A DNA stretch of 64,000 bases, from assembly GCA_018806915.1 (NCBI GenBank), contig JAGKQI010000105.1, positions 2,728,001-2,792,000 on the forward strand, written 5' to 3'. Shown piece after piece: positions 1 to 64,000 of this stretch. The notes beneath the pieces are model-generated. The model did not search any database and was not told the origin of the DNA. It saw nothing but the letters and a program-made list of their open reading frames with translations. Source of the DNA: Phytophthora colocasiae (Eukaryota > Oomycota > Peronosporomycetes > Peronosporales > Peronosporaceae). How positions within the stretch are numbered: position 1 is the stretch's first letter; the number at the start of each line of letters is the position of its first letter. The position numbers and the translations under genes are program-made.

Positions 1-160
1 GGTTCGTGTCTTGCTCGCTTTCTGCATTCTGGCCCATATTCGCCACGCCATCGACCAACGCAGTCGAGATCGGAGTTGAAGCAGGTTGATCCGTCGATTC
101 TGCAGGTGATGGCGGGTTAGCACCGGAAGGTGAAGACGACGACTTCGTAGGAGGAGCCAT
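1..160 (-). CDS. 5' end of unknown protein (partial)
   Basis: An ATG on the minus strand at 160-158 opens a frame that stays open for 53 codons to the left edge of the window. The visible N-terminus begins MAPPTKSSSSPSG and is low in complexity: Ser, Pro, Thr and Ala dominate, followed by a more ordinary stretch with VDGVANMGQ. No domain, signal peptide or membrane segment can be seen in this piece. Codon use is that of a real gene (all three bases well mixed, no stop), but 53 codons are too few to be certain. The gene would be divergently arranged with the EEPD1-like gene at 615, sharing about 450 bp of upstream DNA. The product cannot be named from what is here. Confidence 0.5.
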   Translation of the reverse strand, partial: MAPPTKSSSSPSGANPPSPAESTDQPASTPISTALVDGVANMGQNAESEQDTN

Positions 161-614
161 GGATCTAAAAGACTCGCTCTTGGTTCAAAGGCAGTTAAGA
201 AATGAAGACCAAAGCTGCAAGTCCTGGAAAGCGAGAGTGGTGAGTGTGTGTCTTTGCAATGGCGACAGAGCGAGAAAGTACGAGCGAGTAGGTCTCCATG
301 ATGGATATGAAGAAACGGGCGCCTTCGATTCTCTCATATCGGAGTGAAGGCGGTAGACACGGTGTCGCTCAAATTTGTATAACTATTTTTTTTTTCTACT
401 GAAGAACATGTACTAGTAACAATAACAAGGACGTTGAAAGGTTCATTACTGCTTTAGTCACAGTCTCTTTCGTAGTAACTAAACATCATCAAAATTTTCA
501 AGAAAATGCACTACAACTTGCAGTCTGCAGTCAATCGATTTGAGCAGGGGAAGCCAATCGGTTTGAACAGGGTACATGTAAATATTGTTGCAGGAAGTGC
601 TCAAAAAGTTGTCA
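161..614. other. Divergent intergenic region
   Basis: About 450 bp between the minus-strand partial gene and the EEPD1-like gene. It contains a run of T around 385-395 and no convincing coding frame. An in-frame TTG at 585 extends the downstream reading frame by ten codons but is not a likely eukaryotic start. An AG at 592-593 after a pyrimidine-poor stretch could be a splice acceptor, so a short upstream exon for the next gene cannot be excluded. Confidence 0.4.
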
Positions 615-2036
615 ATGGACCTGAACACCGCGACACCTCGCGACCTGCAGCAGTTGCCGGGTGTGGGTTGCGTCACAGCGCGCTTAATCGTTGAGTCACG
701 TCCATTTACCTCTGTTGATGACCTCCTGCACGTAAAGGGCATCGGTCCTGTCAAATTCGCAGCCATCGTAGCTGGAAACCAAATCTACGTGAGCGACAAG
801 TCATCAAAACTTGAAAAAACAACGGAAACGACAGCAAATGTCACTCAAATTGACCTGAACGCTGCGTCTACGATCGAACTACAGCAGCTTAAGGGGGTGG
901 GGCCAGCCTTGGCCCAACGCATCGTCGAGGCGAGACCTTTTCATCGCAAAGAAGATCTTTTGGCAGTGAAAGGCATTGGCACGAAATCCTACGTGAAAAT
1001 TCAGGCAGGGGGTCGTGTGAGAGTCGGTTCTGGGCATTTAGAAGGGGAAGAGAATGTTGGTGATGAAGACAGAATATACAACGAGCAAAACTTCCATATT
1101 TGTCGTGAGATTGAGAACGACGTTCGTGGAAATGTGTTCCCCTCGCGAAACTTTGACGAAAACAATAACCGTGCGTTAATTGCGGCGAGTTGGAACATCC
1201 GCAATATTTCACGACGGAAAGAAACGTTTCTGCTTGAGCGTATTGCCGAGGTATTGAGCGAGTTCGACGTTGTTGCACTGCAGGAAGTGAGGGATCTGAT
1301 CGTACTGAAGAAGTTGAAGACGATGTTGCCTGGATGGGACTACGTGGTGTCGGAGCCGGTGGGGCGTCAATCGCCTGGAACGAAGAAGAGGACGGAACAT
1401 TATGCCTTCTTCTACCGACGTTCTGTTGTCCGGCTAGTCGAAAAGTGCAGCTTGTTGGAAGGTGGCAAGAATGTGTTTACGAGGTTACCGTGCGTTGCTA
1501 CTTTCCGAGCAAAGAAAAACTCCGGATTGTCGGAGCTAGAACTCACGGTCGTAAATGTGCACGTTTCTTTCGGCGAAAAGGCAAGCCGTCACGCTGAAAT
1601 TGTTGAAATCAACCGGCTGGCAACCGAGCTAAGTGGATCTACCGCCACCAAGAGGAAGGTGGTGGTGCTAGGAGACTTCAACTTGTCGCCCCAGGATGTA
1701 CTGGGAAGCCTCGGGTCAAACAAGATGGCGTTGATCCGCTCCCCACTCTCGACCACAGTGTTTGGCAAACTCTACGATAACATTTGGCTTGATCCAGTAG
1801 ACTTCAATGGGAGCAAAGACTGTGGATATCTTGTGGACAGTGGTGTTCTCCGCGTTGATTGGCGATACTATCCTCTTTCGAAGGCCAGTCGCCAAAAACG
1901 AATGCAGGACCCAATGGATTCGATGCTTCCTCGCCTGCAAACGTATATGTCGCGCGTCCAGTGCGGTTATGAATTGTCTGACCATTGTCCCGTGTGGGTC
2001 GCTTTCACTGGTGTCGAGGGCGAAAGAGTGAAATAA
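615..2036 (+). CDS. EEPD1-like HhH + endonuclease/exonuclease/phosphatase protein
   Basis: A 473-residue protein in one uninterrupted frame from the ATG at 615. Residues about 1-50 and 80-130 are two ComEA-type helix-hairpin-helix units, each with a LN.A...L..LPGVG / LKGVG core and a second KGIG hairpin, which bind DNA non-specifically. Residues about 188-470 are an endonuclease/exonuclease/phosphatase fold with the usual motifs in order: SWNIRN, LQEVRD (catalytic Glu), a VVNVHVS strand, GDFN near residue 353 and SDHCP near residue 455. Tandem HhH followed by EEP is the layout of animal EEPD1, a nuclease of replication-fork repair. The repair role here is inferred from domain order only. The gene is convergent with a relic of the FYVE-type gene, and its last 72 codons and 3' flank are duplicated at 48835. 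Intact, no odd residues in the catalytic motifs. Confidence 0.85.
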   Translation: MDLNTATPRDLQQLPGVGCVTARLIVESRPFTSVDDLLHVKGIGPVKFAAIVAGNQIYVSDKSSKLEKTTETTANVTQIDLNAASTIELQQLKGVGPALAQRIVEARPFHRKEDLLAVKGIGTKSYVKIQAGGRVRVGSGHLEGEENVGDEDRIYNEQNFHICREIENDVRGNVFPSRNFDENNNRALIAASWNIRNISRRKETFLLERIAEVLSEFDVVALQEVRDLIVLKKLKTMLPGWDYVVSEPVGRQSPGTKKRTEHYAFFYRRSVVRLVEKCSLLEGGKNVFTRLPCVATFRAKKNSGLSELELTVVNVHVSFGEKASRHAEIVEINRLATELSGSTATKRKVVVLGDFNLSPQDVLGSLGSNKMALIRSPLSTTVFGKLYDNIWLDPVDFNGSKDCGYLVDSGVLRVDWRYYPLSKASRQKRMQDPMDSMLPRLQTYMSRVQCGYELSDHCPVWVAFTGVEGERVK

Positions 2037-2195
2037 AAGTCTTCTGACCTGACAAAATATATAAATCTCGGCACCAATTCCAAGCTAACGTGCCTACCTG
2101 CCCTTATTATCTCGGTTCGGGTACTCGCCTGCTGCGATTTCTGCTCGCATTGTGATAGCCGTATCGGATTTAATGACCTGCGTTACGGAGAATGG
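1818..2195. repeat. 378-bp direct repeat, left copy
   Basis: This stretch holds the last part of the EEPD1-like gene, its 3' flank and the last ~100 bp of a FYVE-type gene. It is repeated in the same orientation at 48835-49100, and after removal of the Gypsy element at 49101-54846 and one TSD the match continues at 54852-54961. By eye the two copies differ at roughly one base in thirty to forty. The left copy lacks the Gypsy insertion and therefore shows the empty target site around CAAGC (2092-2097). Homology stops abruptly at both ends: at GACTGTGG on the left and at AGAATGG on the right. Confidence 0.9.
2097..2195 (-). pseudogene. 3' fragment of FYVE-type gene
   Basis: The minus strand matches the C-terminal coding end of the FYVE-type gene at 54860-54961, including the two-Cys knuckle that precedes the C-terminus, with a few substitutions. 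Only about 30 codons remain. Beyond 2195 the sequence changes to a Crinkler-unit remnant, so the fragment has no upstream coding part. It lies in the same tail-to-tail position relative to the EEPD1-like gene as the real FYVE gene does relative to the EEPD1 fragment at 48835. Confidence 0.8.
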
Positions 2196-2202
2196 CGAGG
2201 AA

Positions 2203-2262
2203 CATGAGTCGATCCCTTCAACCAACTTATTTTACGACCGCAACGAGCCACGTAGGCAGGGT
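2203..2262. repeat. Crinkler-unit remnant at junction
   Basis: The stretch with GGAACATGAGTCGATCCCTT and AACTTATTTTACGACCG resembles the segment at about 37668-37728 of the Crinkler-like repeat unit (ACATGAGCCTATCCCT, then CTTATTTTACGACCG). It starts exactly where homology to the FYVE gene ends. The right-hand junction of the accessory block (48834) also abuts this same part of the repeat unit. The match is short and imperfect, so it is called a remnant. Confidence 0.55.
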
Positions 2263-2524
2263 TGTGAAAAAAACAATTTGACTTTCAAATAATTCAAATA
2301 AAACACACAAAATTATTGATTGAGCGAGGTCTCAATCACGTCCAAACTAGATCGTCTGCGACTTAGGCTGGGAATACCAAAAAAGCGTAAAAGCCAAAGT
2401 CGTCTTCTTTGGCTTTTTTTCTGCTTGGTGGATCCCGGAAATATATCTATCGCCATGAACTTTAAACGTCAACAATACCCTGTACGTTAAAGAGCTGGAT
2501 AATGTTTCCTACAATAAAATCCTT

Positions 2525-2605
2525 TGGGCCCCTTGGTGGTCCACTGGTCAATGCACCACAAAGCTACGCACTTGGCATGCGTTCGAGTCCCTCCGGTGAC
2601 TTACC
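2525..2605 (+). repeat. tRNA-like / SINE-like segment
   Basis: The stretch contains TGGTCCACTGGTCAATGC, which resembles a pol III A box, and about 35 bp later GCGTTCGAGTCCC, close to the B-box consensus GGTTCGANNCC. Spacing fits a tRNA. I could not fold a clean acceptor stem with a standard anticodon arm, so a tRNA-derived SINE head is more likely than a working tRNA gene. AT-rich sequence with AATCACAATCACAATC follows, as a SINE body might. Only a covariance-model scan could decide this. Confidence 0.35.
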
Positions 2606-2704
2606 AATCTTCAAAATTCAATATCCTATTCAAACAAATCACAATCACAATCAAACCTTCAGAATTCAATAGCCAAGCCAAGTAGTAGCAACCAGGAAAT
2701 AACC

Positions 2705-2830
2705 ACTTAACCCTATCGCGATACAGGGGCGCTCACAGCGACCTTTAATGCTATTTTCAAAACACGGTGAAAAATATCGCTACAAAAGGGCGCTGTGAGC
2801 GCCCTTTTGCATAAATTACCAAAAAGAGAT
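2705..2830. repeat. PiggyBac-end-like fragment with GC hairpin
   Basis: A TTAA followed by CCCTATCGCGATACAG resembles the left end of the PiggyBac element at 22190 (TTAACCCTATAGTGCGCC). Downstream lie two inverted copies of the 13-mer GGCGCTCACAGCG (its complement near 2788), and a perfect hairpin whose arms are AAAAGGGCGCT and AGCGCCCTTTT. The same type of hairpin occurs just inside the PiggyBac left end at about 22251-22275. No right-hand TIR was found, so this may be a solo end or a decayed non-autonomous copy. Confidence 0.5.
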
Positions 2831-3056
2831 CACTTGTTTTGAAACTGATTCTTTTCCACCAATCAAAATGATGTGATATAAACGACGGCTTGAGCAAAGA
2901 CATAACATGTTGTCTTGTCGTGTAAAAACCATACATTCCCATCTTGATTCGTATCCTAACGCTGGAGGACCACGTACTTTATTATACAAACTTTCATATA
3001 CATGCACGAAGTGTTAGCCCATTCATTTTTTAAGATACACGCATTTTTCAAGCTGC

Positions 3057-4286
3057 ATGAGGACTAACTTCCTCGATTGGGAAGACAAAGCGCTTGTGCA
3101 GCTAGCTGCTGAGTTCGAGCGCCAGGGAATCCGAATTACATGGAGTTATGTAGCGCGACGTATGGCTCAATCGAAACGAACAGGGCGTGAGCTACAACTA
3201 CGTATGGCTAGTCTGAAGCGGACACACGGACGAAGGCTGGCCCAGTTTCCGCGCTGCTTCTTCGGCAGATTCTCCACGCCCTCTTCCGGACGTAGGCAAG
3301 CTCTCGCAGATATTCAAGTGGCTCGACCGAATAATCCGCTTTTTGTTGGTCCAGGTGTTGCAGTCGAACTGCCAAGAAACAACGGACCACGTGTATGTAC
3401 GCAAGTTAACCATGGAAGTGGTGAACTACGAATATCTAGCGTCGTTCAAATTGGGAATGCTAACTGCGAAGGTGGTGTCGATGGCTGTGGTCGTGAATCA
3501 AGCGATGGAAGAGGTGATAGCAGTACCCATGCAGGATTTAGTCAGGATGATGCATGCGATATCGGTGGCAGCGACTATGGAGATGTTAGCCAAGATGAAG
3601 AAGATTGTGGTGGTCGGGGTGAAGCCGGTGGAAAGTCTTCTGGGCGAGCCCTTACTGAAGATGAAGCTGCATGCCTACTTCAAGCAATGTTTGGAGATAT
3701 TAGGCCCAAGGACATCCGCCAAAAGGCTGGCCGGACACAAGAAAATGCTGGAGAAATTCTACCCTCCGGTGTTGCTGTGATGATCAAGACCATTGGCCCT
3801 CTTCGACCAAGAGATGTCTTCTTAGACATCGGTGCTGGAATTGGAAATGTGCTGTGTCAAGTGGCGTTGACCACTGACGTTGGTATTTGCGCTGGAGTCG
3901 AAATGCGCAAAGAGCTTTGTGATCTAGCTAGAGAACGGATTGAGCTCCATACAGAAGGCCTTCCTAGTCTGAAGAAGGTTGCACTGAAGTGCGTCGATGT
4001 ACGGGATGCTGCGTTATCGCAAAAATCACCAGCGAGCAAAGCAACTGTGATATTCGCAAATGTCTTCCTCTTCGAAGAGGACGCGAAATTGGTCGTCACA
4101 CATGAGCTTGGCGCCATGGAAAAGGCTCGTATTGTTGTTGCCACATCATCGTTTTGTCCAAGGCACCGGGCGACATGCACGCAGCCATTCTGTAAGATTT
4201 GGCAATTAGTCCGTCGGTTTGATGCAGCATGTAGCTGGAAATCTGCTTTGCACCCTATGTATATGTACGAACGTAGGACGGTATGA
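3057..4286 (+). CDS. SANT/Myb-like + DOT1-like methyltransferase
   Basis: A 409-residue protein in one frame. Residues about 5-60 are a SANT/Myb-like helix-turn-helix with the spaced tryptophans W6 and W28 (LDWEDKALVQLA, then ITWSYVARRM). A long acidic, Gly/Ser/Asp-rich linker fills about 90-200. Residues about 235-400 are an S-adenosylmethionine methyltransferase fold: FLDIGAGIGNVLCQ (motif I), then GVEMRKELCDLARERI with the acidic end of strand 2, then a VIFANVFLF strand, which resembles the DOT1 IFANNF-like signature. DOT1-class enzymes methylate histone H3 on the nucleosome core; the substrate here is not shown. The protein is much shorter than animal DOT1L and lacks its long C-terminus. 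Fusion of a DNA or histone-tail reading SANT domain with a DOT1 fold is the interesting point. Flanks are repeats and pseudogenes. Confidence 0.7.
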   Translation: MRTNFLDWEDKALVQLAAEFERQGIRITWSYVARRMAQSKRTGRELQLRMASLKRTHGRRLAQFPRCFFGRFSTPSSGRRQALADIQVARPNNPLFVGPGVAVELPRNNGPRVCTQVNHGSGELRISSVVQIGNANCEGGVDGCGRESSDGRGDSSTHAGFSQDDACDIGGSDYGDVSQDEEDCGGRGEAGGKSSGRALTEDEAACLLQAMFGDIRPKDIRQKAGRTQENAGEILPSGVAVMIKTIGPLRPRDVFLDIGAGIGNVLCQVALTTDVGICAGVEMRKELCDLARERIELHTEGLPSLKKVALKCVDVRDAALSQKSPASKATVIFANVFLFEEDAKLVVTHELGAMEKARIVVATSSFCPRHRATCTQPFCKIWQLVRRFDAACSWKSALHPMYMYERRTV

Positions 4287-4342
4287 AAGCTGAATAAATA
4301 CTTAAAACATCGTGACGATGCTTTTAATGGTCTGTGTGCTTC

Positions 4343-4881
4343 TCATGTGCCTACCTGATGTTGCGTTCTACCAGCGTGCGAGTCCTCACTCAAGAAGGCA
4401 GCACATTTGACCGCATCGAAGCGGAACGGGACGCCCGCCGACTTGATGCCGTGTAGCTTCGATACCGTCACATAGGCATCAAAATACGGCTTGAAAGTGA
4501 GCAGTTCGTCTCCAGACTCCATTAGTTCCACCATGATGGACGAGATACCTTCCTGGGCGCCGTTAACCGCCACAATCCCCGGCATAGGGTCCCGATCTCG
4601 GTTCAACAGGGGCGAATACATCTTGGCCAGTGTCTCCACGTACCTCCCGGTCGCGTGTATTGGTTGTTGCCGTTCTTGATGGCGTCGGTCACCGCCTGCT
4701 TGACGAACCGTGGCATCGGGAGCGTCGGGAAGCCCTGGCCCAAGTTTACAGCCTCGTGCTGCGTCGCCAAGGCGGAGAACTCGGCGAACACATTGGCAGG
4801 CGACGTGCGCACGCGGGTGGAGATGCTGCGCGCATGGCGGAGCGACGGGAGCAGCGTAGGGAGCTTCGACACTGGCAGCAT
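4343..4881 (-). pseudogene. Kynurenine/cysteine-conjugate aminotransferase fragment
   Basis: The minus strand first encodes a basic, Ser/Arg-rich leader that looks like a mitochondrial targeting peptide, then the fold-type I aminotransferase N-terminal region with VNLGQGFP and NQYTRPGG. A small deletion and frame change near 4635 follow. The next frame continues with VETLAKMYSPLLNRD, VNGAQEGISS and FKPYFDAYV, all typical of class I kynurenine aminotransferases (CCBL/KAT). It stops before the pyridoxal-lysine region; more than half of a normal ~420-residue enzyme is missing. No downstream remnants were found on the minus strand, so the copy is a truncated, frameshifted relic. Confidence 0.75.
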
Positions 4882-4958
4882 TGCGCCGATGGAAAGGTCT
4901 ACCAGGTGGACGGACGACGAGGTGATCGACCTACTGTATCACGTGGTTTGAAACTATA

Positions 4959-5137
4959 CAACTTGTAGTTGATATGCATATGATATGAAACAATACAATT
5001 TGTAGTAGAGATGCATATGATACGAAGCTATACATAGTGTAGTAGAGATGCATATGATGATATTGATTATACAGTTAATAGAAGAGATGCACATGATTTA
5101 TGACTATACAATTTGTAGTATACTTGCATATCATAGC
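4959..5137. repeat. 38-bp degenerate tandem repeat
   Basis: An AT-rich tract in which the core TGTAGTAGAGATGCATATGA recurs with a period of about 38 bp, roughly four and a half times, with substitutions that grow toward the right end. It lies between the aminotransferase and kinase relics and shows no open frame. Confidence 0.75.
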
Positions 5138-5339
5138 TGCCATTCAACCTGTCTTGCTAAAAACTAGAACTCGGATGGATGCTGGCCGTATTCCCTCAGC
5201 GCAGCGCAGATCCGGTACCACCTGACCAAATCCAATACCCACAGACCTTCAACGTGGTGCTGCTCATGGACGTGAGCAAAGAGCGCACCGCTGCATTGGA
5301 CGTTAACGTGGAGACAGGTGCTGTGAAGCAACCAGCCGT

Positions 5340-6217
5340 CCAAGGTGACTTGTAGTGAGTCCAATGGGTCAGGGTTCATTCGGGCAAGTTGTCTGCTGTA
5401 TGGACCACCGCACTCGCAAACAGGTTGCTGTCAAGATCATTCACAACTGGAAAAAGTATCGCGATCAAGCACTCCTGGAAGAGCAGCTTTTGACTCAACT
5501 CTAGCGTGCAGTCGCAACTTGCGACGAGAACCCACATATTGTGCGCGTGGAGGAATACTTCTGATGTTTCTGCAGCAGCAACAGGTCGTTCATTGCGATC
5601 TCAAACCAGAGAATGTGCTGCTGGATGAATCAGCTTTGGAAGGAGACGTGCGCACCACAGGCATCGTGGAGAATGTAACTCTGATCGACTTCCGCAGTAG
5701 CTGTCTTTATGACGCTCCCATGTTCACCTACATCCAGAGCCGCTTCTACCGTAGCCCGGAAGTGCTGCTTGGCCATACCTACTCAGGTGCGATCGACATG
5801 TGGAGTTTTGCTTGTATCCTGGTTGAACTGCACACCGGAATCCGATTTTTGCTGGTGAGAACGAACGGGAGCAGTTTGCTTGCATGTTGAGATTTTTGCT
5901 GATGAGAACAAACGGGAGCGGTTTGCTTGCATGTTGAGGTGCTCGGGGTTCCGCCGGTCGAATTTGTCCGCAAAAGTAAGCGACGCCTGAATTTCTTCGA
6001 CGAAGTGGCCAATCCTGCAGATATTCAAGCGATGGACTACGTCCACAAGCCATTCTTAATTCACGCGGTCGCCGTTGTCAGTGCAGTGAAGTCTGATGAT
6101 CCTGAAATTTTGGCATTTTTGACAAAGTGCTTCATGTGGGACCCAAACCAACGTCTCAGTCCCGGCGAATCACTACAGAAGCCTTGGAGATCCATCATCA
6201 CACCGCCAATCCTGTAG
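5340..6217 (+). pseudogene. DYRK-family protein kinase pseudogene
   Basis: Fragments of one kinase domain lie in order but in several frames: the glycine loop (GQGSFGQVV), the VAIK-like VAVKII, HIVRVEEYF, the catalytic loop VVHCDLKPENVLL, the activation segment YIQSRFYRSPEVLLG, then AIDMWSFACILVELHTG, GENEREQF and a C-lobe WDPNQRLSP. HCDLKPEN plus YIQSRFYRSPE marks the DYRK family. Breaks are a stop codon near 5501, loss of about 35 residues between HIVRVEEYF and the catalytic loop, replacement of the DFG motif by DFR, and a 47-bp tandem duplication at about 5845-5937 that shifts the frame inside the C-lobe. It cannot be a working kinase. Confidence 0.85.
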
Positions 6218-6289
6218 AATACGAGCTCTAAGTAAATCGTTCAAAAATGAAGAAGCGAAGTGTCCGACACTTGACCACGTGTTAACTTG

Positions 6290-6560
6290 CTACGCGACTG
6301 GAATTGGAACTCCCGGAGGATCTGCCAGGCCTGAGGTTAGTGCTGTGTCCATCGAAGTAGCAGTGTAGTCGTCCACGTTCCACTTGTACAGTTTTGTCCC
6401 AGGAGCCTGTTGCAAGCACCGTATCCACCTTCTTGTCATCAGACGACGACGTGGTTGCCGTCTGAGGTGATCCTTTGGGCGAGTCCGTGAGATGCCTGGT
6501 CGACGACCGGAAAGGGGAGTTAGCAAAGTGGGTGCCGCATTACGATCACCGGATTCTACG
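6290..6560 (-). pseudogene. Possible WD40-repeat fragment
   Basis: On the minus strand one frame reads KVDTVLATGSWDKT, a typical WD40 blade phrase, and the neighbouring frame then reads LYKWNVDDYTATSMDTA. The two join with one frame change. Only one blade is visible, there is no start, and stops surround it. It may be a relic of an mRNA-export or similar WD protein, but identity is weak. It abuts the left inversion breakpoint at 6653. Confidence 0.35.
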
Positions 6561-6653
6561 GCTCTAAGTGAAGCACCACAGACGAAATACGAGCTGATAC
6601 AGGTGAAGATGAAGCCTGAGGTGTTCAAATGAGTATATTACATGTTAATTTGG

Positions 6654-8384
6654 CGAACTGCTGCTGGTACACCGTTGTATTCCTGACCGAGGACAGCACA
6701 TGCGGCCCATGCATTGGCATGCGGAATGATCACGAATGGTCGATTTCTATCAGGATGCCGAAGCAATGGGGTCGAGACGATCTTGTGCTTCAGGATTCCA
6801 AATGCCTCCTTCGCCTGATCCAAATTCCTTCCCGCCCTGATCTGCTCATCCGAAAGTTCATAGAGAACAGCGGCAATAACCGGGAAGTCTTCAATGAATT
6901 TGTGATAGTAGTTCAGGCTTCCGAGGAACGACTGCACCCCTTTCAGGGTTTCCGGAAACGGAAGATCTAAAACACCTTTTGCAATCTTCGGGGTAGCTCG
7001 GATTCCTTCAGCACTGATTTCGTGGGACAGGTACGGGATGGCCAGCTTTCCAAATTCACTCTTCGGGAGGCTCACCGAGATGTTCCAATAACGCAGCCTG
7101 AATAGTAGTGCATCCAGATCTTCACATAACTGATCCCAAGTCGGCGCGCCGTGAGCGATATCGTCGATATACGAACTGCGTCCCAGTACCGGGTTCATCT
7201 GTGAAGGAGCTGGGATATTCCTCTGGAACACGGTCATTGTATCTGAGAGAATTGGCACTTGGATTCCTGAAGGGGAACTTCCGGATTCCAAACTTCCGGA
7301 ATCCAGATTCTTAGATGGAGTCAACTTCAGAAAATCCAAGACTTCCTGATCCACTTCTGCTTCCTCTTCCGGGGATAGGCGCACAAACCCCCACAAGCAG
7401 TTATTGATTACTGCCTGATATACCAAAGGGGCGTTCTTCAAACCGAATGGCATCCGGATCCACTGAAAGTGTCCAAAGGGGCACACGAAAGCGGAGATCA
7501 GCTTGGCACGTTCAGACATCCTGATAGCCCAGAATCCACTGGCCATATCCAAACTCATGAACCACATTGCGCTTTCGAAGCCAATCAGGAGATCGTCAAT
7601 CAGGGGAAGCGGATAGTTGGATAACACAATAAATCCGTTTACCACTCGATAGTCAATACACATCCGGATGTCAACACCGTTCTTCTTCAGGACAATAACA
7701 ATCGAGGATGCCCATGGAGATTCCGAGTGCTCGATCAATCCAGTTTCCAAAAGCTTCTTCAGAAGTTCGTACACTTTGACCGCTAAGTGAGGAGCGATAG
7801 AACGTGGGCGTTGCGCGACAGGTTTAGCCGTTCCAACATCCAGATCGCAAATCACACCTCTGGCGGGGGCTGGAGCCGCATTTCCGTCGCCCAGAAAGAT
7901 ACTGCGATGCCGTTTCAGGATTCCTCGAAGCTTTCGCTCTTCTTTTGGAGTAGTCTTTCCGGGTTCTCCCACATCTGCCTTCTCGATATCACACTTCGGG
8001 CTTAGCTCGTGTACTTCCGGAAGCATGACGAGTTGATCCTTCAAGTGTGACAACATATCACTCCCTTCATGCACATACAAAGCTGGTTCCAAGGCGAGCT
8101 CTTCCGCATTCAGATGCAGACACCTGACAAACTTCGTTTCCAGCTTCAGGATGGCCTTCTTCACAACTTCCAGATTAAATTGTCTTCCTGATGGATCCGT
8201 TCCAGAATCCTCTTCTGCGTCAGGCAAACCGTCTGGAATCTCGTCCGTTGGCACACTCTCATCCATGGAGATCGCATCAAACCACTCGTCACCATCGGAA
8301 TCCAGAAAACCATCGCCTTCTGGAACCTGTTGTCTTCCTGAAGTCTCATTCGAAATTCCTTCCCGATGTTCATTTACAGTCAAT
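6654..8384 (-). CDS. Gypsy pol: reverse transcriptase and start of RNase H
   Basis: About 575 codons. An acidic N-terminal stretch leads to a standard Ty3/Gypsy RT: WASSIVIVLKKNG, RMCIDYRVVN, PLPLIDDLL, FMSLDMASGFW (first catalytic Asp), FQWIRMPFGLKNAP, and SYIDDIAHG with the two catalytic aspartates. About 80 residues rich in Glu, Ser and Pro lie between the FGLKNAP motif and YIDD, several times the usual spacing. The thumb/connection (FLGSLNYYHKFI) follows, and RNase H begins at RPFVIIPHANAWAACAVLGQ, with Asn-Ala where many relatives have Asp-Ala-Ser. The frame then runs into foreign sequence at the inversion point. It lies one base back relative to the protease frame; that shift could be a second recoding site or a 1-nt mutation. 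Confidence 0.85.
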
Positions 8385-9624
8385 ATGCTATCTGGAATTC
8401 CGAAACGGCGGCATCTGGAAGCGGCCTTTCACCTTTCTGAATATCCTTCGGGGGATCTTGTAGTCGAACCATGCGGACTTCAGAACCACCCCTGGGAGGT
8501 CTCATCAAAAGTTTCTTGGGCCAGGGATATTCCGGCTTCTGGACACTTGGGGGTTGGGAAGCTTGAATCGCCTGAAGGTATCTCCGTTGACGTAATACTT
8601 CCTGATGAGAATTGGTGTTCTCGTAGATCAGGACTTCCCATTCACGATACCTCCGGAGTCCAGGTCTGACGAACCTTCCAAATGGATAGCATCCGTATTC
8701 CACAATCTGGGCGACCGGGGTGTTTGTGTCGATCCAAACATCCTTATCCGAAATATTTACCACCTTCACAGCGACCGCCCAGGACTTCGCCCCATATATC
8801 AGCTGCGTCACCCAGCGATCACCTCTGCCAGCCCAGACTACTTCACGTTGCGGATTGCTCTGCCCGTAATTAATCCGGACGACAGCTTGTTCACCTGGTC
8901 CAAGTATCAGGGTTTCCGGACTCCGGACTTCCAAACGTAATCCCTTCTTCTGCTGGTCGAAAGTTCTTCCGGAAAGCATAACGTTTTCTTCATCAGGAAG
9001 TTGGACCAGTCCTTCACGAATGCACAACCGCACTCCAGCAGAATACATAAAATCCATCCCAAGCAACACGTCAACACCTTCACCAATATTCGCCACCCAA
9101 AGTTCCAGAATGTAAACCACATTCAAACCCAGGGTAAGTTTCACTTCGGTTCGGGCAGTGATGATCGTCGGGACGCCTCCCAATCCGGATACCCGAAGCT
9201 GTTTTCCAAAATCCAGCTTGAGTTTGAGTCTACGCGCAAGATCCAAACTCAGCATGCTCACGGAAGCTCCGGAATCCAGAAGGATGTCTGTCCGGACATT
9301 GCTCACTGCACCATGCACCATCGCAACTCTCTTCGACGTCTCCGAACGGTGTTCTTCCCACCATCCGTAACTTTCACCAGGCTTCAATCTGAATTCTATT
9401 GGAGTGTCATCCCGATTGTCAGGATTCCAATCATCCGACCTTCCGAAATCATTGTCATCCGGAAGTTTAGAATCTGGAAGGAGAAAGTCGACATCTTGAG
9501 TCACAGTCATGCATTGATGGTTAGCTTGTCGTTTCAACTCTGAACCAACGTACGCTAAGACACACAATTCTGGGGGTTTCTTGAGCCCGGCGCGTTCTGG
9601 ATCCCCATCCAGCGGGCTTCCTAG
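8380..9624 (-). CDS. Gypsy pol: aspartic protease region
   Basis: The frame overlaps the end of gag in the -1 register and continues to the TGA at 8380. The retropepsin active site ILLDSGASVSML is present, followed by the hydrophobic VDVLLGMDF strand that pairs with it. A long C-terminal extension separates protease from RT. No ATG lies at a useful position, which agrees with entry by ribosomal frameshifting from gag rather than separate initiation. The stop at 8380 overlaps the RT frame by four bases. Confidence 0.8.
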   Translation of the reverse strand, partial: LGSPLDGDPERAGLKKPPELCVLAYVGSELKRQANHQCMTVTQDVDFLLPDSKLPDDNDFGRSDDWNPDNRDDTPIEFRLKPGESYGWWEEHRSETSKRVAMVHGAVSNVRTDILLDSGASVSMLSLDLARRLKLKLDFGKQLRVSGLGGVPTIITARTEVKLTLGLNVVYILELWVANIGEGVDVLLGMDFMYSAGVRLCIREGLVQLPDEENVMLSGRTFDQQKKGLRLEVRSPETLILGPGEQAVVRINYGQSNPQREVVWAGRGDRWVTQLIYGAKSWAVAVKVVNISDKDVWIDTNTPVAQIVEYGCYPFGRFVRPGLRRYREWEVLIYENTNSHQEVLRQRRYLQAIQASQPPSVQKPEYPWPKKLLMRPPRGGSEVRMVRLQDPPKDIQKGERPLPDAAVSEFQIAY

Positions 9625-9630
9625 TTTAAC
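9566..9630 (-). promoter_or_regulatory. Predicted -1 frameshift signal (slippery site + pseudoknot)
   Basis: On the minus strand the last gag codons are TTA AAC TAG, preceded by G, giving the heptamer GTTAAAC (9624-9630) directly before the stop. Slipping back by one base enters the protease frame as GTT AAA CTA. Five bases after the heptamer, AGCCCG pairs with a downstream CGGGCT, and inside it CTGGAT pairs with ATCCAG around a GGGG loop. CCCCC about 12 bases beyond the stem could pair with that loop to form an H-type pseudoknot. GUUAAAC is the slippery site of equine arteritis virus, so the heptamer is a proven type. The structure is a hand fold. Confidence 0.65.
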
Positions 9631-12600
9631 GGTTGTTCCCCAGAATCTGCATCTCCATCCAGAAGTTTCTTCCGGATAGCAGTCGGTATATCCAAAGCTC
9701 CTTGTTGAACGAGACTCTTGAGATCCCGAAGGGCCTCCAGCTCCTCACAACGCCCATCGTGATACTTGTTGCAGAAATCACACTGACGCATCCGACAGAA
9801 TCGCACAGGATGGCCCTTCCGATGACAGCGTTCACACTCGATATCTGCCCAACAATCCTCCTTGACATGTCCGAAATTGCGGCAGTTCTCACAGTACCTT
9901 GCACTGTAATTCGGATTCCGGAAACCTTGGCGTCTGGAGTCTTGATGCTCCGAAGATTGTTGGTCACCTTGGCGTCCTGAAGGGGATCGGGGCCTCCAGC
10001 CTCCCTCTTGAAGAATCTTGAAGACGGTATCTGAGAGATCATCCATGGTCGGGAATCCGGAATCTGGATCGCCAGACTTCGTAGACGCAGATGTTTTCGA
10101 GGTTTCCAGAGTCATCTTGTCTTCCTCATCCTGAAAACGGACGTGTCGGTCAGGATCTTCAGAGTCAGCGTCACTCTGAGCAGTGTATGCTCTTCCGGAT
10201 CCGGAACGCTTTGGGCGAAACTTATCACGAGGTACGTTATCCGCCCGGAAATCCCGCTTCGGAGGTGGAGTGTCGTAGTCGTCTTCCAAATTCAGTTCTT
10301 CATGTTGCTTCAGGACGTACTCGACATCTTCCAAACTCCGAAGGCGTTGACCTTGGAGGGTAGTCCGGAGTCTGGAATCCAGAAGCTTCTTGGTGAAGGC
10401 TTTCAGATGCTGCTCACGGAGCTTGGTCGATCCGTCGATCCGGATACCGGCTCTATCAGCCACCTTGTTCAGGCGGTAATAGAAATCCAAAGGCGTCTCA
10501 TGCTTCTTCTGAACCATCGTATAGTACCTTTCCGCATCCGAAGTCCTCGCCTTACAGTAGCGCTCCTTGAAAGCCTTCAGGAATCTTTTCCAGTTGCGAC
10601 GGACCTTCGGATCCAGATTCGCTCTCCAGTTCCGGACGGCCGGAGACAACTTGAGCTTCATCTCGTAGATTTTCACGTTATCGGCCCAGCCACCCTGAAC
10701 GGACATACTCTGGAAGCGTTCCAGCCAGCGCATCCGAGTGGCAAGCGCCGCCTTCTCATCGAAGTCTTCCAAAGTGCTTGCATTCACGAATGGCTTGAAC
10801 ATGTATGTCATCGTCCCTCCGGACTTGGTCGTCATCACCGCAGGAGTCTTGTCTTCGAACGAACTGCTATCCGAACTTCCGGAATCCGAAGAACTACTCG
10901 ATTCAGAACTTGGATCCGAAGAACTTGGATATCCTGAAGGGGATTTCTTTCTGGAAATTCCACCCTTCTCACGCTTGGACGTTAAACCCCGCTTCGACGA
11001 TCCAGACTCCTTGGACGAACGCTTCTTCGAGCCATCCTCACCTGAACGCTTCCGGATACCCCGGCTCTCGCTTCCAGACGCCTCTCTCTTTCTGGATGTC
11101 GATTCCTTCTTCACCACGAGCGCCTGGGGTGTCGAGGACTTGGCCACTTGAGCCCTAGGGGTCTTGGATTCACGAGTGACCAGTTGGAGAGCTGCCTCAA
11201 GCTGTGCGGCAAAGGCTTCATCTGGATTCCCAACATCTGTTTTACGAGAACTCAGATGGGATGCACCTCGGGATGCGTTACTGGATACTGGGTACAGAGT
11301 CGGATGATGGGACGCACCTGATTCCTGAGAATCATGATTACGCCCATCTGTCTCAGCTGCGACAGCGGCCTTGGCAACCACCGATTTCAGGTCGCGAACT
11401 TGGGTGGCCAAAAACTTCTGGACAGCCCTCGCTGCTTCTCCTTCCTTCTTCCGCGCAGACTCCGAGGCTTCGAGTTCTTGCTGAAGCTCCTTCACCTTCG
11501 CGTTCTTGGAGGAGCTCGACTTGGCGGCGGAACCTCGAACTGCTTCCGGGTGCCGCTTGTGAGATTGGTGTCCGGATGACCGAACCTCCAGATTCTTGAC
11601 TGTCAAGCGTGAATCCTCGTCAGAGACCAGATCTGGGATCGCTTCCTTCTTCTGGAAGAGTCTTTGAAACTTGGAATCCAGAAGGCGTTCAAGCTTCGCA
11701 TCCAGATCGCCTGACATCCTCTCCAGCGCAGACCCTTGCTGATCTTCCATCCTGGCCATGACCTTCTGAAGTTGGAACATGGTGTTCAGGGCAACTTGCG
11801 TGGATCCAGAACTGGCGGACTTCGAAGAGCGCTCAGACCTTGCTGAAGTTTCTGGAACTTCACGATCCCAACTCCCAGACCTCTGAATGCCTCGTGATCG
11901 AGATGCTTCTGCAGCCTGGGATTCCTGAAGCATTTCTCGCCTCCTTGAAGATGACTTTGTACGCTTCTTCCTGGGCTTCTCGCGATTCAAGTCTGATCCC
12001 TGCGGGACGTCTTGATCTTCGGCATCCGGGTTCCTGTGGGAAATCTGGAAAGCGATTCCAGAATCCATCGGCGCAGCACTTCCAGATCCCCGTGCGGTCA
12101 TCGCCATCGGCCTGAAGGCGGAGAATGGCATATGCGTTCCTGCACTTCTGCTCATCCCGAATCCAGAAGAATCCGAGGTGCTTTCTCTGGAAGTCCGAGT
12201 TCCGGAAGTCGCACTCGCCATTGATTCACTTGATCCTCCGGAAGTCTCGAACATACTGGAGGTACGTGCCGAATTCGTCCTATCAGAAAGACTATGGTAC
12301 GAAGACATGTGACTTCCGGATTCCAGATCCGCTTCCAGATTCCGGGCTAGCGAAGATGGCACAGACTGCAGGGATGAGGGCGACGGTGACGGGATTGACG
12401 ACGGCGGTGGCCGAGGCATCACACGTTGCACTCGCTTCGGCCGGATTTCCTGATAGGTGAGTCCGCGAGGACTCCGAACCTTCCGGAATCCAGATGCCTT
12501 CAGTCGTCTAGTGAAGTCTCGTCCCAGCAGAGATACCTCGTAATCCGACATGAATACACCTTCATCCTGAAATTGGGCTTCCGGATGTACTTGACAAAGT

Positions 12601-13922
12601 CGTTCCCTTCCAGTTGTCATCAGGATCTGGGCGTACTCCTGAGCTCGCGTCACTAGTTGTCTCCATTCGATCATCTCCACGACCAATAGCTGCAACATTT
12701 CCCCAACAACTTGCCGAACCAGATCCGGATGCACTTTGAAAACTCGCGTCCGGAACCATCCAGGCACCAAATTCACAAATCCAAATCCCGCTTCGAAAAG
12801 CATTGTCTGCAGGACTGCGATGCATTCACGAGGCGAAAACTCCTTCGGCGGGATCATGGCACCCTGAAGATCTTGTGCCCTTCCAAATGACCGACGTTGA
12901 ATCTGGAGTTCTGAAATCCAGGCGTCCGTCTGAGCCGGCATCAACATCCGGCGGTTCAGGTGTTCCGAAGTCATCAAGGCAGCCTGAATGAAACCTTCAG
13001 GATTCAGGTATAGTGGCGGCCAATCATATCCGACATCAGGTGCGAAGCTCCTTTCGGAATTGTCACGTTCCCAACGCCTCACTTGTTCAGCCACATATGC
13101 CTTCATCTGGATTCCGCTCATCTGGACTTCTGGCGTCCCCGGCGGTGCTTCCGGAGATTCTTCCATTCTGGAATCCGGAATACCAAACCTGGCAGCTTCT
13201 TGACGAGGCGCTTCTGGGGGCGCCGAGAACAGCGGCTCATCAGGATACAATGTTGGCATCCGGATTTCCGGAATCACTGGCGAAGACATGTTGGTATCCT
13301 CAAGCACAGTTTCTTCCTGAACCGGCGACAACGGGCGAGCTTCCTGCTTGACTCGTGGCGACTCTTCTCGAACATCAGGTTCGGCATCTAGATTCGCACC
13401 TTCCGGAGGAGAGTCCTGAACTCTATCCTCCGTAGGGTCTTCGATCTCGACAGCATCATCTCCCGACGCTTCTCTTCCAGAATCTTCAGTATCACTTCCG
13501 ACGACCTCAGACTCCTCACCAGCCGTGAACTCCTCCAGACCGGACTCGTTCTCGGCTTCCACATCCGGATCACCTTCCGATCCGGACTCTTCTGCATCCG
13601 GATCCGACATGGATCCAGATTCCTCCAGCCCAGGGTCGTCGTCTCCTTCCGAAATCTCTTCCGAATCACTTCCATCCAGACTTGCGTGGTGCGCTTCCTG
13701 AACGGAGGATTCAGATTCTTCTTCCAGATGATCCGACGACTCCTTCGCCTCTTGGGCAGCCTTTCGCTTCGCAGCGTTGGCCTGACGAGCTTTCTTCATG
13801 ATAGTATCCAAATCCTCATGCTCTTCAGGCTGCTGCCCCTTCAACCGACGCGACGATCTAGATGCCATTCCGCTTCCAGAATCCGCGTCTCCTCCTCTGC
13901 GTGCGCTTTCACTTCCAACCAT
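9621..13922 (-). CDS. Gypsy gag polyprotein with three zinc knuckles
   Basis: A 1433-residue frame from the ATG at 13922; the open frame extends slightly upstream to a GTG, which I do not take as start. The first ~270 residues are very acidic (Glu/Ser/Asp). A Ser- and Arg-rich middle with long coiled-coil-prone stretches follows. A retrotransposon gag core lies at about residues 1090-1250 (WLERFQSMSVQGGWADN, WRANLDPKVRRNWKRFLKAF). The C-terminus has two perfect CX2CX4HX4C knuckles, CENCRNFGHVKEDC and CERCHRKGHPVRFC, and a third variant CDFCNKYHDGRC. Gag of ordinary Gypsy elements is 300-500 residues, so this one is about three times as long. It forms the particle and packages element RNA. The frame is intact, with no stop. 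Confidence 0.85.
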   Translation of the reverse strand: MVGSESARRGGDADSGSGMASRSSRRLKGQQPEEHEDLDTIMKKARQANAAKRKAAQEAKESSDHLEEESESSVQEAHHASLDGSDSEEISEGDDDPGLEESGSMSDPDAEESGSEGDPDVEAENESGLEEFTAGEESEVVGSDTEDSGREASGDDAVEIEDPTEDRVQDSPPEGANLDAEPDVREESPRVKQEARPLSPVQEETVLEDTNMSSPVIPEIRMPTLYPDEPLFSAPPEAPRQEAARFGIPDSRMEESPEAPPGTPEVQMSGIQMKAYVAEQVRRWERDNSERSFAPDVGYDWPPLYLNPEGFIQAALMTSEHLNRRMLMPAQTDAWISELQIQRRSFGRAQDLQGAMIPPKEFSPRECIAVLQTMLFEAGFGFVNLVPGWFRTRVFKVHPDLVRQVVGEMLQLLVVEMIEWRQLVTRAQEYAQILMTTGRERLCQVHPEAQFQDEGVFMSDYEVSLLGRDFTRRLKASGFRKVRSPRGLTYQEIRPKRVQRVMPRPPPSSIPSPSPSSLQSVPSSLARNLEADLESGSHMSSYHSLSDRTNSARTSSMFETSGGSSESMASATSGTRTSRESTSDSSGFGMSRSAGTHMPFSAFRPMAMTARGSGSAAPMDSGIAFQISHRNPDAEDQDVPQGSDLNREKPRKKRTKSSSRRREMLQESQAAEASRSRGIQRSGSWDREVPETSARSERSSKSASSGSTQVALNTMFQLQKVMARMEDQQGSALERMSGDLDAKLERLLDSKFQRLFQKKEAIPDLVSDEDSRLTVKNLEVRSSGHQSHKRHPEAVRGSAAKSSSSKNAKVKELQQELEASESARKKEGEAARAVQKFLATQVRDLKSVVAKAAVAAETDGRNHDSQESGASHHPTLYPVSSNASRGASHLSSRKTDVGNPDEAFAAQLEAALQLVTRESKTPRAQVAKSSTPQALVVKKESTSRKREASGSESRGIRKRSGEDGSKKRSSKESGSSKRGLTSKREKGGISRKKSPSGYPSSSDPSSESSSSSDSGSSDSSSFEDKTPAVMTTKSGGTMTYMFKPFVNASTLEDFDEKAALATRMRWLERFQSMSVQGGWADNVKIYEMKLKLSPAVRNWRANLDPKVRRNWKRFLKAFKERYCKARTSDAERYYTMVQKKHETPLDFYYRLNKVADRAGIRIDGSTKLREQHLKAFTKKLLDSRLRTTLQGQRLRSLEDVEYVLKQHEELNLEDDYDTPPPKRDFRADNVPRDKFRPKRSGSGRAYTAQSDADSEDPDRHVRFQDEEDKMTLETSKTSASTKSGDPDSGFPTMDDLSDTVFKILQEGGWRPRSPSGRQGDQQSSEHQDSRRQGFRNPNYSARYCENCRNFGHVKEDCWADIECERCHRKGHPVRFCRMRQCDFCNKYHDGRCEELEALRDLKSLVQQGALDIPTAIRKKLLDGDADSGEQPLN

Positions 13923-14019
13923 CACAACTACGATCAGAAAGTTAGTTAGCACTCAGAACCCCTGAAACTAATAAAAAAAAAGAAAAATATAAAAATAACT
14001 CGGTAAAACCCTTTCGGTA

Positions 14020-14041
14020 TCGAATCCGGGCACGCGCACCA
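14020..14041 (-). other. Primer binding site
   Basis: Two bases inside the LTR the minus strand reads TGGTGCGCGTGCCCGGATTC and continues for two more bases. Its complement ends in CACGCGCACCA preceded by TCGAATCC, which looks like the T-arm and 3' CCA end of a tRNA, so 22 nt could pair with a tRNA primer. The specific tRNA was not identified. Confidence 0.8.
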
Positions 14042-14043
14042 GC

Positions 14044-15526
14044 TGTGACGAGGTGGGTGAACACTTTCCGGACTTTCTGAAAGAAAAACCCGGTCGCCCA
14101 GAACGTATAGCTGGTGGCCAGTCCGATTCTGGAAGGAAACTTCCGGATGACACTTGAGAACTGGGGTCAGTCTCTACCTTCCGGGATCCAAATGGGTATC
14201 CGGAAGGCGGAGTTGGCGTGTGACCTTGTGGTTATCCTCCTTGGTGTCGTTTGTCTTCGAGTATCCGAAGGGTATCACCAGGTGAGTTACTTTCAGGTGT
14301 GATCAGATCCAAAGATCCAAAGTACCAAAAGTACTTCCAAATGCAGTTAGTTTTCTGGAAGGCAAAAGACTATTAGCAGAGTCCTCTTCCAACAGTTAAC
14401 CAATACAATACAGAGAGTTAATATGCAAAACACGCAGCCGCTCTTATTCTTTGTGGCCCTCGAGCGGTGGGCACTCCCAATGCCAGTCGACGGGGTCTAC
14501 TTCCGGAACACTGACTCAGTTCCGGGACCCTAACAAGCGCACCACTTCCGGATAACCACTTGGTTTCCGGAAGACAATATCCAAGATCAGGATATCCAGA
14601 TGCCTGTATATCCAAATATCCAAAATCCAAATGCAATCTAGACTAGGAATCCAGATGCAAACGTCCAATCACACAGTAGTTAATTCAATACAGTTCCAAG
14701 GGGCCAACTACTAACAACCTCCCAAAACGCAGTTATAATATGAAATGTGAATCCGGAATCCGGATTCCAACTGGAATATGAAATAGGAAGATCCCTTCCG
14801 GATGCGCCGCCGGATCACTTACCCAACTTGGTCTCGAACCTTTGGTGGAGAGTCCCGCGGCGATGTACGCCCTTGGTGGCAAATTGAACTCTCTGTTATT
14901 TATATACAAGTCTTCTGCTAAAGATTCTGCTAACATCTTGTTTTCACTATAGGAAGCGCACACTCATCAGGAGGCGCGTGTCTCTGGCGCGGAACCCCGA
15001 AGAATTCCGGCTGGTGCCGAACACATCCTGGTCGGTCGTCTTGGTCGGTCGGTCTTGACTTGGCTTGAGTATACTCCGAACCTCAATGTCCATACTGGGT
15101 ACAAATCAGGCAGGGTCCGGACGCCCTTGGTCATCTGGATTCCCGATCCTTGGAATCCGGAAGTCCTCAGTTCAGTACTGCAAGCATGTATCCGGAACTG
15201 TGTATGGGCGACTGGATTCTTGAGTCCTTAGCCCTGACTGGAATGGCATCCCGATTCCCGAAATCTGGATCTGGATTCCAGAATTACGCACCAGGAATTC
15301 ACTTGGGCACCACATGGTGGACTTGATTCCTGAATAATGGACTCCGATCATGGTCGGGCATCCGGATTCTGGAAGTCCGGATTCCGGAAGTCCTAAAGCA
15401 ATAAGGTGAAAATGTGTTCCACAGCTCAGTCCCAGGTACTCGATGCCTCAGCCAATCACCTCTCGACATATTGGGTGGCTCTGGGAGGCGGTGTCCTAAT
15501 AGAAAATTTGAATCCACAGCTTCACA
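14044..15526 (-). repeat. Gypsy LTR (left, inverted copy), 1483 bp
   Basis: It starts TGTGAAGCTG at 15526 and ends CTCGTCACA at 14044 on the minus strand, with the TG...CA ends and a short TGTGA/TCACA inverted repeat. It is the reverse complement of the LTR at 34036-35639. It is 121 bp shorter, mainly because about 115 bp between two GCG triplets near 14870 are missing; a second gap of about 10 bp lies near 15200. Elsewhere differences are few. The base pairs outside its outer end (CAGA, 15527-15530) are the complement of the TCTG outside the other LTR. Confidence 0.95.
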
Positions 15527-18500
15527 CAGATCGATGGGCGCTTGCATTTGCACATGACAGTCTATGGAGCTTCAATAACGCCAGCAATATTGACGCGCTG
15601 TGCTTCATGTCCAGAGTTGCGTGAGCGCATTGCAGAATGGATGGATACGATTTGTATTAATCAATTCTCCCCGGAAATACGAGCTTGGATACAGAAACTA
15701 CCGATGAAGCACGTGCATTACCACGCGCTTGTGAAACCGAGTTACCTATAATTCGTGATAACGTGGATGAATTTCAGAATGCTGTAGAAAAGTCAATAGC
15801 TTCTACCAACATCCACACTCACTCGAAAACTTGCGTTAAAGGCAAACGTGGAAAACAACAATGCCGGCTTTGCCGTCCCGCTGGTATTCACAACCAGCCG
15901 ACTCAGCCACTACACATCACAAAACGGAATGGTGTTTGTGCGGGCGATCCGGTCAATCTTAAGGAGGAACAAATGCTAGATGCTGGATATGATCCCAAAC
16001 AAGGAGAATTTCTACGCCAGCATATTTCAGGCCCAATTGTTTGGGAGCAGTGTCGCCCTGAGACAGACGCTATGTTTGTGGAGACAAATATTCTGCTTTC
16101 TGGTTTGACCGGCTCACATTGCAACTCGAGTGTCATTAATGGCGAAGATGCTGGAGATATGATCGATGAATACCAGCAGAACTACATGACCAAAGAAGGT
16201 GCCGGGCTAAAATCTGCTGCTACTGGCATGTTAGCTGCCCTAGAAGATGCCCTAAAGTTTCCTAGTGTTGCCCAAGACACCGGAACACCTATGAGACAGG
16301 CCCAATACTTAGCTACCAGGACAGTGAACGCGTTTGGAGGTGAAAATGAGTGGTCACTATCTCTGATGGTGTATGCTTTACTCGGTCACAGATCCTATGT
16401 TTCGTCGGAGTCGTTTTGGTACGTTTTCCCACGCGGGTTTGTACGGGAGCTACGTAATTCTAAAGCAGTGTGTACTCCGGAAAATACCTGTACTACTCAA
16501 TCCAATGATGGAACTGAAGATGACGATATCGGTGAGGATGGCATGAGTGATCACTTTGACGTGCATAATGTTTTGGAATCAGAAGAAGATGACTGTGCAG
16601 GATCTATCACGATGAACGAAGTAATTGAAGAGTTAGCTGATTTAGCCCATTCGGAAGAGTTGTCTGAACTTGGTGCTTCAATCCAAGATCGCCACACATC
16701 CGGAGGTACACGAACGTACAAAATAAACGGAAAACCGATATTTGTTTCGCAAGTGGAATCGTACAAGTTTCGAGGTGAGCATTTTGCAGATTACTCGCCG
16801 ATTGAATTTGCTTGTATTGTGGATATTAAACCTCGCCAATCACCTAGCAGTGACAACGTGTCACGTGGGCGAAAACGTCGACAAGGGTTTGATCTAGACC
16901 CTCGTCACCCCCTATTTCATTACTATGAGGCTGTTATTCGGACAAAGATGTTGACACCGATGTTTGGAGGACCCGCTCCACCTTCATGCCCTCGTGAAAA
17001 GTCTGGAAAAAAGAAAATGGTCAGCCTCGCCGAATATATTATCGCAATTGCTGCACCATGGAATCACAACGATCGACCGCAATTCAAGTTGAACAGTTCT
17101 GGTTTAGCAAAATTATGTACGAAGTGGGATAAATCTTCTGCTTCCTTCCTAAAAAGGCAACGATACCGACAGGTTCACAATTTTATTCAGAAGCGCATTC
17201 GAAGCAGCAGCAACGAAAAATTGAGTTCGGAATGGAGGACTAGGAACGCTACTCGATGGAAAAACAGTCCTTGCAGGGACGATAATAGCAAACACGAAAT
17301 CCGACGCCGCAGTGAATTGTTGGACCCGGAAGCTGACGGTAAACTTACTGAGGGAGATGACTATATGTATTGGTTAACGCGAGCCGCTGCCTTAGGAAAT
17401 CCTACGCATCGCGAAAGTGTAAAAGCACTACAGTCGTCATATTTATCGTTAATGGGAGTGGAAAACAGCAATGGTGAAGTGAGTCAGCGAGGCCCCACGG
17501 TCAAACCAGCTAGTGTTCAAGCTGTCGTGTATCACGGAAGTACTGAACAACTACCCCTCCAGCTTGAATCGCCATCAAATCTCCAACTAATAAGTCGACG
17601 AATCCAGAAAATGCCATCAAGGTCTCGGCTTGTGAAACCAACCTCCTCTGAGAGAATTCCGAAACACAGCATTTGTGGTATTAACGATCCATTGAGCGGT
17701 GATCTATCGGCTGCAACAGTGACTAGCGTGGTCGCATCTCCTGAACAACAAGAGATTATTGATTGGGTATTGTCAAACTTGGACAAGTCCCCGCCCGTAC
17801 AGACACTTACAATGATGCACGGAGGAGCAGGAACCGGGAAATCTTTTGTAATCCATAAATTGCGCGCCGAACTGCTAAACCGCGGTCTCAAGACAGTAAT
17901 AACGTGCCCAACCGGTGCTGCCGCTAGTCAATTTCCGGGAGGTCAAACTTGTCATGCTGCCTTTAAAGTTGGTCGCGAGGGTGGCCATATCTCGGCAGCT
18001 AAGTTGGCGGAACTTCAATTGAATTTTGACAAGACAGTAGGCCTTATTGTCACGGATGAAGTTTCGATGCTCGGGGCCGAATTCGCAGTAAAGATAGACA
18101 AGCGCTTACGTTTGATGTACAACCCAGACCTCCCTTTCGGTGGGAAGTCGATTTTCTGGGTACGTCCTACATCTTAGTTTGTTGTATATTTGCAACTACC
18201 TGACATGAAAACATTTTCGACAGAGCGGTGATTATTTACAGTTAGAGGCACTCATGGGAACACCACTGTGTAAGGTGATGTACAAGTTAAACACAAATGC
18301 TGTCCACATTCACGCGAGAGACCTTCTCAGGCGCTTTCGAGTGTTAACCTGGTATCCCAACAGCGGGCTCATAGTTGCCCTGTGCAACAAAAGCTTCTTG
18401 ATGCGTTTCGTACTCTTCCGTCGTCAAATCCAGATAACACCAAGGGAGGTAGTGGTTTTCCGATTATCAATGATTTTTTGCTGATGCGGTCACCACTGAG

Positions 18501-19490
18501 CTTACACCAGAAGATGTCGAGAATGATACTGCGTGGATGGAAGATGCGACCATTCTGGTAACGAGTAATGTTGATAAAGCTGCTCTAACAGCTTGTGCAG
18601 CTCGGATTCTAGCACTCCGATATAACACCGTTGTTCTTCGATGGAGAAAACCAATACCAGACGTCCCACCGGAGCTTTTAGACCTGCTCTACAATGAACA
18701 AGACTATCCTAACCTATTTGGTTACTTTGTCCAAGAAGGACGCGCACAAATCCTGGACAATGGCAATGGAAATGTAGAATGGGGTGTCGCGAATGGTACG
18801 ATGTGCAGACTGAAATCCCTCGCCTGGATTTGCGATGACGATACTGACAGGGTTGTTCGATATTTACAAACTATATCCGTGTCATGTGGAGAGGTGATTG
18901 AGTTGCCGGTTGCTCCAGACTTTTTGAACGTACAACTAGTCACTGTTGAAGGTGATATCATCCCTGCTACAGACTGGCCACCTGAAAACAACTTAGCGAC
19001 GTCTTGGGACACAGATGCAAATGGTACAAGTATAAAAAGCAGCATCATCATCCCGATCGGTCTACTTACAACCAACCAAGACAAGTACAAAGTCAAACTC
19101 GCTCGAACGCTTATGCCCAAACCCATTGAGATAAAATACTCACAGCTTGCTGTTGAGTTGGCGTTAGTGATGACTGTTTGGAAGGCCCAAGGAACCACGC
19201 TCAAGAGAGTTCTACTCTATCTCGAAGGAACCCCGGGATCGCCCAAGTGGCTTGTCGACCATTTATACGTAGGGGTATCACGTGTAAGGCAAGCGCGACT
19301 TCTCCGATGCCTTCCACTGTCACCTGCCTACAAAAAATCGGTTTTAAACAAGTTACGACTGAACGAAGACACCACTAAGTGGCGAATGGATATTGGAATC
19401 GATGGTTACTGGCACCACATAGCACCGACCAATAACTACCTGTCATCCCGTTTTTTTTTTTTTTTTTCAAATTCTTTGATAGCTCAATAA
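15527..19490 (+). pseudogene. Helitron Rep/helicase, C-terminal two thirds
   Basis: The frame starts in mid-protein with the HUH motif GRLHLHMTVYG, then after a frame change near 15690 runs to 18159. It contains a Cys-rich CRLCRPAG segment, a YQQNYMTK segment with the two-tyrosine Rep signature, and a PIF1-type helicase with Walker A GGAGTGKS (about 17820) and Walker B VTDEVSM. An intron at 18160-18223 (GTACGT...CGACAG, 64 nt) joins W to SGDYLQLE in frame. Further frame changes near 18350 and 18475 precede the last helicase motifs, VMTVWKAQGTTLKRVLL and DHLYVGVSRVRQARLL. Helitron Rep nicks and replicates DNA by rolling circle. The N-terminal parts are at 35640-36096 (minus) and 40082-41533 (plus), so this copy is dead. 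Confidence 0.9.
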
Positions 19491-19670
19491 CTCGCATTCA
19501 AATGATGTTCCCCCTTGTGTCTTTTCGAGAACTTTCTAAACAACCATGTCTACTGCCGTTAGATTCTACGCCTTGTTAGCACCCCTGTCGCAGTGTGGTA
19601 ACTTGTGTTTGGGTCATTTCACTCACAACTGAATTTGCAGCTCCCACTAAAGGTAGTAGCACACACAAGC

Positions 19671-20394
19671 ATGGAAATCGACGGAATTCCTATCCCAAAG
19701 GACTACAAGTCACCTCTTGAAGAGCGAGGAGAGACTGATGAAGAAGAAGTTATCCCTCATCCAATTCCCACTCGAAATGGTAAGCCTCTGCTCCATTTCT
19801 TTTAGGATCATGAATGGAGAATGTTTACTTAATGTCACGTGAATTATCCGTGTTGGTAGAGTTTAAAGCGTATCTGGATAAGTCACCGCAACCAGCCAAC
19901 GCGTTTATCTACGGACGATTCATTTGGGGTAGCCCCCATATTGTCGGTGAAGGCAGACACCTCGTGCGTGTCCATCTAACGGATTTGTTCGCCCCACAAT
20001 CACCCGCCATACTAAAATCGGTAATCTTTCACTTTACCTCTCACGTTCTGAACTCTTTTGAATACTAAAACCTCTGAATTTGTTCTGATTAGAAATACGA
20101 AGACCAGTACGTCACTCATCCCTACTTGGTCAACAAAGACCTCATGACTGGAACTATATGGGTACCAGACGCAACCCCTCTCAATTTTTCTGCATGTGGA
20201 CAAAAGATGAAGGTTTTGCGCTTCACGGACCCAAAGCTCTTCCGGGGTGAGTGTTCACCACAAGATACCAAGACCTTGAATTCGAAAAACCGAAGGACGC
20301 AAAGCCGGATGAAAATGCGGAGACTGGTGACACTGCAGGTGAAAGTGATGCAATCAAGATCGAGAACACCAACAAGAAGCGCAAACTGAAGTAG
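19671..20394 (+). CDS. Three-exon hypothetical protein next to Helitron
   Basis: Three exons join in frame: 19671-19779, 19860-20020 and 20093 onward, with introns of 80 and 72 nt bounded by GTAAGC...GGTAG and GTAATC...GATTAG. The protein starts MEIDGIPIPKDYKSPLEERG, contains a FIYGRFIWGSPHIVG segment and LVRVHLTDLFAP, and is followed by an acidic tail. Two endings are possible. Read straight, the frame stops at 20389 in a basic tail. A one-base shift near 20245 instead gives DLEFEKPKDAKPDE and ends with NKKRKLK, a nuclear-localisation-like tail, at 20394; the second looks more like protein. No family recognised. It lies 180 bp after the helicase in the same direction and may belong to the Helitron. 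Confidence 0.5.
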
Positions 20395-22189
20395 CGTCCA
20401 TGTGTGCATTGCTGCCACCCCCGACAAGTATCAAACGTAGTCACCATAGCCGAATATGCGGGTGTGTGCGCATCACTAACATTTACATCCTTTCATCCGT
20501 TATATTCATAATTACTGTTGAACCGTTGATGCTGTATCGGAGGATAGTTAAAGAAAAACGTGTAGATGCTTAACATTTAAGTAAAGTCTGAACGTTAACC
20601 AGATATACACGTAGCTTCGTCAAACAGTGTTCTATAAATTCTGTACCAATAGTACAGTACTATCAGTAGCGAGTCAACTTGTTAAACTGTGACCGCGCGT
20701 TCGAAATTCGAAACAAAATTAGTATACTGTAACGCGGTAAATTGATTTCTCAGTCACATTTATCCCGAAAAATTACCAGGAACATCACAGTCAACACCAT
20801 TCTTCAGGCTAAGCGTTGTGAAGAACATGACAACCAACAAGTATCAGTTTCTCAACAAGATGAGTGGAACACATACGATGAGCATCGTTCTTGAGAAGTT
20901 CTGCATGACCCCACACATTTATTCGACGGCCATACAATCCCAGCGAGAACTGTTCTAGTATATGCCGAAAGTTTACTTGCTATGTTCTACTTTTGTTGCC
21001 CAAAGAACTGCGGTGACGAATCGCTGCTAAGACCAGCAAGTTTCGACTGGATAGCATCAACGAAGTCACGGAAGGTATCCAATCCCGAGCTTTAAAGCGA
21101 TGTTAAATAACACCGTTGACGGTTGAGTTGATAATTGACAATGCGAAATTGTTGCGTAAAGGCCCAATCTAACCACATGGACTTGTCTCTTTGGATAATG
21201 AACGTGGAAGTTGCTGTATCTTAGGGCACGTAAACAATTTCTGAGTCAAGATAGGTTCCAAGATATCTGCTACATCCATTTCAACCATAACTTGCAGCAA
21301 GCCGAGAATGGAGATCGTGCCTTCAAAATTTGACCAGCTATCCAAGGTTGGGAGAGGGTGTCGAACACGAAAATACTACAAGACAAAATTTCTTGGTTGA
21401 TAGACAACGCCGTTAGAAATACGTTTACGATACACAAGCTGTGAAGCAGCAAACGATACCGGTGCTGACACATGCGGCATCCCTGCTTAGACTGCACGCG
21501 TATCGACTGAATCAAACGCAAGATGGTTTCGCGGCTAATGACGACCTGTACAAATTGGTCACCGTACTGGTTTTGCGAATTGGACGACATGATCACCGAC
21601 CACGACGGAAATATCACCTTGGCAACAACCTTACATACAGCAAATTATGGAGGGATGGATGGGACATCTGCAGGCCTGCTGTAACAACATTGATTTCGTG
21701 CAGGAGCGTCTCCCGGACGTAGATAGCAACGTTCTTATAGATTTATGATAAATCATTTATCATTCTCTCTCATCCCGTAAAATACCAAAATGCGAAACTC
21801 AACTGGATTGGTTGTAATTAGAGGGGTGAATCAACGAGGAGATCGCCAGGTTTACAACGTTGCTTCTCTTTTGCCTTAATTCGATCTCTGGTTGCTGAGA
21901 TAATAAACGCTGCGTCTGGTGAAATACTTCGTTTTCTTCAAACTGCGCACCCCGAGTAGCTCGCGTACTGTATTTCTTGGCATCTTCTGCTAGCTATCGG
22001 GCTACCTCCGCATCGATGGGAATGAATAAATCTGTACTGTTAAGCCGTTGCTGAATTGACAGTATTTTTGGTGAGGATTCTTTTAGAAGTGGTCAAGTTT
22101 CCTAATGCAGTTGATGGTTTACTCATAGCTATTCAAAGGCCGGCTGAATTTAAAGGATTTTATAGTAGAAAAGAAGAAATTGAAGTTGA
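20395..22189. other. Region without recognisable genes
   Basis: About 1.8 kb of AT-rich sequence with frequent stops in all frames. The longest frames are under 120 codons, occur on both strands over the same bases (21270-21722), and show no motif. It may be Helitron 3' sequence or PiggyBac target DNA. No Helitron 3' hairpin with CTRR could be placed with confidence. Confidence 0.5.
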
Positions 22190-22400
22190 TTAACCCTATA
22201 GTGCGCCTCAACGATTGACTATACTATACAATTTTATGTTAATGCCTCTTAAAAGGGCGCTCACTGCGCCCTTTTCAAAAATCACGGTAGTTCAGCTTGG
22301 TTACGAGAGCACAACCATCGTACGTTTTCTAAAAAGTGTAGAAAAAGGAGACGATAAAACGCTCTCTGAGCGCCTTTTTACAAAATCACTGTACTACTCT
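22190..22400 (+). repeat. PiggyBac left end (TTAA + TIR + hairpins)
   Basis: TTAA at 22190-22193 is followed by CCCTATAGTGCGCCTCAACG, in keeping with PiggyBac termini, which begin CCC and insert at TTAA. About 60 bp inside, AAAAGGGCGC and GCGCCCTTTT form a perfect hairpin at about 22251-22275. GCTCTCTGAGCGCC near 22364 is a related palindrome. The transposase gene begins 820 bp downstream. The matching right end was not found before the inversion breakpoint at 27765, nor in the sequence once joined to it at 6653. Confidence 0.65.
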
Positions 22401-23009
22401 AGGCTCCATCTGATTGGCTTTAAATTTTATTTTTTTGAACGACTAGTCGAACTCGTCGCTGATTGGTTCAATGTATGGTACAGAGTACCCAAAACATATC
22501 TTACAGAGCAAATAGTTTTCTTTACTGAAAGATATCGCCCCTCACCAGTTTATGACCAACGAAGTAACCTTGCGTTGACGAAGTTGACAGTGCGTAGAGA
22601 GGTGACATGTTGCGATGGCTGGATTCGCCTTCGGCTGGTGTTACGTGTACTTCCAGACTGCCACTGCGTGTAACACTTCGTACAATGCAGTGCAAGAATG
22701 CTAATTTACTTCACTTCCACCAGTTGTGTGGGAGAATTGCTTTATGCTCTATATAAAGTATAAAGATATGCAGTGGATTTTATCAACAATGGTGCATGTA
22801 TCTTGGCTTGAGTATGAAGTTCATATATGATGTGCATCAATTTTAAATTTTCTATACCGTCAACAGCTGCATTTCTAGGATCTAGTAACCTCCTTTATCA
22901 AATGCCATTTATTTTCCGAACGTAATACTGACAGTAAAAAGTGTATCCTTCACAATTTATAAAAATTGGACGGCTCTGCTGCCTACTCATTGCTAAAAGC
23001 GCAGGAGGG

Positions 23010-24938
23010 ATGTCTGGTACTAGGAAGCGCACCAAGGCGACACAGGCCCCCCATCCAAGCAAGCGAACGCGTGTTACCAGATCTTCTGTGTCGGAGACAT
23101 CATCAAACACAAGCTGCGGGTTGATCGAGTTTAGGCATGCCTGGGTCCATTTACGAAGGGAAGGGTGGACTTCGAAGCCACCGAAAGGACTCGAGAGTCG
23201 GTATCGCTACGTAAAGCCTGGTGGGGACCCAAGAGGATTGGAAGGAGAGGACTTTCTCCTCGGGGAAGAAGCAGTCCTACGTTTTGTAACGCCAGAAGCG
23301 TTCTTTGACTCGACGGATGCAGGTACAAATGCAATGCGGAATACGTTAAGGTTTTGATCTAACATTATGTGTGCTGGTGACAGACGACAATAGTACCTGT
23401 GGAGACCAGCAAGATCAAGGGCGATATGGTGGACGTAGCCAGAGACAAGATGAAATTGCTGCTACGAGTGGCGAACAAGACGTGGCTGTGAGCATTGGTG
23501 GCAGTTCAGTCGGTACTGGCCAGGCACGAGGTGAGTAGGCGTGTAGTATTAAAGCATTTAAAGTTGCTATTCTAACGTGCGTTTGCTGCTGACAGGCGTC
23601 GATCGATCTCGTGACGACGTTCGTTTACGAGGCCGCGGTCGAGAAGGTGGGGGTGACCAAGGACGTGGACGAGGGCGAGGACGAGGACGGGGTCGCGGTC
23701 GAGGTCGAGGTCGTGGTGCTGTTACGAGTGGCGAACAAGACCAAGACGTGGCTGTGAGCATTGGTGGCGGTTCAGTTGGTACTGGCCAGGCACAAGGTGA
23801 GTTGGTGTGTAGTATTGCAGCATTTAAAGTTGTTAATCTAACGTGCGTTTGCTGCTGACAGACGTCAATCTATCTCGTGACGACGTTCGTTTACGAGGCC
23901 GCGGACGAGAAGGTGGGGGTGACCAAGGACGAGGACGAGGACGAGGTTGCGGTCGAGGTCGAGGTCGTGGTGCTGTTACGAGTGGCGAACAAGACCAAGA
24001 CGTGGCTGTTAGCATTGGTGGCGGTTCAGTTGGCACTGGTCAGGCACAAGGTGAGTTGGTGTGTAGTATTGCAGCATTTAAATTGTTAATCTAACGTGCG
24101 TTTGCTGCTGACAGACGTCAATCTATCTCGTGACGACGTTCGTTTACAAGGCCGCGGACGAGAAGGTGGGGGTGACCAAGGACGAGGACGAGGACGAGGT
24201 TGCGGTCGAGGTCGAGGTCGTGGTGCTGTTACGAGTGGCGAACAAGACCAAGACGTGGCTGTTAGCATTGGTGGCGGTTCAGTTGGCACTGGTCAGGCAC
24301 AAGGTGAGTTGGTGTGTAGTATTGCAGCATTTAAAGTTGTTAATCTAACGTTCGTTTGCTGCTGACAGACGTCAATCTATCTCGTGACGATGTTCGTTTA
24401 CAAGGCCGCGGACGAGAAGGTGGGGGTGACCAAGGACGAGGACGAGGACGAGGTTGCGGTCGAGGTCGAGGTCGTGGTGCTGTTACGAGTGGCGAACAAG
24501 ACCAAGACGTGGCTGTTAGCATTGGTGGCGGTTCAGTTGGCACTGGCCAGGCACAAGGTGAGTTGGTGTGTAGTATTGCAGCATTTAAATTGTTAATCTA
24601 ACGTGCGTTTGCTGCTGACAGACGTCAATCTATCTCGTGACGACGTTCGTTTACAAGGCCGCGGACGAGAAGGTGGGGGTGACCAAGGACGAGGACGAGG
24701 ACGAGGTTGCGGTCGAGGTCGAGGTCGTGGTGCTGTTACGAGTGGCGAACAAGACCAAGACGTGGCTGTTAGCATTGGTGGCGGTTCAGTTGGCACTGGC
24801 CAGGCACAAGGTGAGTTGGTGTGTAGTATTGCAGCATTTAAATTGTTAATCTAACGTGCGTTTGCTGCTGACAGACGTCAATCTATCTCGTGACGACGTT
24901 CGTTTACAAGGCCGCGGACGAGAAGTTGGGGGTGGCCA

Positions 24939-24983
<45 letters not shown>

Positions 24984-27633
24984 TCGAGGTCGAGGTCAAG
25001 GTCGAGGTCGTAGTGCTGCTACGAGTGGCGAACGCGACCACGGCTGCGGTATCATCGACGTTGAATCAGTTATAGACGGCAATGGCGTACGGATACAAGG
25101 TCGAAGCCCCGCTACGGGTGGTGTACATGACGACGGCGGTAAGATCATCGACGTTGATGCCGTCGACGTTGAGGGCGTCAATCGCAATTCTACCGGTACG
25201 GGCAGGGATAAAGGTAGGAACGCGTGAAGGAAGCGAAACACCACGCTACGAATTAACTGTGCATACTGTTGGCAGACGGCGGAAGTACTCGCGACGGCCC
25301 GCACGAAGCTGTGGATGGTGGAGGACGCGGTCGGGTCGCTGCTACGGATGACGAAATTCACAACAGACGAGTAGTCATTGACGTTGAAGCCGAAGAAGCT
25401 GAGAGCGTTGGTGGAAATCCGGCGGGTACTGGCCACCGACAAGGTGCGAACTACATGTGAGGATGCTTAGTGAAAGGTTGCTACTCTAACCATGTATATT
25501 GCAGAAACACCTACCAGGGCTCCTTTGACGCTTTTGGAGGATATTTTTATTGACAAATTGGTGGCGTTCTCGCCTGCACAAGAAGAGTGGATGAAGGCGA
25601 AAAGTTATAGAGTGATTGGAACGGCGTTTATCGTCGGTCGAGTCTGCCGTCGCCCAACGAAAGGAAGATTTGCGTCGCTGTTTCAAATTCGGTGGTTGGA
25701 CACACAGTTTCAAAGCGCTGTGGAGCATATCAATGTGGGCTTGGTTCAAGCTGGCATTGAAAATTATCGCTCGGTTACACGCCTGGAGAACCCGGAGTGG
25801 GCCGTGTTGACTGATTCGGCTGGAGCTGATGAATTGGAAGTTGGTGATGCAGCTGACCTGGATGTAGCCGGCGAGTATTACGAGTACGAATTTCCTGCGC
25901 AGCTTACATCGAACCTAGCTGAAGTTGAAGCAATACGAAACATGCGGTTTACCCCTGATGACCAAGTTGATGAGCCGATGGATTTATATACCCACGCAGA
26001 TGGCACTACCAAGACGCGTATTCGACCTGAGTACAAGTACATGTTTGAGCGCTCGGCCTGTTCGTGCTTCTTCGCGTATATTCCTTTGTATTTCTGGAGG
26101 CAAGTCGTTCACGAGACGAACCAGTATGCCATCATCAAGGGGGTCCGGATATCAAGCCCGTTCAGTCTACCTGAATTGATGACGTTTATTGGAATTCTCT
26201 TTTTCATGGCTTTAAACGACAAAGGGGAATACTCGAACTATTGGGGACCACAACCAGAAGATCGCATATTTGGTGGATGCACGACGTCTCTAGATGGTGT
26301 CATGAGTCTCAACCGCTTCAAACTCCTTAGACGTTGTCTCAGCTTCAAAGCAAATCCCACCAACTTACAAAAAGACGCTGCTGCTCGAATCCGCCCGCTC
26401 TTGAATCTACTAAAGGTGACAGGTGATGAGTACGTGGTTGTTGGGCGTGATGTCGCTTTGGATGAGGCCAGCGTCGCTTGTAGATCGCGTCAAGGTCGCC
26501 ATCTCATCGTTTTCAACCCTACAAAGCCTACAGGAAAGTACCATTTTAGGCTGTACATGTTGTGCTGTTCTACGAGCTGGATTGCATTAAACTACCGATT
26601 GCACTGCAATAAGTCTGACATTGCGGAGCGACTTGAAGGGGTGGTTACGCCGGATGAGACGGAGCTACTGCGAGAAGAGTTGGAAAAAGTCGCCAAGATT
26701 CGGCAGCATGTATTAGAGGTCGCGCGCCCGTTATTTGGAACAAATCGAGTGCTGAACATGGACAACTACTACACTTCGGTGCAACTACTCCAAGAACTCC
26801 GAATTAAAGGCCTTTACGGACGGGGAACAATCCGAATCAACAGCAAGCATTTCCCAGGGCACGCGATCCTTGACAAAGATCACGACAATTGTACCCGCGG
26901 AGATTTACGCCAGGCAGTCTCGTTAGAGCATCGCATGGTAGCAGCCTCTTGGTGTGACGGGAGTATCGTGAATATGGTCTCGACCGCGGACGCTTCCTCA
27001 GTATCTACCGTAACGCGCATGATAGCCCACGAACACGTTGAGTTTACTGCTCCCACGTGCATTCGGGCCTATAACAGTAACATGCAGGGCGTAGACCGCT
27101 TGGATCAGATTCGAGGGAGGTTTTCTATTGCAGATGGACACTCATTCAAGCGCTGGCACAAGAAGCTGGCACTGGCCTTGATTGATGTCGCTAGGGCCAA
27201 TGCATATTTGACGCGACGTCTTGTCAGACCGAACGATATCACCCGTGACCCCCACCGCGTCTTTATGACGGAACTCGTACACGAACTTATCAATGGTCAT
27301 TGGAAAGAAGTGGCAAGCGAAGGTCAGATGCTATTTGGAAGCCGGATACCGCATGACTTTGAGCCTGGCCAGTCTACTGGAACTACACCACTAAGTTCCC
27401 GATCCAACCAGGTACATAGCAGTCCATCTGTAATAGCCTGTGCCTCGGTGACATCTAAGCAAGTATACGAAGACAAAAGTCGGAAACGCCGCCGCTGCAT
27501 TATATGCAGATGGGAAGGTAGATATCCTACTGAAATTACCAACTACTGTCATACACACGGTGTGTGTCTCTGCAGTGGTGTTCATCGCAAGCCCCACAAG
27601 CCGTGGACGTGTCCGGATACAACTTGGACTTGA
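23010..27633 (+). CDS. PiggyBac transposase with duplicated RG-rich exons
   Basis: Eleven... exons, counted from the sequence as ten: 23010-23322, 23384-23530, 23596-23796, 23862-24050, 24115-24303, 24369-24557, 24622-24810, 24875-25213, 25276-25443 and 25505-27633. All nine introns are 61-65 nt, have GT...AG ends (mostly GTGAGT...CTGACAG) and split codons after base one, and the exons sum to 4053 nt (1350 residues plus stop). The N-terminus is a basic SGTRKRTKATQ segment. The middle is RG/RGG-rich. The last exon is a PiggyBac DDE domain: DGVMSLNRFKLLRRCL, VALDEASVACRSRQGRH, LNMDNYYTSVQLLQEL, YNSNMQGVDRLDQIRGRFSI, and a C-terminal Cys/His finger (CIICRWEG...CHTHGVCLC) that in PiggyBac binds the ends. 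No stop interrupts it, so it may be active. Cut-and-paste transposition at TTAA is known for the family; the role of the RG array is not. Confidence 0.85.
23531..24874 (+). repeat. Tandem exon + intron array
   Basis: One 201-nt exon (23596-23796) and four 189-nt exons (23862-24050, 24115-24303, 24369-24557, 24622-24810) alternate with six near-identical introns of 64-65 nt, giving a period of 253-254 bp (266 bp for the first). The last four units are almost identical. Each exon encodes DVNLSRDDVRL, then Arg-Gly repeats, then AVTSGEQDQDVAVSIGGGSV. All introns are phase 1, so units can be gained or lost without changing the frame. Reading through an intron reaches a stop (TAA or TGA) within it, so each must be spliced. 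Confidence 0.9.
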
Positions 27634-27765
27634 TGGGAGCGTTATCATCGATTTTATTTACCTCAAGGGCTCTTTACCACCAAAGGCAATATCTGTCGAA
27701 GTTCAGCGCTAGCAAGGTTGAGACAACAGCTAGAAGTCGTAGACGCGAAACCTGCCACCCTGTCC

Positions 27766-30470
27766 GGTATACTGGCCGCGTCCTGAATGATTCCGAAATC
27801 CGTTATCATATTGCGGAAAAGGAAGTCATTGCGATACTGAGAGTACTTCAGGTCTTCCGAACGCTGATTGAGCAGTCCGAACTGATTGTGTACACCCGAT
27901 ACTCCGTCCTGAAGTGGGTCATCACCTCGAAGTCTGCTGATGGTAGGTGTGTTCCTTGGGGACTTGCACTTTCACATTGGAATCTGGATATCCGGAAGGT
28001 TCAAAGGGACGAAGACGGATTGGCTGCGATAATGGGTGCTGGGATAACCCCACGAGAGCATCTGGATAAGATTTCGGAATCCCTGATCCCTTCGAAAGGA
28101 CGCATCCGGAAGCCGCCAGTGGTGAGCATCGAGATGTTGGAAGCGAACTACGAAGGTGTTATCCTGAGTTTCGATGGTGCTGCCAAGACTTCCACCCGGA
28201 AAGGAAGTTGCGGGTGTGTTCTCTGGAAGCTACCTGGATGGAAGGTTCTGGAAGCCCGAGGTTTCATTCTGGATGACGTCACCGTGAATGACGCGGAGTA
28301 CCATGGACTTCTGAAGGGCATGAATATGGCATCTGGAAGAGGCATTCAGGATTTGGTGGTTGTGGGAGATTCCAGAATTGTGATTCAGCAAGTACAAGGA
28401 CTGATCAACTGTAACCAACCACATCTTCAGAAACACCTCGCGGAAGCGGAAGTTCTGAAATCCAGATTTCAGAAGGTCAGATTTGTGCATCTCAAACGAG
28501 AATACAATCAGGCTGCCGACTACCTGACGACCAAGACATTGGTTCAAGGAGAATCCTGGGAGGTTTCCGACGAAAGTGACCTGAGGCATTTGGAACTTGT
28601 TTCCAAAATCCAAGAGAAGTTGGTGAAATCAGAAATGTCGGAGGCCCTTCCTTCAGATATCCAGATTCAGGAATCTGGAATCCCGGATGACAACGACCTT
28701 CCCGGACCAGATTCGGAACCGTTACCAGAGTCTGCGCGAGTGATGGCTGTCATTGCAGAAGCTGGGGATCCAGAAGGAAACGATCCGGATGCCCCTCCGA
28801 TGGGACCATTGGAACTTCAAGCCGAGCGTTGGAGACGGATCAAGGTCCATCAGGATGCCGACGAATACCTGTCTGAGCTGAAGGCGTTCCTGAAAGGGGA
28901 TTTCCAGAGGTTTTCGCATAAACGTCTCCGGAAGATTGCAAAGGTTGCTGACTTGTTCACTTTGGATTCCAGAAACATTCTCTTCAGGATGTCCACAGTC
29001 ACCCAGAAGCGACCTCGAGATTTTCTGGGAGAACTTCGATTGGTGGTTCCGGAATCCTTACGTTCTGATATGCTTCACTATGCCCACGAAGATTTCCAAG
29101 GTGGACACCAGGGCATCCGGAGGACTCATGAGAAATTGCTTTCGGAATACTATTGGCCTGGGATGTATGCAGATGTGGAACGCCATGTGAAGGAGTGTGT
29201 GGATTGTGCATCCGGAAAGGGACGGCCTCCGAATCCAGGTCCGTCACCTGGAAACATCGAGCCATCATGTCCTTTCGAAGTTGTCTCGATGGATTTCGTG
29301 ACGCACCTTCCAAAATCCGCACGCGGAAACACTTTCCTACTCCTGTTTCAGGATATGTTTTCCGGATACGTGATGTGCAAGCCCATGTCTTCGACGACTG
29401 CCCAAGATGTTGCAGAAGTGTATGAACAAGTGGTATTCCAGAAGTTTGGATCAAGTTCCCTGATCCGACACGATCAGGATCCCCGATTCATGAGTGCCGT
29501 CTTCGAGTGCTTCCAGAATCTACTTGGGAGTCTCCAAAGGGCAACATTGGGATACCGTCCGCAGGCAAATGGCCAGCAGGAACGTTCCGTTCAGACGGTA
29601 GTTCGAAGCATCCGGGCGTATATTATGGAAGCGGATCAAAGTGATTGGGATGACCATGTGGAAAGGCTGATGTTCGCTCTAAATACCTCTTTCGATGCAA
29701 CGCGCCTGGAAACCCCCTTCTATCTAATTCATGGTTGGGACGCCCAGAGTACAATTTCAGCAATGCTGGGTCCAAAGCCACATAGTATTCCTGAAAGGTC
29801 AGCGTACGAATGGAGACGAAAAATGCAGAGGGACTACAGCTACGCTGTAGCTTTTGCAGAAGGACTTCAGAAGAAAGCCAAGCGTCACCGTTCCGAAATC
29901 CAAACGCAAAAGTGGAAAGAGCTTTCGGAAAGGCTGAAATCCGGATTTTCGGAAGGCGATTCCGTGTGGTTATATATTCCGAAAGTCCAGACTGGGCTAA
30001 GTAGGAAACTGGCCCACATGTGGCATGGACCATTCCGGATTGCTGAAGTGCATCAGGACTTCCGGGTGAAACTCAAGGTCGAGGGCACGGGATATCGTGT
30101 CAACCCTTGGGTGCATATCAGCCGCTTGAAACCCCGAGCACTCTTCCCGAAACGTCCTACCACGGAGATCCAAGTGGACGAGGACGATGACTTTGACGCT
30201 GCCCTTCTTCCGGAAGACAGTTGGAATCCGGATGCCGAAGAGAACGAGTTCGAAGTCGAAAAGATTTTGGATCTTCGATGGTCCAAACGTACTCGGACGT
30301 CGAAAAGGAATCGGGAATACCTGGTCAAATGGAAAGGCTATCCGGATCCGGAATGGCTTCCAGTGTCCCAGTTAAGCTGCGGTGCCCTTCTTTACGAATT
30401 TAATCAAGGAGCAAGGGCGCGAGCGAGGTTCCAGGCTATGCAAGCCGGGGACGACCATCCCCAAGTCTAG
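27766..30470 (+). CDS. Gypsy pol: RNase H, integrase, chromodomain
   Basis: About 900 codons with no stop. RNase H continues with IRYHIAEKEVIAI. A second ribonuclease H-like unit follows (VILSFDGAAKTSTRKGSCG, NDAEYHGLLKGM, VVVGDSRIVIQQVQG), as in elements with an archaeal-type RNase H added. The integrase zinc finger has H/H/C/C in HEDFQGGHQG and CVDCASGKG-like spacing. The core has D in VVSMDFVTHLP, D in LIRHDQDPRFMS, and E in ANGQQERSVQ. A GPF/Y-like PFRIAEVHQDFRVKLKV segment comes next, and the C-terminus is a chromodomain (EKILDLRWSKR, YLVKWKGYPDPEWLPVSQL) that in chromoviruses steers integration to marked chromatin. The plus-strand frame reads upstream across the breakpoint into PiggyBac flank by chance. 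Confidence 0.9.
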
Positions 30471-30734
30471 ACTTCCGGATGCTATCATCCGGGAAGTTTT
30501 GAGAAGGGGATTCCTGAACTGTGACTACCGATTGAACTTTGATTTGATTACGATTGGAAACTGATTTCGGATTATGATGGAACTTTGGAATCCTGGGTTT
30601 CAGAAGGATGGATATGAAGGAGATGAACAAAAGCTGACTTTTGGAGAAGTGAGGTGTATTACGAGTGATTAGTGACGAATTACGTATGGAAAACATGGAG
30701 AATTGGAAGACTCACTCGATCTGAACTACACCTC

Positions 30735-33558
30735 CTAGTTTCCGTAGTTCCAAAGGGCATCGATCCGGATGCGCTGATCCGCAGGAATCAGGGTGCTTTG
30801 GACTTCCGGTGGAAGATGAGCAATGCGATCCTGATCCGAAGTGGAGAAGCTCCACTGAACACGTGCAGGCTCCATGGCATCCAGAATCCCAAGCTGTTCC
30901 TTGAGCGAGTATGGTTCCGAAGTCCCAGGCTTGAAGTGTTCTGGATCCATCAGGATCCAGTGACAAAGTTTCGCAGGGTACTTCCAGACGCACGTCTCAT
31001 TCCAGATGGATTTTGGAAGCTTGGAAGAGATCTTCTGGAGCAACGGGATCGCCTTCTTCCTAAGGGACGAGTGGCGCTTCGATCGCTCGGAGTAGATCCG
31101 CACGAGCTTCGGATGCACAGCTTCGGAAGTGTCGAACGTGAGCCAATGAGTTTCTTCCCAGAAGGCCTGGAGATGACCGCTCACGAAAGAAAGCCAGGTG
31201 TCAAGAGCCTCCAAGGCGTTCGCATCCAGATCGCTGCGCTTATGGAAGAGTAGATCCCGAGGCCGACAACTGTATGCGTGTTCCCAAGGACGCTCATCCA
31301 GAAGCGGAGGAAGCTCGGACGCCCGGATCACGAAGCGCTCTTTCAGAAGGTCGAAATCAAACCTGTTGGGAGCGGAATCCGGAAACCCGAGAGTCTGAGT
31401 GGTCGCTGTGGACGTCGGATCTCCCTTCTTCATACGAACTCCGTAGTGGAGCCAAGATGCCACTCCCTCGGTCGGATTCTCGATGGTCTGCTTGTCGAGT
31501 CTTGTCAGGTTCCCAAAGTCTTTGGCAGCTAGATAGGAGGTTGACCGGTCATGTGCACGATAGCCCCTGGATGCTGACTTGGGAGAGCGGTTGGAACGAC
31601 GACGCTTGGATTTCGGAGACTGAACGTCAGGATCACGGCGAGAGGAACTTGAGTGGCCCTGATCATCATCTGGATGCACCACCTCTGTCTCATCTGGAAT
31701 GAAGTCTTCATCCACTGTCTTGTCATCCACCGTTTCCGTAACCAAGGCTTCCGGATCCGGATCTTCGACGTCGTCTTCTCCATCCACAAGAGGTCCCCAG
31801 TACTCTGGCTCGATACCTTCATCCTGAAGTCCATCGAGAACACCTTCAGCCATTTGGAAGTACCGACGCGGGACGTACTTGGTCCACGGAATGTCATCCA
31901 ACTTGTTCCAGAACATCATCCGAGTGAGCATCTCCACGAGAGGTTTCAACTGGAAAGCCACGTGAACTGCACGGTCTTCACGAATCCATTCCAGAGCCCC
32001 GGTATACTTGACTCCAGACATCATGAGTTTCTGAAGATCCAGACGCAAGTCACTCCAGACAACCGGGTAGTCCGTCAAGGACTCTCGAGCTTGCTTCTCC
32101 GTCCAGACTAGATGATATTTGTCACTCCGACAGTCGTCATCCGAATGTTTAATCCACTCAGAAGGACGAGCCTGAATCACGTCGGGAGCCCTTGGGACCT
32201 TCTTCGAAGACTTGAATCCGGAACTGGAACGCTTGCGCTTGGAAGAAGACTTGGAACTTGGATTTCCGGATGCAGGTGCGCCAGAAGAACCACGACTCAG
32301 ATCCAGATACGACGACGAATCGCTCTCCTTGGCATCACCGTCATCACTTCCGTGAGAAGGATGCAGTTCGACGAAAGGGGCCGAAGTGTGTCCTGGGTCA
32401 TCCGTGGCGATGACACTGATGACTGTACGCCATTCCGAAGGAACAGTTGTGCCGTTCTGAAAGTGCTTCAGGAGTTCCAGAAGCCGTTGCCAGTTCACAG
32501 TGACAGTCGACTGTCCTTCGCCGGCGCCAAGGAAGTTCATGACGTCGACAGCATTAAAGGCCAGTTTCTGGATGCGGTGTTCCAGAAGGCGATTCTGCGT
32601 CCGGGCATCATCCAAACGCTTCGTGAGATCTTCGACCTGCTTCCGGAGACCCCTCTTGTCGCGGTCATGCTCCTCCATCAGGTGCTTGATGTCGTCACGG
32701 GCGTTCTGGAGAGCCTCTTCTTTCTCAGAGACGGCTTCCGCGTGTCGAAGATCCAGATGACTTGTTACCAACTGGTAGTCCCGACGGAGCTCGGCGAGCT
32801 CATCGTGAACCCTGCCGACATTGACGAGATCCGGATCCCGATCTTCGAGCAGTGACTGCGTCCGGATGCACTTCTGGATGACTTTCCGAAGAGCAGAGAC
32901 GGTTCCAAAGACGCGCTGCGCGAGATTCTCAGGGTCGTACTCCGAATCAAGGCTGGCGATCTCCCTCTTGACGGCGACGCTATCCAGAAGTGCGTGAAGC
33001 TGGTCATCACGAAGCGAAGCTGGCCGAGGTGTCAGGATGAATTCCCGAAGGTCCAGATGACCGGCGCAGAAGTCGTGTAGCACTGCCATTTCCCTGGTGG
33101 ACAGCTTCTCAGAATGCATCAGGACTTCCAAACCGCCATAGCCGTTCCGAAGAAAACTGTTGCCATCACGATGCACTGTTGAAGCTGGAACGCCGACCAC
33201 TTGCAAGTTGTCGTCGCGCTCGTGGGATGGAGGGGTCTTGAAGTAGATGGGACGCGAAGATTCACTTCCGAACGCGGTGCCCTCGGACAGCCCGAACTCC
33301 TCCGCACTCTTGTGCGTGACAAACTTCGGGTAGACGCGATTGAGTGGCTCATCATCGTCCTCAGGGACGCCTCCGCCTCCACCTGCGGGCGGGCAAGCCT
33401 CCGTGCCCTCGGCACCATGTCTCCCTCATCAACAACGCTATCTGGACCCCTGTCACTGCCGTGTCGTCCTGGTGCGACTCAGCGCCACCAGTGTCGCCCT
33501 CAACCGAGGTGTTGCCTGGTGGAGGCGCCGTGAACGTCGAAGGAGCGTCTGCTGACAT
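30735..33558 (-). CDS. Antisense ORF of the Gypsy element
   Basis: A long frame on the strand opposite to pol, between pol and the 3' LTR. It starts at the ATG at 33558 (MSADAPSTFTAPP), shifts frame once between about 33370 and 33420, then stays open for more than 850 codons to 30735. The visible protein has coiled-coil-prone heptads (about 32600-32900), a Ser/Lys/Arg-rich, nuclear-localisation-like middle (SSKRKRSSSG, SKRRRSNRSPK), acidic stretches, and a Trp-rich C-terminal part (VWSDLRLDLQKLM, WLSFVSGHLQAFWEETHW). No family recognised. Antisense ORFs downstream of pol are known in some large plant Gypsy elements such as Grande and Retand, with unknown roles. Base composition and TCCGGA frequency match the rest of the element. 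Confidence 0.65.
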
Positions 33559-34021
33559 GATGTGATCGTGCGGAATCGCTTGGGTGATCTGGAGCCTTGA
33601 AATTGCGAAATGTGTGTGGACCGACTGAATGATTCTTGCCGTTTGGACGTGCGCTGGGACCGGGGCGCTTGGGACCGGACGCAGAAGAGAAGCCACGTCA
33701 GCCAATTGATGGATGGAATGTGACCCAGTGTAGTGATTTGGACTTCCTGAACCCGGATAGGGTGAACCCGGATACGTGAGACCCGGGTGGGTAGAACCTG
33801 GATACAGTGTGGGACGCCTGAAACCGGACCGTTCGACATTTGCGTGATGGGCATTTGGATGTATGGAATCCGGAAACGCGACTCGACGACAAGTGCCGTT
33901 GTGAATTGCGGGATTGTGATCTGGATGTCTGCGGTGATCCGGTGATCTGGACGACTTGCCCACGCTTCGTCTCATAAGGACCTGTCAAGCTCGGAGGTAA
34001 ATTCCTCAATGACAGCTCCTG

Positions 34022-34035
34022 ACGAGAGGGACGGT
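34022..34035 (+). other. Polypurine tract before 3' LTR
   Basis: ACGAGAGGGACGGT directly precedes the LTR start TGTGAAG. It is purine-rich with two pyrimidine breaks, a modest but correctly placed plus-strand primer site. Confidence 0.5.
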
Positions 34036-35639
34036 TGTGAAGCTGTGGATTCAAATTTTCTATTAGGACACCGCCTCCCAGAGCCACCCAATATGTCGAG
34101 AGGTGATTGGCTGAGGCATCGAGTACCTGGGACTGAGCTGTGGAACACATTTTCACCTTATTGCTTTAGGACTTCCGGAATCCGGACTTCCAGAATCCGG
34201 ATGCCCGACCATGATCGGAGTCCATTATTCAGGAATCAAGTCCACCATGTGGTGCCCAAGTGAATTCCTGGTGCGTACTTCCGGAATCCAGATCCAGATT
34301 TCGGGAATCGGGATGCCATTCCAGTCAGGGCTAAGGACTCAAGAATCCAGTCGCCCATACACAGACCAAGTGTATTCCGGATACATGCTTGCAGTACTGA
34401 ACTGAGGACTTCCGGATTCCAAGGATCGGGAATCCAGATGACCAAGGGCGTCCGGACCCTGCCTGATTTGTACCCAGTATGGACATTGAGGTTCGGAGTA
34501 TACTCAAGCCAAGTCAAGACCGACCGACCAAGACGACCGACCAGGATGTGTTCGGCACCAGCCGGAATTCTTCGGGGTTCCGCGCCAGAGACACGCGCCT
34601 CCTGATGAGTGTGCGCTTCCTATAGTGAAAACAAGATGTTAGCAGAATCTTTAGCAGAAGACTTGTATATAAATAACAGAGAGTTCAATTTGCCACCAAG
34701 GGCGCAAGTGGTCTTCTGGAAGATTTTCCTGGAAGATACTGCAAAGCACTGCGGACCAGCCTCTTGTCAGAGGGCTTCGAGTTAGCTGAGCCAGCGTACG
34801 GCCGCGTCGACTGCGTACATCGCCGCGGGACTCTCCACCAAAGGTTCGAGACCAAGTTGGGTAAGTGATCCGGCGGCGCATCCGGAAGGGATCTTCCTAT
34901 TTCATATTCCAGTTGGAATCCGGATTCCGGATTCACATTTCATATTATAACTGCGTTTTGGGAGGTTGTTAGTAGTTGGCCCCTTGGAACTGTATTGAAT
35001 TAACTACTGTGTGATTGGACGTTTGCATCTGGATTCCTAGTCTAGATTGCATTTGGATTTTGGATATTTGGATATACAGGCATCTGGATATCCTGATCTT
35101 GAATATTGTCTTCCGGAAACCAAGTGGTTATCCGGAAGTGGTGCGCTTGTTAGGGTCCCGGAACTGAGTCAGTGTTCCGGAAGTAGACCCCGTCGACTGG
35201 CATTGGGAGTGCCCACCGCTCGAGGGCCACAAAGAATAAGAGCGGCTGCGTGTTTTGCATATTAACTCTCTGTATTGTATTGGTTAACTGTTGGAAGAGG
35301 ACTCTGCTAATAGTCTTTTGCCTTCCAGAAAACTAACTGCATTTGGAAGTACTTTTGGTACTTTGGATCTTTGGATCTGATCACACCTGAAAGTAACTCA
35401 CCTGGTGATACCCTTCGGATACTCGAAGACAAACGACACCAAGGAGGATAACCACAAGGTCACACGCCAACTCCGCCTTCCGGATACCCATTTGGATCCC
35501 GGAAGGTAGAGACTGACCCCAGTTCTCAAGTGTCATCCGGAAGTTTCCTTCCAGAATCGGACTGGCCACCAGCTATACGTTCTGGGCGACCGGGTTTTTC
35601 TTTCAGAAAGTCCGGAAAGTGTTCACCCACCTCGTCACA
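34036..35639 (+). repeat. Gypsy LTR (right copy), 1604 bp
   Basis: It starts TGTGAAGCTG and ends CTCGTCACA. It is the full-length partner of the shortened LTR at 14044-15526, in opposite orientation. A direct TCTG (35640-35643) follows. It contains many TCCGGA sites. The region GTATTGGTTAACTGTTGG (about 35276) and TATATAAATAACAGAG (about 34665) are the most promoter-like AT tracts, but no function is shown. Confidence 0.95.
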
Positions 35640-36096
35640 TCTGCGGTTCAATTACACCATTGAATGCCGCAACTTTGCCGTATGCACCAGTTTCCCGATC
35701 CAAATAGCTCCGACTTTTTTTAATATCTCGCGAAGCCGGACAGCGCACCATCTTTCTTTCAAATGCAAACGCGGCTAATGCAGGACATCCATTTGACATT
35801 GATAATCGCAGTCTGGGGCTCTCTTTAATGTTTTGAGGGAGGTCTTCCCACCGGCAACTTGATTTACTGTAGATGCAGCACTCATCATTCCAATCGTTAT
35901 GGCTTCTTAAGTGCAATATGCGATGCAACGTAGGTCGTCTTGTTCTGGAGGAGCAACAGTAATCCAAAATTGAGGCAATCCAAACCGAAAACGAGTACCT
36001 TCTAACTTCGGCCGTGTTGCAGCACGTTCAAAAGGAGAAAAAGCCACCGTGTCGCCAATTACCGAAAGTATTCGCAATAAACCAGCATTTAAGCTC
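35640..36096 (-). pseudogene. Helitron Rep, middle fragment
   Basis: The minus strand encodes RILSVIGDTVAFSPFERAAT and RFGLPQFWITVAPPEQDDLR, a core phrase of the Helitron N-terminal Rep domain. A frame change near 35940 leads to CPALAAFAFERKMVRC and GAYGKVAAFNGVIEPQ. It stops at the Gypsy target site; the next expected residues, DGRLHLHMTVYG, are at 15531 on the plus strand. The upstream edge is at GATATC (36097), where Crinkler-like sequence begins in mid-domain. Confidence 0.85.
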
Positions 36097-36327
36097 GATA
36101 TCCATGTGCTCGTGGAATGTCCAAATGAGTCGGAAATTCTCCGGTACAAGCCCGCCGGTAAGTGCACTATTCTGCCTCCTACAACTATCGTGATTTTAGT
36201 TGATGTGATGTTGCTATCGTTACCAGCAATCATGGAGTTCTTTAGACGAATCATGGCGAAGTTACCCCTTGTGGACAGTCGTTTAGAGTATGAGCTTATC
36301 CCTCTTGGCTCTGAGCAGTGCTGCTGA
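36097..36327 (+). pseudogene. Crinkler-like type A, 3' half
   Basis: It begins in mid-domain at the HVLVECP motif that closes Crinkler N-terminal domains, then continues through the hydrophobic segment and the short C-terminal tail to the TGA at 36325. The 5' half of this gene is most likely the piece at 41540-41860, separated by the second inversion. The GTAAGT at 36160-36165 inside it could be a splice donor, with an acceptor TTTTAG 42 nt on, but the frame also reads straight through. Confidence 0.75.
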
Positions 36328-36766
36328 GAAGCACTCTCATTCCTTTTTTTCGTTCTTTTCTTTCATGTTACAAGGGTATTCATCGCTGACCGGTTGCTGT
36401 TGTCGTCGGTGTTCATATCCATTCTGTGTGATGCTAGGCCTTTTACCCAACTGTGGATAAACCTAGAGAGATCGAAGTGTGCATGGTGACCAGGCGACTG
36501 ACGAAACGCCGGTAGATAAATGCATTCCCTGGTCTACATAACTAAGTTGTGGTACAGTAGTCATCATCCAATGTGAAACTTTAATATGTATTGATACCGA
36601 TCTGAAGATGACAACACGTCAAGCAGTGTTCAACAAGAAGTTTATATTCGTTTTATGGGGGCCATTCTCCAACTTTTAAATGCAAAAAAAAACACCCTGA
36701 ATTTGTTAAGAGAGAAAGTGCGATTCAGCCACTTTAACTTCTGTTGGCTAAAGCTCATAACACAAG

Positions 36767-37587
36767 ATGTTCCTGACTTCACGTGCGATCGAGGTGTTGA
36801 CTTTCGTCTGGAGGTACTTCCAGACACTGCAGGTCATGTGGGCTTTATTGTCAGACTCGGCCCATTCGCTCCGAAACATGTTGCTCCAGTTGCCGGAACC
36901 CACAGAGCCCACAGTGAAGATATGTTGTACGGTGATCGGATCTGGGACTCTCTTCTCAGTTGACATTAAACTCAGCGAGACAACCGGTGACCTGAAGAAA
37001 TTGATTAAGAAGGAAAAGCCTGCTATGATATGCTTTGATGCAGATCTCCTCCACATTTATTTTGCGAGGAAGGGCAACGCATGGCTCGACTCGCGAGATG
37101 CAGCCACAATAATGGCGCTTAAGACGGCGGAGCGAAGCAAAGCTTTTACAAGAACACTTGGCATTGCGCTCGTGTGTGGAACTCAACCGCAGCACATGCT
37201 TCGGCAACAACTTCCAGCCAAGCGAAAACGAAATTCATATTCTTGTTAAGCGTCCAGATGAGCCAGAACAAGTCGCCGTGTACAAGCGTACGTATTGTTC
37301 TGTCCCCTCCGCTTACCCTGATTTTGACATTGACTACTTGAACAGGAAATATTCGCTGGCTCATGTTGGCACAATGCGCTCTCGCAATAATTTGCGTGGT
37401 CATCGTCGTGCCCGTGATTTACTGGTACCGTAAAGCTGACGACTGCATCAACGCTGCAAACACTGGCATCAGTATTCTGATCGGAATTCTGGAAGCATTC
37501 TTTGAAGGCTGTAAGAAATGGTACGAGAATGAGATACGATTATTCAATGGATTATTTGAAAGTAGCTTTCGATGGTCGATGACTTGA
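36767..37587 (+). pseudogene. Crinkler-like type B, frameshifted copy
   Basis: Type B encodes a Crinkler-type N-terminal ubiquitin-like domain, with IYFARKGNAWL in the place of the LxLFLAK motif and IHILVKRPDE in the place of the closing HVLVVVP motif. Compared with the minus-strand copy at 42575-43397, a T6 run has lost two bases near 37141, so the frame changes before the closing motif. An intron, GTACGT...GAACAG at 37288-37345 (58 nt), precedes a strongly hydrophobic segment. About 500 bp downstream (37590-38090) belongs to the same repeat unit and holds an unassigned frame. Confidence 0.75.
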
Positions 37588-38298
37588 AGATGGTTCATAC
37601 AATATTCAAGCTTATCGGTTCTAACAGTGACAAGCAAGCATCCTCTCCATGGCGTTCACAAACGCGAGGGACATGAGCCTATCCCTAGATCAGTACCAAC
37701 AGAAAAAACTTATTTTACGACCGTAATGAATCATCATATCCTACGATAACCCGTGACAAGAAACATAGCTCAGAAAGTTTTTCAAATTGTTCCTGGTATT
37801 GTTTCCTTCGACATGTATCAGCTACTTGCGGACATTTTGTTGATTTTGAAAGCATGCATTTGTTAGCGATTTACTGTTCATTGCATTTATCTGCAGGAAT
37901 CGTCTTACCTGTTCGACCTACTACACTGCGAGCTGAAACTTTCGAAAACTGCGGCTTAGCAGTCTATGACAATGGAGTGGCTATCGTGTACATGGATACA
38001 CTGATGGATCTCTCCAGTACGTTTGAGTGCTACAACTCTTTTTTGTCAAAGTTATCGCGTTGGCACCACAACACCGGATGGCTTGAGTGAGGGTCCACCG
38101 ATGCTTCTCTCAGACACTGTGGTCAAAAGAGATGTGAGAGAGCAGGAAAAAAATGTCGGGTTTTCTTGTCCGGGTAAATCTGTGAGATCATCTCAATGAG
38201 ATGTTACGACTCGATGGCTACAATCTGTAGCAGAAATTCTTTTCAATGTCATATAGCTGGAAAGAGGAGAGATCGTTCATTTCACAACAAGTCACACG

Positions 38299-38850
38299 AT
38301 GGCGAAGCTGTTCTGCGCTGTGGTTGGCTCAGGGCGCATCTTCTCTGTGGACATTGAGCTCGCCGGTACGATCGATGACCTGAAGAAGAAGATTAAGGAG
38401 AGCGCACTCGGCTTGGTTTACTTTGATGCAGTTCTGCTTCAGCTTTATCTGGCATGGGAGGGCGAGGCGTGGCTGGACGAGCGAGGCGAAGCCATAAAAG
38501 CTCTCTCAAGACGAAAAGACTTCCAGATCGAATCAGGAACATCATGCTAGAGCACCCGCTATCGGACAAGTCAGCACGACTTAACGACGACACGTACTTT
38601 GGCAACGACTTCGCGACGCGACTACGATATCCATGTGCTCGTGGAATGTCCAAATGAGTCGGAAATTTTCCGGTACAAGCCCGCCGGTAAGTGCACTATT
38701 CTGCCTCCTACAACTATCGTGATTTTAGTTGATGTGATGTTGCTATCGTTACCAGCAATCATGGAGTTCTTTAGACGAATCATGGCGAAGTTACCCCTTG
38801 CGGACAGTCGTTTAGAGTATGAGCTTATCCCTCTTGGCTCTGTGCTGCTG
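38299..38850 (+). pseudogene. Crinkler-like type A, frameshifted copy
   Basis: The ATG at 38299 opens a type A N-terminal domain (LQLYLAWEGEAWL). A two-base duplication (CTCT for CT) near 38503 and a changed junction near 38615 break the frame relative to the intact copies at 43838 and 45727. The remainder of the domain, the hydrophobic segment and the tail follow in other frames. The 3' flank to about 39110 matches the flank at 36330-36590. Confidence 0.8.
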
Positions 38851-39114
38851 AGAAGCACTCTCATTCCTTTTTTTCGTTCTTTTCTTTCATGTTACAAGGG
38901 TATTCATCGCTGACCGGTTGCTGTTGTCGTCGGTGTTCATATCCATTCTGTGTGATGCTAGGCCTTTTACCCAACTGTGGATAAACCTAGAGAGATCGAA
39001 GTGTGCATGGTGACCAGGCGACTGACGAAACGCCGGTAGATAAATGCATTCCCTGGTCTACATAACTAAGTTGTGGTACAGTAGTCATTTTGATGACCAT
39101 CCAATGTGAAATTC

Positions 39115-40081
39115 CTATATGTATCCGAATTTGTTGACAACAACATATTCCATTCCTTTATCCCAGTAAAAAAATGTTGGAGCCAAAATTGGTGTTTTCT
39201 TGTCGGTAAGTTTCTCCCAACCTGACAGAGTTCCGTTCCACAATTTGGGCTTTTGGAATGAAAAATAAAGTCAGGTATGTTCGGATAGCAGCAATATGAA
39301 GGAAGACGTTCCCGATATCACCCGGACCGATGGCTGCCGTCACTGGGAGGCACTTCTTCTCAAGTTGTGCGAAGCTATTTGATGCTGGCAATCATGTACT
39401 TAAGTAGTTAGTTTTCCAATTGAAAAACTAGGAGATCCCGAATCAAAATACAATCCTATGGACAAAGGATCAAAATTTGACGGTCAAGTAGCGGCAGATA
39501 GATATGTCAAATCTCAGTCACCGGAAATGGGTAGCTATTTCTCCACCGTTAAGCTCAGACGTCTTCGCGTGGCGACGCATATATGCTGGTAATGCAGATT
39601 CAACAAACTTAAGTATCATATTTGGAGAGAAAGCCAGGGTTTTGTGGAAGTATATATATGATCTACTCTGCGTCGTAAGTCGAGTCGAGCTGGGGCAACG
39701 ATTTAAAAAAAATTTTTGAGCTACGTTTCCTGTCACGGCTTATCTAAAGATCTGAGGCCTACGTCACGTAGGCCTAGAAGACAACTGCTTGCTCATTATT
39801 GATGCGTTAAGAGTACTCAAGTAGCTCGTGACTTCACGATAACGTGCAGAACGCGAGCTAAACGCCACAGTGAAATGGAGGATTATACTGGGAATAACTC
39901 AGAATGAGGGATGGACAGCCCCACACGTATTAATTGCGTGACGGGGTCAACATTAGGCTAACACTTATAATTCATTTTACAGCTGATGGATGTTGATTGA
40001 TGGATGTTGATAATGAACTTTCGTTTTTACGTCGCATTGATAGAATTTGACTTGGACAGTTTTCAAACGGCTTTTTTTCTG
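39115..40081. other. Unassigned sequence
   Basis: About 950 bp between the end of Crinkler-unit homology and the Helitron N-terminal gene. The only longer frame is on the minus strand at 39158-39391 (77 codons), without a motif. The Helitron 5' end probably lies here, but no clear 5' TC terminus next to an A/T target can be set by eye. Confidence 0.4.
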
Positions 40082-41533
40082 ATGAAGCGAGCACGTAGCG
40101 AAGCAGAAGAACAGACGGAAAATACATCAAACGACGATGATCAACGGAAGCGAAAACGACAGCGTAGAGCGGAATACATGCGCGAGTATAGAGCTGCACG
40201 GAAGCTTGCTACCGTTGGCTGTGGACCCAAAATCACAGCGACACACGGTGAAAGAAGTACATTTGGAGCTACTGCAAGTGCCATTACCAGCGACGAAAGC
40301 CATTCAGCGATAAGGAAACCGCAAAATTGTCAGAATGTATCAGAACTTCTATTCACTGATTCAGAAGTCCACGCAGATACGAAAAACGACACCAAACGGG
40401 GGGAACAGAAGCGGCACCATCACGTACTGCGAAGCCGTAAATATCGGGCTTCTAAGAAGACGAAGAAGAGCGGTACGTCTCCATACTATATCGATTATAT
40501 TGTGCGTGTCCTGGAAATTAATAAACTCTGCTTTAATGTTTCTCAGATGAGGATGATACATGTACACGTCTACAAAGTCTGGCGGAGTCAGTATTACACA
40601 ATCAACATATTCCACGAGAAGAACTAGAGCTCATGGCGAAGGGACAGCAGTTCACATCGGATCCAAGACTGGCATTAGCGTATTATTACTGTTGTGGAGT
40701 GCACCCCGATGCTTTCGTTTTTAATGACGAACACGTTCGTGATGATGAATCGGTACGCAACAGACTTTCAAATGCTTTGGATCCACCGCTTAGCACTACA
40801 GAGTATGCAGGATGTCAAGACTCCGCAGCAAAAGCTGATTCAACAGGAATTGGTGTTTATTGCGTGCGCCTCATGTTGTGAATACCGTGTGGGTCCACAA
40901 AATGACCAGGTATCCTTACCGCTCTCTGGCCTACCGGAATCGTTTCGAATTTCTTCCGACGAGTACTCGAAACGGTATGGCCATCTCTCCGACGAAATCG
41001 TACGAAATCATGCGCAAATTTTGATACATGAGGTGGATCCAAATTCTTTCTAAATCCTGAACTGGTACGTGATACGAAGCGGGTTCACTTGTGCTCGAAG
41101 TGTGCCCACGATCCGCGTAAATCCAAGTTCAGCATTGCAAGTGGGTATGGGCGCGGTGCATCTCTTCCTGAACTTAGTGCGGTTGCGAGAAACTGCGTTG
41201 CACCTATACGTTGTTTTGGATTGGAGTTGTCTTTATCCGGAAAACACTGTAGTGGCCATGTGATCTGCTTTCCTTCTACCGGGCCGGAATCGTGTGTAAA
41301 AGTACTACCTGTTGTAGACATTGAACGTAAACCGTGTGTTACGTTTATTGGTCCTTCTGAAGAGTGGAGAGCTCGAAAAAGTGCTTTTCGAAGGTTGTAT
41401 GAACTACCCAGTGAAAGTGTATATTCATGGTTGTCGGTGTTGAAAGAAACACACAGTCTTTTTTGGCAGAAAGGAATAACCATCGATGTTTCGCGAGCAA
41501 ACCTGGTTAGTGAATTTCAAGACGCGATATATG
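40082..41533 (+). pseudogene. Helitron Rep, N-terminal fragment
   Basis: The ATG at 40082 opens a very basic segment (KRKRQRRAEYMREYRAARK), typical of Helitron N-termini. An intron at 40473-40546 (GTACGT...TCTCAG, 74 nt) joins in frame to NQHIPREELELMAKG. Frame changes near 40800 and 41050 separate this from the Cys-rich FIACASCC segment and from LCSKCAHDPRKSKFSIASG and SGHVICFPSTGP, which are standard Helitron zinc-finger-like motifs. The frame is cut in mid-domain by Crinkler-like sequence at GATATC (41534). The next Rep part lies at 35640-36096 on the other strand; some residues in between are missing. Confidence 0.85.
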
Positions 41534-41539
41534 GATATC

Positions 41540-41860
41540 GCGTCGCACGAAGTCGTTGCCAAAGTACGTGTCGTCGTTAAGTCGTGCTGACTTGTCCGAT
41601 AGCGGGTGCTCTAGCATGATGTTCCTGATTCGATCTGGAAGTCTTTTCGTCTTGAGAGCTTTTATGGCTTCGCCTCGCTCGTCCAGCCACGCCTCGCCCT
41701 CCCATGCCAGATAAAGCTGAAGCAGAACTGCATCAAAGTAAACCAAGCCGGGTGCGCTCTCCTTAATCTTCTTCTTCAGGTCATCGATCGTACCGGTGAG
41801 CTCAATGTCCACAGAGAAGATGCGCCCTGAGCCAACCACAGCGCAGAACAGCTTCGCCAT
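41540..41860 (-). pseudogene. Crinkler-like type A, 5' half
   Basis: The ATG at 41860 opens a clean type A N-terminal domain that runs through the LQLYLAWEGEAWL motif and ends where the domain should reach HVLVECP; there it meets Helitron sequence. About six bases found in other copies just before GATATC are absent. Its missing 3' half matches 36097-36327. Confidence 0.8.
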
Positions 41861-42574
41861 CGTGTGACTTGTTGTGAAATGAACGATCTCTCCTCTTTCC
41901 AGCTATATGACATTGAAAAGAATTTCTGCTACAGATTGTAGCCATCGAGTCGTAACATCTCATTGAGATGATCTCACAGATTTACCCGGACAAGAAAACC
42001 CGACATTTTTTTCCTGCTCTCTCACATCTCTTTTGACCACAGTGTCTGAGAGAAGCATCGGTGGACCCTCACTCAAGCCATCCGGTGTTGTGGTGCCAAC
42101 GCGATAACTTTGACAAAAAAGAGTTGTAGCACTCAAACGTACTGGAGAGATCCATCAGTGTATCCATGTACACGATAGCCACTCCATTGTCATAGACTGC
42201 TAAGCCGCAGTTTTCGAAAGTTTCAGCTCGCAGTGTAGTAGGTCGAACAGGTAAGACGATTCCTGCAGATAAATGCAATGAACAGTAAATCGCTAACAAA
42301 TGCATGCTTTCAAAATCAACAAAATGTCCGCAAGTAGCTGATACATGTCGAAGGAAACAATACCAGGAACAATTTGAAAAACTTTCTGAGCTATGTTTCT
42401 TGTCACGGGTTATCGTAGGATATGATGATTCATTACGGTCGTAAAATAAGTTTTTTTTTTGTTGGTACTGATCTAGGGATAGGCTCATGTCCCTCGCGTT
42501 TGTGAACGCCATGGAGAGGGATGCTTGCTTGTCACTGTTAGAACCGATAAGCTTGAATATTGTATGAACCATCT

Positions 42575-43397
42575 TCAAGTCATCGACCATCGAAAGCTAC
42601 TTTCAAATAATCCATTGAATAATCGTATCTCATTCTCGTACCATTTCTTACAGCCTTCAAAGAATGCTTCCAGAATTCCGATCAGAATACTGATGCCAGT
42701 GTTTGCAGCGTTGATGCAGTCGTCAGCTTTACGGTACCAGTAAATCACGGGCACGACGATGACCACGCAAATTATTGCGAGAGCGCATTGTGCCAACATG
42801 AGCCAGCGAATATTTCCTGTTCAAGTAGTCAATGTCAAAATCAGGGTAAGCGGAGGGGACAGAACAATACGTACGCTTGTACACGGCGACTTGTTCTGGC
42901 TCATCTGGACGCTTAACAAGAATATGAATTTCGTTTTCGCTTGGCTGGAAGTTGTTGCCGAAGCATGTGCTGCGGTTGAGTTCCACACACGAGCGCAATG
43001 CCAAGTGTTCTTGTAAAAAAGCTTTGCTTCGCTCCGCCGTCTTAAGCGCCATTATTGTGGCTGCATCTCGCGAGTCGAGCCATGCGTTGCCCTTCCTCGC
43101 AAAATAAATGTGGAGGAGATCTGCATCAAAGCATATCATAGCAGGCTTTTCCTTCTTAATCAATTTCTTCAGGTCACCGGTTGTCTCGCTGAGTTTAATG
43201 TCAACTGAGAAGAGAGTCCCAGATCCGATCACCGTACAACATATCTTCACTGTGGGCTCTGTGGGTTCCGGCAACTGGAGCAACATGTTTCGGAGCGAAT
43301 GGGCCGAGTCTGACAATAAAGCCCACATGACCTGCAGTGTCTGGAAGTACCTCCAGACGAAAGTCAACACCTCGATCGCACGTGAAGTCAGGAACAT
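42575..43397 (-). CDS. Crinkler-like type B, long copy
   Basis: The ATG at 43397 opens the N-terminal part, with a possible later start near 43307. The Crinkler ubiquitin-like domain follows, with IYFARKGNAWL and IHILVKRPDE. Read without splicing the frame stops at 42729. Removing a 58-nt intron (42817-42874, GTACGT...GAACAG) instead gives a ~20-residue Ile/Val/Ala-rich helix, then a charged tail ending at 42575. Crinklers are secreted host-cell effectors of oomycetes with large variable C-terminal domains; here a short membrane-helix tail stands in that place. No clear secretion signal is seen. About 500 bp downstream belong to the unit (frame 42069-42590, unassigned). Confidence 0.65.
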
Positions 43398-43837
43398 CTT
43401 GTGTTATGAGCTTTAGCCAACAGAAGTTAAAGTGGCTGAATCGCACTTTCTCTCTTAACAAATTCAGGGTGTTTTTTTTTTGCATTTAAAAGTTGGAGGA
43501 TGGCCCCCATAAAACGAATATAAACTTCTTGTTGAACACTGCTTGACGTGTTGTCATCTTCAGATCGGTATCAATACATATTAAAGTTTCACATTGGATG
43601 ATGACTACTGTACCACAACTTAGTTATGTAGACCAGGGAATGCATTTATCTACCGGCGTTTCGTCAGTCGCCTGGTCACCATGCACACTTCGATCTCTCT
43701 AGGTTTATCCACAGTTGGGTAAAAGGCCTAGCATCACACAGAATGGATATGAACACCGACGACAACAGCAACCGGTCAGCGATGAATACCCTTGTAACAT
43801 GAAAGAAAAGAACGAAAAAAAGGAATGAGAGTGCTTC

Positions 43838-44395
43838 TCAGCAGCACTGCTCAGAGCCAAGAGGGATAAGCTCATACTCTAAACGACTGTCCACAAGGGG
43901 TAACTTCGCCATGATTCGTCTAAAGAACTCCATGATTGCTGGTAACGATAGCAACATCACATCAACTAAAATCACGATAGTTGTAGGAGGCAGAATAGTG
44001 CACTTACCGGCGGGCTTGTACCGGAGAATTTCCGACTCATTTGGACATTCCACGAGCACATGGATATCGTAGTCGCTTCGCACGAAGTCGTTGCCAAAGT
44101 ACGTATCGTCGTTAAGTCGTGCTGACTTGTCCGATAGTGGGTGCTCTAGCATGATGTTCCTGATTCGATCTGGAATTCTTTTCGTCTTGAGAGCTTTTAT
44201 GGCTTCGCCTCGCTCGTCCAGCCACGCCTCGCCCTCCCATGCCAGATAAAGCTGAAGCAGAACTGCATCAAAGTAAACCAAGCCGGGTGCCCTCTCCTTA
44301 ATCTTCTTCTTCAGGTCATCGATCGTACCGCTGAGCTCAATGTCCACAGACAAGATGCGGCCTGAGCCAACCACCGCGCAGAACAGCTTCGCCAT
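43838..44395 (-). CDS. Crinkler-like type A protein
   Basis: A 185-residue frame from the ATG at 44395, chosen because the Crinkler domain starts there (MAKLFCAVVGSG); an in-frame ATG 16 codons upstream exists. The motif LQLYLAWEGEAWL stands for LxLFLAK, and DIHVLVECPNE for the closing HVLVVVP. A hydrophobic segment (IVILVDVMLLSLPAIM) and a short charged tail follow; there is no nuclease, kinase or other known Crinkler effector domain. A possible 42-nt intron (GTAAGT...TTTTAG) inside the hydrophobic segment keeps the frame if removed, which would shorten it. LYLA-type motifs are reported from Pythium and Albugo Crinklers. Whether it is secreted cannot be seen. Confidence 0.7.
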   Translation of the reverse strand: MAKLFCAVVGSGRILSVDIELSGTIDDLKKKIKERAPGLVYFDAVLLQLYLAWEGEAWLDERGEAIKALKTKRIPDRIRNIMLEHPLSDKSARLNDDTYFGNDFVRSDYDIHVLVECPNESEILRYKPAGKCTILPPTTIVILVDVMLLSLPAIMEFFRRIMAKLPLVDSRLEYELIPLGSEQCC

Positions 44396-45000
44396 CGTGT
44401 GACTTGTTGTGAAATGAACGATCTCTCCTCTTTCCAGCTGCATGACATTGAAAAGAGTTTCTGCTACAGATTGTAGCCATCGAATCGTAACATCTCATTG
44501 AGATGATCCTCACAGATTTACCCGGGCAAGGGAACCCGGCATTTTTTTCCTGCTCTCTCACATCTCTTTTGACCACAGTGTCTGAGAGAAGCATCGGTGG
44601 ACCCTCACTCAAGCCATCCGGTGTTGTGGTGCCTACGCGATATCTTTGACAAAAAGAGTTGTAGCACTCAAACGTACTGGAGAGATCCATCAGTGTACCC
44701 ATGCACACGATAGTCACTCCATTGTCATAGACTGCTAAGGCGCAGTTTTCGAAATTTTCAGCTCGCAGTGTAGTAGATCGAACAGGTAGACGATTTCCTG
44801 TAGATAAAGGCAATGAACAGTAAATCGCTAACAAATGCATGCTTTCAAAATCTACAAAATATCCGCAAGTAGCTGATACATGTCGAAGGAAACAATACCA
44901 GGAACAATTTGAAAAACTTTCTGAGCTATGTTTCTTGTCACGGGTTATCGTAGGATATGATGATTCATTACGGTCGTAAGTTTTTTTCTGGTGGAGCTGA

Positions 45001-45654
45001 TCAAGGGATAGGCTCATGTCCCTCGCGTTTGAAAACACATCGTATCTCATTCTCGTACCATTTCTTACAGCCTTCAAAGAATGCTTCCAGAATTCCGATC
45101 AGAATACTGATGCCAGTGTTTGTAGCGTTGACGCAGTCGTCAGCTTTACAGTACGTGCAGTAAATCACGGGCACGACGATGACCACGCAAATTATCGCGA
45201 GAGCGCATTGTGCCAACATGATCCAGCGAATATTCCTGTTCAAGTAGTCAATGTCAAAATCAGGGTAAGCGGAGGGGACAGAACAATACGTACGCTTGTA
45301 CACGGCGACTTGTTCTGGCTCATCTGGACGCTTAACAAGAATATGAATTTCGTTTTCGCTTGGCTGGAAGTTGTTGCCGAAGCATGTGCTGCGGTTGAGT
45401 TCCACACACGAGCGCAATGCCAAATGTTCTTGTAAAAAAACTTTGCTTCGCTCCGTCGTCTTAAGCGCCATTATTGTGGCTGCATCTCGCGAGTCGAGCC
45501 ATGCGTTGCCCTTCCTCGCAAAATAAATATGGAGGAGATCTGCATCAAAGCATATCATAGCAGGCTTTTTCTTCGATCTCTCTAGGTTTATCCACAGTTG
45601 GGTAAAAGGCCTAGCATCACACAGAATGGATATGAACACCGACGACAACAGCAA
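45001..45654 (-). pseudogene. Crinkler-like type B, N-terminally deleted
   Basis: The first part of the type B domain is replaced by what was intergenic sequence, so the frame from 45654 starts outside the gene and enters the domain at KKPAMICFDADLL. The IYFARKGNAWL and IHILVKRPDE motifs remain. One A is missing after the intron acceptor (GAATATTC for GAAATATTC), so here the frame reads through the 58-nt intron-like stretch into the hydrophobic helix, the reverse of the situation in the long copy. It stops at 45001. Confidence 0.7.
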
Positions 45655-45726
45655 CCGGTCAGCGATGAATACCCTCGTAACATGAAAGAAAGAACGAAAA
45701 AAAAGAAATGAGAGTGCTTCTCAGCA

Positions 45727-46278
45727 TCACTGCTCAGAGCCAAGAGGGATAAGCTCATACTCTAAACGACTGTCCGCAAGGGGTAACTTCGCCATGATTC
45801 GTCTAAAGAACTCCATGATTGCTGGTAACGATAGCAACATCACATCAACTAAAATCACGATAGTTGTAGGAGGCAGAATAGTGCACTTACCGGCGGGCTT
45901 GTACCGGAGAATTTCCGACTCATTTGGACATTCCACGAGCACATGGATATCGTAGTCGCTTCGCACGAAGTCGTTGCCAAAGTACGTATCGTCGTTAAGT
46001 CGTGCTGACTTGTCCGATAGTGGGTGCTCTAGCATGATGTTCCTGATTCGATCTGGAATTCTTTTCGTCTTGAGAGCTTTTATGGCTTCGCCTCGCTCGT
46101 CCAGCCACGCCTCGCCCTCCCATGCCAGATAAAGCTGAAGCAGAACTGCATCAAAGTAAACCAAGCCGGGTGCCCTCTCCTTAATCTTCTTCTTCAGGTC
46201 ATCGATCGTACCGCTGAGCTCAATGTCCACAGACAAGATGCGGCCTGAGCCAACCACCGCGCAGAACAGCTTCGCCAT
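45727..46278 (-). CDS. Crinkler-like type A protein, second copy
   Basis: A 183-residue frame from the ATG at 46278, nearly identical to the copy at 43838-44395. It ends two codons earlier because the C-terminal Cys-Cys is replaced by a stop (GCATCACTG for GCAGCACTG region). All motifs described for that copy are present. It lies in the second unit of the 1883-bp tandem repeat. Confidence 0.7.
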   Translation of the reverse strand: MAKLFCAVVGSGRILSVDIELSGTIDDLKKKIKERAPGLVYFDAVLLQLYLAWEGEAWLDERGEAIKALKTKRIPDRIRNIMLEHPLSDKSARLNDDTYFGNDFVRSDYDIHVLVECPNESEILRYKPAGKCTILPPTTIVILVDVMLLSLPAIMEFFRRIMAKLPLADSRLEYELIPLGSEQ

Positions 46279-46883
46279 CGTGTGACTTGTTGTGAAATGA
46301 ACGATCTCTCCTCTTTCCAGCTGCATGACATTGAAAAGAGTTTCTGCTACAGATTGTAGCCATCGAATCGTAACATCTCATTGAGATGATCCTCACAGAT
46401 TTACCCGGGCAAGGGAACCCGGCATTTTTTTCCTGCTCTCTCACATCTCTTTTGACCACAGTGTCTGAGAGAAGCATCGGTGGACCCTCACTCAAGCCAT
46501 CCGGTGTTGTGGTGCCTACGCGATATCTTTGACAAAAAGAGTTGTAGCACTCAAACGTACTGGAGAGATCCATCAGTGTACCCATGCACACGATAGTCAC
46601 TCCATTGTCATAGACTGCTAAGGCGCAGTTTTCGAAATTTTCAGCTCGCAGTGTAGTAGATCGAACAGGTAGACGATTTCCTGTAGATAAAGGCAATGAA
46701 CAGTAAATCGCTAACAAATGCATGCTTTCAAAATCTACAAAATATCCGCAAGTAGCTGATACATGTCGAAGGAAACAATACCAGGAACAATTTGAAAAAC
46801 TTTCTGAGCTATGTTTCTTGTCACGGGTTATCGTAGGATATGATGATTCATTACGGTCGTAAGTTTTTTTCTGGTGGAGCTGA

Positions 46884-47537
46884 TCAAGGGATAGGCTCAT
46901 GTCCCTCGCGTTTGAAAACACATCGTATCTCATTCTCGTACCATTTCTTACAGCCTTCAAAGAATGCTTCCAGAATTCCGATCAGAATACTGATGCCAGT
47001 GTTTGTAGCGTTGACGCAGTCGTCAGCTTTACAGTACGTGCAGTAAATCACGGGCACGACGATGACCACGCAAATTATCGCGAGAGCGCATTGTGCCAAC
47101 ATGATCCAGCGAATATTCCTGTTCAAGTAGTCAATGTCAAAATCAGGGTAAGCGGAGGGGACAGAACAATACGTACGCTTGTACACGGCGACTTGTTCTG
47201 GCTCATCTGGACGCTTAACAAGAATATGAATTTCGTTTTCGCTTGGCTGGAAGTTGTTGCCGAAGCATGTGCTGCGGTTGAGTTCCACACACGAGCGCAA
47301 TGCCAAATGTTCTTGTAAAAAAACTTTGCTTCGCTCCGTCGTCTTAAGCGCCATTATTGTGGCTGCATCTCGCGAGTCGAGCCATGCGTTGCCCTTCCTC
47401 GCAAAATAAATATGGAGGAGATCTGCATCAAAGCATATCATAGCAGGCTTTTTCTTCGATCTCTCTAGGTTTATCCACAGTTGGGTAAAAGGCCTAGCAT
47501 CACACAGAATGGATATGAACACCGACGACAACAGCAA
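46884..47537 (-). pseudogene. Crinkler-like type B, N-terminally deleted, second copy
   Basis: Same deletion, same missing A after the intron acceptor and the same read-through frame as the copy at 45001-45654, exactly 1883 bp further on. No difference was seen by eye. Confidence 0.7.
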
Positions 47538-47609
47538 CCGGTCAGCGATGAATACCCTCGTAACATGAAAGAAAGAACGAAAAAAAAGAAATGAGAGTGC
47601 TTCTCAGCA

Positions 47610-48161
47610 TCACTGCTCAGAGCCAAGAGGGATAAGCTCATACTCTAAACGACTGTCCGCAAGGGGTAACTTCGCCATGATTCGTCTAAAGAACTCCATG
47701 ATTGCTGGTAACGATAGCAACATCACATCAACTAAAATCACGATAGTTGTAGGAGGCAGAATAGTGCACTTACCGGCGGGCTTGTACCGGAGAATTTCCG
47801 ACTCATTTGGACATTCCACGAGCACATGGATATCGTAGTCGCTTCGCACGAAGTCGTTGCCAAAGTACGTATCGTCGTTAAGTCGTGCTGACTTGTCCGA
47901 TAGTGGGTGCTCTAGCATGATGTTCCTGATTCGATCTGGAATTCTTTTCGTCTTGAGAGCTTTTATGGCTTCGCCTCGCTCGTCCAGCCACGCCTCGCCC
48001 TCCCATGCCAGATAAAGCTGAAGCAGAACTGCATCAAAGTAAACCAAGCCGGGTGCCCTCTCCTTAATCTTCTTCTTCAGGTCATCGATCGTACCGCTGA
48101 GCTCAATGTCCACAGACAAGATGCGGCCTGAGCCAACCACCGCGCAGAACAGCTTCGCCAT
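47610..48161 (-). CDS. Crinkler-like type A protein, third copy
   Basis: A 183-residue frame from the ATG at 48161, the same as the second copy by eye. Upstream, its repeat unit is cut at 48834 by the duplicated EEPD1-like fragment, so its 5' flank beyond about 670 bp differs from the other copies; if the promoter lies there this copy may be regulated differently. Confidence 0.7.
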   Translation of the reverse strand: MAKLFCAVVGSGRILSVDIELSGTIDDLKKKIKERAPGLVYFDAVLLQLYLAWEGEAWLDERGEAIKALKTKRIPDRIRNIMLEHPLSDKSARLNDDTYFGNDFVRSDYDIHVLVECPNESEILRYKPAGKCTILPPTTIVILVDVMLLSLPAIMEFFRRIMAKLPLADSRLEYELIPLGSEQ

Positions 48162-48834
48162 CGTGTGACTTGTTGTGAAATGAACGATCTCTCCTCTTTC
48201 CAGCTGCATGACATTGAAAAGAGTTTCTGCTACAGATTGTAGCCATCGAATCGTAACATCTCATTGAGATGATCCTCACAGATTTACCCGGGCAAGGGAA
48301 CCCGGCATTTTTTTCCTGCTCTCTCACATCTCTTTTGACCACAGTGTCTGAGAGAAGCATCGGTGGACCCTCACTCAAGCCATCCGGTGTTGTGGTGCCT
48401 ACGCGATATCTTTGACAAAAAGAGTTGTAGCACTCAAACGTACTGGAGAGATCCATCAGTGTACCCATGCACACGATAGTCACTCCATTGTCATAGACTG
48501 CTAAGGCGCAGTTTTCGAAATTTTCAGCTCGCAGTGTAGTAGATCGAACAGGTAGACGATTTCCTGTAGATAAAGGCAATGAACAGTAAATCGCTAACAA
48601 ATGCATGCTTTCAAAATCTACAAAATATCCGCAAAGAGCTGATACATGTCGAAGGAAACAATACCAGGAACAATTTGAAAAACTTTCTGAGCTATGTTTC
48701 TTGTCACGGGTTATCGTAGGATATGATGATTCATTACGGTCGTAAGTTTTTTTCTGGTGGAGCTGATCAAGGGATAGGCTCATGTCCCTCGCGTTTGAAA
48801 ACACATCGTATCTCATTCTCGTACCATTTCTTTG

Positions 48835-49100
48835 GACTGTGGATATCTTGTGGACAGTGGTGTTCGCCGCGTTGATTGGCGATACTATCTTCTTTCGAAG
48901 GCCAGTCGCCAAAAAAGAGTGCAGGACCCATTGGATTCGATGCTTCCTCGCCTGCAAACGTATATGTCGCGCGTCCAGTGCGGTTATGAATTGTCTGACC
49001 ATTGTCCCGTGTGGGTCGCTTTCACTGGTGTCGAGGGCGAAAGAATGAATAAAAGTCTTCTGACCTGACAAATATATAAATCTCGGCACCAATTCCAAGC
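48835..49100 (+). pseudogene. EEPD1-like 3' fragment (direct repeat, right copy)
   Basis: The last 72 codons of the EEPD1-like gene at 615-2036, with the SDHCPVWVAF motif, and its 3' flank, about 97% identical by eye. The final codons differ by a small change (AATGAATAAAAG for AGTGAAATAAAAG), which moves the stop. There is no start or catalytic N-terminal part. It is followed by the Gypsy LTR at 49101 and would otherwise run on into 54852-54961 as in the left copy at 1818-2195. Confidence 0.9.
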
Positions 49101-49361
49101 TGTTGTAGCTGAAGCTACATCGTCTTGCAGTTGCTGGGGTCAAGCCAAGCAACACAAGTACTTTGTAGAAGAGTTACGGCTACGACTACAGCAAGTAAGG
49201 ACGGTTGCTGAACTACGGAATGTTACGCAAGGACAGCAAGCATGGACCGTTATTACGTGGAATCCAATCTCTAAGAGCATACATAGGAAGAGAACAGCTA
49301 GTGAAAACTACAGGCTACTCAATACATATCACTTCTACATTTGCATTCGAGCGACACAACA
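49101..49361 (+). repeat. 5' LTR, 261 bp
   Basis: It starts TGTTGTAGCTGAAGC and ends GCGACACAACA, with TGTTG/CAACA inverted ends. It is identical to the LTR at 54586. No sequence starting TGG, as expected for a tRNA-CCA primer site, follows directly (AAGAATTCTTTAGCTGGG), so the primer site is unclear. Confidence 0.95.
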
Positions 49362-49393
49362 AAGAATTCTTTAGCTGGGAAGTCGCTCCCAGC

Positions 49394-50692
49394 ATGGAAG
49401 AAGCCGACGAAGCGATGGTGGTTCACTCTGATAGTGAGATGCCGGTAGCTGTATACCCACCGCTGCCGCCGTATCCGGACGTCGACCTGCAGTTTCAGGA
49501 AACGACAACGAGAACGGCGAGGATCCAAGGCAGCGACACCAATCGTCAAGTTGAGGCTCTAGCTCAGACTGCAGCCGCTGCTCATCAGGAGACGACTGCG
49601 AAGCTAGGCCAGGTGCAACGTCAGCAAGACCATCTTGCGGCATAAACGTCTGAGTACCTACAAGCGCAACATGACCGTCAGTCTGCGCTGCTCGATCAGC
49701 AACTAGAGATGCGTAAGCAGATGGAGGACCATCGACAGTTTCTCGAGGAACAGTACCGGTTGCTGAAGGCTGCTGAAGAAGCAGTTGGGCTGCAGGGGCA
49801 ACGACTGGAGAGCTTGGCAGAGGCGGTGCAGCCTCACTTGCAGGCTCGATGGGGGGCTTTCGCTCAAGGTGCTGCTCCTTCAGCTGACAGTCGACCCGTA
49901 GAGGAATCACCTGCCGTCACCGTGGCTGCAGGAACTAACCTGCCTGTACCACCCATATACAGGGGCAGTTCAAAAAAAGAGAAGCGTGATTTCATGGATA
50001 GCTACGCAATTTACACGCGACGCATCAAGGCGTTAAACCAGGGCACTCAGGCAAAAATTTTCGTCATGCCGTTAAGTGCGTGCATTGAACAAGGCACCAT
50101 GGTGAGAATTTGTGGGTTTGAATTGTTCAAGGATGAAAAGGACGTGACCGAGTCTGAGTGGCGAGATTATTTCTTGTCGGCCCGCGTACCAGACAATACA
50201 GCTTATAAGACACTGGACCGGGAAGTAAAGACACTTTGCATGGACACAAATCTGCAGGACGCAGAGTCCCGCTTGTCCAGGTTGATGGCGGACTTCTATG
50301 AGATTATTGACCGCCTGAACATGGAAGATGTGGTGCACGAGGAGCCGAAGAAGGTGGTTGGGTATTTAGTCGACGGGCTTCGACCTCCTGCTTTTAAGGC
50401 TGCGGTGAGGGATCAACTCAGTCGCCAAGTGCACAAGCCAACTAAGTCCAGCGTCCAGACGTTCTTGAAGTGGCTCCGCACTGAGCTTGAAGGATTCATG
50501 CGATTCGAGGCCCACATATCGGTGCAGCAGCAGTCAGGTAACGCGTCCAGGACTAATCAGCAGCAAAACGTCCCTTCCCAGTCGAAGAAAGGACAAAGTG
50601 GGTCAAATAACACGGCTCGAGTGACAGAAAAACACTACATCGCAACCAAAGCAGGCGAATGCTCGCAAAGGATATCAGGTCGGACAGGCTAA
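49394..50692 (+). pseudogene. Gag of the 5.7-kb Gypsy element
   Basis: The ATG at 49394 opens a frame with a coiled-coil-prone, Gln-rich N-terminal part that is broken by an in-frame TAA at 49643. The same frame resumes and contains the gag core (KREKRDFMDSYAIYTRRIKA is close to the text; CIEQGTMVRICGFELF follows) to a stop at 50690. The zinc knuckle CFKCGDQAHGVFQC lies just beyond at 50715 in another frame, so an indel near 50665 separates it from gag. Confidence 0.8.
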
Positions 50693-50836
50693 GCAGGAGA
50701 GGCAGGCCAGACAGTGTTTTAAATGCGGTGATCAGGCTCATGGTGTTTTCCAGTGCCCGGAGGTCGCTAGCCCCGTGGAGGCAAAGGAGCTCTATGAAAG
50801 AGCACCGGCCGCAAAGTCGTAAAGCCTGTACTGACT

Positions 50837-53800
50837 GTGAGTACAAGAATCCATGAGGATGACAGGACGCCGTCAGCGATACTATGCAAGGTAATGGAGC
50901 TTGTTGAGACCTGTATCACGCCGGACAGTGCAGCAGAAGTGTCAATCGTCACGACTAAATTGCTAAAAGCTCTCTCGGACCGCGGAATATGGCTAAACTA
51001 TCTCGAAATTGCTGATCACGCTGGTGTGACTGGCATTGGCGATAAACCCGTAACAGTGAAGAACAAAGTGAAGCTGAATTTAAGATTCACGACACCAGGG
51101 GGGCCATTAATTCTGCACAACGTGATCTGCTGGGTGACTGACCGACTACCACCGGGAGTTGGTGAATTGTTGCTATCGAAGTGGATCATGCAGAAACTAG
51201 GTTACAGTCCCGAAAAACTGTTAGCTGGGGCACAGCAGGTAAGCGAGGCGTGGGATATGGGAGATGTCGACGATGGTCCTCTGGGTAAGGCCGCCAGTGT
51301 ACTAGCCTACGCCAGAAGTGCTGAGAACCCAAATCCAACACCTGAGGAGGCTGACCTCGTGGAAGAGGAAGATCAGGCATGCTTTCCCGACTTCTCCACT
51401 GGAAAGGAACAGAAACACGCGGAGATAAGGTCAATATTGCTCGAGAAAGTTGATGAGGCACGTAAATTGGGTGCGAACGAGGAATTTCTCCAGGAGTTGG
51501 AGCAAATTTTGATGCAGTTCATTGACGTGTTTCGCATCATTATCGGCAGGGACCCTCCGGTCGATATGCCACCTATGGAAGTGAAATTGAAACCTGGTGC
51601 AGTACCAGTGAGATGCCGAGCTCGCCGATACTCGCCCGCGCATCGTGAATTCCTCAACAAAAACACGTTGACGCCTTACTTGCAGCTGGGCTATGCTATC
51701 GAAACCCAAAAAGCAGTTGGTGCTCGCCTCCGTTGGTGGTGAATAAGCCTGAGGTGAATGCTTTTCGCATGACAGTGGATGTTCGAGGGCCCAACGAATG
51801 TGTGGAGACGATCGTGTGGCCAATGCCGATTCTTGAGGCGGCGTTCGAGCAATTACGTGGATCTTCTCGATACTTCTCGTTAGACTTTTTTAAGGGATTT
51901 TGGCAGTTTGCTATGGCAGTGTGGTGTCAACAGATCTATTCTATCCTGACCGAAGAAGGGGTCATTACACCCACGCGCGTCCTGATGGGGGGAACCAACA
52001 GCGTGGCTTATGTACAATCGACTGTCCAGGAGATGTTCTCAGAGCTATTTAACAACGGTTTGATGATTTGGATCGATGATCTACTTGGCTACGAGGAGAG
52101 CGATGAGGCCCTACTGGTGTTGCTGCAGAAGGTATTGCAAATATGCGCTGACAAGGGTTTGAAACTCAATCCAAAGAAGTGTCATTTTTATTTAAGAGAA
52201 GCACTTTGGTGTGGCCGGGTCGTCTCAGGAGAAGGCGTTCGACACGACCCTGCCAGGATTGATGCTCTGGCAAAACTCCCAGCACCAACAACAGGACAGG
52301 AGCTGCAACAGTTCGTTTGCGCACTGAATTGGATGCGGACTTCGCTTCCTGCTTTTAACAAGCTAGTTCATCCACTGGTAAAAATGATGGAGAAGGTGTA
52401 TGACCAGGCTGGTGGCCGCAAGAAGACCCAAGTTCGGGCAGTGAAGCTCAGTGACGTAGGTTGGGGTGATGACGAAACGGCCTGTGTGGAACGATGCAAG
52501 CTTGCGTTGAAAAATGCACTGCAATTGGCGCATCCGGACCCTGAAAAATTGCTCACTGTCTACACGGATGCTAGTGACGAGCATTGGGGGGCCGCAATTA
52601 CCCAGATTCCCCGAGATCAAGCTCAGCGACCAATTAGTGAGCAGGAGCATGAACCATTGATGATGTTGAGCGGGTCTTTCTCGGGGGCAGCACGACGATG
52701 GGCTATAGTGGAAAAAGAAGCACGCGATAGTGGAAACTTGCCGACGAGCAGATTATTTGCTTCATCGCCCAGATGGGTTTGCACTGTTCACGGACCATCG
52801 AAACTTGTGCTACATTTTTGACCCACATAGTGTCGCGAAGTCTGTGGCCAAGTACACCGCGGACAAACTGCATCGCTGGTCACTCCTGCTGATGGGCTAC
52901 CAGTACGAAATCCATGATATCGCTGGTGACGACAACGTATGGGCAGACTTATTGTCGAGATGGGGCTCGTCTTTCAAGACGGTTTGTGCAATTTGGCAAG
53001 TGCCACTACCTCTTTCTCCACAGCTGGAAGACAACTTCGTCTGGCCAACGCTTCAAGTTATTTCAACTGCTCAGAATTCAGCGCAACCACCAAGAGATAT
53101 GAAGCAGTGCCAAGATGACTCATTGTGGAAAGATAGAGACGGTCGCATCTGGATACCGGACGATGCAACAGATCTGCAAGTCCGTGTGTGTGTTGTTGGA
53201 CATTTTGGCATTGCTGGACACCGAGGTGCTGCGGTAACGCTACAGCAGATCAGTGATCGATTTGTGTGGACCGACATACAGAAGGACGTTGAGTTTTTGT
53301 TCGAAGATGTCTACACTGTGCTAGTACGCTTGGAGGTCCGCCTCAAGCACGGATTCTCGGTGAAGCTATGCACGCAGACCGCCCTAACGAGCTAATCCAT
53401 TGGGACTTCTTGTATTTAGGGGAGAGTATCACGAACCAGGAATATGTGTTAGTTATCAAAGACTGACGCATCCAAGTTTACGTGGCTTTTGCCGAACGAG
53501 ACGGCAGACGCAGATGCTACGTTTACAGGTCTAATGGAGTGGTTTGCGTCTTTTGGAGTGTGCCGAAGCTGGGTTAGCGATCAGGAACCCACTTCAAGAA
53601 CAAGACAATCGAAGCTTTGCAACATGCACTCGGCGCACACCACCACTTCACTACGGCACGCTGTCCTTGGGCTAACAGGACAGTTGAAGTGGTAATGCGA
53701 GAAGTACTACGCTGCTGTCGTGCACTGCTGTCCGAGTGGAGGCTGCAGCCAAGTGAATGGCCCCGAGTAATCAAGATCGTGCAGATGGTGCTAAACAACT

Positions 53801-54521
53801 CGCCGTCGCCATCACTGGGTGGAATAGCACCTATCACTGCAATGACAGGACTGACAGCTATGGGACCAACTGATCATATTGCGCTACCTGGGCCTATTAA
53901 GACTACTACACTGGAGCAAATACAGGCTACCCAGCGCGATAACGTTGGACGTCTGAAGCAGGCACTAGAAGACATGCACAAACAGTGCAGCCGAGTAAAT
54001 TCGAATGTGAGAGCTGCTGGTCGTGCTAGTCACGGCAACAAGAAAGGCACAACGATGGCACAGTTCGACATTGGGGATTTTGTGTTGTATGCTGATGTGT
54101 GGCAACATACGCGCAGTAAACTTCGCGTGAAGTGGTGTGGTCAGCCCAAGTGACCGACACCGTGTCAAATTGGATATTCGTGATCCAAAACCTAGTAACA
54201 GGGCAAAAGCGGGAGGCGCATGCTGGTCGCCTAAAGTTCTACGCGGACGAGTCCCTGAATGTGACGGAGAACCTGTTATTGCACATCGCCCACAACAGTG
54301 AAGGTCACGTGGTGGACAACTTGCTGGAGGCGCGCTACAATCGTCACGAGAAGCGCCATGAGATCAAGGTCCACTGGCGAGGTCTGAGCAAACACGAAGA
54401 CTCGTGGGAACCCGCAGATGTTCTGCTGCAGGATGTCCCTGCTGTGGTTAAGGCTTTCGTTCACAGTAACGCAAAGCTGGCACCGGTGAAGGCGTTGCGC
54501 AAGGCGCTACAAGTCAAGTAG
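50837..54521 (+). pseudogene. Pol of the 5.7-kb Gypsy element
   Basis: Frames in order: protease region (50837-51742) with PDSAAEVSIV at the position of the usual D-S/T-G-A active site; RT from 51733 with FRMTVDVRGPNE, YFSLDFFKGFWQF and MIWIDDLLGY (WIDD for YIDD); RNase H with LLTVYTDASD and, in a new frame from 52730, LFTDHRNLCYIFDP; integrase with HFGIAGHRGAA and, after more frame changes, CPWANRTVEVVMREV; and a C-terminal chromodomain (54132-54521) with VVDNLLEARYN and IKVHWRGLSKHEDSWEP. Frame changes lie near 51720, 52715, 53390, 53460, 53600 and 54130. Most are one- or two-base shifts. Confidence 0.85.
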
Positions 54522-54572
54522 CGACAACGGCTCTCAGTGTGGAGCGCTTGCATATCTACATTGAAAGATCTC

Positions 54573-54846
54573 CTCGAGGGGGAAGTGTTGTAGCTGAAGC
54601 TACATCGTCTTGCAGTTGCTGGGGTCAAGCCAAGCAACACAAGTACTTTGTAGAAGAGTTACGGCTACGACTACAGCAAGTAAGGACGGTTGCTGAACTA
54701 CGGAATGTTACGCAAGGACAGCAAGCATGGACCGTTATTACGTGGAATCCAATCTCTAAGAGCATACATAGGAAGAGAACAGCTAGTGAAAACTACAGGC
54801 TACTCAATACATATCACTTCTACATTTGCATTCGAGCGACACAACA
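54573..54846 (+). repeat. Polypurine tract and 3' LTR
   Basis: CTCGAGGGGGAAG directly precedes the LTR start at 54586, a good polypurine tract. The LTR (54586-54846) is identical to the 5' LTR by eye and is followed by the CAAGC target duplication. Confidence 0.9.
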
Positions 54847-54859
54847 CAAGCTAACGTGT

Positions 54860-56068
54860 CTACCTGCCCTTGTTATCTCGGTTCGGGTACTCGCCTGCTG
54901 CGATTTCTGCTCGCATCGTGATAGCCGTATCGGATTTAATGACCTGCGTCATGCAGAATGGACAAACAATCACCTTCGTCCAGTAGAGTTTGTTGTCAGG
55001 GCCAATATCCGCGACCTTGTGGGTGACACGACACGACTTGCACACGAATTCCCCACACAACATACAACTATAGCCCCTACGGACTGTTGGTGTTTTCTGG
55101 CAGACCTTGCACTCATTGTTCGAGAGCAAACCGACATCACTGCTCTTTTTCCTTCGCTCTCGAATAGCCCAACGGAGTTTCTTCATGTTTGCCGCATGGA
55201 AGATATTGATACAGGACTTGGACATGGAAACCAGTACCATGTGCGTGAAAAGACCGCGAGCTCGCTCGAACGGGACGGCGAATACACCGCGGCCGTGAAT
55301 CTGGACGGTGTCTTTCTCCGCCTGACGCATGAACAGGATGGCGGCCACTTGACCACGTGAGTGGGTCGAGAGCGGAGGGGTCAGATGGGGGAAGTCGATG
55401 GAGTGCAGAAGTTGGTAGCTCACACGATCTCCGTTGCTCAAAGTGGTGAAACCCGTCGCCTCCAGGTAAATGTGGTCGTAGCTCTTGAGGAACGTGCGCA
55501 TGACCGGCGGGTTCTCAGTCACGCGCCAGCGGATAGTCAGCGACGTGAACGGTTCAGCGTCCGTCACGTTGTCGATCAAAGCGAAGACGTTGCATTCCTC
55601 GATTTTATCGTCCATGTATACAGATTTACAACGAAAGACCTCCGTTGTAGGGCTCATGGCTCCGTAGACGCCGTCTTCGATCGTGCCGTCCTTGAATCCA
55701 ACAGATCGGATATCGGCTACGTCCAAGGATGTGAGTTCGTCGCTCTTAGTGCTGCTCATGCTAGCGCTCGTGTCCGACGTGTCGCGACGGAAGCGCTTAG
55801 TGGCGCCGAAACCTCGAAGCCCGTACTTCTCACGACGTCGCAGGAACGTCTCGACCTGTTCGTCTCGACGCACAAACTCCCACTGGTGTTCTGGCAACAC
55901 TCCGTTGTTGTCGAAGAGAAATTCCTCGAACTCCTCCAAGTTCACGGCAACCAAGTCCTTGGCAAGCTGTCGCAGTAGGTTCTTTTCGTTCGCAGACAAG
56001 TCCATCGGCGGATACGGGCTCGTGAAGGGCTCACGAGCCGATCGGTTGCGGAATTCTTTGAACTCCAT
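54860..56068 (-). CDS. START-like + FYVE-type zinc-finger protein
   Basis: A 402-residue protein from the ATG at 56068 (MEFKEFRNRSAREPF); the frame is open for 57 more codons upstream but only from a GTG, so an upstream exon is possible. The N-terminal SPYPPMDLSANEKNLLRQLA resembles the start of the large oomycete START/FYVE family. The middle (about residues 60-300) has a START-like pattern (LTIRWRVTENPP, TFLKSYDHIYLEATGF). Residues about 325-385 hold eight Cys in FYVE-like pairs: CKVC, CMLC, CKSC and CPFC. FYVE domains bind phosphatidylinositol 3-phosphate on endosomes, but the basic RRHHCR-type patch is poorly kept here, so binding is uncertain. It is convergent with the EEPD1 fragment; a Gypsy element ends 14 bp from its stop. 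Its last 100 bp are duplicated at 2097-2195. Confidence 0.8.
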   Translation of the reverse strand: MEFKEFRNRSAREPFTSPYPPMDLSANEKNLLRQLAKDLVAVNLEEFEEFLFDNNGVLPEHQWEFVRRDEQVETFLRRREKYGLRGFGATKRFRRDTSDTSASMSSTKSDELTSLDVADIRSVGFKDGTIEDGVYGAMSPTTEVFRCKSVYMDDKIEECNVFALIDNVTDAEPFTSLTIRWRVTENPPVMRTFLKSYDHIYLEATGFTTLSNGDRVSYQLLHSIDFPHLTPPLSTHSRGQVAAILFMRQAEKDTVQIHGRGVFAVPFERARGLFTHMVLVSMSKSCINIFHAANMKKLRWAIRERRKKSSDVGLLSNNECKVCQKTPTVRRGYSCMLCGEFVCKSCRVTHKVADIGPDNKLYWTKVIVCPFCMTQVIKSDTAITMRAEIAAGEYPNRDNKGR

Positions 56069-57052
56069 GACTTTCGAGGCCGATCTACCTGTCACCGACT
56101 GCGGGCGAATGTCGGAATGAGCCCTCGAGTATGCAAGGAGAGAACTGCGCCCAGTCTGGTTGCGGCCGGAAGAGGAGCGGTCACCAAAGTCGACTTCACA
56201 ACGAAACTCGGTGCCATCGTGAGGTACGCTGGTATGCACGGGCTTTCAGATTTGCAGCGCCCCGCTACGAAATCCAAGACGAATTCGCCTCAAGACCTGT
56301 CTGCGACGAATGTCGTAGCAAGCCAGAGAACTGGCGAAGCGGCAGTCGTGGCTCTCACTGATCACGGTGAACTTCATCAGGCTGCCCCACGACGTGAGCC
56401 TTTCAGTCCCAGTGGATTGCTGGTCACCAGAACTCATTTTGATCTCGCTTTAGCTTAATTGTGAACCTGGTTGTCACCAAATGACTGGCAGGTGTAATGA
56501 ATGGAGTGGGCAGTCGAGTGCAAGTGTACGCGCTAGATGCAGAGATGGATAGGCTAATTGGATCGACATCAGCAGAGCTCGATTTCTGTCGGGTGGGAGC
56601 AGGGAGAGAGGTACGTCCTGTGCCGTCTCGAAATGGGAAGGTCTCGCCGATGTGTCCGCCGCGTGCTGCTGCACCTACCCCGAAAACCTTAACTTTCGCT
56701 TTGAAGTGATGCATCTACACCATACAGACGCTACAAGTGGTAAATGCACACTTCCTGACGACACTAAACTACAGTGTGCAGGTCAGCTCGTCAACAACGA
56801 GTAGGTCAGAATGTCTAACTAGGTAGGTTAGCGATATATCCTCTCGAGAGCAAAACAGTATCCAATCCAATACTTTGCCAGACTGCACAAGCTTTTCGTC
56901 AGTGTAGCTTTCGTCTACAGGCGTTCAACGCGGCTATCCTCCTCGCCTTCAACGAAGACTTATTGTGCTGCATTGATGGCACCAATGAATCCGGGTTTGG
57001 GCCATTCGCTCGGCTACCCGCCCGGGTTCCTGCAAGAATCGACAGTGCTCGA
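56069..57052. other. Intergenic between divergent genes
   Basis: About 980 bp between the FYVE-type gene and the dehydrogenase gene. Frames of 70-113 codons occur on both strands without motifs. The minus-strand ATG at 56714 could belong to a 5' exon of the FYVE-type gene, and TGACAG|GTAGATCGG at about 56090 offers a splice acceptor on that strand, but no donor was convincing. Otherwise promoter DNA for two divergent genes. Confidence 0.4.
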
Positions 57053-58024
57053 ATGAAGAGGAAGACATGGGACATCTCGCAGATGCCGAAGTTGGCCGGC
57101 AAAGTAACGATCGTCACGGGCGCCAACTCGGGAATCGGTTTCTCCACTGCGCTAGAGCTGACCCGTAAGGGGGCAACCGTGGTGTTGGCTTGCCGCAACG
57201 CGGAGCGTGCGCAAAAGGCGGTGGATGACATCAAAGCAGAGCTGGAACCGGAGACTGCGGCGGTGGAATTCATGTTACTGGATCTGAGCAACTTCACCAG
57301 TATACGGGAGTTCGTGAATACTTTCCGAACCAAATTCAACCGTCTAGATCTGTTGGTGAACAACGGGGGCGTCTTGGTGCCCCATCCGACCCACACACCG
57401 GATGGGCTCGAGATGCAGTTCGCCGTGAACCACTTGGGCCACTTCTACCTGACGTCGCTTCTGTTTGATCTCCTCAAAAGCGGGGGCGAAGTTTCGCGGG
57501 TTGTAAATGTCAGCAGCATATCCCATCGCTGGGTGAAGATGAACCTGAACACATTGGCCAGGTCAAAACCGGACAAAAAGCTCTACGCTAAGGAATATGG
57601 CACGTCCAAGCTAGCTAATATGTTGTTCACATTTGAGTTGGAGCGACGTATTGCTGCTGCGGGTCTGCAGGATCAGGTGATCGTTGTAGCGGCTCATCCG
57701 GGTATTACTTCTTCGGACATTGCACCGAAGTTGTTAGCGACGTACCTCCCGTCCTGGACAATGGGCTTTATTATCAAGTTGGCCGACATACTTCATATCA
57801 TGCAGGCTACTGAACGTGGTGCACTTCCAACGCTCTTCGCAGCGACGGACGCATCTGTTGGAAATGGAGATTTCTTCGGCCCTGACGGATTTTTGGAGAT
57901 TCGAGGCAAAGGACCAGGCAAGGCCAAGTCTAGCGCTGCCAGTCGCTCGGAAGAAAATGGAGCAGCACTTTGGGCCATGAGTGAAGAACTGGCCCAACGC
58001 AAGTTTGAGGTGAGAGAGAGGTAA
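57053..58024 (+). CDS. Short-chain dehydrogenase/reductase (retinol dehydrogenase-like)
   Basis: A 323-residue protein from the ATG at 57053. It is a Rossmann-fold SDR with TGANSGIG at residues 22-29 (cofactor loop), ACRN after the second strand, which suggests NADP(H), DLSNFTSI, NNGG at 103-106 (NNAG in most relatives), VVNVSSISH with the catalytic Ser, and Y182-G-T-S-K186, the catalytic Tyr and Lys. The AAHPGI phrase follows as in the RDH11-14/WWOX group. These enzymes oxidise or reduce retinoid-like and other lipid alcohols/aldehydes; the true substrate in an oomycete is unknown. No intron. The open frame extends upstream from a TTG, which I do not accept as start. Intact. Confidence 0.85.
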   Translation: MKRKTWDISQMPKLAGKVTIVTGANSGIGFSTALELTRKGATVVLACRNAERAQKAVDDIKAELEPETAAVEFMLLDLSNFTSIREFVNTFRTKFNRLDLLVNNGGVLVPHPTHTPDGLEMQFAVNHLGHFYLTSLLFDLLKSGGEVSRVVNVSSISHRWVKMNLNTLARSKPDKKLYAKEYGTSKLANMLFTFELERRIAAAGLQDQVIVVAAHPGITSSDIAPKLLATYLPSWTMGFIIKLADILHIMQATERGALPTLFAATDASVGNGDFFGPDGFLEIRGKGPGKAKSSAASRSEENGAALWAMSEELAQRKFEVRER

Positions 58025-58581
58025 AGATCGATACCTGCACGCTGGGGTAGAGCGATATCAAAAACAAGTGATTTCCATTAGATCAATTGATCTGGAGAAG
58101 AACGTTACCTATTGGCATCCACCACCGTTTGCTCTACTGGAGCCTCCACGTCATCCTTTCAGACTGAGCACGAGCACGTGCACTTCTGGAGCTTCTGCTT
58201 GGGACAGATTAGCGCTGCAACATGTATCACCGGGAATCCCGCGTATCTTTTCATATCCTGGCCCGTAAACGTGAATGGGCAATCTCTCGGTGGATTGCCG
58301 CAAGCCAGACCATACAGGCCCTAAACTTTAGAGGGAAACTTGGGGCACCCACCGGTACACCCAACATCTCATGACACGCTGCTAACGGTGAGCTTCCGTG
58401 AAGATCACGGCCCGCAAGCGAAACCGAGCAATCATAGGCTCGAGACACACCCTGTAATGCAGGCTGCATGACGAACAACAGTGTATGTGCTCAGGTTCGG
58501 ATCGGCCAACAAAGCTGTTCATTCTCCAATTTACCTGGATACCAACAAATACCCCAGCAACACGCAAACAACCTCCTCAAG
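58025..58581. other. Intergenic, possible 5' extension of next gene
   Basis: About 550 bp. The frame of the FAD monooxygenase is open back to an ATG at 58468, which would add 38 residues without resemblance to flavoprotein N-termini. A CAATTTACCT at 58528 may be part of the promoter. Otherwise nothing recognised. Confidence 0.4.
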
Positions 58582-59871
58582 ATGGTCCAGAACGCTCCTC
58601 GTGACTATGACATCGCCATCGTCGGTGGCGGAATTGCCGGTGCCACCCTCGCTGTCGGCCTTGTACGCGCCAACGTCCCTGTGACATTGTACGAATCAGC
58701 CAAGGCGTTTGGTGAAATTGGTGCTGGAGTGGCGCTTGCTGCAAATGCCGCCCGTGCGATGGAACTACTGGCGCCGGATGTCAAGCGCGGCTTCGACCGC
58801 GTCGGCACGTTTAACCTGTCGACGGCCAAGAAGAACGTCTGGTTCGACTTCCGCAAGGGTGTCGGCACCCAGGGCAACAACGCTGATGATGGAGCAGGTG
58901 AACTCATTACCAGTGTTGAGACGCCCGCCGGATCGGCTTACGTTCACCGTGCGCACTTCCTCGACGAGATGGTCAAATTGATCCCCAAGGGCATCGCCAA
59001 ATTCGGCAAGCGTCTGCAAGATATTGAGGAGCTCCCCGACGGCAACGTCAAGCTCAAATTCGTCGACGGCACCGAGGCCGTGCACAGCGCTGTGGTTGGC
59101 TGCGACGGTGTCAAGTCGCGTACCCGGAAGGCGATCCTGGGAGAAAATGATCTATCCGCCAACGCTGTCTTTTCTGGAAAATACGTCTACCGTGGACTCA
59201 TTCCGATGGACAAGGCCTCCGCTCTGTTGGGCGACGAGATGGCTCGCAACAGCCAAATGTACTTCGGCTACCATGGCCACGTGCTCACGTTCCCGATCCA
59301 GCATGGCGATGTCATGAACGTGGTTGCTTTCGCCAGTAAGGACGAGTGGAAGGATCCGAACTGGGTTGTGGGCACCACGAAAGAGGACCTGACCAAGGAC
59401 TTCGAGGGCTTCTCCAAGCACGTCCGTGACATCATCTCCATGATGGAGGACACCGACATCTGGGCGCTATTCCACCACTTGCCTGCTCGCACCTACACGC
59501 GCGGAAACATGTTGGTGATCGGTGATGCAGCTCATGCCACAACGCCCAACCACGGATCGGGAGCGGCCATGGCCATCGAAGACGCCTACGTGCTGTCATC
59601 ACTGCTTGCTGAGGTGCAGCACGCTTCCGATTTGAAGGCAGCCTTCCAGGCGTTCGAGAAGGTGCGTCTGTATCGCACGCAGAAGGTGGTGGCAACGAGC
59701 CACGAGGCTGGTCAGCTGTACGACCTGGAGCTACCTGGTTACGAGGACGACGTGGAGAAGATCGCTGAGAACCTGCAGAAACGCATGCGTTGGATCTGGG
59801 AAGAGGATCTCGAGCAGGAAGTGACGGACGCTAAAACCTTCTTCCACGCCGCTGCGAAACAGAAATACTAG
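58582..59871 (+). CDS. FAD-dependent monooxygenase (salicylate hydroxylase-like)
   Basis: A 429-residue class A flavoprotein monooxygenase from the ATG at 58582, chosen because the FAD-binding strand starts eight residues in: DYDIAIVGGGIAGATLA, with GxGxxG at residues 15-20 (GGGIAG). A VVGCDGVKSRTR stretch carries the DG motif that touches both FAD and NAD(P)H. VIGDAAHATTPNHGSG (GD at 314-315) binds the FAD ribityl chain. The length and the EIGAGVALAANA phrase fit salicylate-hydroxylase-type enzymes, which use NAD(P)H and O2 to hydroxylate or decarboxylate aromatic acids. A role in degrading plant phenolics such as salicylate is plausible but inferred. Uses GC-rich codons like CCT3 downstream. 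No intron. Intact. Confidence 0.85.
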   Translation: MVQNAPRDYDIAIVGGGIAGATLAVGLVRANVPVTLYESAKAFGEIGAGVALAANAARAMELLAPDVKRGFDRVGTFNLSTAKKNVWFDFRKGVGTQGNNADDGAGELITSVETPAGSAYVHRAHFLDEMVKLIPKGIAKFGKRLQDIEELPDGNVKLKFVDGTEAVHSAVVGCDGVKSRTRKAILGENDLSANAVFSGKYVYRGLIPMDKASALLGDEMARNSQMYFGYHGHVLTFPIQHGDVMNVVAFASKDEWKDPNWVVGTTKEDLTKDFEGFSKHVRDIISMMEDTDIWALFHHLPARTYTRGNMLVIGDAAHATTPNHGSGAAMAIEDAYVLSSLLAEVQHASDLKAAFQAFEKVRLYRTQKVVATSHEAGQLYDLELPGYEDDVEKIAENLQKRMRWIWEEDLEQEVTDAKTFFHAAAKQKY

Positions 59872-60079
59872 ACAGTCAAGATCATTTAGGAACCGTTCTA
59901 CTCAAACTTGATTATATTGCTCAAGTTGAAGTGGCTCAAACATGGCACCTTATTATCTCATAACCTTTCATGTATCATGTCAACTATCTAATAAATACAA
60001 TTCTAGACCTAGTTTCCCTTACAGCCCAACCAGCCACATACAAGATCGTCGTAAGTCCCGTACGAACCCCCTAACGATA

Positions 60080-61734
60080 ATGATGCAGGCTCCAGTGATG
60101 GTTCTGAGTACGAATGTCCGTATACGTTTCCCCCCTAATGTCTCCTTTAACCCTCCTCCCTCTGTACAGACACCAACACCAAGCGCGAGACGGGTCGCAC
60201 GGCGCAATTGGGCAATATCGAAGCCGCTAAGGCCGTGTCCGACATCGTCCGCACTACTTTGGGCCCCCGTTCCATGCTCAAGATGCTTCTGGACCCCATG
60301 GGCGGTATTGTAATGACTAACGACGGTAATGCCATCCTCCGTGAGGTGGACGTGGCCCACCCAGCCGCCAAGAGCATGATCGAACTCAGCCGCGCGCAGG
60401 ACGAGGAGGTTGGAGACGGCACTACGTCCGTCATCATCCTGGCCGGAGAATTGCTGGTCGTAGCGGAACCGTTCCTTAGCCACCAAGTGCACCCGACCGT
60501 GATCATCCGTGGCTTTAACCGCGCGCTTAACGCGTCGCTGGAGATCGCCAAGAAGCTGGCACGTACCATTGACATTGAGAACAAGGAGGATATGCGCAAC
60601 CTGGTACAGTCGTCTATTGGCACGAAATTCTCCCCCCGGGTGGGCAATTTGGTCAGTGATTTGGCACTGGACGCTGTGCTGACGGTCGTACGCACCTCGG
60701 CTTCGGGCCGTAAGGAGGTGGACGTCAAGCGTTACGCTAAGGTGGAGAAGATCCCCGGTGGAGAACTGAAGGACAGTCGTGTGCTTAAGGGAGTCATGTT
60801 CAACAAGGATGTGACGCACTCCAAGATGCGCCGCCGTATTGAGAACCCGCGCGTGCTGCTGCTTGACTGCCCGTTGGAGTACAAGAAGGGTGAGAGTCAG
60901 ACGAACGTGGAGCTCACTAACGACCAGGACTGGAACACGCTGCTGCGTCTGGAAGAAGAGTACATTGAGAACTTGTGCGCACAGGTGGTGGCCATGAAGC
61001 CCGACGTGGTGATCACGGAGAAGGGCGTGAGTGACTTGGCACAGCACTACTTCGTCAAGGCGGGCATCACGGCCTTCCGTCGTCTACGTAAGACAGACAA
61101 CAACCGCGTGGCTCGTGCCACCGGCGCCACCATTGTGAGTCGTGCTGACGAGATCCAGGAGTCCGACATCGGCACTAAGTGTGGCCTCTTTGAGGTGCGC
61201 AAACTGGGTGATGAGTACTTCGCGTTCTTCGAGGAGTGCAAGGATCCTGGCGCCTGCAGCATCCTCCTGCGTGGTGGCAGCAAGGACGTGCTGAACGAGA
61301 TTGAGCGCAACCTGCAGGACGCCATGCAGGTGGCTCGCAATGTCGTGTTTGAGCCGTTGCTGCTGCCCGGTGGCGGCGCGACGGAGATGCGTCTGGCGCA
61401 CGAACTCAAGAAGCGTGCAGATGAGATCGAGGGCGTGGAGCAGTTCCCGTTCCGGGCAGTGGGCGAGGCACTCGAGGTTATCCCGCGCACGTTGTTGCAG
61501 AACTGCGGCGCTGACGTGGTGCGCGTCATGACGTCGCTGCGTGCCAAGCAGGCTGAGACGGGGGAGGCGTACGGTGTGGACGGCGTCACGGGCAAGGTGA
61601 CGGCATCCGAGGAGCTGGGTGTGTGGGAGCCCTTTCAGGTCAAGACGCAGTCCATCAAGACAGCCGTGGAAGCTGCATGCATGCTGCTGCGTATCGACGA
61701 CATTGTGTCCGGTCTGGCCAAGAAGAAGAACTAA
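60080..61734 (+). CDS. CCT3: T-complex protein 1 subunit gamma (CCT3)
   Basis: Two exons: 60080-60107 and 60170-61734, with a 62-nt intron (GTACGA...TGTACAG). Joining gives a 530-residue protein starting MMQAPVMVLNTNTKRETGR, the expected CCT gamma N-terminus, which the unspliced ATG at 60208 would lack. Group II chaperonin motifs follow: LLDPMGGIVMTNDGNAIL, HPAAKSMIELSRAQDEEVGD then GTTSVIILAGELL for ATP binding and hydrolysis, an apical domain with GVMFNKDVTHSKMRRRI, and the C-terminal LPGGGATEM and VMTSLRAKQ segments. CCT3 is one of eight different subunits of the cytosolic ring that folds actin and tubulin. Length and motifs are complete. It lies about 120 bp upstream of CFAP46 on the same strand. 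Confidence 0.95.
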
Positions 61735-61854
61735 GTAGGCTACAGGTGGTGATGCGGACAAACCCGCGCGGATCTATAATATATTTTTGGCCGTCGAGCT
61801 GGAGATTGAGCTGCGTTCACGTGTAGAAGGTCACTTGTGGATCCGGATACGTTC

Positions 61855-64000
61855 ATGGCGCTGGATCGGGAGCTGCGGCGTTTGCTGGAGTACGCGAGAC
61901 TGCCCGAGGCTGAGAACTCATTGAAAAATGAGAACTCGAGACCGACAGCTCTGTATATTCTACAACGGCTGAAGGCGATACAGCAGCAAACCACTGTGCC
62001 ATCAATGAGCGTCTCAACCGACATGAACGTGCCTGAGCTTCTGGTACTCACTGCTGAATCTGCTCTTTTCCAGGGAGATTTCGACACTGCAGCCAAGTCC
62101 ATCGAGTGGTTTTTCAGCGAGTGTCAGCTCAAGAACCAGGTACCAAATGTTCACGATTCATTGCAAGCTCCAATAGTTAACATTTGTTGTTTCTGTAGTT
62201 TTACTGTCGAGCGCAATTTGTTCGCGCACATTGTGGGTCGAAGGACGCACAGGCAGATACAGGGGTAATGAAGGTCAAAAAGGTGCTCAATGCCATCCAC
62301 TTCATTCTCGCTGTCCTCCCGATCGCAACGGACACTAAGAAACGCCCCACGTACGACTTCCTCGTCTACAACGCGTCCGTGACGTACTGGCAGATCGCTC
62401 GCCAGCTTATGAAGCAGTCCACATACCAGTTCTTAGCGCCATCCTTGATCAAGATCATCGACGCACTGAAACTGACTGCCGAGACGGATGTGGCGTGGCT
62501 GCTTCGACTCCAGATCGCGCTCGTCTACGCTCAAGTGGATGCCAACCAACTCGCGAACGCCGCCAAGACAATTAACGACGTTGTCGATGTACAGATCACC
62601 CCACGACTAGGAGCTGCGGATGAATCGTTCAAGGCTTTGTATGAGGAAGCTTTGCGTATCCAAGTTCACGTCGGATCGTTCAAAGACGCAGAGTGCCAGA
62701 AGATCGTGCCGAATGTCAAGAGGCTTCTCCAGCCGAACAACAAGAGGGCGTCGATGCTGGTGAAGCTGCAGTGTGTTAAATCTGGTAATCTCGCTGGAAC
62801 ATTGGAGGCAGCGTACGTTGAAATCGTCCAAGAAGCTACCGGTTTCCTGTCGTTCACTGGCGAAACCTCTTTGGAAGAAGTGAAGAATTTCGTGGGATCT
62901 CTGGAACCGCGTGCGCTGGAAGCCATCGACGCGGAAATTGTGGTGGAGACAGCGATTCATGCAGCTTTTAACGGTGTATTATCCGTAGCAGCCGCATGCG
63001 ACGTCTTTCTTCAACGCAAGGGCAAGAACATGTCCCCGAAGACCCGCGTACTGTGTCAAGTGCTCAGTGCAGTTCTACTTGTTGTGACTCCGGTCACACA
63101 TACTGGCGTGAAAAGTACTTGGCGACAACGTCAAGCAATGCTTTTGTCTAGTCGAGTGGAAGCGATAAAAACCTTTGAGCGAGCATTGATAGCCAGCAAA
63201 CGTCAGCAAGACCCTCAGTTGATCGAGAGGGTATGCGTCTACGTCTGGAATTTGTCTCTACCGTTGCTGCAGCCTCACTTACGCAGCCATTTATCCCGAG
63301 TTTTTACTTTATCATCGTCGATCCTAGAGGAATTGGACTCTTTACTGTTGGGATTCCGAGCTCGGCTTTATCTCGAGGTGGCAAAGCTCGAGGTTGTGTC
63401 AGATTTCCTTGTCAAGGCGCATGCAAACGTCAGCAAAGCTCTTTCGCTGGACTATGGGGTAATTACGCGTAACGACTCCACAGCAATGACTATCGAGTTG
63501 CTAAGTACACACAAGGACTGGATAACTCGACCAGTTGACACGCATCTGCTTCCTATCAAGCAGAGGTTGGACTTGAAGCTGGCAGCTGAAGACTCTCCTT
63601 CCAAGTTAATCGAAGTGCTGGCAATGTTGGAGCAAGTTAAAGACCAGAAGGATGCTCAGCAACAACGAAACATTCTTACTCGGTGTATCGAGACAATGGC
63701 TGACATGAGTTCGTCAGACTCGCTTGAGGATCAAGTGAGACTGTGGAGCGAGATTTCATCCTTAGCGTGGCATGAGTTGCACGACAGTATATTGGCACAA
63801 CAGGCCATTGAATCTGCTTTATCCCTATTCTTTTTAACGGGTGATGCGAAGATTTTATCTGGTGACAGGAGCGTGATGATTCTCGAAATTGACATGAGAC
63901 TTCTAATGGTAGAGATCCTCGCGGCAAAACTGAAAGATCAAGCAGTCCAAGTTGAGAATGTCCGACACCAAGCAGAAAGTTCTGGGAAACGAGAGGCTCA
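61855..64000 (+). CDS. CFAP46: Cilia- and flagella-associated protein 46 (partial)
   Basis: Start at ATG 61855 (MALDRELRRLLEYARLPEA); the frame is open slightly upstream from a GTG. Exon 1 ends at 62139 and a 59-nt intron (GTACCA...TTCTGTAG) leads to exon 2 at 62199, which runs off the window without a stop. The protein is all helical with TPR-like repeats. Phrases such as RPTYDFLVYNASVTYWQIAR, ECQLKNQFYCRAQF and VWNLSLPLLQPHLRSHL are characteristic of CFAP46 (TTC40), a very large protein (more than 2500 residues in animals) of the C1d projection of the axonemal central pair. It fits an organism with motile zoospores. Only the first ~690 residues are visible; no stop or shift in them. Confidence 0.9.

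Follow-up and report, generated by a model that had tools for sequence, protein, structure and literature searches.

A 21-kb segment of the window has most probably been inverted through a nested Gypsy retrotransposon and a piggyBac transposon after both had entered one Helitron; judging by sequence comparisons with related copies, we put the probability of this reading at about 0.92. The window is the whole analyzed stretch of 64,000 nucleotides (G000:C22:2728001-2792000), and related copies were searched for in the assembly that contains it (92.5 Mb, 105 contigs). What the alignments presented below show directly is the former adjacency at every broken site, the target site duplications and the count of bases at the two junctions. 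Coordinates are collected in Table 1.

Table 1. Features of the transposon nest (positions are those of the window)
Feature	Position	Strand	Details
Inverted segment, corrected limits	6669..27755		21,087 bp; from junctions aligned with parent sequences
Junction 1	6650..6690		piggyBac to 6668, Gypsy pol (minus) from 6669
Junction 2	27740..27775		piggyBac to 27755, Gypsy pol (plus) from 27755
Gypsy 5' LTR	14044..15526	-	1483 bp
Gypsy 3' LTR	34036..35639	+	1604 bp
Gypsy internal region, 5' part	6669..14043	-	long gag-region ORF, aspartyl protease, RT, first part of RNase H
Gypsy internal region, 3' part	27755..34035	+	rest of RNase H, integrase, chromodomain, then 3' region
Target site duplication, copy 1	15527..15530		CAGA on plus = TCTG on element strand
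Target site duplication, copy 2	35640..35643		TCTG
Helitron part inside inverted segment	15531..22189	+	end of Rep domain and PIF1 helicase
Helitron part outside inversion, Rep-domain side	35644..36094	-	
Helitron 3' end part	2347..2706	-	terminal CTAG on minus at 2350-2347
Helitron 5' part, second inversion	39882..41529	+	reversed relative to 3 of 3 other copies
TTAA, left end of piggyBac	2707..2710		single TTAA in both Helitron copies examined
TTAA, other end of piggyBac	22190..22193		
piggyBac part outside inversion	2711..6668	+	DOT1-like ORF 3018-4286, kinase-gene fragment 5361-6459
piggyBac part inside inversion	22194..27755	+	tandem repeats ~23.4-25.0 kb, transposase ORF 25474-27633
DOT1-family ORF	3018-4286		PF08123; between the piggyBac TTAA ends

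The split Gypsy element and its junctions

The element belongs to the Ty3/Gypsy type according to the domain order of its pol (RT, RNase H, integrase) and its LTRs, both of which run from TG to CA and are accompanied by a short target duplication. Pfam matches above the cut-off were obtained for PF00078, PF17917, PF17921 and PF00385 (chromodomain); those to PF17919 and PF00665 in the same pol are below it. As the preliminary description had it, the two LTRs are mutually inverted and pol is split between the strands, with the domain matches placing RT on minus and integrase on plus. The size proposed there, about 16.7 kb, likewise agrees with the corrected limits, which give 8858 + 7885 = 16,743 bp. 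The LTRs differ by 3 substitutions over 1483 aligned bp (K2P 0.002) and by gaps of 10 and 111 bp, the 111 bp being absent from the 5' LTR (left) and present in the 3' LTR and at all seven further LTR loci checked. An ORF of 896 aa (30735-33425) lies antisense to the Gypsy 3' region; no Pfam match above the cut-off was found for it.

We queried the two halves of pol separately, the left one from 7253 to 6654 (minus) and the right one from 27766 onward (plus). Among the matches listed, 40 places were scored of 302 candidates for the left half and 40 of 176 for the right half. Outside the window, the left half occurs at 39 of these places; 23 belong to the same family (98-100%) and the other 16 to related families (79-82%). 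Among the matches listed, the right half adjoins the left one in the same orientation at 37 of the 39 places (21 of 23 same-family, 16 of 16 related), separated by 14 bp at 21 places, all same-family, by 16 bp at five and by 17 bp at 11. At C53:751937 the halves are 3 bp apart, still adjacent, within that copy's own inverted piece, and at the remaining place, C27:224664, the right half is not among the matches listed. Intact relatives with non-adjacent halves had been named beforehand as speaking against the inversion; adjacency is what the 37 places display, and in C53 it is retained inside the inverted piece. The C53 copy (L089, C53:750500-756500) is itself a Gypsy-family element with an internal inversion, in which a 1.6-kb piece is displaced around RT/RNase H.

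The junctions were aligned with L025 as the Gypsy parent and L038 as the piggyBac parent. Junction 1 (6668|6669) has an overlap of 0 and no added base, and at junction 2 a single base pair (27755) is common to both parents. Neither junction retains six of the piggyBac bases and three of the Gypsy bases; with one more for the shared base, the two breaks cost 10 bp altogether, and nothing was inserted. Both breakpoints fall in transposons, one in piggyBac, about 120 bp past the transposase ORF, the other in the RNase H part of Gypsy pol. The junctions are reciprocal, with little homology and small indels at each, as in inversion by end joining.

This placement revises the preliminary description in several respects. 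Its breakpoints, 6654 and 27765/27766, were 15 and 10 bp off, and the CG that it reported as common to both is not borne out by the overlaps. It had minus-strand pol stopping with ...GVPAAV at 6654; the split itself stands, but the final PAAV is piggyBac and not pol. Turning 6654-27765 around, which was to restore the element, its target duplication and the Helitron, does restore their order, but the limits have to be shifted, and the pre-inversion sequence is not preserved exactly because 10 bp were lost. The position of the outer breakpoint inside a piggyBac element is new to the present analysis.

The Helitron and the piggyBac element

Read in the orientation of the Gypsy element, TCTG stands outside both LTRs, so that the CAGA and TCTG noted previously are indeed one target duplication. 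Duplications of 4 bp are typical of the family: among eight further LTR pairs from the LTR match list, seven are flanked by identical 4-bp sequences. The eighth pair (C53) does not consist of a 5' and a 3' LTR, because what follows its second LTR matches the start of the element's internal region. All three other Helitron copies (C101, C58, C22) run on without interruption where the Gypsy element sits in the window, and each has a single TCTG there. The Helitron frame had been described as breaking at 35644 (minus) and resuming at 15531 (plus), and the comparison agrees: in 3 of 3 other copies these flanks are 4 bp apart. The part inside the inverted segment is 97-98% identical to the three copies, the third having been followed only to 20012. 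In the flank search, four 148-bp matches inside the window's own array were set aside. The Gypsy element's Helitron flanks occur in the assembly only here and in the three uninterrupted copies, and no uninverted version of the locus was found in it.

The C101 copy (L045) is a single 1270-aa ORF that continues across the Gypsy site, with Helitron_like_N at residues 155-397 followed by PIF1; Rep and PIF1 are thus combined in one protein, as defines a Helitron. Judged by position, the Gypsy element entered near residue 387. Helitrons end with CTRR followed by a host T and start with TC. The 3' end in the window and in two other copies is CTAG (CTRR) followed by T. The 5' end, which could be placed only where similarity stops, is approximately TATACTGGG in the window and two copies and differs in the third, none of them having TC.

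The piggyBac element is identified by its transposase (DDE_Tnp_1_7, PF13843, E 7.7e-48) and is inserted in the Helitron at TTAA, the two TTAAs of the window corresponding to one TTAA in L062 and L063. Both of its ends in the window read TTAACCC. All seven other copies share this sequence at the right end, and two of three examined share it at the left. The breakpoint is bridged by the same relatives. The sequence at 27166-27755 matches seven other piggyBac copies at 93-96% (three 85-bp matches at 76% were set aside), and the stretch left of 6653 matches the same seven at 80-83% over 119-192 bp (one C29 match, to the kinase fragment, was set aside). In each of these seven copies, the two flanks of the break, ending at 6653 and 27755, follow each other on the same strand with 21 bp between them; six have an identical layout and the seventh aligns straight across.

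The full transposase frame is open in one of the seven other copies (L050), the rest having stops or frame breaks. The dN/dS ratio is 0.20 both for the window against L050 and for the window against L052; the values that involve L052, computed without realignment, are 0.20 and 0.15. Ratios of 0.88-0.95 obtained with L052 were rejected as artefactual; the aligner had most likely dropped stop symbols. A fragment of a protein kinase gene (5361-6459; 85-90% to C29) replaces about 0.85 kb of the other piggyBac copies looked at. The idea that it is an intron-less retrocopy was dropped, as the missing 132 bp resembles coding sequence by eye.

This piggyBac family probably carries, between its TTAA ends, a DOT1-type (H3K79-like) methyltransferase, which may act on the element's own chromatin or on that of the host. 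DOT1-like sequence adjoins piggyBac in 7 of 7 other copies; at an eighth DOT1-like place, on C93, no piggyBac match is among the matches listed. Four matches at 67% were set aside in this search. A single open frame of 397-432 aa is present in six of the eight, L092 (C94) being frame-shifted and the C93 sequence broken. Among the 21 pairs formed by the window and the six open copies, dN/dS is 0.16-0.57 in 18, many of which are not independent, and dS is zero in three pairs of near-identical copies. The sign of constraint is weakest for the window against its closest relatives (0.49-0.57). The SAM-fold region has weak matches among solved H3K79 methyltransferases (four sequences, E 2.7e-5 to 3.7e-4). 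A protein search returned 16 relatives; 11 of them are named as Phytophthora, and these 11 have 41-59% identity over 25-96% of the query. Our literature search returned no report of a DOT1-carrying piggyBac family and no paper combining piggyBac, Phytophthora and DOT1; the sole match for DOT1, oomycete and transposon concerns, in the excerpt available, Fusarium.

Order of events and alternative explanations

In the proposed scheme, two elements would have entered a Helitron: a piggyBac of 9.5 kb, at TTAA, and a Gypsy element of 16.7 kb, at TCTG within the Rep domain. Two later double-strand breaks, in piggyBac and in the RNase H part of Gypsy pol, would have been followed by rejoining of the intervening 21-kb piece in the opposite direction. 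The order first suggested, Helitron, Gypsy insertion, inversion, holds, with the insertion of piggyBac into the same Helitron also preceding the inversion. Both insertions came after the Helitron, in either order. Since the LTRs differ by so few substitutions, the Gypsy insertion is recent and the inversion more recent still. Given the overlaps of 0 and 1 bp, the 10 bp lost and the lack of insertions, classical end joining is likely, although the junctions alone fit other end-joining routes too. We infer that the two breaks were simultaneous and that they were repaired by end joining.

An assembly error could have reversed the segment in the contig, and the LTRs, as inverted repeats of about 1.5 kb, could confuse assemblers. 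However, a mis-join caused by repeats would be expected inside the LTRs and without loss, whereas the observed junctions lie in non-homologous sequence, with 10 bp missing and an overlap of at most 1 bp. Moreover, two matching reciprocal junctions would both need to be false. On this argument, an assembly error is unlikely. Far less weight still can be given to two separate insertions, or two truncated copies, of Gypsy that face each other by chance. The family is indeed abundant in the 92.5-Mb assembly (among the matches listed, 40 LTR matches scored of 179 candidates), yet the halves meet within a few bases of the intact join, the two copies of the target duplication agree, other Helitron copies read through the insertion site and the halves of piggyBac match as well. 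Chance opposition is thus contradicted by the adjacency tests.

Two other ways of producing an inversion were weighed, and both appear extremely improbable. With one breakpoint in a piggyBac whose transposase frame is still open, an aberrant cut by the transposase at the element's own ends comes to mind. Those ends, at 2707 and 22190, are nevertheless in place, far from the breakpoints; a further TTAA (6645-6648), the closest one to the junction, lies some 20 bp away from it and is element-internal in other copies, and the Gypsy breakpoint has no TTAA. Recombination between LTRs or other inverted repeats could be invoked by analogy with the second inversion in the window, which has 2.5-kb inverted arms, but it is contradicted by the junctions of the 21-kb inversion, where the parents share no homology beyond 1 bp. 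Breakage within the nest followed by end joining remains the preferred reading.

The second inversion and comparison with known systems

The three other Helitron copies all continue from the position corresponding to 36094 through about 575 bp that are absent from the window and then from 41529 down to 39882. By this order, 39882-41529 is reversed in the window. The reversed piece is flanked by inverted arms (36096-38621 and 41538-44069) that are 99.4% identical, with 14 differing columns of which four are substitutions. Each arm corresponds roughly to a single unit of a tandem array (spacings 2535, 1883 and 1883). This array (41538-48832) consists of 1883-bp units, and two of the four ORFs scanned match the Crinkler N-terminal family PF20147; one match is clear (E 4e-18), and the other lies at the cut-off. 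Because the arms are about one array unit, we did not keep them as proof of staggered breaks; the second inversion may stem either from a staggered break that duplicated one unit or from a clean break between two near-identical units. Divergence between the arms (4 in about 2.5 kb) is similar to that between the LTRs (3 in 1.5 kb), which, to the extent that such small substitution counts permit, suggests that little time may separate the two inversions.

The surroundings of the nest hold several further features. An element at 49101-54846, matching RT and RNase H and bounded by identical direct repeats of 261 bp, is inserted in a copy of the sequence at 1818-2195. This 378-bp sequence (1818-2195 and 48835-49101 / 54847-54961; same orientation, 95-97%) is located at both outer sides of the nest and, within the assembly, only in the window. 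A TCP-1 gamma protein encoded at 60151-61734 shares 98% identity with clusters bearing the names of P. nicotianae and P. fragariae, which makes it very probable that the genome is that of a Phytophthora.

Simple inversion by cutting and joining, that is, end joining of two double-strand breaks, leaves reciprocal junctions with little or no microhomology and small losses. The 21-kb inversion resembles it in all these points and is a known kind of event. It differs from the generic case in that both breakpoints are within one transposon nest and the parental sequences are kept in related copies of the same genome. Later changes, or the absence of ancestral states, often obscure inversion junctions. 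In this genome, every parental sequence still has relatives, so the breakpoints, the losses and the order of events can be read to the base; the worth of the case is in this unusually clear and complete record. Since the second inversion starts about 8 kb from the first, the transposon nest beside Crinkler-type ORFs looks like a site of repeated breakage.

Staggered-break inversions with inverted duplications are described for Drosophila in the excerpt available of PMC5080602. Compared with that excerpt, the second inversion (~36.1-44.1 kb) is similar in its near-identical inverted end arms, except that they amount to about one array unit and that a clean break between units would look identical; the 21-kb inversion, unlike those of Drosophila, has no duplication. 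Inversions mediated by transposable elements are the subject of PMC12368964, and, as far as its excerpt goes, the likeness is that the breakpoints of the window lie in transposable elements. In contrast to such inversions, neither homology between elements nor an element end was used here, the elements being the sites of breakage.
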